42,074 nt of DNA from Heterotrichella gracilis. Lineage: Eukaryota; Sar; Xanthophyceae; Tribonematales; Xanthonemataceae. The stretch is taken from positions 1 through 42,074 of the forward strand of contig JAULBX010026942.1 in assembly GCA_032358255.1 (NCBI GenBank), given 5' to 3'. Shown here in pieces: positions 1 through 42,074 of this stretch. Position 1 is the stretch's first letter. Each line of letters begins with the position of its first letter. The translations under genes and the position numbers were made by a program. The notes under the pieces were generated by a model, which saw only the letters and a program-made list of their open reading frames with translations, had not been told where the DNA came from and did not search any database.

Positions 1-1221
1 TATGATCGGTCACGAGGGCTCAGTACGGGCTAGTAAGTTCATACCTTGCTCGATCCAACCGGTTTGCTGGAAACGATGTGCTCAATGTTTCCACAGGCCA
101 GAGCTTTGTTCCAGCGGCGATGGCATCAGTGCAGGCCGAAACGCACCCAGAAAATATCTGGCCGTTGATCCTGTCCAGGTGGCACCGACGACCCCAGATA
201 TTTCCAAGATATTCGGTGATATCCGCTGGCCCTGCGGGGATGCGCACCGGCCAATCTGGGGATTGCCACCAGGAGGGTTCCGCTGGGCGCGCGGGGACTA
301 CAATCTGGTGGCTGGGATTGGGGCCCAGGAAGGAATATCTGGGCCAGCAACGTCACCAATGGGAAAGCGGCCTTTCTTGCGAAAAGGCAGCGGCGCACAT
401 GCTGCGCACACTGCTCGTTGCAGAGCTGCCACAAGGGGAGTGCCACAGACATGCACAGGAGTGCAACGCAACGCCTTGACCAATCAGGCTTCGAACCACA
501 ATCACACCCTGGAACCTTTCACGGTCACCAACACGGCCAGGTCAAACGCGGAATACAGCAAGTCAACCCCTTCCAGGTGAGCTGCTGGTGACCCAGTACC
601 CCTGCGCACCAACTACCGGGCCTAAAGGGAAATCTTGTACGTGGGATGTGAACGGAATTGCGTTTGCACCTGCGGGCATCTCCCAATGTGTGCTGCGCCC
701 ACCCTTTCGCCTCGTTTTGTCAACCGGTTGCAGCTCGCGCCAGCAAGCTGTACTCAGTGAAGTGCATGGTTTCCTTAGCTGGGTGGTTTCCCAGCACAAC
801 ACAGCCTCCTGTTTGTGGAAGCGTGGATAACTCCGGATTTCATGTCACCCCAATTCGACGTCGATGCATGCATGCATGCGTTTGCATGCATACAAATATA
901 TATATGCTTGCGCCCTATTCCCAACTGCATGCCGCTTGCTCTTGCTGCTTCTCAACTCCAATTATCAGTAGACAAGCACTTGAACACTAAGTCTGGCCCC
1001 ATGGGGCAGTGCGCACAAGCGTTCAGGAGCCATGGGTACAGACCACACCACTGGGAACCACCTCAAGTTTGAAATATTCACGCAGGGCAGCATCCAGGGT
1101 TTAGGGTTTAGATTACACCCCCCCACTCCTCCCCCCGTGCCCACCCCTATCACCCATACACCCATCACCCAGGTCACCTAACAATTGGAGGGCGCTGTTG
1201 CTTTGAGGCAGGTGCGCCACT
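1..1221. other. Upstream region of HydEF, no supported gene
   Basis: I see no gene that I can support here. Open frames on both strands are short, overlap one another and match no family I know. The first 400 bases repeat the word AATATCTGG or close variants (near 153, 195 and 340). A TGCATGCA array lies at 863-890. Plant-type telomere-like words (GGGTTTAGGGTTTAG) appear near 1098. The stretch next to 1222 presumably holds the HydEF promoter and 5' UTR, but no TATA box is clear. Confidence 0.4.
863..890. promoter_or_regulatory. TGCATGCA array upstream of HydEF
   Basis: An alternating purine-pyrimidine run (GATGCATGCATGCATGCG) is followed by a second TGCATGCA, about 330 bases before the HydEF start codon. 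Similar arrays precede four other genes here. A regulatory role is inference from position only. Confidence 0.3.
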
Positions 1222-4200
1222 ATGGCCCTGCGGAGGGGGGGGATGCAGCTGCTGCGTCAGCTGCCTTACCTCCCCAGTGGTCCCCACCTGTTTATCCCCC
1301 TGGCCCTGCGCTCAGCACAGCTCCTCCTGGGTGCACCCAGCCTGCAGCGCCTGTTCAGCGGCGCGCCTGGCACGGCTGTCGAGCCAGCAGCAGGTTCCCA
1401 GGTAAGGGTTTTGTCACGCCCTAGGGTTTAGATGGCATTGTGTGGTGCTTAAGGAGTGCAGTTGGCACCTTGAGGTGGGCAAGGAGCGAAAGAGGCACAT
1501 TGTTGCTTGCATGCACGGTGCCAAATACTCGTAGAAAGACAGAAAGAGTATTTGGCACCGAGAGACATGGAACGCACAAAGGCGGGATTAGGGGGGCCAC
1601 CGGCTCGTACCATTTTTGGTACATTTGAAATACCCTAGAACCCTGGGGTTTGCACAGGTACCTGCAGAGAAGCTTTACTCCAAGCTGCGCGCACCGCCCC
1701 TAGGGTCCCAGCACAAGATAACCCCGGAGGAGGCCGCTAGGGTTTTGGGCCATTTCCTGGGCGCACCCCAGCTGCGTCCCGGGGATGTGCTCGCCCTGAA
1801 TGCTGAGGAGATAGAAGGGGTGTTAAAGGCGACTACGCTACCGGGTAAGTCATGGGGGAGCGAGGTTAGGGCCTAGGCATTGGGATTATGCAAAGGGTTA
1901 ATATTGATCTTCAGTTGCCAGTGCATAGCTAAACCCTTGAGATATGAAATGCCACGTCCCAAGGCCACGTGCCGGCAGACATGTATCCCCTTTTTGCTGG
2001 TGTAAACCTACAATTCCCCACTCTTGTAGGCATCTGCGAAACCCTAAACCCTAAGATCCCCTTCTGCAGGCGCCAACAAAACCCTAGAGGAGGCCCTCTT
2101 TGCCCATGCAGATGGAGTGACCACCAGATTCTTTGGGAATGAGATATATTTCAGGGGGATTGTGGAGTTCAGCAACGTGTGCCAGGCGGACTGCGGCTAC
2201 TGCGGCATCAGAAAGCACCAGGCTGGGGTGCACAGGTGCGCTTGGCAATCCTAGGGTTTATTGTTACAGGATTAGGGTTTTTTGTGCATGTGCATGGCGG
2301 ACTGCGGCTACTGCGGCATCAGAAAGCACCAGGCTGGGGTGCACAGGTGTGGATATGGAACCTACCCAAACCCTTGTAGCAGTAGGGATTTGTAGGGTAG
2401 ATGTTTGGTATTGTATGTAGGGTGTTTGGTGCAAATGTCAGGCGGACTGCGGCTTCTGCGGCGTCAGGAATTTGGGTTGGAATTGGGTTTTTGAGGGTAA
2501 ATGTTGGGGTTCTATGTAGGGTTTTTTTTCGTGTCAGGCTGATTGCGGCTACTGCTTGGGTCCCAGGAGGGGGTGCAAACTCCCCCACCGCCACCTGTAC
2601 ACACCATCTTCTTTGACTAGGTGCTTCAAACACAAGTGCACAGCCCCCCCCACCCCCTCCACCCCCCTTCAGGTACACCATCCCCCCCGATGAGGTGGTG
2701 TGCACCGCTGAGTGGGCCTGGCGCAACCTTGGCACCCGCTTCCTGGACCCACACCCACCACCACCACCACCACCCAAACACACCCACAACTCCCATCTTC
2801 CCTTGCATTCCAGGTACACCATCCCCCCAGATGAGGTGGTCCGCACCGCTGAGTGGGCCTGGCGCAACGGCATGGGCACCCTCATGCTGCAGAGTGGGGA
2901 GCTGCCGGGTCCCCAGCGCCTGGACTACCTCACCCAGGTGGTGCGGCGGGTGAGGGGGAGGACGATAGCCATGGACCTGGAGGCGCAGGGGAGGGACCCC
3001 ACGGTAGGGTTTGTAGGTCTGGGGAAAGACCCTATTGGAGGGTTTGTCAAGGTCTGGTGCATGGCCATACATGTACATTTGGTAGGGTTCCTGGGCGGGG
3101 GTGAGGAGTGAAATGCAGCGCAATTGTGTGGCCATTCCACCCTAGTAAAAAACCCCAAAAAACACGGCAATTCCCCATTATCCTTCACCCAATTCCGGCC
3201 GCCCACCCCACCACCGACCGCAGGTCCCACCCCCCAACACCCACGGCCTGGGCCTGTGCGTAGCCCTCTCAGTGGGTGAGCTACCCCATGCAGACTACCA
3301 CGCACTGCGCCAGGCGGGGGCCGGACGGATACCTGCTCTGTATAGAGATACCAACCCAGTTCCATTCTATCCCATTAGGAACATCTAAAAGGCACCGCAT
3401 GCACATTGTAACCAATCACCCGAACCCCGCCGCAGGTCCTACCCCCCACCACCCACGGCTTAGGCCTGTGCGTGGCCCTGTCGGTGGGCGAGCTACCGAC
3501 TGCAGACTATCATGCACTGCGCGAGGCGGGTGCGGACCGCTACTTGCTGCGGGTAGAGACCACCAACCCTGAGCTCTTCAGCGCCATGCACCCACCGAAG
3601 CAGACCCTGGAGCAGAGGCTGCGGGCGCTGGCGGATCTGAAAGATGCGGGGTTCCAGGTGGGAGCAGGTGGTTTTAAGGGGTGTATTATCTTTTTCCAGG
3701 GTTTGGTAGGGTCTGGTTTTGGTGTGGGCCCCAAACGTGGGGTGTATTTGGCACCTTGCACCCTCTTAAGCAGGCCCTGCTGCCTCCTAGCGGTCAAGCA
3801 GAGTTGCATGCTGACCCATAGCCACCATTGCAAGCACACCCATTACCCCAGTGCTATGCTGACAACTGCAGCCCTTCACCACCCCTGTCGCATGCGGACG
3901 GCACACCACCACCGCCTTGGTGCGCGTACTGACAGCAACACCAAACGAACGCCAGCGAATGTTTGCATGCTGACCACACCATACCACCACCACCCACCGC
4001 ATCGCATGCTGGCAGCCCCCCACCCCCTACCCCCTACCCCCCACCCCTGCTGCAGGTTGGCACCGGCATCATGGTGGGCCTGCCTGGTCAAACCCTGGGT
4101 GACTTGGCAAAAGATGTGGTGTTCTTCAGGGAATACGGGGCAGACATGATAGGTGGGTGTGGGAATGAGGGGTGGTTGTGGGGGTGTTGAAGGAGGTAGG

Positions 4201-7200
4201 CATGATGGTGTTGTCTACTGTCTGCACTCGCGACCCTCCACCTGTCCTCCACCAGTCATTGAATCCCAATTCTTTCAAGAATAAGCTTGAAATGCCATGG
4301 AATATCAGCAGGATTACTCCTGATTCTGCACAGCCTAACTGCCCGCCCCTTCTTTTTCCCCCCAGGCATGGGCCCTTACATCACCGAACCAGGCACCCCA
4401 GTGGCCGCCATGTGGCAGCAGTCCTACGGCCACCTTGACAAGGCCCAGCACATGGCGGCCATGTTTGAGCTGACCACCCGCATGAATGCCCTAGTGAGGG
4501 TGACCATGGGGAATGTGAACATTGCGGCAACCACGGCGCTGCAGGTGGGGTGGGTGGGAGGAGGATGGGGTGGGGAGGAGTGGGACGTGTGGGATGTCTG
4601 ATGCTGGTGGTGTGAGCACTGCCTTATTCCTTTCCTCCTTGTCCAATTGCGGGTGGGTGGGTGTGCAACCGTCACCCCTACATACCGCTTCTCTTCCTCC
4701 ATCTTGTAATTACTTCCCCGTTTTGCCCTCACTCACCGCGCCAACATCCTCATTTCCAACCTCACAGCCACCTCAAACTCACCCTTTCACCACCCCCCCA
4801 ACCATCAAACCCCTTGGCCGCAGCACCTCCACTCCCGCATGCCCCACCTGAACACTACCTCCCCTGTTTCCCTCCCCCCCAGGCCATCAACCCCCTTGGC
4901 AGGGAGATCGCCCTCACCCGGGGGGCCAACATCCTCATGCCCATCCTCACACCCACCGCCTACCGGGTCAACTACCAGTTATATGAGGGGAAGCCATGCA
5001 TCACCGACACCGCGGAGGAGTGCAGAAAGTGCCTGAATGTGCGGGTGTCGATGGTGGGGAAGAAGCTGAGGACCGGGATTTGGGGGGATCCGCCGCATTT
5101 CAGGGATCCCCAGGAGGGGGTGAGGCCCTCAGGTGGGTGGTGGCGGGTGGTGGTGGTGGTGGTGTGTTTGGATGCAATGATGGGGATTGATGCTAGGGCT
5201 TCCATACAGTGTGATAGGTTTTGACCTTGTTATTGGGCTGGTGGTGGTTGCTGTAGGGCATTCGGAGGGTTTTGCTTGAATGGATCGTTGACATGCTTGC
5301 ATTTGTCATGGGCGGTACGTTTGGAACCCATGGCAAAAAATCCAATCTTCCAGGATGCCACTTGCGGATGCACTATTATGCTAAAAACCTGCAATTGCAC
5401 CCTTTGGCAGGGTCTCGGGGGTTCCACTCCACCCCCACCTTCCACCAACAACCCTCCGCCCAGCCCCAGCCAGGGTCCCCTAAGAATGTGCCGCATTTGG
5501 TCCCCGGGGCCTACACCCCCAGCACCCCCGTTGGCTCAGATGTGCAGCGCCTGAATGTGGGCATTTTTGGGTCCATGAATGCCGGCAAATCGACCCTCAT
5601 GAACCGCATCACCCGGAGTGAGACCTCCATTGTGGATCCCACCCCGGGGACCACAGCAGACACAAAGGTGGGGATGTGGAAAGCGGTTTGGTGTAATCCC
5701 TCAATTTCTGTGAAGGGGCTTCATACCAAGGGCGCATTTGGGTTTTTTTGATAGTTTTCTAGGACCCTGAGGGACCCCCCCCCTTGATGGGGTAAAAGCC
5801 TTTGCAGGTGATGCTCATGGCGCTGCATGACATTGGCCCAGTCAAGGCCACACAAAGCATTAGGCAAAAAACCTCATCCAAACCCCATAAAATCTACGGG
5901 TAAAAACACCTGTCTTAGGACCCTAATTGATAGTTAAAAATACCCTCTGCAGGTGGTGCTGATGGAGCTGCATGACATCGGCCCAGTCAAGCTTTTTGAC
6001 ACCGCCGGCATCAACGAGGGGGGCGCACTAGGCGAAAAGAAGCGCAGGAAGACCATCAGCGTGCTCAAGGAGTCCGATGTGGGTGTGATCGTGGTGGCTC
6101 CCCCTCCTGAATTCGTGGGTTACTCCCCTGCAGAGTTGGCTGAGGCGCTGCAATGGGAGCGCAAGCTGGTAAGGGCGGCTGAGAAGCATGGGGTCATCCC
6201 CGTTCTGGTGATGAATGTCAGGTGGGTTTTCCCCCTTTGCCTGTGCTGCCCTGCGTGGCAATTTTGCAATCCAAGGATGGGCTTAGTTCCACAGTGCCCT
6301 TGCATTATTTCACTGATGACTCGTGAGTCATGAGTCATGAATGATAAGGCGCTCATGAGATATTTTTTGCCACCGCACAGGGCGGGCGCATGGCGCATGG
6401 ACAGCCCCGAGCTGGCAAATTTGAAGCGGGAAATTTTCAGCATTTTGGATCCCGAGGCCAAATTTCTGGCTGCGCAATTGGACCTCAGCCATGACAGCGC
6501 GAGCACAGAGGTGGGCGGTTCTGCGGCAGGGTTTTGGGTCCTTCGATGGTGTTTTGCCACCATTGAAGCAGTTTTATGGAGGGCAACATCCAATCTGCCT
6601 TGATGACATCTTACTTGAGCCACACCTGATCTGATCACCACCTGATCATTGTAAGATATCCACATCGCATCACCATGAATCACACCTAGAAAACCAACAT
6701 GGCCATATCCAATCTGCATGATCGTCAGCCATGGCACACATCCATGCATGACCTTAGGTAATCTTTCAGCTCCTAGGGGAAAAGAAAACCTAGTCAATAC
6801 CCTATTGCAGGTTGCCACCCTACTCCAGCAGAGCCACTTGCGCAGCCAGGTGCGGGGGTTTACCAAATCCCTGCCCGAAAAGTACCTATCCCCGGGGGGC
6901 ATGGTGTTCCTCAACATCCCCATGGATGCGGAGACCCCGTCCATGCGCCTGCTGAGACCCCAGGTAAGGGTTTGGGGCATTGGGTTAGGGTTTATGGTTT
7001 CAGAGTATCCAATGGATGCGGCCATCCCATCTAAGCGCCTGCTAAGACCCTAGGTAAAGGGAAGACAAATGCAGCATGAGTTCCGGGTGATACCGAGCAT
7101 GTTTCAGGATTTCTTCCTATTCATTACAAGAGTTTTACGCCTCTAATAAATCCACACCCTTGCAGGCACTGATTCAAGAGGAGGCCATCCGCCACTATGC

Positions 7201-9328
7201 AACCACCGTGGCCTATCGGATGGATCTGGCAAGGTGGGGATTCCAAGATGTAGAAAAAAGTTCAGAAAATAAAATGAAAGAACACCAATGCCTGCGCAAC
7301 CTGGACTTACACAAGTGCATTAAAAGTGGGGTAGAATGAGTAGAAGTGCGTGAATGAGGTTTTTGTAGGGGGCTTGCACTTGGCAGCGCCTGGAAAAGGT
7401 GCGCAGAGCAACACCTGTGGCCACTATTGGTGAATACATCTTGCACGCGGCGCATGGCCAGATATGCACAGACCAGTAGCATTTTACTGCTAAAATTCTA
7501 CTGTGGATGCCATTCCTTTACCCCTCACCCCTTTGCCGCAGGGCGCGCAGCGCAGACCCTTCTGAGGTGGCCATAGAGAGGAGCAGGTTCGACCAGGCGC
7601 TGCAGGTGAGAACCCTAGGCTAGGGTGTTGGTGCCCGCCTGTGGAAACCCTTGCCCAGGGTGCTGGAGGTGCCGTGTATGAAACATGTTGCCAAGCACAT
7701 GGACTATTGGATTTGAGCCAAGCCCAACGTATTGCTTTGTTCAAAATGACAACACTGCTGCACGCATTGCTTGTGACGTTGAGTCATCTCAGGGAACTGG
7801 TTTAAGGAAATGGCTGTAGCTTACTTTCACCCTCAATAACCCTTTCAATTAAGGTCTTTGCATGGCGCTGCCATGGACATTCATTGCCTCTGCCTGGTGG
7901 CTGCCAGGGAAGTTCAATATGGCACATTGCGGTAACCAACACCCCTCCATAATTGTAGCACCCCCTTCCCTAAATTCACAATTTGCCGCATTTGCAGGTG
8001 CTCCTGAACCACCCTGGCCCAAAAATTATCGTGACCGACTCCCAGGCCGTGGACATCCTGCACCCCTGGACCCTTGACAAGGGTTCTGGGCAACCCTTGG
8101 TGCCCTTCACCACCTTCTCCATCGCCATGATCCACAGGCAGAGCGGGGGGAAGCTGCCCCTGTTTGTCAACGGATTGGATGCATTCGATAGGCTGATGGA
8201 GGTAGGGGAGGGAAATGGAAAAGGGAGATGGCAGTGTCACGATGTTATTCTGCTTGGTGAAAGGGTAATGTGCCTCAAGTGGTCCAGGAGGGAGCTGGTA
8301 GGACGTTTTCGAAGTGTGTTTTGGGACAAATTGGGACTGTAGCTGTTGTAAAGTTCAGGGATATTTTACCCTAACCCTGATCTCAAACCCTACCAACGTC
8401 CTTTACAATGGCTCCCCCTCCCCTTGCAGGATACCCCTGTGCTGGTCACTGAGGCCTGCAATCACAACCGCGTCACCCAGCTGCCCAACCCTACTGCAAA
8501 CCCTAACACAATGGCCACCTCCTACCAAAACCCTACGCGATTTATCACAGATATTTCCCCCTCCTGCAGGGGGACCGCGTGCTGATTGCCAAGGTCTGCA
8601 ACCACAACCGCATCACCCAGCTGCGCACCCTTACACAAAACCCAAACAAACCCTGCTGAAACCCTGCAGGGAGACCGCGTGCTGATCGCCGAGGCCTGCA
8701 ACCACAACCGCATCACCCAGCTGTGTAACGACATCGGGATGGTGCAGCTGCCCAATAAGATCCATGGGTCCGCTGGGAAGGGGGTGGTAATAGAGCACGC
8801 GTTTGGGAGGGAGTTCCCGGATCTGGAGGGGGAGGATGGGGGTCTGGGGAGGTAAGGGCTAAGCTCCTTGTACATTCTGTGTTTTGAAGCTCAGGAGTTT
8901 GACTTCGTGAGGGCTTGACGAGCAACTAGGCATACAAGAAATCTTCATGTCGACTGATCCATGCTGATGCATGCAGTGGATGGCCAAGACTCTCATCATT
9001 GGTGCATACTGCCCTCAGCTCCTCCCACAGCTCATGGCAGTGCCTACCAAACCCCCACAAATTTATCGCTTTCATCATCATGGTATTCCATGACATCACT
9101 CCCATTTTGCCGCTTCAACACCTTGACGTCCCCGCCCTCCCCCCACCCATCAGGTTCCAGCTGGTCATCCACTGCGGCGGGTGCATGATCGACCCGCAGA
9201 AGGTGCGCGCCCGCCTGTCTGACATACAGGAGGCGGGGGTGCCGGTGACCAACTATGGGCTGCTGCTGGCGCATGTGACCTCACCGGGGGCGCTGAGGAG
9301 GGCGGTGGAGGTGTATGAGGGGGAGTGA
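1222..9328 (+). CDS. HYDEF: HydEF, fused [FeFe]-hydrogenase maturase
   Basis: Fusion of radical-SAM HydE with GTPase/scaffold HydF; known members build the H-cluster of [FeFe]-hydrogenase, in algae in the plastid. Exons: 1222-1401, 1658-1844, 2070-2235, 2814-3003, 3436-3657, 4056-4152, 4366-4544, 4883-5132, 5411-5667, 5953-6221, 6381-6510, 6811-6963, 7166-7233, 7542-7605, 7998-8201, 8670-8851, 9154-9328. All phases join, giving about 990 aa. Residues 1-60 are Arg/Leu-rich like a transit peptide. HydE shows CX3CX2C (C160, C164, C167) and an auxiliary CX7CX2C (C446, C454, C457). A Pro/Gln-rich linker leads to the HydF P-loop GSMNAGKS (544-551), DTAG at 592 and C-terminal cluster ligands CNH (882-884) and HCGGC (939-943). 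No clear NKxD G4 motif is visible. Many introns carry decayed copies of adjacent exon ends. The fusion itself is known from Chlamydomonas. Exon 12 start may be off by one base. Confidence 0.96.
1516..1560. repeat. Perfect 15-bp hairpin in HydEF intron 1
   Basis: Arms 1516-1530 (CGGTGCCAAATACTC) and 1546-1560 (GAGTATTTGGCACCG) are exact reverse complements around a 15-base loop. The TTTGGCACC core recurs at 3743-3759 and in the foldback element at 27383-27542, so it may be a remnant of one element family. Confidence 0.75.
2291..2556 (+). repeat. Three echoes of the HydE cluster-motif exon end
   Basis: The exon 3 tail encoding the CX3CX2C motif (about 2180-2235) is copied three times in the next intron. 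Copy 2291-2345 differs at two bases and keeps the following GT. Copy 2436-2468 reads CQADCGFCGVR. Copy 2531-2556 reads CQADCGYC and differs from the exon mainly by synonymous changes (GCG to GCT, GAC to GAT). All are direct repeats. The ORF-keeping exon is the first copy, because its phase joins exon 4. Confidence 0.9.
2673..2740 (+). repeat. Echo of HydEF exon 4 head
   Basis: About 65 bases repeat the start of exon 4 (2814 onward), including an upstream AG acceptor. The copy encodes YTIPPDEVVCTAEWAWRN against YTIPPDEVVRTAEWAWRN in the exon, then diverges. It lies in the preceding intron. Confidence 0.9.
3224..3357 (+). repeat. Echo of HydEF exon 5 head
   Basis: About 130 bases repeat the first part of exon 5 (3436 onward) after a CGCAG acceptor. 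The copy stays open and encodes GLGLCVALSVGELPHADYH, then shows a compensated one-base insertion and deletion. It is the longest near-intact echo in this gene and could be mistaken for an alternative exon. Confidence 0.9.
5808..5850 (+). repeat. Echo of HydEF exon 10 head
   Basis: After TTTGCAG, about 42 bases repeat the exon 10 start (5953 onward). The copy reads VMLMALHDIGPVK against VVLMELHDIGPVK and then decays before the G3 motif. Confidence 0.85.
7003..7060 (+). repeat. Echo of HydEF exon 12 tail
   Basis: The exon 12 end (about 6913-6970, encoding NIPMDAETPSMRLLRPQ and its GTAAGG donor) is repeated just downstream. The copy reads PMDAAIPSKRLLRP and ends in an in-frame TAG followed by GTAAAGG. 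Confidence 0.85.
8430..8629 (+). repeat. Two echoes of HydF cluster-ligand exon head
   Basis: The start of exon 16 (8670-8735), encoding GDRVLIAEACNHNRITQL, is preceded by two direct copies. Copy 8430-8489 reads DTPVLVTEACNHNRVTQL. Copy 8570-8629 reads GDRVLIAKVCNHNRITQL. Each sits behind a CTTGCAG or CCTGCAG acceptor. Only the third continues open to the next donor. Confidence 0.92.
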
Positions 9329-9342
9329 TGGTGTGGCTGGCT

Positions 9343-9560
9343 TTAGATTGGGGCTGAGGAGGGCGGTGGAGGTTTATGAGGGGGGGCTGCGGGGGGAGTG
9401 GGGTTGGATTAATGCTGGTAGTTGGCATGGCATTTGGTGCAAGTCAGTGGCATTGTGGCATGGTGCGCGGGTGCCAATGACCAACTAAAGGGTTGCTGGC
9501 GCATGTGAACTCGCCAAGGGGGCTGAGGAGGGGGGTGGAGGTGTGTGAGGAGGGGTGAGA
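9343..9560 (+). repeat. Two echoes of HydEF 3' coding end
   Basis: The last coding stretch (about 9226-9328) is repeated past the stop codon. A short copy lies at 9343-9390. A longer one at 9462-9560 matches the segment encoding GVPVTNYGLLLAHVTSPGAL with small indels and a stop. They lie in the 3' UTR or flank, not in an intron. Confidence 0.88.
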
Positions 9561-11623
9561 GGGCAGTTTTGGGTGACGTTGTACTGGAGCTGGGAATTGG
9601 CATGCCATTTGGCTCACGGAAAAGCAACGCAGTAGTATGTGCACTCCATCTTTGAAGCTAGATTAGTATGACTGGGTATGCCCCATCCCAGGTCAAGAGC
9701 CACGGCTAGTCTGGCACTGCCCTTACTGTGACAGATGGTGGCCAACCAGCCGTAGGGACAGCAACAGACTTGAAGTAACCCGTAAGTGTACGGAGCTTGT
9801 GCTTCACTTGTTTTTTGAAAATTGCGCATTTTTTGTGCTGTTGCAAGTGAGGAGAATGATCGCAGGCAGGCTTTTTACCTTGGCTTTTTTCCCATGTGTG
9901 TCTCATTATTGGTAAACCTAGTGTTGAATATTGAGGGCACTGTAGCTGCTGCCAATTAGCATAGGGCTGCTCTTGAAGAGTTGTTTTCTTTCTTCTTCCG
10001 TTGCAGCGTGTGTGTAAAGCAAAGGCCAGAGCCTCTGCAGTGTGTACACCACCGATGGGAGTTACATGTACGGTATAGAACTTCTTTATGGCCTTCAAGC
10101 ATGTGTGCCACACATGACATGGCCATATTATATACCACACCATTAGTATGTATGATGCAGTGGGTGTGTGTTGTGGGCATTTTTTTCCGTTCTTTCTTCA
10201 TGTAGTAGACAGGCCAATGACTCGAGATGGCCAACAAATTTCTAAAAGAGGCATGATCATGTCCATCACCAGTGAGACTCCGTGGTGATGGTATGGCATA
10301 GTATGGTATTACCGTCAAATCAACGCAACTTGCGTTGGAACCGTTCCATTGTAGTACGCATACTATACATTGTCAAGCCTGCACCTTAGTTTTCTAAAAC
10401 TTTATACTACGGCCTCAGGCAAATAAAATTGATCACGACTGTTTTGCAACTCAATCATCGACACGCCTCCATAGCATGGTTGTCCCAGGTTCTCCCCAGT
10501 AACAGTTCATAATGCATTATACACATAACCCCGGGGGCCAGTCTCCTGCACATGCTATCCATGCTTTTCTTACTGTTACCACTGCAACCTACATTGTCAC
10601 CCATACTTAGAGCAACTGCACGCCTTGAGGACGCATGGCATCTGCAAGGTTTGATGTGCCACAGTTGAACCCGAAGCCTGAATGATCATATATCAGATTG
10701 AATCCTGCAGGCGAAATGCAGACGTGTAGGCCATGCACAGACCCTAACCCCAATATCCAGATCGTCAACCCAGGTCGGTAGCCTGGGACCCTAAACCCAG
10801 GTCAGTGGCAGCAAGGCACATGCCTAAGGAAAAGGAGATGGACGCCAACAGCATAACTAAAGCGCCATAGCCCCCAAGTCAAGTGTCCCATAAACCTACA
10901 CAATGGCAATATTGCGAGTAGCCAACGCCCACCTCTGCAGTGCACCGCCACAAGCACCAATGTGGCAGAATTAGCCCTTCGCCACCCCGGGGCCTTGACA
11001 CCCATACGGCGATATCGCTGCACACAGGGTGAATGTTGCACTGCTGATGCCCTGGAACTCAGCCGCTGCCAAACATGTACCCCAGAAGTCCCAAGACGGG
11101 GAAGAAAATGAAGCCCAGGATAAATTTTGTTACCGCCCCCAGGATAGTTAGGAATATAAGAAGTGCAAGCAAGTGTCAGAAAAGCTCTCCTTGCACGCAT
11201 GATGGTGGTGCCCTAGCAGGAGCAACCACAAACACAATCAGTGTTGATTTAGGACACTCCTTGGGGACCATCACAGTACAACTCGTGAGTCACCAACACA
11301 AATCACTCTAATAATCACAGCCTTGGCTTGCATACTATGATGAGACGCTTGATCCCACATATGTGCATCAATGCATGGTGGAACAAAATAACAGGTACAA
11401 AGGGTACCAATGGATGATTTTTCAGCAACATCCAATTAATAGGCAGTCATCATGAGGTAGAGGCCTCCGGGTGCAAATGTAATCAAAATAGAGGGAAAAA
11501 ACTATACTAAGAAGAAGGCTTCCAGGGATGCCAGTTTAATGAACGTGAATGATAACGCTTCCAATGATGCAAGTTGACCCTCTAGTCTACGGGTCTTTTG
11601 CCTATAGGCTAACTAGCACTTAC
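9561..11623. other. Intergenic region, no supported gene
   Basis: No gene is supported. A TGTAA word at 10013-10017 could serve HydEF polyadenylation, 685 bases past its stop. On the minus strand, 11178-11059 holds a strikingly hydrophobic frame (ending FILGFIFFPVLGLLGYMFGSG then stop) but it follows an in-frame TGA with no AG acceptor between, so I do not call it. Confidence 0.4.
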
Positions 11624-12301
11624 ATGCCAGGTTTTCTCCCATGCAGCTTTCTGCCTAGCCTGGGCAATTCGCTTCTCTGACTTTGCGGCTTCTTCCTTTG
11701 CTATGGCAGTTCTTTCGTTGGCAAGTTCAAGTGCGTGTAACTGCAAATGAAATTTCTAGGTAAGTGGTAAGTGATGTACGTCAATGGCGACGATGGCACA
11801 TGACGTATATTGTTAGAGTAACTGTGATTAAAATTGCGATCATGATCATGAAAGCCTAGCTGTCATTTGAATGCAATTGGCTTGAGCATGTAGATCTTGT
11901 GAGGTTGCATGGAAACCTACAAACAAATACCATTATCCTCAATTGTGCAGTGCAGTGCAGTGCAGTGAAAGGCCTTAGAAGCCCGCTGTGAAACGCAAGT
12001 AAACATCCGAGTATGTATCATGAATGCATACCCTTCCGTCAAAAGGTGTCATTGTAGATGTGACGGTGACTGTGATTTCGTTGAGGGTTGCGACTGCACA
12101 TATCATCACAACTGATGCATCCTTGCCTCCGCCTACAAAGCTATAGCTCAGATTTGATTGCGCGGGTTGCTAATATTGTACAAGCGATCACAACTGAACA
12201 GCCACTGTGCATGTGATCGCACCTCTTTCAACCACGCCTCAGCCTCAGCCGCTCGCTGATTTGCAGCTGCAAGCTCGATCCGCACGCCTTTGGGGACATT
12301 G
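11624..12301 (-). CDS. Candidate coiled-coil protein, two internal exons
   Basis: Two consecutive minus-strand exons are supported by splice signals and coding character. The first, 12301-12223, lies between a TTTGCAG acceptor and a GTGCGA donor and encodes NVPKGVRIELAAANQRAAEA and six more residues. The second, 11740-11624, lies between a TTTGCAG acceptor and a perfect GTAAGT donor and encodes 39 residues rich in Ala, Glu, Lys and Arg (EEAAKSEKRIAQARQKAAWE). The join is in phase. Composition predicts a long helix or coiled coil. I find no start codon, first exon or last exon, and the family is unknown. It lies just downstream of the F-box gene on the same strand and could belong to an extension of it or to a separate gene. 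Confidence 0.45.
11945..11966. repeat. GCAGT pentanucleotide microsatellite
   Basis: Four tandem units of a GTGCA/GCAGT pentamer lie in the intron between the two coiled-coil exons. Confidence 0.8.
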
Positions 12302-12362
12302 CTGCAAACTAGCCCAGGGTGGTATCACAAACACAGTGATGGTATGGCAAGCACAGTCACAC

Positions 12363-12367
12363 TTACA
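12363..12367 (-). terminator. TGTAA word downstream of the F-box gene
   Basis: Read on the minus strand, TGTAA lies about 50 bases past the F-box stop codon. TGTAA is the usual chlorophyte polyadenylation signal. The same bases also form a GTAAGT donor-like word, so the assignment is uncertain. Confidence 0.35.
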
Positions 12368-12414
12368 AGAAAGGCTTCCACGCTTCACTACAGCTTGAAC
12401 AGAGTTTAAGGATG

Positions 12415-13710
12415 TTATCCCCAGTCAGCAACCACTGACTGGGGTAGGTGGGGCAGCAGCTGGAGCTGCTGCCTGTCTGTCATGCAACTGTTGTTGAGCT
12501 CCAATGACTGGAGAGGGAGGGCGAGCAGGCGGGTCCAATGGGCATCCAACTCACCCGGCGGCACCTGCAAGGATATAATAAATGAAGAAGGAACAAAATA
12601 AAGCAAGACCAAGAAGTATAGAAGATAAAATTGGAATGCAGAAATGAAGTAACAATGTAATAGGAAATTAAACATGCTAACAAAATGATGACGCGGCCTC
12701 TGAACTGCCGTGTTGGGTTTAAGCAAATGGAGGTAACAAAGCAGAGAGCATGACCCTCCTGTCCTCCACCATACCTGCACGGATAGGGTGAGGTGTTGCA
12801 GGCCCTTGGGGCACCAGCGCCCTTCCACCAGCAGCGCCAGGCAGCTGCGGGCCATGGTCAAGGTGAGCGAGGTGAGTGCGGCCAAGGGGAGCAAATCAAG
12901 CGCCAGCTGCATGCCATGCAACCCCAGCCCCAGGCTTGTAATGTTGGGAAGCTGATGCAGCGACAGCGTGTCGCTGTGTCGGGCCAGGCGGGAAGCATCG
13001 TGCGCCTGGTAATCCTTTCCGCCCGCGCACAGCGTTGCAGCGGTGACAGAGGGCAGCGGGGGCAGCGGGAAGACCGAAAACCGGTTGGTGGAGTAGTCAA
13101 AGAGCTCCAGCGCCAGGTAAGTCAGGCGGGTGAGGTGGGAGAGGTGGCGGGTCATTGACCCTAGGGTTTCCGAGGGCACCTCGCAATCCCCCGCCTCAAA
13201 CCTGCTGGAAAACGTGGCGTGCAGATCCAGATGCTCCACACTGGGCAGGCGCCCTATGACTGTGAAAACCTCCACCAGCTTGGCCAGATCCTCATCATAC
13301 CCCGCCCCACCCTGGAAATTGAGCTTCAGGCTCTGCATCTGAACAGGGTCCAAGGCAGCCAATAGGTCCAAACAGGGCTGGGGGTAGTTGATGTCTCTCA
13401 GGTGCCGGACGTCCAACTTCCTGGTGCGCGCCACACGAGGGATCAGATCGCTGTGCTCGATGTCGTAGTGGCGAGTGAACTCCACATCCTCCCAGAGCAG
13501 GCCTTGGGTGCAGAGCAGCCTGTGCCAGCGCTTGCACACCCAGGTTATCCAGAGGCGGTCCTCGAACGGGATTCTGAGGAAGATGGGGTTGAGGAGTGCG
13601 TCTGGTAGGCTTTCCATTTGCACTGGCTCCCGGAAGGTGGTGGGAGGAGGTGGTTGCAGCTGGCGGGCGGTGGTTTGGGTGCCACAGGCTGCACCTAGCA
13701 TGGTAGGCAC
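12415..13710 (-). CDS. F-box / leucine-rich repeat protein
   Basis: The protein starts with a Gln/Pro-rich stretch, then an F-box near residues 32-66 (MESLPDALLNPIF, then WVCKRWHRLL), then irregular leucine-rich units (SLKLNFQGG, HLDLHATFS, LTYLALELF, LTSLTLTMAR). F-box proteins usually recruit substrates to SCF ubiquitin ligases through Skp1. Two exons are likely: 13710-12775 and 12564-12415, giving 361 aa. The intron between is 210 bases, a multiple of three, and stop-free, so retention would give 431 aa with a hydrophobic insert. The last residues (PQSVVADWG) come from a perfect palindrome, so the C-terminus may be truncated relative to an ancestor. A later start at the Met before ESLPDALL is possible. 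Family is clear; substrate is unknown. Confidence 0.72.
   Translation of the reverse strand: MPTMLGAACGTQTTARQLQPPPPTTFREPVQMESLPDALLNPIFLRIPFEDRLWITWVCKRWHRLLCTQGLLWEDVEFTRHYDIEHSDLIPRVARTRKLDVRHLRDINYPQPCLDLLAALDPVQMQSLKLNFQGGAGYDEDLAKLVEVFTVIGRLPSVEHLDLHATFSSRFEAGDCEVPSETLGSMTRHLSHLTRLTYLALELFDYSTNRFSVFPLPPLPSVTAATLCAGGKDYQAHDASRLARHSDTLSLHQLPNITSLGLGLHGMQLALDLLPLAALTSLTLTMARSCLALLVEGRWCPKGLQHLTLSVQVWWRTGGSCSLLCYLHLLKPNTAVQRPRHHFVSMFNFLLHCYFISAFQFYLLYFLVLLYFVPSSFIISLQVPPGELDAHWTRLLALPLQSLELNNSCMTDRQQLQLLPHLPQSVVADWG
12419..12444. repeat. 10-bp palindrome at the F-box stop codon
   Basis: CCCCAGTCAG and CTGACTGGGG are exact reverse complements around a six-base loop. The palindrome encodes the last residues before the stop codon (12415-12417). 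Confidence 0.8.
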
Positions 13711-13724
13711 TGCTGTCGCTGTGG

Positions 13725-13870
13725 CTGGTTATTTTGGTGTTGGTGTGGCGTTGCTGTTGCTGTTGGTGTTGGTGTTGGTGCTTTGGTAGGTATGGCTGTG
13801 GCTGTGGTTGTGGCTGTTGGTGTGGCTGTGGACTGTGGCTGTGGCTGTGGAAATGGCAATGGCTGGTGAA
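13725..13870. repeat. GGCTGT / GTTGGT low-complexity tract
   Basis: A run of GGCTGT, GTTGGT and related hexamers lies immediately upstream of the F-box start codon. On the minus strand it would read as Gln/Pro/His-rich peptide, so it could be 5' UTR or an N-terminal extension. Confidence 0.8.
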
Positions 13871-14337
13871 CTGTGGCAAAGTCGATGGGTTTCAACGTGT
13901 GGATATCAATGGCGGAAGTGGACATGAGGTATGTGCTGGAATGGGTGCCACAGACTGTAATAAAAAAGAGCAGAGCAGTGTCCCTGTGCGCAGCGGGTGT
14001 TGTGGGGTTGAGTGGGTTCTGAGCTTTTTCACTTGGGCTGATGCGGACCAAGCCGCTGGGTTTATTGTGAGTTAAAAATTCGTTAGGAGGAAGTTTATGA
14101 CTCCCAGAGCAGCGAAAATAGTGAGTGAAGGCGGTTGGCATCGTTGAAGGCAAACTTGTGGGGCCTCACTAAACAGCTGTGCACTGTGATACCTAGCAAC
14201 CAGCAACCCAGCAACGTATCCTTCTCACCTGATGTCTTAACGTACCCTGTGGCAAAGTAACTCCTCCAAAGTGCTGCACTTACGGACGTGGGTGTTCAAA
14301 GATATCTATTCAGCTGATACTACCGAGATACTACCAA

Positions 14338-14354
14338 ATGCATGCATGCATGTG
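14338..14354. promoter_or_regulatory. TGCATGCA array upstream of the F-box gene
   Basis: AATGCATGCATGCATGTG lies about 630 bases upstream of the F-box start, with another ATGCATGC near 14359. Regulatory role is inferred from position only. Confidence 0.25.
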
Positions 14355-15559
14355 CCATATGCATGCAAATTAGGTCTACTAGTACAGCTGAGTTCACAGG
14401 GCTGTCGTGTATAGACTCAATATACGTTGAGCAGCTAAAGGACATATCAATACGGTGCCAAAGATATTGGCTTTGGCTGATAAATTTAAGAACTGAAAGT
14501 CCCCGTCCCCTGCCCAGGCACCCCAAGGGGGACAAATATAAGCACTTCTTCTTTTATGTGCCACAACGTCCCGAATTGGACAGGAACAGCGGCTGGAGCC
14601 CTTGCATTAACTAAAGAGGAGGAAACTCCCTGCAAAAGGTATTGACGAGGATACAGTATGGTGAACATTATGCTGAGCAACCTTGTCAACAACAAGCTAG
14701 CAAGCGCTTGTCAGTTAAAGCCACCATGTTCAGTCCTGGATGTGCCTGCTTGCCAAACTCACTTTAGAAGCATTTCGAAAGAAAGGAGCCCCAACAGAGG
14801 GCTCAACAGGCATTACCCTGTAAGCTTTCCACTTGCGCATGTTATGTAACATATTCTAGGGTTTAGGGCTTAGGGCTTGAAGGAGCTTAGAAAGAGGGAG
14901 CGCAAACAGAGGGCTCACTAGCGTAGTACTCTGTATGCTTTCCACTCGCGCACGTGATGTAACATCTGTAGGGATTTTACTCGGCCCGTGCGTCATGAAT
15001 GTTGCCCCAAGTTGGCAAAAACAAAATGGAAGTGCTGAAGGACAATTTTCAGTCTGCATACCTTCCCCCCACACCAACCCACCACACCCATCTTTCAGTG
15101 CTTTTTTGAAACCTAACTTAGTGTGGCAATAATGCGGCGCTGTGTAGAAAAAACATCAAAATCCCTGCAAAGCGTGTGCCTACCCCAAAGCCGCAGCCAG
15201 GTTGCTGCTCCCCAGGCAAAACATCCCCTTTCAACCTGCGTAAAACAATGCCTCATGTTGTGTCCAAAATGCAGCAGGATAGCCGACGCATCCCCTTCAC
15301 CTCCCCACATCCCCCTAGACAATACTCCCTTCCCCCCCCAAGCCTACCCTGGTACCACCGACATGCCCTAAACACTAAACTCTAACCCCGTCCCCAGCCT
15401 TCCCTCGTTTCTCCCCCTACATCTCCTCCAAGGGATAAAAACACAAGGCTCCAACCCTAGGCGAGGGGCACATATTGCACCACCTGACCCACCCCAACCT
15501 CCCCTGCTTCTGCACCCCGATTGCTACAAAAAACCTTAAGGGTCCACCTTATACGCATT

Positions 15560-15564
15560 TTACA
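15560..15564 (-). terminator. TGTAA polyadenylation word for FtsH11
   Basis: On the minus strand TGTAA occurs 276 bases past the FtsH11 stop codon, a usual distance for chlorophyte 3' UTRs. Assignment rests on the known TGTAA signal of green algae. Confidence 0.4.
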
Positions 15565-15839
15565 CTGCAGCCAAAAAGTCCAAAACAAGGCATCCATCAA
15601 CCCGCACACCACACAAAACCCTTCACTGGGGTTCAAAACGTACGACCAAGAGCCCTTCACCCAAAAGTGCACATAGACCCTAACAAAACCTTTGCCAGGG
15701 TTCACCACCTGTGCCTGCCGCATGGAAACCCTTTGCTAGGGTTTATAACAAGTGCACGCTGCCCGAAACCCTTAAATTGCACACCCAACCATCCACGCCG
15801 TCCCAAAACCCTCCCATTAGGATTCAACACCAGCCCAGC

Positions 15840-22152
<6,313 letters not shown>

Positions 22153-22584
22153 GGTGCTGGTGGTTTTGCCCACAGCCAGTGCTAGTACCCCTCCCTGCAA
22201 GGGGGAAATGGGGTTGTGACATGGTTGGGAGGGTGGGGGAGGCGTGGAAAGGGAGGGTGGGAGTTTCAAGGTGCAAGGTGCCGGGAACAGGGGGCCTAGG
22301 ATAGGAGTCCCATTCTAGTCGATGGAGTGCTATCTAACGTTATCCTCTGAGAGATTTCGAGGGATACCCTGTGCACAACGCTCGATCAAAGTGGGTAGTG
22401 TGGGCAGGAGTTGCTGGACTGATAAGAGTGGACGCAATTACAAAGCTTCGTCTGCTTACCGCCGCGGTATGGTGAAATACCTGCAGATCAACCCGTGGGT
22501 GCAACCCCTCGCTACTTCCTCTCTAACAATACCAGGTGGATGGTAGGCAGCAGGGAGATATGGTGCACGTGCCAATCATCCACA

Positions 22585-22596
22585 GCATGCATGCAG
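22585..22596. promoter_or_regulatory. TGCATGCA array upstream of FtsH11
   Basis: GCATGCATGCAG lies about 430 bases upstream of the FtsH11 start codon. Role inferred from recurrence upstream of other genes. Confidence 0.25.
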
Positions 22597-23445
22597 TAGA
22601 GTCGTTCGGCTGGTACAAGAGGAGCCTATACCGTTGCGCCTCTTATGCTAACGAACTGTATATATGGCAGGAGCTGCCTACACTGAAGTAGGCTTGCAAC
22701 GCTTTGGGGCGGTGTCTTGGTGTTCCAATAGTCATGCCTGCTGCCCAATAAGAAATCGCACCCATAGCCCAGCACAGACTTACCTGTTGAACACGAAGGT
22801 GTTGTAGCTGTGCCCTGCTTTACACGCCAAAAATTACAGCCTCCCTCGGCCCCTGCCTTCCCGGTTGAGACTGCAAAGTCCACACCCAGGAACTGACCTT
22901 GGAGCACTACAAACCCTTAACTCCCAGCAACCACAAGTTTTGAACCCGCCACTTCAAACAAGAAGACTCTAGCAGCGATAAAGCTGTATATCAAAAGGGA
23001 GGCCCTACACCTTGGAACGCCTCGAGACGGTTTCAGTTAACACAATGAAAAGTGGTGGAAAGTGCTGTGCGCGGGTCCTCGACTGGATATCGCCCGGAGC
23101 TGTGCTTTATGTATGGGCAGGTGCGGTGCTCGTATGAGGTGTATCAAGTAGCATGGGACAAGCGCGAGAAAACCATATTGAAGCGGCGTGAGGTGGGCAT
23201 TGGGCAATGGGTTTGGAAGGTTTGTGGTGTCAAGGGGTATATCTGTAGAGAGTTCCATACGGGGACAGTATGTCCTCCCCTTTCGCCGAAAGTATAACGC
23301 CATGCATCAATGCATGCATATTAACTTCACTGTTGTCGCATTTCTATTTCACTGATAGGTCAGGTCAATTAAAGATTGCGCAGCACCACTAGCCTGTAAC
23401 TTTGTTTTGTCAAGGTATTTGTGCACTTTGACGGTCAGCACTGGG

Positions 23446-23465
23446 GTGCATGCATGCATGCATGT
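23446..23465. promoter_or_regulatory. TGCATGCA array upstream of MED8
   Basis: Four tandem TGCA words (GTGCATGCATGCATGCATG) lie about 740 bases upstream of the MED8 start. A looser pair lies at 23301-23320. Confidence 0.25.
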
Positions 23466-23695
23466 CCACGTTTGGAAATGGTTGAGAATGCTCCCACGCA
23501 TAGAAAAGAAGTAAGGTAGTCGAGAAGGAGAGGGAGTTTGCACCGTGGTACGCTACAATTTGACGGACACACCACGCACCCACCAGCAGAGGCACCCTCC
23601 CCACAGCCACAGCCACAGCACCCCCGCTCCCACCCTCTAGCAAGCAGGCATCGAGAGTGGCATACCAAGTTGGTTCGTTGGGCACAGAACCACCA

Positions 23696-23757
23696 CCAGC
23701 AGCAGCAGCAGCACCACCACCACCACCACCAGCATCAGTAGCAACAGCAGCAGGTGG
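23696..23757. repeat. CAG/CAC trinucleotide repeat
   Basis: An imperfect run of CAG units passes into CAC units and back to CAG. Confidence 0.9.
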
Positions 23758-24193
23758 CGTGCAAGCACTCACCCTTGACCAGGGGCGCACCCCCACCCCT
23801 CCTGACATCGCCACCCACAACGCCAACCCCCACCAAACACACGAGGCTGGGAGCGCACAACCGGTGTGTGGGACGTTTCAACAACACCTCCACCAGCCAG
23901 TGGCGGCATTACAGCTTTAGGCAGCAGCTGGGACAGCCAGCCAGTCAACCCCCCCGTGGCCCAGGAATAGCACCACCACACCACAGCCACAGCCACAGCC
24001 ACCACCCCTGCGGCGTGTAGGGGCAAGCGTTTGGCGGCAGCTGGTGCAAGGAGCCTCTCTACACCCGCCCTTGCCCAGGGGTTTGCGCGCACTGCCAGTC
24101 ACCCACGCAGTCAAACACCCCCCCGTCACAACCACCATCGCCACACAGGCCTGAGGCACAGCTCATTCCCGGTTGCTTGCAAGGCCAGGAGGC

Positions 24194-27100
24194 ATGCAGG
24201 GCTCCACCAACCAGCCGGGGGGGCCTGACCCAACACCAGGTAAGCACTATCGGTCAGGAGGAGCGCCTGACCTCAGCCCTCCTGGTGCTCCTAGTTTGGA
24301 GGATTAGGAATAGAAGGCCATGTCTGTAAATTACTTGGGTTTGCAATGCGGAGAGATAAAAGGAACGCCAACCAATGAGCGCTGCATAGCAGCGCTGCTG
24401 TTACCCAATGCCTGTGTGTTGCCACCTCTGGTGGAGGTAGGCAAAATCCTTCCCCCGCCTCTCAACCTGGGAGTTGCATGGTCTGGCGGATTGGGGCGGG
24501 CTTTTCATTAATATTTTGTTACTCTATACGCCCCCTTCCGCTCCAGGCCATGCCTCTGCCACGCACTTGTTGATTTATTCAATTATCCCAGGGGGACTAG
24601 AATAGGATTAGGATAGGTCCTATTCTAGTCCCCCAGGTTATCCGCCCATGTTCTATATCCATAGTTGAATGTGGTTCCTCCCCTTGCCCCGCAGGCCCCT
24701 CCGCCCCCACCGATGCCGCCTTCAAGCACCTGCTCATGGGGCCAGGCAAGGGGAACATGAACCTAAGCGGGGTGAGTGAGCCACAGGCCAAACCATGCTA
24801 TATCCTTTGATGTTGAACGCCAGTGCAGACCTGGGTGCTGCGCGCGACTGGCTGGTGCCAGTTGTACACGGCAGTCTGGCTGCACTGCTGGAACGCATAG
24901 ACACCTCTTCCCAAACCCTGCCTGGGTTTCTGAGCCTGTTAGGCTCTGTCCCACCCCCGTTCCACTCAACATCCAGACCCTAAACTAGGGTTCTGAACTT
25001 CCTGTCTGCCCGCTTGCGCCCAGGTGCGGGCGCGTGCGGAGGAGCTCCGAAAGAGCCTGGACCAAATCATTTTCGGGCTGCACCACAACGCGCACCGGGT
25101 GCACTGGTGAGGCCTGAAAACCCTTGGCTAGGGTTGCGATAATGCATTGGCGAGGCCTGAAACCTAGGCTAGGGTATATGGTCATGCACTAGTGAGGCCC
25201 ATAGGCCTATAGTATATGCTACTGCAGACTCAAAGTTGCGGTTACGGTCACCCCTGGGATTGATTTGCACCACAATGCACACATTGCGCACAGGGAGCAC
25301 TGCGAGGCCTTACTGAAGATGTTCCTCCCAACCCTAAGGGTTTCCCTCCACACTCTCGTAGGGACGACATCCTTGACCGCTTTGCAGTGCTGAATGTGCA
25401 GTACCACCACCTGCGGGAGCAGCTCAGGCCGCTGCTCAAGCACTATGTGGTGCACCCCAAGGTAGGGTTTTTGCCGGGCTACCCGACGCCCTAAACCCTT
25501 CACCCTAAAAACAGCTGAGGCCGCTGCTCAAGCACAACGTGGTGTATTTTAAGGTAGGGGTTTTACCCAGACGCAGGGAGCCCAAAATTAGGATTGTCGT
25601 CTCACCCACGGCACAGTAGGGCAGGGATACTCCCTGAGTGCACAGCAGCAGGTTGCGCCAAGCTATAATAATCCAATTGTTGAACTTGCACAAACACAGT
25701 TTCTCCCTCCGTGCAGAGCGTGACCCAGCACAACGCCCCCGTGCCGCCCATCATGAATCTACCATTTGGACGATCTTAGGCCACCTCCAACCCCCTTGCA
25801 ATGCGTGAATCGGCTCACACACAGACTGCTGCCCATCCTTGTGGCACCATTTGTTCTTCATTTTGGAAGATTTTAGGCCACCCTTTCCCCCCCCTTGCAG
25901 AGCGTGAACCAGCACAACGCCCCCCTGCTCCCCATCATGATGGCCACCCGCCTGCTGCCAGACATGGAGGCGGCGGAGGGGGAGCTGGCGGAGCAGCACA
26001 GGCAGAGGGTGGGGGAGGGTGGGGCAGGCGATGTGGCGGCGCAGTACGAGGCGCTGCTCAGTGAGGTGAGGGGTTGGGTGGAAATGAGGTGGGCGTGGGG
26101 GGAGGGAAGGACACAGATTGGGGAAGTGGGCGTGCAGTCTGATTTGGTGTGGTGTGGTGTGTGGGTGACGTGGCTGCGCAGTACGAGGCGCTGCTCAGTG
26201 AGGTGAGGGGTGGGTGGAGGGGACTTTGGTGTACTGCATGGGGTTCAGGGTTCAGGATGTGGTGTAGTGCATGGGGTTTAGGGTTAAGGATTTGGTATAC
26301 TGCATGGGGCTGCTCATTGAGCTGTGGGAAGGGGGCAATGCGTGGCAGCAAGGGTGTGGGATGTGAAGTACCAGCTGGCGCCATCGTCACGCTTTTTGCC
26401 CCCCAAAAGCCCTCCCATATTCCGGTTTCAACCTGTGTACCTCCACCCACCTCCCTTGGCACCCCTCCCTTTCCAGACCCTAAACCCTAAACCTCGCCAA
26501 GTTGACGCAGGTGCAGTGGGCCCTGAGGAGAGTGAGATGCGGGTCACCAGCTAGGCGCCCCAAGGATCTCCCTCCAACCTTGACCCCCTTCCTAAACCCT
26601 AAACTCTAAACATTAAATCTCTCCAGGTTGACGCCTTCAATGCGGTGGTTGACCACCTGTCGGTGCACACACCCGGGGTGAGTGCGGGCCCGCTGGATGC
26701 GCGCAGCCCCATGCGGCGGGAGATGGCGGCTGCGGCAAAGGCGGCGGCGCAGGCGGCCACAGAGGCGGTGGGGAAAGCAAAGGTGGGTGGCAGGCACGTT
26801 GCATTTGCTCATCTAAAAAGAAAGAAGAATCTTGCAAATGAGTACTCACCCGCTCCACCATGTTGGGTGGCCTGTGCATGTTACTGCCAACACTCTATCC
26901 TACTCGGTAGCATGGTATTCATCCGCTTTTCCATTGCACACACGCGGCGCCCAATGCAAGCAGCACAGTATCGAATTAGTTTGGTGGAAATTAAATTGGA
27001 TAAATGCTTGCAGGCTGCCAGCGCCCCTATCAGGCAGTCATGACTCCCAAATAGGCAAACATAAGTTTTTTTTTAACTCTTCTTAAGTCATTTAAAATCA

Positions 27101-27215
27101 TTGAATTTGCGTGCAGGCTGCCAGCGCCCCCATCAAGAAGAAGGGCAGCCGCGACCCCCAGGAGGCGCTGTTTGCTGCATATGTGTCGGGGGAGGGGCTG
27201 CGCAAGCTGATGTGA
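24194..27215 (+). CDS. MED8: Mediator complex subunit 8
   Basis: MED8 is a head-module subunit of Mediator, which links transcription factors to RNA polymerase II in the nucleus. Exons: 24194-24239, 24695-24771, 25024-25106, 25362-25461, 25901-26065, 26627-26782, 27117-27215. Every junction is GT-AG and in phase, giving 241 aa from an ATG whose short first exon joins in phase. The family signature spans exons 3-5: helices with HRVHWDDILDRFAVLNVQYH, then LRPLLKHYVVHP and NAPLLPIMMATRLLPDMEAA, close to plant MED8. The C-terminal third has an Ala-rich helix (AAAAKAAAQAATEAVG) and ends GEGLRKLM. It is divergent from FtsH11, about 2 kb apart. Introns 3-6 contain echoes of the neighbouring exon ends. 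No break in the reading frame is seen. Confidence 0.92.
24591..24634. repeat. 17-bp perfect palindrome in MED8 intron 1
   Basis: Arms 24591-24607 (GGGGGACTAGAATAGGA) and 24618-24634 are exact reverse complements around a 10-base loop. A related single arm occurs at 22299-22320. Confidence 0.85.
25095..25205 (+). repeat. 37-bp tandem repeat at the MED8 exon 3 donor
   Basis: Three direct units begin GCACTGGTGAGGCC, GCATTGGCGAGGCC and GCACTAGTGAGGCC. The first is the real exon 3 end and donor. The first two contain the short palindromic motif around GGCTAGGGT. Confidence 0.85.
25256..25305 (+). repeat. Echo of MED8 exon 3 tail
   Basis: TTGCACCACAATGCACACATT and following bases repeat, with changes, the exon segment encoding LHHNAHRVHW (25075-25110). 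It is in the following intron. Confidence 0.75.
25512..25560 (+). repeat. Echo of MED8 exon 4 tail
   Basis: CTGAGGCCGCTGCTCAAGCA and the following bases repeat the exon 4 end (LRPLLKHYVVHPK plus GTAGGG donor). The copy reads LRPLLKHNVVYFK and keeps GTAGGG. Confidence 0.92.
25711..25852 (+). repeat. Two echoes of MED8 exon 5 head
   Basis: Copy 25711-25757 reads SVTQHNAPVPPIM after a GTGCAG acceptor. Copy 25763-25852 is more decayed but also repeats the intron flank (GATCTTAGGCCACC against GATTTTAGGCCACC), showing that the unit spans the splice site. The true exon starts at 25901. Confidence 0.92.
26164..26215 (+). repeat. Echo of MED8 exon 5 tail
   Basis: The end of exon 5 encoding DVAAQYEALLSE and its GTGAGG donor is repeated about 130 bases downstream with almost no change. 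Confidence 0.93.
27003..27045 (+). repeat. Echo of MED8 exon 7 head
   Basis: TTGCAGGCTGCCAGCGCCCC repeats the acceptor and start of exon 7 (27111 onward) in the preceding intron, then decays. Confidence 0.88.
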
Positions 27216-27382
27216 GGACGGAGGCCTGGGGTTTTGGGTTAGGGTTTTGGCGCATGTCGCATAGTGGCGTGCACTGTGGAAGGTCCATGTCTCGGATCCA
27301 TGAAAGGCTTACACTACCCTGTCGGGACACAGGTGCAAAGGAGTTTTTGGGAATTTGCAGCACAAATGTCATAGCAGACCAG

Positions 27383-27542
27383 ACTACGTAGCAAACGTTG
27401 TATGCAAGGTACCAAACACCACTGGCAACCTACAAATACAAAGAATCCCCATCTATTACATGCATTTAATAAATAGGGATTTCTTCTAAATGTAGCTTGC
27501 AAGTGGTGTTTGGCACCTTGCATATATCGTTTGCTACGTAGT
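27383..27542. mobile_element. MITE-like foldback element
   Basis: Two 52-base arms (27383-27434 and 27491-27542) are inverted copies with about five mismatches, beginning CTACGTAGCAAACG and meeting at a 56-base centre. No coding capacity is present. The termini are palindromic (CTACGTAG). A target duplication is not clear. It lies 170 bases past the MED8 stop. Confidence 0.7.
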
Positions 27543-28203
27543 GTATAGGTACTACAGTTCACCCGCTTCATTCCGCCATGTTCCTCTCCCCCAGACTTGA
27601 GAAAATATGTCTACCCCTGCTGGTGTGGAAGCGTGTTGACCAACATTGCTAGTACACCAGTGCGCTAGCCAGTCCACCGCAGTGGCCACTCCACCACACC
27701 CGGGGCGCGCACACCCATCAGCAGTCGGAAAACGCACCCTGGTAACAAAAGCGCTCAGCTACCCTGCACACAGCAGTACAAAATGACATTGTGACCAATA
27801 GTGATACAGAAGTGCTTGTGAATATTATATAGCATTTAGGGTTTTGATAAGGTAGTATATTAGTAGACTGAAATAGAGGAAGTTACCAAGGCACCATATT
27901 CTCATTTGTGCGAATCTACTTATGCTTTCGCTGTGTGCTCTTGACGTCAGTTGTTGGGTACGGTTTCTACCCAACACTCCCACACGCTTGTAACCAATAC
28001 TTTCTAGTCTTGGACTACGTGTGGCATACCAAAACCCCAGCCTGTTATATGAGTGGTGCCGTATCAAATAGTGGCATGTATAGCATATGTATATGCATGT
28101 ACATGTATATATATACTAGCAAGGTTCAACACCAGACTGAGTCCAAAGGTTCTCGCTGCAACATAATTCCGAGCTGACCGCCAAGCCCACGGCAGAAACA
28201 TAC
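27543..28203. other. Intergenic, no supported gene
   Basis: No gene is seen. The stretch 28076-28120 is rich in ATGTATATGCATGTACATG-like words. Confidence 0.35.
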
Positions 28204-28339
28204 CTAGAGTCCCAGCCCGGAGTTGGTAGATGGCGCTTATGAAGCACACTACAGTGACGAAAATCAGGAACGCAAACACCAGGGCGAAGGTGTCCACAAA
28301 CCAATTCCAGAACCCTTCCCATGTGAAGGGCTGCCACAT
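28204..28339 (-). CDS. Candidate small membrane protein, first exon
   Basis: A minus-strand ATG opens a frame of 45 codons ending at a good GTATGT donor. It begins MWQPFTWEGFWNWF, then has one strong membrane segment (FALVFAFLIFVTVVCFISAI) and a short basic tail (YQLRAGTL). I find no convincing second exon. The family is not recognised. The clean hydrophobic pattern and the donor are the only support. Confidence 0.35.
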
Positions 28340-28604
28340 GCAGGGGTTCAGTCAGCAACTTGAGAAAGTGAAGGTCACATGGTAGCCAACCAGCAGATTT
28401 GTGAACGACAGCCGTATATACACATATACACACATATTATGTTGCGCGGGCCAGCGTCCCTCAGGGTGGTGGGCAGGTTTTGTGTACCAAGGTTGCAACC
28501 TGACGGGGGAGGCTTGGTGATGAAGCAAACAAAATTAAAAGCCTACCCCGGGGGCTTGGTGTTCAGGCTTGTTGTTGGTCTGCTCCTCTCCAGCTGGTGT
28601 GTGT

Positions 28605-28705
28605 GCTCTTCCTGGTCCAACACTTGCGGTAGCCGAACCCATCAAAAACGGTTCATCAGCACGCCATACTGCGCAGAATGAAAACATGTATATGTACGTG
28701 TATGC
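28605..28705 (-). repeat. Echo of the 28.9-29.3 kb small gene
   Basis: CTGGTCCAACACTTGCGGTAG and following bases repeat, with about 25 percent change, 29056-29130 inside the small ORF. The copy lies past its stop codon. It reads WRADEPFLMGSATASVGPG against WRAGQRFAMGSAIASPGPG. Confidence 0.8.
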
Positions 28706-28940
28706 ATGTACTACCAATGTTAACACCACTACGCTCGCTGGAACAGAGGTATTGGTAACCCCTGCCTTGCATGCAAACGCATGCCTACTACCACAACCTT
28801 CCCCACACGTGGAGTGCACTGAAATGTCCACCTCGCCCTCTGACAAGGTACCCACCATCTTCCATCGCCCACTTTCCCCCCACCCACCACCCACCTGTCG
28901 CCTCCAGTTCCACCCTCTTGCCCTCCTTTGCCCCCGCCCC

Positions 28941-29258
28941 CTAGTGAGCCAGATGCTCCAGCGCAGCAACGCGCGCCTCGAGTGATGCGAGCCTCAGGGC
29001 CGCAGACACATCCCCCTCCCCTGCACTATTCCACATGTCCCCTGGAGTGTCTGGTGTCCCTGGTCCAGGGCTTGCAATAGCTGAACCCATCGCAAACCGC
29101 TGACCAGCACGCCATGCTGTGCCTTTGGGCAGGGGCGGACCATGAAAGGACCTGAAGGATCCCTGGGGCCTACAGCCACGCAAGGCAATAGCCCTGGTCT
29201 GTGGTGGTACGGCACTTGCCGGCTTCGTGCCAGCGCTCCTTGAGAGAGTAGAATGCAT
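28941..29258 (-). CDS. Candidate small protein with C-terminal coiled coil
   Basis: A single open frame of 105 codons. The N-terminus is rich in Arg, Ser, Pro and lacks acids (ending RSFHGPPLPKG), as in an organellar presequence. The last 25 residues (DVSAALRLASLEARVAALEH and four more) form a leucine/alanine heptad typical of a short coiled coil. A decayed copy of part of the frame lies downstream, as seen with real exons in this window, which supports a genuine gene. The family is not recognised, and an intron may be hidden near 29118. Confidence 0.42.
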   Translation of the reverse strand: MHSTLSRSAGTKPASAVPPQTRAIALRGCRPQGSFRSFHGPPLPKGTAWRAGQRFAMGSAIASPGPGTPDTPGDMWNSAGEGDVSAALRLASLEARVAALEHLAH

Positions 29259-29751
29259 GCCTGCTGCGTGTCAGTGGGATTGCACAGGTCTCAACGGCTG
29301 AGTTGGACCCCCCTGTTCTGCTCTTTGGTCTGGTCAAGGTCACAGTTGGTTTGCTCAGTCGGCCTAGGGAAGAGTGTATTAAGCTACTCACTCCACCCCC
29401 CTAGGGCCCCGGCCCAGGACCTGGTCACAGTCAGCCAGAAGCCACGTCTTAGCTCATCTCATGACCAGCTGCGCGTGTTGGTACGGAAACGACAGTTTTA
29501 CAGCACAGAAGGGGTGCTAATGGTGCTGGTGGGTCAGCGTTGTTGGGACTATCCAGCAGTAGGTGATAACCAAGGTTTCTGCATATGAGATGCAATATAA
29601 CGTATCTAACTTGAAGTCCATCCTTACTCTAATCTCAGCATAGTAGCTAGAAAAAACCCGCCAACGTGTACTCTTCCAAAGCAATACAAAAACCCATGTA
29701 CAGTGCGTTCGTCCTTGTTGCACGGCCAGGCTTCTCCAACACCGTTGCGGT

Positions 29752-29768
29752 TATGCATGCATGCATGT
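29752..29768. promoter_or_regulatory. TGCATGCA array upstream of citrate synthase
   Basis: TATGCATGCATGCATGTGC lies about 645 bases upstream of the citrate synthase start. Confidence 0.25.
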
Positions 29769-30051
29769 GCTTGGAAGCCCTAAACAAAACCCTAAACCCT
29801 ATCCTAGGCTAACCCTGAAGACTTTGAAGTCCCCAGGATCGCGTTGCACTTGTCTTGTGCGGTGCACGTCGCCAAGGAGGCACAAACAACGCTGTGCTGC
29901 GTTCATCTTGTTCTAGACTTTGTGAGATTGCCCAGCATGAACTATCGGACTGAGTCTCTATGCTGTGACCTATGCCGGTGTATCCATCAGCCATTTGAAG
30001 CACCCGCATGCAGGATCGATCCGGCAATCCTCACATGCAACATCAGAGGGC

Positions 30052-30066
30052 TTGCATGCATGCATT
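30052..30066. promoter_or_regulatory. Second TGCATGCA array upstream of citrate synthase
   Basis: TTGCATGCATGCATTGG lies about 345 bases upstream of the start codon, a spacing similar to that at HydEF. Confidence 0.25.
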
Positions 30067-30409
30067 GGCGTTCGCCAGTGGCTGGATGCACCCAGATTGG
30101 GTGATTTGGCAGCTGGTATTTCCTCCCCGCACACAGATGTTGCAAAATGATGTCGTCCCCTGCCCACGTGCAGCAGAGACCATTTCGGAACACCTCAGCA
30201 ACGCCGACACGAGAGACAAAACAGCCTTGGGCAAACCAAGCTGCACTTGTAAAGCCACTGCATCCAAGCAACATTGGTCTCAACTTGTACCTGTCAACAG
30301 AGCGCAATGGTGGCGTGGCCTTGAACTAATCCGAGTGTCGACACCTGCCATCAAGGTTTGCCCGTTCGCCTTCAATTACTCAGTGTCCACTGGGTCTGCA
30401 CAACCCACG

Positions 30410-33400
30410 ATGAACTCCTCGGCCAGTGCCCGATTGGCTGCTTTGCAACGTCACCTGGGCGGGGTGAATGTCTCTGAGCAGAGTCAGCTTTCTGCCAGCC
30501 CCACCGCCGCATCGCACGATGCACCCAGGCCTGCCCCCGGCGGTGGGCCAGGCACTCTCACCGTGGTGGACAACCGCACCGGCAAAAAGTACGAGCTGGA
30601 GGTCAACGAACATGGCACCGTGAAGGCCAGTGACTTCAAGAAGATCACAGCTGGCGGGGACAACGTGGGCATCAAGCTCTTCGACCCTGGGTAGGTGCTG
30701 CATGGCGTGACTCACCACATGCATTGCCGTAGTGAAAGCACAGGGCAGCTGAAAAGCCACCTGATTACGCCATTTTAATGTGAAGATGCTGAGTTACAAA
30801 ACCAAAAACATTTTGGATGCTGCTGGCAATACATGCATGTGTGGCATCACCCCATCTGGCCAGATGTTACGTCAGTGGGCCTGTGTACCTCTGACAAGCA
30901 ATTGAGACGTGCTCTGGCCGCCCAGGTACCTCAACACCGCACCCTGCAAGTCCACCATCTCGTACATTGACGGGGATGCGGGCATACTGAGGTACCGCGG
31001 CTACCCCATAGAGGAGCTGGCTGAGAAGTCCAGCTTCCTGGAGGTAGGGGTGGAAGGGGACTGCTCAGTGGCCACATTGAGGCTGGATTGCTCATTGACC
31101 CAATTTCAGGCTGGTAATGGGGTTGCTCTGTGGACACTCTGCGTGGTATATATCGGGCACTCAATACCTGCATGAATATGTGGGGGAGTGGTGTTCTTCT
31201 GATACTCACTGCCTGCACAGTAGTGGGTGGCAATGCCTCTGCACCCCTGGGGATGCCTCGTGGTGAATCGCGTGCTGCGCACCCTGTTGTCATGGCCTTC
31301 CAATTCCCAAGGTGCATTGGGACCTACCTGCGATAGCATCCTCATAACTCTGCACCCAAGGCTCCCATAATTCCACACCCTGACAAGGCGAGGCACGCAC
31401 GGGGCCCTGCTCCACGTCCCCACATCCCTCCCAACCTCCCCCTCCTCCCACCCCCCTAGGTGGCCTACCTGGTGGTGTACGGCGCCCTCCCCTCCGCCTC
31501 TGAGCTCGCCGCCTTTGAGGAGGCAGTGATGCGCCACAGCGCGGTGCCCACCGCAGTGGAAAACGCAGTGGCTGCCCTGCCCCACGACGCGCACCCCATG
31601 GGGGTGCTCCTGGTGGCGCTCAACGCGCTGTCCACCCTGCACCCCGAGCAGAACCCTGCGCTTGCTGGGCAGAATGTGTACAACAGCAAGGAGGTCCAGG
31701 ACAAGCAGATCGTGCGGCTCATAGGTGGGTGCAGGAGTGTTTTGCTTGACTGCTAATTGCAAAATGCATTAGGATGCGTTGCCACGATGGAGGCTCTGTG
31801 GGTTATAAACTGCCGGAAATGAAATGGTGTCGTGGGCAATGCACTGTGCATGCCGCATCTGGAGCAGAACCCCGCGCTCGCGGGGCAGCACGTGTACAGC
31901 AGCAAAGAGGTGCAGGACAAGCAGATCGTGAGGTTTTTAGGTGGGTGCAGCAATGTAGAGAAATGCACGAGGATACGTCGCCATGCATGGAAGGCTCTGC
32001 GTGAACGTTCATGTACAGGGACTGGCATGGCGGGGTTCATGAGGGGATCCATGGTGCAGCCTCGCGTACCCAGGAAATGGAAAACTCTATGTCGGATGGG
32101 TGTTTGGATGCATGGCAGCTTTGGCAGAGGTCCATCTCAGCCAATGCTGCTTTGCATCAAGACACCCATGTAACACAAACTTTTCAGTTCATGGGTACTT
32201 GAGGCTTCGACCTGCGCATGCATACCGTCCTGCATGGTCAACGGTGCATAGATGGCATGAGCATGGCAGAGGAACACTTTGCGGCCTGCACACCCACTCA
32301 CTGACTCACAGGCAAATTCCCACCTATCCACCCACACAATACTGACGTACTCCTTATTATATATAAAGATATAATAAGGCTAATCTGGCTGTATTGCTGG
32401 AATGTATGTGACTCACTCACCAACTAATATTCTGTTTTACCTGCATCCAGGCAAGATCCCCGCCCTAGCCGCCCTGGCCTACCACCGCGCCTCCGGCCGC
32501 CGCCCTGCGCCCCCCAACCAGCGCATGTCCTACGCCGAGAGCTTCCTATTCATGCTTGACGCGGGGGCCAAACCCAACTACCGCCCCAACCCCCGCCTGG
32601 CGCGCGCGGTGGACATCCTGTTCCTGCTGCATGCTGAGCATGAGATGAACTGCTCCACGGCGGCTGCGCGCCACCTGGCGTCCAGTGGGGTGGATGTGTA
32701 CACAGGTGGGTGTGGGTGTGTGTGGTGGGGGTGAAAAGGAAGGAAGGATAATCTACTGGTGTGCTGTGTGTGGGGGGATTCACAGCTTGAGAGTCATGTG
32801 ATATTACAAAGAACATGATTTTGTAGGTGCAGGGGTGCAAACCTAATCCCAAACCTGAATTCTTATTCACATCGTCAATGCGATTTAGTTTCATCTCTGT
32901 TTGATGTTTTTTAACATTTTTAAACAAAGAAGAACAGTTCATGCTTCCTGCGGACTGACCAACCACATGCCTGTGTGCAGCCGTGAGCGGCGCGGTGGGT
33001 GCGCTGTACGGCCCACTACACGGGGGCGCCAACGAGGCGGTGCTGCGCATGCTAGCGCGCATTGGGCACAAGGACAACGTGCCCGAGTTTGTGCAGCGGG
33101 TGAAGGAGCGCAAGGAGATCATGTTTGGGTTTGGGCACAGGTGAGTGGGGGCCTGGGTGGGTAGGGGTGGGGATGGGTGCATGGTGCTGACAGGTGCATG
33201 AATGCGGGTTCGTGGACAACTTTACAACTGTCATCAGCACATCTGTATGTTATGCATATCTAATCCCTTTTCGTGCTGCCTTTCTCGAGGTCATCCTGGC
33301 GCAGCGTGCAAGCACAACGACCCCCGCGCATGCATTTTTTTGAAGTGTACTCTTCTCTCTATCAGGGTGTACAAGAACTACGACCCGCGCGCAAAAATCA

Positions 33401-34296
33401 TCCGCCAGGTTGCGGAGGAGGTTTTCTCGATCACTGGCAGGGACCCGCTCATTGAGGTGGCGGTGGAGCTGGAGGCATGCGCGCGCCAGGATGAGTACTT
33501 TGTCAAGAGGAACCTGTACCCAAACGTGGACTTCTACTCAGGTGGGTGGGGGGTGGGGCACGCGAGTGCACCATGGGGTTGGGATGTGGTGGGTGCGTGG
33601 GATAGCATGTCTGCTGCCGCATGCAATAGGGTTTCAGCAACAGCCCACTGATGCCAATCCCATTTGCCACACACTCTTCAATCTAAGTGATTATGTTGCA
33701 CCACACACTAATGTTTTATTTGAATCTGATTAAGTCTTATGCACTACTAATTTTCCTTACGCACCCCCGCAGGCCTTGTGTACCGCGCACTGGGCTTCCC
33801 CCCGCAGTTCTTCACAGTCCTGTTTGCTGTACCGAGGGTGACCGGCTACCTGGCGCACTGGCGGGAGCAGCTGAGCGACCCCGACACCAAGATCATGCGG
33901 CCGCAGGAGGATTACACGGTGAGGGGGCTAGGGTTTGGAGGGTGTAGTCTTTTGCGGATTGGAGGGCTTGAAGTTGGGAGGCGACTGGTGCCGTGCGACT
34001 GCAGGCCGAACCCATCGCCCGTTCTTTAGGTACATGCATTCCATTAGATCCGCCGGAACAGGTAGTCACCCTTGCACCGATTGCGCCCCGCTCCACCTGT
34101 CTCCATTACCAACCCACCTACCCACACCCACCCACACCCATACACTCCACTCGCGCAGGGCGAGTGGCTGCGCCACTACCAGCCGCTGTCTGAGCGACGC
34201 GGCGCACCCCCCGGGCCAGACACCGCCGCCACCATGGGCCCAGTGCCCCCCTCCAATGCCTACCGCAGGCGCATTGCGGGCACCAACTGGCAGTAG
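30410..34296 (+). CDS. Peroxisomal-type citrate synthase
   Basis: Condenses acetyl-CoA with oxaloacetate to citrate; peroxisomal plant forms serve the glyoxylate cycle and fatty-acid breakdown. Exons: 30410-30690, 30926-31043, 31460-31724, 32451-32705, 32981-33140, 33366-33541, 33773-33918, 34159-34296. All phases join, giving 512 aa, the usual length of plant peroxisomal forms. Residues 8-16 (RLAALQRHL) match the PTS2 pattern R-L-X5-H-L near the N-terminus, as in plant CSY2/CSY3. Catalytic signatures are visible: LHAEHEMN (near 281-288), [18 protein letters not shown] and the Asp in NVDFYSG. The C-terminus (TNWQ) is not a PTS1. The start is chosen because it places PTS2 at the N-terminus. 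Intron 3 holds a long echo of exon 3. Residues look intact, so an active enzyme is expected. Confidence 0.96.
31847..32005 (+). repeat. Echo of citrate synthase exon 3 tail plus intron
   Basis: This segment repeats 31650-31805: the exon 3 end ([20 protein letters not shown]), the GTGGGTGC donor, and about 80 bases of intron (blocks AGGATACGTCGCCA and GGAAGGCTCTGCGTG). The copy reads [20 protein letters not shown] and stays open across its donor. It shows directly that one unit crossed the exon-intron junction. Confidence 0.95.
32352..32379. repeat. AT-rich 11-bp hairpin in citrate synthase intron 3
   Basis: CCTTATTATAT and ATATAATAAGG are exact reverse complements around a six-base loop. Confidence 0.8.
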
Positions 34297-36081
34297 AGGA
34301 AGGAAAGGGACAGCTTAGGTCCAAGAAACTGGCATCATGTGGCGGAGCTGGTAGTTTGGTGGTGGCGGTTTGGGCTGCCAGAGGGTTTGGGCTGTGGCAG
34401 GGGAGGCGCGGTATGGCATGTGGCGTTGCAGGGCGTGCAGCAGGCACAGTGGTGGGGAAGGGGGGGGGTCTGCTGAGGCAGGCATGGTGCTGCAGGCTTG
34501 GGTGTGGTGTAGATTAGTGCACAGTTTTGTATGGTATGACATTAGTTGGACCTCTGGTGTGCAGTCCTTGTGCTGGTTTTAGCACAGAGTCCATGCCATT
34601 GTAGATTAGTATTGCAATTTTGCTGGCAGGAGTGGGGTTCACCCGGCCTGTATATGCACATCAAGGGGTGGGGATTGTGAATTGTGGTACATCCTCTTCA
34701 GGGCATATATTTTGTGACCATTTGGTATGTATGGGTGCCACTAGGGTACCTCTCCCTGTGGCAGCCCTGGTTTGGATCCCTGATCAGGTTCGGAGGGTGA
34801 TAGGTTCACTGTAACACTTTGACTTGACGCTACCTTGCTTCAGAGGGCTAGTCTGGACTCTTGCATCCTGAACCATGAACCCCCATCCGAATAAGACCCT
34901 AACTCCAAACCCTAAACCCTTAAACACTGCCGTCAGCTGCGAGACTCTCACAGTGAGAGCTTTGCAGCGCAATGGCTGTAGCACAGCACAGCCAACCTGC
35001 CAGTAGCACACAACTCACTAACGCCAACTCACCAACATATGCGGGCGCCCTCTGCACAACGCCTTTGGTTGAAGAAATGTGAGAGGAGGAACATCCATTT
35101 TACACCCCAGCCTGTGGGTGTGGGTGCCAACCATAATGCAGGGCCAGGAAAGTACTTGTAAATTTCGTCACAACTTCCCAACCAAGGCTGAGAACAAAGG
35201 AGCCACCTGGGCACGCATCCAGGCAGGCCCAGGTGGTGCTTAACATAGCTTTCACTGACCAGCGGCTGAAGATAGCCCCACACTCCTCCGTAGTTACCCA
35301 TGGTACCCACTGGGTCTCTGTGCCTTCCGTGCAGTGACGTACGCACTACTCACGTGCTACTTTGGTTAGCTGGCAACATGCATGAGAGTCTCAGGAGCAG
35401 TGTGCCCACCCATAAGTTGAATCTGCCACGTTCTCCCTTACACAAGCACTCTTTGGCCACGACTTGCAAGGCGTGGCTGACTCGTACACAAAGCTCATAC
35501 AAGCAGTGACAAGCAGGCTTTCGTGCAGATATGTGTGCCGTATCCACTCGTGCCGGCTCCTGAATACCGTGGCACCTGTCCCGTGACCAGCGGTCCGGCT
35601 TTTCTTGGACATGCCGCTGAGATGGCCACCGTGGCTCAGTCGTGGTGCAAGCCGAAACAGCCGCTCCCCGGCCCACCTAGCTCTTACGAGTTTTGTGGCC
35701 AACAGTGCACCCAAAAGGCCCAAGTTCAAGAGGTACTACGTCAGTGGCCAACAAAACGAAGCAACCGGGCGATGTTTCTTAAGCCAGTACCACTGTTGTA
35801 AAAGGCATGCATTTGGGCCACTTGCCGTACACCCAAAGTGCACTTCAGTGTCACTGATACTCCTTGGTAGCTCTGCCAGCTGTAAAACAAGAAAGGGCCT
35901 GCTTCGCTGGACAGAACAACTTGCACACTCTTGCAGTATATTAGTAACAAGGACAGCAGGGCCAGCCACACATGCGTGCATTTCCGGCAGGCATGGTTCA
36001 CCAAAACCAGCGGTGCGCTCAACGGAGACAACGACCCTGAGCCAACCCCTAGGAAACCCACTTTTCAAACATCTGGGGGGC
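34297..36081. other. Intergenic, citrate synthase to subtilase-like gene
   Basis: No gene is firmly supported. A minus-strand frame 35301-35029 (91 codons, starting MGNYGGVWGYLQPL) looks somewhat protein-like, but has no family match or splice support. A plus-strand frame open from 35605 runs in phase into the next gene and is treated as 5' UTR. Telomere-like CCCTAAACCCTTAA lies near 34910. Confidence 0.35.
34810..34814 (+). terminator. TGTAA polyadenylation word for citrate synthase
   Basis: TGTAA lies about 515 bases past the stop codon, consistent with long chlorophyte 3' UTRs. Confidence 0.4.
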
Positions 36082-39000
36082 ATGCTTCCAACTGTTTCAA
36101 GGAGCAAGGCTGGAAAGCCACGGGCCATGCTGCTGCTGCTGTGGGGTGTGCTTGCTGGATGGATGGGCGGCCACGCTGGGCCACGCCTGGGTAAGCAAGA
36201 CCTGCCTGTGCCTTATCCTCCTTTGGTTCGAAGCTGCTGTCGGCTTCCTGTTTGGTGTGCCAGCTGTGCTTACCAAAGCTGACGCAAGTGGTCCTAGAGT
36301 GCATGCTTTCTGAATGTTCTTTGCAAAGGTGGAATAACAGGGTTTGCACGAAGCCTGCCTTTGCCAATGCCTTCAGCAGTACCTAAGTTAGTTATGAGCT
36401 CTCTTGGTCGCGCTGCACTTCGTCGTCCAAAAGTGGCGCTCTGCAGTGCTCAATTACCTCATCCTCACCAGCTCAACCGGCACTCAGTGCCCAAATGCGT
36501 AAACAGCCATTTAGGTTGAACTGCAGTCCGAGTTAAGAGCAACATTCGGGAGGTGTGCAAGCTGTTTCCATGTGGCAAGAACCCAACTGACAGCCTGAAC
36601 TGCTTGCAGTGAATGGCCAGCCTATCAGCCCATCCCCATCCTCATCCCTAGCCCCAACACCAGCACCAGGCCTGGGTATTGGCACTCCCCCGCCAGCTGT
36701 GACCAATGACACCAGCCCACCAGTGCTATCCATTCTGGGTATCGTCAATGCCACAGTGCAAGGCCAGCAGTTGACAGCAGCTGTGTCCATGAGCGTGAGC
36801 GGCAGCTTTGGCCTGGAGGCAGCTGTCCTGCGCCTGCAAGGTGCCGGGCTGGTGCCTTTCACCGAGCAGCTGCAGATGATTCTCATACAGGCAGCATTGG
36901 ACGTGGTCATCCCCAAGGCAAGTTCAAGTGCATGCGATGGTTCACGTGTATACTGCATTCCGCGGTTTGAACACTTAAGGTGGTGATTTGAATATGCACA
37001 CACTGTAGAGCTTTGCATGTTGCCTACCAACCCTGTGTCGCCTTAGTCGCCAATGCCGCACAGTCTGAGGGGCCCTGGTGGCTTGTTTTGCTTTGCCGCC
37101 TGTTGCCATGCATCACAGAGGATTATAAGTCGATTAAAATGATTCAAATTATTTGATGCTTTGCGCAGAGTGGGCCAGCCCAGTTCTTGACTTACACCGA
37201 GCAGCCAAGGAACGACACCGATCCTGACAACCTGCCTTTTGTGGACCTGCTGGTGTACATGTGGTACCCGGTGCAACAAGCGCCACAGACCTATGCGCAG
37301 AATCAACAGAGCACGTTGAGCAAATACGGGGCTTACAAGGACTGGATGTTCCAGATGTACAGCTACGGTGCGGATTTCCAAAGGGTACACTGCACACCCT
37401 GCAGCCAACCATGACAGTACAGCGCTGGTCAAATCACAAATCCTGGAATGCAAACTCTAGCCTTTGCACAGGAACTACTCTGATCATCGTATGCTGCATG
37501 CAGGATTTTCAGGCACCGTCCGCATCCTGAGCCTGGATGGCTCCGATAACCTCCACGTGCCTCAGTCTGTGGTGCTGCGCCCCTTCCGCGTGTTTGCAGC
37601 CAGCATCACGGTGCTTGTGCCTATCTGCGCCACCTGTACCACGACCATGTTTCCAGTGAACGCAACCGCTGTGCAATCCCTCGTGGTGGATCAGGCCAGG
37701 CGCTTCCTGTTGGGACACTTGGACATTGTTTCGCATGTGCGATTGCCCACGCAAGATCCATGCAAGATCACACAGCCCATGCTGGAGCCTGTGGTAGATA
37801 GCCTGGGGCCCTGGTCGGGCTATGCAGCTAACAACTCTGGCCCATACCTGCAAACAACCGTGGACATCCTTGTAGCTGCCAGCACGTGCTTTGATGGGCT
37901 GCTGCTGAATGACCCCTCCAGCCGAGCCATCATGGCATGCAACACCAGCGCCCTTGCGGCAATTAAGGAGGCACTCAACAGCACGCTGTTCTGGAATGGG
38001 TTCCAGCTGCAGGGTGAGTTGTCCTCTGATGAAGCTCTTGAACAACAATGTGATTGCAATATCACTGTCATTGAGTGGCCTCATGTATCATACTGGCAGA
38101 TCAACTGAGTCAGGTCTTGGCATAGCTTTGCATGGCGTGCCTAGTTGACCGTACACAAAGTTATGATTGTGCCTGGGCCCTGGGCCGGCCTCAAAATGCA
38201 CTTGAAAGGTCAGAGTCAGCTCCATACAGTTCTCTGTATGTGAAACCACCTTATAAATTGCGTGTCTGCAGGTTTGAGCATATTTGGTCATGTAGACAGC
38301 GTAGACCTATACGTCCAGCCAGATCTTGATTTGCCACATCAGCCATACAAGCCCAACCTTGCCCTTGGGGGTAATGGATCCACGCTCAACTCCAGCGATG
38401 CTTCGCGAGTCCCTTGGCACCTGGACAGGCTTGACCAGCGCACACTGCCACTTGACGGGAAGTTCAACGCTGGTAACGATGGGTCGGGTGTGAACATCTA
38501 CCTGCTATCCTCGGTAAGGGTAAATTAGTTCAAATTTGGGTGCACTGACACCTATGCAAGAAGTTGCCTGCATTTGTGGTGTGCTGCGTTTTGCACAGGG
38601 CATGCTGCTAGCGTGGTTTGATGAGTAGATACGTGCCTGGTAGAGTTATCACCTGGACCAGCGTAGGCACCAATGTTGATAGCATGGGATGATGTAACTT
38701 CATTCATATGATCAGAATGATGCAGCCCAGCGTGGCCTAGACTGCCGCTGTGTTCACCCGAGTAGCAGCCAATGCTCATCTTCACTTTTGACGTGCGGTT
38801 GGCGTTTCCATTCCCAGGGAGTGAATGCGTCTCACCAGGAGTTCTGCTACCTTGATGGCTCACCTGGCTCCAGGTTCATATCACAAGCCCAACCCTATCT
38901 AGAGGGAGATGGCAATGCACTGTAGTGACTGAATTTCAGTTATGCTTTAAGGGTGTCTTGGCAGCTAGACAGCCACTGGACCAGCACACATTGCTCCTAC

Positions 39001-41957
39001 TACACAAAGATTGAGCAGTAATCTGACAACCAGCAGGGTGACTTGCAGTGCATTGCAGTGACTGAAATTCAACTGAAATGCATGTCCACATTTGGGAGTC
39101 ACCAACCATGGGTAGTTACTTGCTGTTGCCATCATTTTAGTGTAACCCCTTTGAATGCCATGCTCAAAGGATGCACGCGTCGCATTGAACAGGGCGTCAG
39201 TCTGTGTGCTTTCAGGAGTCATGGCCATCAACCCACCTTGTTAGAGCTGCGGTGCCTGCAGAGTGGGGCCGCACGTGTGTCCCAGAACGGATTTAAAAGC
39301 ATCATGCCATTAGCAGGCATATGATATCCTCTGGGCATTGAAATGATGCAATAAAATGCGTAACAACTGCCCAGAGGACATCATAGGCCTATTAAATGGT
39401 CTATTGCTCTCAAAACCGTTCTGGACCACGCGTGCGGCCCCAATTTGCAGCAGGCACTAATGAGGCGTGTTGATGGCCAGCACTTTACATCGTGCTTTAC
39501 TAAAACACAGATTCAGTTTATCTATAAAGCTGAAAGTTACGGCAATGGAATTCTGTGTTGCGGGCCAAAGTAAGCTTTGTGTGACATATGTCTTGGGCCA
39601 AAGCCGTAGTAGCTGCATGGGTTTCCTGTAGCTTTGGCCATTTGCAATTTGCTGAGAATATACTAGTGAACACCTAATAGCACCAGAGTATTGCACCAGT
39701 GTGTATTCCATGGTGAGGCTGCAGGGGGAGATTTGATTATGTTGCGGAAATTGGGACGGTGGCGGGAAGATTGGTGACGTGGCTGGTCCACGTCAGCATT
39801 GAACGTTCGAGAACGCTTTGCAGACCGGTACTTAATAAACCCCTTTTCAAACAAATTAGAAGAGGAAAAAAATCATCCTGATCTAAGATACATCCCTTGT
39901 GCACAGAGTGAAACCCCTGTGGGGTATGAATGGGCTGGACCCGTTGCGAGATTGTCAGGACTATTCAGCGTGGTATGGGTTTGGGACCTTTGGTGCGTCC
40001 ATGATGATTGGAGCAACAGTGGGAGTTGCCAGGAATGCAACAATCTACTCCGGTGAGTGGGTGGGTGCCTCGTCTTCAGATATCAAGCATTCTGTGCACG
40101 CTATCATACTATGTTTGGAGTACTCTTTAGTGCATGGGATATGTAGCAGTAAAGACACGATCAACCTGATTTAGCGGCCAGCAAGTCAGGTTGATTATTT
40201 GATTGGCAAGTATGCTTTATGTTATTGCTGCATAATGGAATGATTCATATGTCTTTTTTGCTGTAAAATGGCAAGATTCTTACCCACAAGGGAAACCTTA
40301 TTTAGGGCACAACATGCTGTGCGAATATTGACTAATGAAAGCCATATGCCAGGGTTATGGCGAATATTACCCTTGGGTTGTTGCCAGTGGAACAGGCAAT
40401 ACCACAAAGTCTGTGAAGTATTGCCCATGGATTGGAAGAGAATATGTTCTCTAAACAGAATTCTGTGGCACTTGCAGCGCGTTTCCGCGAGAATTGTTTG
40501 TTTGAGTCTCCAGCCATCTGGCAACCAGGGGGCTTGCCTTCTGCAATGGATGCCATCCTGTCCACCTTTCAGCAGCCTGCGATCATGGTCATTGACACCT
40601 GGTGGAGCCCAAAGCGAGTTGCACACGATGAGTAAGTGCCAGTGTGTTGGCATCTGTAGGCAGCCGACAATGCCTTGTTTCAGTAGCTGCCACTTGTGCA
40701 TTGGAGTTCAGTCAGACTTGCCATATGTCAATTGTTGATTGTGTGGTGCTCATGGTGCCATTGGCATGCAATTGGCACTGTGTGCGCTTATTGTAAAAGC
40801 TGTGTGTGGGAGGGGTATGGTACTTACCATTAAAGCGGCTATCTTGCCACCGGCCATTGGTTTTACTGCGCAGTCACCATCACATGGTCATCCGCATCTT
40901 GACATGTTTTTCTCAAAATGTTGCAACATGTGCAGTGACCAGTACGTCCAGAACGCCATCCTCACCCGCTTGGACGCTGCAAACCAGAAAGGCTTGGTGG
41001 TCATCACGGGTGCTGGGACAGGCAATGGAGTTGGTAAGTTCCGCCTTCACCGGAATTGCATGCTGCGCAGAAAGATGTGTTACCAGTGTAAATGCCTCGA
41101 GGCTGTCACCATGGTGCCCTGCGGTATGGTGTGTATCCACTACGCCCTGCGGTATGGTGTGTATCCACAACCCAGTGAGGATGTAGGATGCATCCCAGTG
41201 ATGAGCTGCATCTCTGCAAGCACGTACATGATAAAGTTGTGGCTCATTTTTGGCTCATTCTGGGAAGACTGGTACCATTTTGTGCTCTGCAATGTAATGT
41301 GCAATTTGCAGCTGATTTGAAATCAGCTGCAAAGCTGCAACTCTGCAAGCGCGTGGTGAATTTGTGGCTCATTTCTGCAGACCCCTGCGAGAACATTTTC
41401 AGCAACCATTCCGGCGTGATTTCGGCGGGCGCTGTTGATGTGAACGACCAGCGAACAGTGAACAGCCCTGGCAACTCAGAATGCATCACCATATGGGCGC
41501 CTGGAGGTGGTTTGGGTGATGACATTGTCGGCGCCTCGCCTGGTTCAGACACCGAGTATGTTGGTGTCATCCCTAGGTCATTTGGAGCATCTTGGATCGT
41601 TGCTGGGTTGGCGGCGCAAATCCTATCCTTGGTAAGTTGCCTTCAGATGTTTGTTTCACTGGGCACAACTCAATTGACCTACTCAGTCTTACAGATGGTA
41701 CGAGTGAAGCTGCGCACCAACTGCTCCTGTCATGCTGCAGGAACCAACACTCACACCTGAGCAAGTGAAGCAGCGCCTGCTGGACCACTCAACACAGGGA
41801 GTGCTGCTGGATGTTGGGGTAAGGCCATGCCATTTTCTATATTTGTCTTTCATTTGTGAACGTGGGCCTGTTGTTGTACCCTGTGGTGTTTGTAACTGAA
41901 CGATGTTGCTTAATGTTGGCACTTAAGGTTTCTGGCGCTGCCTCTGATGCTGTGTAG
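36082..41957 (+). CDS. Secreted subtilisin-fold pseudoprotease
   Basis: Exons: 36082-36190, 36610-36917, 37169-37367, 37504-38013, 38272-38513, 38818-38921, 39907-40052, 40478-40631, 40936-41033, 41381-41631, 41741-41818, probably 41928-41957. Phases join, giving about 742 aa. A signal peptide (MLLLLWGVLAGWMGG) leads to a Ser/Pro-rich stretch and an unrecognised region of about 350 residues with several Asn-glycosylation sites. From about residue 425 the S8 proteinase K-like fold is clear (PWHLDRLDQRTLPLDG, GVARNATIYS, GVISAGAVDVNDQR, IVAGLAAQIL). All catalytic positions are replaced: YLLSSG for the Asp motif YVIDTG, GFGTFG for GHGTHV, SFGASW where GTSMAxP should be, and GAGTGN for the oxyanion AAGNxN. 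A binding or structural wall role is only inference. Intron 2 begins GC. The exon 3 end and last exon are least certain. Start 36127 is an alternative. Confidence 0.85.
39320..39385. repeat. 18-bp inverted repeat in subtilase-like intron
   Basis: TATGATATCCTCTGGGCA (39320-39337) and TGCCCAGAGGACATCATA (39368-39385) are inverted copies with one mismatch and a 30-base loop. Confidence 0.8.
41116..41168 (+). repeat. 28-bp tandem duplication in subtilase-like intron
   Basis: GCCCTGCGGTATGGTGTGTA and following bases occur twice, at 41116-41140 and 41144-41168, without mismatch. Confidence 0.9.
41206..41262 (+). repeat. Echo of acceptor region of subtilase-like exon 10
   Basis: CTCTGCAAGCACGTACATGA through TTGTGGCTCATTT repeats the intron end just before exon 10 (41335-41376). 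The copy is upstream, as the rule predicts for a 5' exon boundary, although mostly intronic sequence was copied. Confidence 0.75.
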
Positions 41958-42074
41958 TTACTTGACTGCATGTATTCTCTTCATCGACTAACGTCTTGTT
42001 AGTTAGTTAGTTACATGCATTCCAGCAAAATAGCCAGATTAGCAGTCAGTCTTGCACATGCGGCGCCACGCAGC
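41958..42074. other. Right end, no gene
   Basis: Only a short TTAG tandem run (near 41999-42011) is visible. No TGTAA word follows the proposed last exon before the window ends. Confidence 0.4.

Follow-up and report, generated by a model that had tools for sequence, protein, structure and literature searches.

Decaying copies of exon ends in the alga Heterotrichella gracilis suggest that error-prone repair of broken DNA keeps rewriting the ends of introns

Within the window, i.e., the whole stretch of 42,074 nucleotides analysed here (Heterotrichella gracilis, contig JAULBX010026942.1), gene models read from frames and splice sites describe four genes with 38 exons, encoding HydEF, an FtsH protein, MED8 and citrate synthase. 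Pfam detects radical SAM, GTPase and HydF domains in HydEF, AAA and Peptidase_M41 domains in FtsH (the subtype FtsH11 is a label of the initial annotation), and supports the identification of citrate synthase and MED8. In addition, a small ORF at 28.6-29.1 kb holds a pair of copies with 77% identity and a spacing of 448 in blastn self-comparison. In all four genes, introns or sequences beyond the last modelled exon contain copies of the ends of the genes' own exons, termed echoes in the following and compiled in Table 1.

Table 1. Echoes of exon ends and related features in the window, with percent identities and scores of the intervening fillers.
Feature (exon positions)	Source tract	Echo	Extent (strand)	Identity	Remarks
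HydEF exon 3 (2070-2235)	3' end with donor, 2178-2238	2289-2349, following intron	2178..2555 (+)	97%	
HydEF exon 3, further echo		2436-2470	(+)	89% to exon	
HydEF, after exon 3	2385-2459	2485-2555	(+)	75% between the two stretches	
HydEF, filler between the two youngest exon 3 copies			2239..2288 (+)		TAGGGTTTA (2252-2260), TTAGGGTTT (2272-2280); telomeric score P=0.010; no resemblance to outer flanks, P=0.73
HydEF exon 4 (2814-3003)	5' end, 2811-2868	2670-2727 with acceptor, preceding intron	2670..2868 (+)	95%	Filler 2728-2810 not telomeric, P=0.38
HydEF exon 5 (3436-3657)	5' end, 3417-3569	3204-3357	3204..3569 (+)	81%	
HydEF exon 8 (4883-5132)	4910-4957	4725-4772	4725..4957 (+)	81%	Match starts 27 nt inside exon
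HydEF exon 10 (5953-6221)	5' end, 5944-5991	5799-5846	5799..5991 (+)	90%	Filler, telomeric score P=0.35
HydEF exon 12 (6811-6963)	3' end, 6919-6970	7009-7060	6919..7060 (+)	81%	Telomeric run 6985-6994 in filler
HydEF exon 16 (8670-8851)	5' end, 8663-8723	8563-8623; 8422-8483	8422..8723 (+)	93%; 84%	
HydEF exon 16, filler			8624-8662 (+)		Faintly CCCTAAA-like; telomeric score P=0.055
HydEF last exon (9154-9328)	3' end	9465-9558, past stop	9233..9612 (+)	82%	
HydEF, past stop	9350-9437	9519-9612	(+)	76%	Mutual repeats
FtsH exon 2 (21243-21023)	5' end with acceptor, 21214-21279	21392-21458, decayed	21214..21458 (-)	75%	blastn self-comparison
FtsH exon 3 (20726-20486)	5' end, 20662-20777	20810-20922, preceding intron	20662..20922 (-)	74%	
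FtsH exon 6 (19298-19100)	3' end, 19051-19167	18893-19008	18893..19167 (-)	81%	
FtsH exon 7 (18729-18525)	3' end, 18497-18608	18341-18452; 18216-18267	18216..18608 (-)	91%; 81%	
FtsH exon 10 (17124-16933)	3' end, 16940-17052	16729-16841; 16591-16653	16591..17052 (-)	86% (nearer copy)	Longer gapped match 77%
MED8 exon 2 (25362-25461)	3' end, 25420-25475	25512-25567	25420..25567 (+)	82%	Telomeric run 25489-25499 in filler
MED8 exon 3 (25901-26065)	5' end, 25884-25940	25700-25756	25700..25940 (+)	88%	
MED8 exon 3	3' end, 26027-26082	26164-26218	26027..26218 (+)	93%	Filler not telomeric, P=1.0
Citrate synthase exon 3 (31460-31724)	3' end, 31621-31740	31837-31956	31621..31956 (+)	81%	

The search for copies paired each exon, in both orientations, with all introns of its gene and with 350 nt of flank on the outer side of the first and the last modelled exon. 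Direct copies of an exon end were present in 16 of the 76 combinations of an exon with an adjacent intron or flank and inverted copies in none of these 76, while non-adjacent introns of the same gene yielded no match in 880 combinations (440 direct, 440 inverted) and dinucleotide-shuffled adjacent introns, used as a control, none in 204. All seven matches in preceding introns concern the 5' part of the exon and all nine in following introns or flanks its 3' part; the exact exon end is reached in 11 of the 16 echoes, the other five falling 7-27 nt short of it, and 12 of the 34 internal introns contain at least one echo. The echo of FtsH exon 2 does not appear in the output of this comparison and is therefore outside the 16. 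The 16 include two echoes in flanks, one past the HydEF stop and one after MED8 exon 3, the last exon modelled there. Blastn self-comparison of the window (E <= 1e-3) gave 33 local direct repeat rows, some of them redundant, with spacings of 90-448, its local inverted rows being five self-palindromes; 28 direct rows passed a stricter cut-off, in line with the 25-30 copies reported in the initial annotation. The positional rule formulated there, according to which copies of 5' ends lie in the preceding intron and copies of 3' ends in the following intron or past the stop, is obeyed by 16 of 16 echoes, and matches in the wrong intron or in inverted orientation were absent from the four genes. 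The rule is mostly geometry and close to a tautology, since a direct duplication of short range that crosses a splice junction and spares the gene cannot look otherwise. It expresses short range and direct orientation and is not a special rule.

With regard to the fate of the outer copies, i.e., those left in the intron, 18 window alignments contain 42, 38 and 81 mismatches at the three codon positions (counted without MED8 exon 1, the frame of which is ambiguous), six gaps that are all out of frame, two of them nearly cancelling, and 75 amino-acid-changing codon differences, three of which are stops, next to 62 silent ones. By codon-position, gap and stop counts the outer copies decay neutrally, which bears out their earlier description as decaying. 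A function as alternative or mutually exclusive exons was rejected, as these counts reveal no purifying selection on the copy, and so was retrocopying of spliced RNA, as young copies carry a little intron.

Outside the window, local direct repeats were found in 20 of 25 sampled stretches representing 0.35% of the genome, so that the high local duplication rate deduced for the window is seen elsewhere as well. Over all 278,849 bases analysed, 156 direct pairs were counted vs. 17 inverted ones, 13 of which are hairpins, leaving four non-hairpin inverted pairs; spacing was 60-260 in 128 of the 156 direct pairs. Density is uneven, as indicated by the five sampled stretches devoid of local direct repeats and by two further citrate synthase loci in which no direct repeats were found (C36 and C84; L010 and L012). 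In the distribution of spacings, values of about 80-120 and 190-220 appear common, which may point to nucleosome-sized spacing. An assembly artefact is unlikely for most pairs because 138 of the 156 are 70-95% identical; a gap of 100 N within one group of pairs in L014 (9210-9582) makes an artefact possible there. A 243-nt tandem array (L033) was kept in the pair totals and in the flanking counts for telomeric clusters and excluded from the analyses of telomeric coverage, polarity, coding sides, fillers and exon/intron shares. No genome with such a density was found in the literature searched, which covered subscription journals thinly.

Young pairs have a characteristic anatomy of copy, filler and copy. 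At least 15 nt separate the copies in 27 of the 30 pairs with at least 90% identity (two of the 27 span an N gap), and the copies abut or overlap in three of these 30 and in 21 of 132 non-redundant pairs of all ages. Tandem duplication, the product named in the initial annotation, is thus not what is found in the 27 young pairs, the spacers of which are unmatched and often consist of telomere repeat. The clearest case (L024, 4060-4236) comprises three copies of a 45-nt tract with 21-nt stretches of CCCTAAA-type repeat between them. Among 41 of the 43 young fillers (the other two hold N), not all independent since some share a copy with another pair, 21 are significantly telomeric, 20 are not, and 12 resemble an outer flank. 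The abutting or overlapping pairs and the flank-like fillers speak for plain tandem duplication, as originally proposed, by slippage or fill-in, the spacer being the decayed duplicated part of the intron, yet at an identity of at least 90% this intron part should still align, and spacers are far richer in telomere repeat than outer flanks. We regard this origin as quite unlikely, and slippage was rejected for most young pairs on account of their unmatched spacers. The arrangement also resembles a target-site duplication around an insert, but a mobile element that makes target-site duplications of very great length, or an introner-like element, is highly improbable given that the 41 fillers differ in length and sequence, telomere repeat apart, and that a search of 68.5 Mb with one non-telomeric filler found no match other than the filler itself. 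One echo block has no other match in the genome, and hence no second-haplotype empty site was found with it.

Arrays of TTTAGGG 35-mers, on the minus strand, at the beginning of seven contigs identify this motif as the telomere repeat of the alga. Genome-wide, TTTAGGGTTTAGGG has 5,629 exact matches (overlaps counted) vs. five for the reversed motif, and a telomerase RNA-binding domain is present in the genome. Telomeric runs of at least 11 nt number 135 in 279 kb as compared to 0-1 in five shuffles; the longest perfect runs in the sample reach 28 nt, and one of 35 nt lies inside contig C187 (19937-19971 of 81,296 bases). Direct repeats flank 43 of 123 sampled telomeric clusters, inverted repeats none of them; the corresponding counts for direct repeats are 37 of 615 at places chosen at random and 36 of 615 when the random choice is confined to non-coding sequence. 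Telomeric coverage amounts to 5.3% between copies, 1.1% in outer flanks and 0.65% elsewhere, and a telomeric 9-mer is present in 38 of 109 spacers vs. 8.1 +- 2.7 for random segments. Telomere repeat also makes up 3.6% of the bases of the copies themselves, presumably through renewed duplication of inserts already in place. In the window models, 13 telomeric 9-mer runs fall into 11,501 intron bases and one into 6,769 exon bases. Both 60-nt flanks are coding, the run itself excluded, for two of 123 telomeric clusters vs. 66 of 615 random places; scoring with the run included (0/123 vs. 81/615) is biased by the stop codons that the run holds.

In sense orientation, donor events contained only the TTTAGGG type (G) in eight cases, only the CCCTAAA type (C) in two and none in 16, while the figures for acceptor events were one G-only, 10 C-only, one with both and 18 with none (Fisher P=0.002; P=0.005 with 9-mers); within window introns, G and C occur 11 and six times in the first half and zero and seven times in the second. 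This dependence on the splice side speaks for the telomere motifs being ordinary intron signals, such as branch-points, G-rich splice aids or telo boxes, with their nearness to duplications being secondary. Selection on inserted filler or telomerase polarity would orient the motifs alike, however, and neither the long perfect runs nor the enrichment between copies rather than in outer flanks is in keeping with intron signals, which leaves this reading improbable. A polarity expected of in-place telomerase extension, with TTTAGGG beside the left and CCCTAAA beside the right copy, was not seen in either of two tests: G runs adjoined the left copy seven times and the right copy 12 times, C runs 12 and 15 times, and in genic events 15 runs lay nearer the functional and 16 nearer the outer copy.

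The splice junction could be placed in 56 of 97 pairs, four of which, with the junction outside the copy, were dropped before medians were taken. Coding-side, junction and cluster-flank scoring relied on a coding model trained on the window genes, and the window rows of the junction, splice-likeness and orientation analyses are therefore not independent of it. Exon makes up most of the copy in 22 of 25 young events and in 20 of the 27 that are older. In the young ones, from window and sample, the median is 57 nt of exon and 14 nt of intron, consistent with the earlier statement that several copies carry the splice site and intron flank. Such exon-heavy copies look as if copying had begun at the intron edge, as it would if a break in the intron were mended by synthesis-dependent strand annealing or template switching from near the splice junction into the exon and rejoined with filler, the spacer being largely original intron; human repair-mediated duplications, as far as described in the available part of PMC2671141, copy exons and splice sites, with filler and microhomology. 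On the other hand, inverted copies are nearly absent and spacing is narrow in the alga, whereas donors of the human class lie up to 5 kb off according to the same source. Beyond the matched part, outer copies are no less splice-site-like than inner copies: acceptor pyrimidine amounts to 0.59 in the former, 0.53 in the latter and 0.49 in the interior of introns (14 events), and the respective values for donor G are 0.45, 0.41 and 0.28 (17 events). This small difference may hint at the original intron having stayed with the outer copy. Copying-type repair is accordingly considered rather unlikely.

We think it probable that the echoes were left behind when local DNA breaks underwent error-prone repair, which duplicated tens of nucleotides and inserted an often telomeric filler. 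Breakage would produce long staggered ends, measuring tens of nucleotides, that are filled in on both sides and closed by end joining via an insert of new DNA, not old intron, giving copy, filler and copy; the filler would often consist of a small number of the alga's telomere units, supplied by telomerase or captured telomeric DNA. If the tract spanned a splice junction, the copy still attached to the rest of the exon would stay in use, and the outer copy would remain in the intron and decay neutrally. Against such scars stand the prediction of equal exon and intron shares from random staggered ends, as copies are mostly exon, the telomere-rich copies, and the lack of the polarity expected of in-place extension of the broken 3' end; moreover, with 20 of 41 fillers not telomeric and 12 flank-like, part of the pairs may be older tandem events. 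Precedents for break repair with telomeric insertion or fill-in duplication are contained in the available parts of PMC7215372, PMC2246262 and PMC8355091. Taken together, the echoes suggest that the ends of introns in the alga's genes are continually rewritten as breaks are imprecisely repaired. It is possible, though only as a tentative extension, that the telomere-maintenance machinery, i.e., telomerase and telomeric fill-in synthesis, acts as routine end-processing of ordinary breaks, leaving telomere repeat between duplicated ends thousands of times, lengthening introns and supplying splice signals, with CCCTAAA as pyrimidine/branch-point sequence before acceptors and TTTAGGG after donors. 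As each exon edge is a slowly changing reference by which its neutral copy can be dated, a single genome may hold a readable record of very many repair events. Should breaks receive telomere repeats at such a rate, the alga would offer a natural system for studying how telomerase and fill-in synthesis are kept off breaks elsewhere, as well as for intron growth and the acquisition of splice signals.

Intron gain by tandem genomic duplication is a known model, and like it and intron gain by break repair, the events described here involve local duplication or repair at introns. The model needs coding sequence on both outer sides, found in none of the 75 pairs scored (out of 77; about two, or 3%, expected by chance, P = 0.18), so that a newly gained intron is not demonstrated. 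The same count concerns the loss of units inside exons postulated in the initial annotation, which would likewise leave no such pairs. Duplications of a partially tandem kind in rice, attributed to patch-mediated breaks, are direct copies with a spacer as in the alga. Break repair and intron gain are discussed in PMC3488318 and PMC8226300, as judged from the available parts. Human repair-mediated duplications share with the alga closely linked copies, filler (deduced in our case) and the inclusion of exons and splice sites, but 824 of them are reported for the human genome, with donors up to 5 kb away, whereas the alga's copies are direct and mostly within 260 nt; telomeric filler, frequent in the alga, is not named in the available part of PMC2671141. 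Fill-in by CST-Pol alpha-primase followed by end joining likewise turns breaks whose staggered ends measure tens of nucleotides into duplications and employs the telomere fill-in complex, but the products are described in the accessible text as tandem (PMC8355091), while the alga's copies are parted by filler. Mammalian interstitial telomeric sequences, according to the accessible parts of PMC2246262 and PMC7215372, are short runs of host telomere repeat inside chromosomes at sites of double-strand break repair (83 human, 244 mouse and 250 rat loci); a direct duplication, attributed to staggered breaks, surrounds some of them (three of 66 in horse, six of 130 in rodents, four of 25 in primates). 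By comparison, 279 kb of the alga contain 135 runs of at least 11 nt, and direct repeats border 43 of its 123 sampled clusters; since search criteria differ, these densities are only loosely comparable. Plant telo boxes are also scattered telomere units, there in the green lineage, and an origin from telomerase working at free 3' ends has been proposed for them (PMC3022908, available part). The same source gives 155 occurrences of AAACCCTA per Mb for Arabidopsis and 81 for rice, most frequent in 5' UTRs, whereas in the alga, counting both strands (the strand convention of the plant figures may differ), there are 864 per Mb, with direct repeats around them.

The genome searched comprises 68.5 Mb on 903 contigs, one of which (C444) is the window, and exon models were derived from splice sites and reading frames. 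The best named matches to the HydEF protein from the window are those of Micractinium and Parachlorella (59-60% identity), while HydEF proteins of other green algae show lower identity to it. As the protein is closest to green algal sequences, its source is a green alga, which we take to be probably a trebouxiophyte. Multi-exon citrate synthase genes are located on C36, C84 and C444, unlike the intronless frames at C893:7298-8350 and C552:82816-83952 (406 and 449 aa), which are possibly contaminant sequence.

Modelled genes and other repeats in the window
Feature	Position	Strand	Description
HydEF	1222-9328	+	17 modelled exons; Pfam support
F-box-like gene	12415-13728	-	No direct repeats listed there in window self-comparison
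FtsH	21828-15840	-	12 modelled exons, start perhaps incomplete; Pfam support
MED8	25024-26065	+	3 modelled exons; Pfam support
Minisatellite	26227-26309		33-nt unit, 2.5 units, GGGTTCAGGGTT/GGGTTTAGGGTT-like; downstream of MED8 exon 3
Citrate synthase	from 30410	+	6 modelled exons, at least one more at 33766-33906; Pfam support
Long palindromes	27383-27542, 32058-32206, 39222-39479		73-84% self-match in self-comparison; most prominent local inverted repeats of the window; look like hairpin-type mobile element remnants
46-nt element	32379-32424, 41998-42043		Two inverted copies at 9.6 kb distance, 85% identical; possible dispersed repeat

Self-comparison of the window yielded 33 rows of local direct repeats. 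All 38 exons of the four genes were compared with every intron of their own gene and with 350 nt beyond the end exons. Direct matches occurred in 16 of 76 adjacent exon/intron cells, inverted matches in none of these 76; non-adjacent introns of the same gene (880 cells) and shuffled control introns (204) gave no match. The initial annotation had proposed that the 5' end of an exon is copied into the preceding intron and its 3' end into the following intron or past the stop, and all 16 matches obey this rule, 11 of them extending exactly to the exon end. Such echoes are present in 12 of the 34 introns. Any set of direct duplications acting over a short range would obey this rule for geometric reasons, so that range, orientation and number of copies are the informative facts. 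In 18 exon/copy alignments, mismatches at the three codon positions numbered 42, 38 and 81, each among about 390 sites, all six gaps were frame-shifting (two within one alignment nearly cancel) and three codons were turned into stops. Such a pattern is expected when the copy drifts without constraint and the exon can change only at third positions.

The proposal that the echoes are survivors of short tandem duplications did not hold for most young pairs: among the 30 pairs with at least 90% identity (median copy 61 nt, median spacer 69 nt), 27 are separated by at least 15 nt, two of the 27 spanning an N gap. A decayed tandem unit explains the spacers of these non-abutting pairs poorly, since intron parts that young should still align. 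Telomeric character is significant (P <= 0.02) in 21 of the 41 young fillers, and 12 resemble an outer flank. In L024, a sampled stretch outside the window, a 45-nt tract occurs in three copies (4060-4236) with 21-nt CCCTAAA-type stretches between them.

The sample outside the window consisted of 25 stretches that together cover 0.35% of the genome (236,775 bases). Two were chosen for carrying citrate synthase and the others by contig number; 20 contain at least one direct pair. In window and sample together, direct pairs no more than 3 kb apart predominate over inverted ones (156 vs. 17, 13 of the latter being self-palindromes). Spacing is 60-260 in 128 and identity 70-95% in 138 of the 156 direct pairs. 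A tandem array in L033 (C552:10001-20000; period 243 nt, about 70% identical, >1.3 kb) was excluded from several counts. Outside the window, 75 of 77 spaced pairs, redundant ones removed, were scored with a coding model whose AUC was about 0.99 on held-out window genes. In 40 of the 75, exactly one outer side was coding, against a random level of 25.6% (P about 4e-7); in none were both sides coding. This enrichment may in part be visibility bias, because copies of a constrained exon remain recognisable longer than those of neutral DNA.

TTTAGGG arrays stand at the start of seven contigs; the genome also encodes a telomerase RNA-binding domain. TTTAGGG-repeat runs of at least 11 nt number 135 in the 279 kb of window and sample, compared with 0-1 in each of five shuffles. 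Exact 14-mer matches amount to 5,629 genome-wide (overlaps and telomeres counted) vs. 5 for the motif read backwards, and AAACCCTA occurs 864 times per Mb, both strands counted; Table 1 of PMC3022908 gives 155 for Arabidopsis and 81 for rice. Telomeric bases make up 5.3% of the sequence between copies, 3.6% of copies, 1.1% of outer flanks and 0.65% elsewhere. Direct repeats flank 43 of 123 telomeric clusters vs. 37 of 615 random and 36 of 615 non-coding random places, inverted repeats none of the 123. Clusters are depleted in coding sequence: 2/123 have two coding flanks, vs. 66/615 random places. A perfect 35-nt run lies inside an 81,296-base contig (C187:19937-19971); longer arrays (C173:89224-89497, C460:40603-40756, C660:23585-23724) may be contig ends.

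Staggered breaks that are filled in and joined would produce direct, short-range copies with filler, which fits the orientation, range and fillers observed. Past the matched part, splice-site likeness of outer copies is not below that of inner ones (14 acceptor, 17 donor events), a hint that the outer copy may have kept the original intron; inner and outer values differ little, and both lie below the window acceptor mean (0.68). The polarity expected of telomerase acting in place, G-type runs by the left and C-type by the right copy, was not found. Orientation instead follows the splice side, G-only exceeding C-only runs 8 to 2 in donor events and C-only exceeding G-only runs 10 to 1 in acceptor events (P = 0.002 for splice-side dependence). 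Selection for spliceable fillers would give the identical pattern, and orientation thus does not decide. In window and sample, copies consist mostly of exon in 22 of the 25 young events (P = 0.0002) and in 20 of the 27 older ones, the tracts of young pairs having medians of 57 nt exon and 14 nt intron. This excess is not predicted by random staggered breaks, but would be by copying-type repair beginning at the intron edge. In view of the failed polarity and the exon excess, we regard as established only that the pairs have a copy-spacer-copy anatomy and that this is enriched in telomere repeat.

Telomere repeats at breaks, repair-mediated duplications and plant telo boxes are each known separately. 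In the literature searched, we found no genome combining them at such density, with a telomeric run (11 nt or longer) about every 2 kb in the sampled sequence and exon echoes in 12 of the 34 introns of the four genes. PMC7215372 and PMC2246262 describe the insertion of telomere repeats at breaks in mammals, a minority with direct duplications ascribed to staggered ends.
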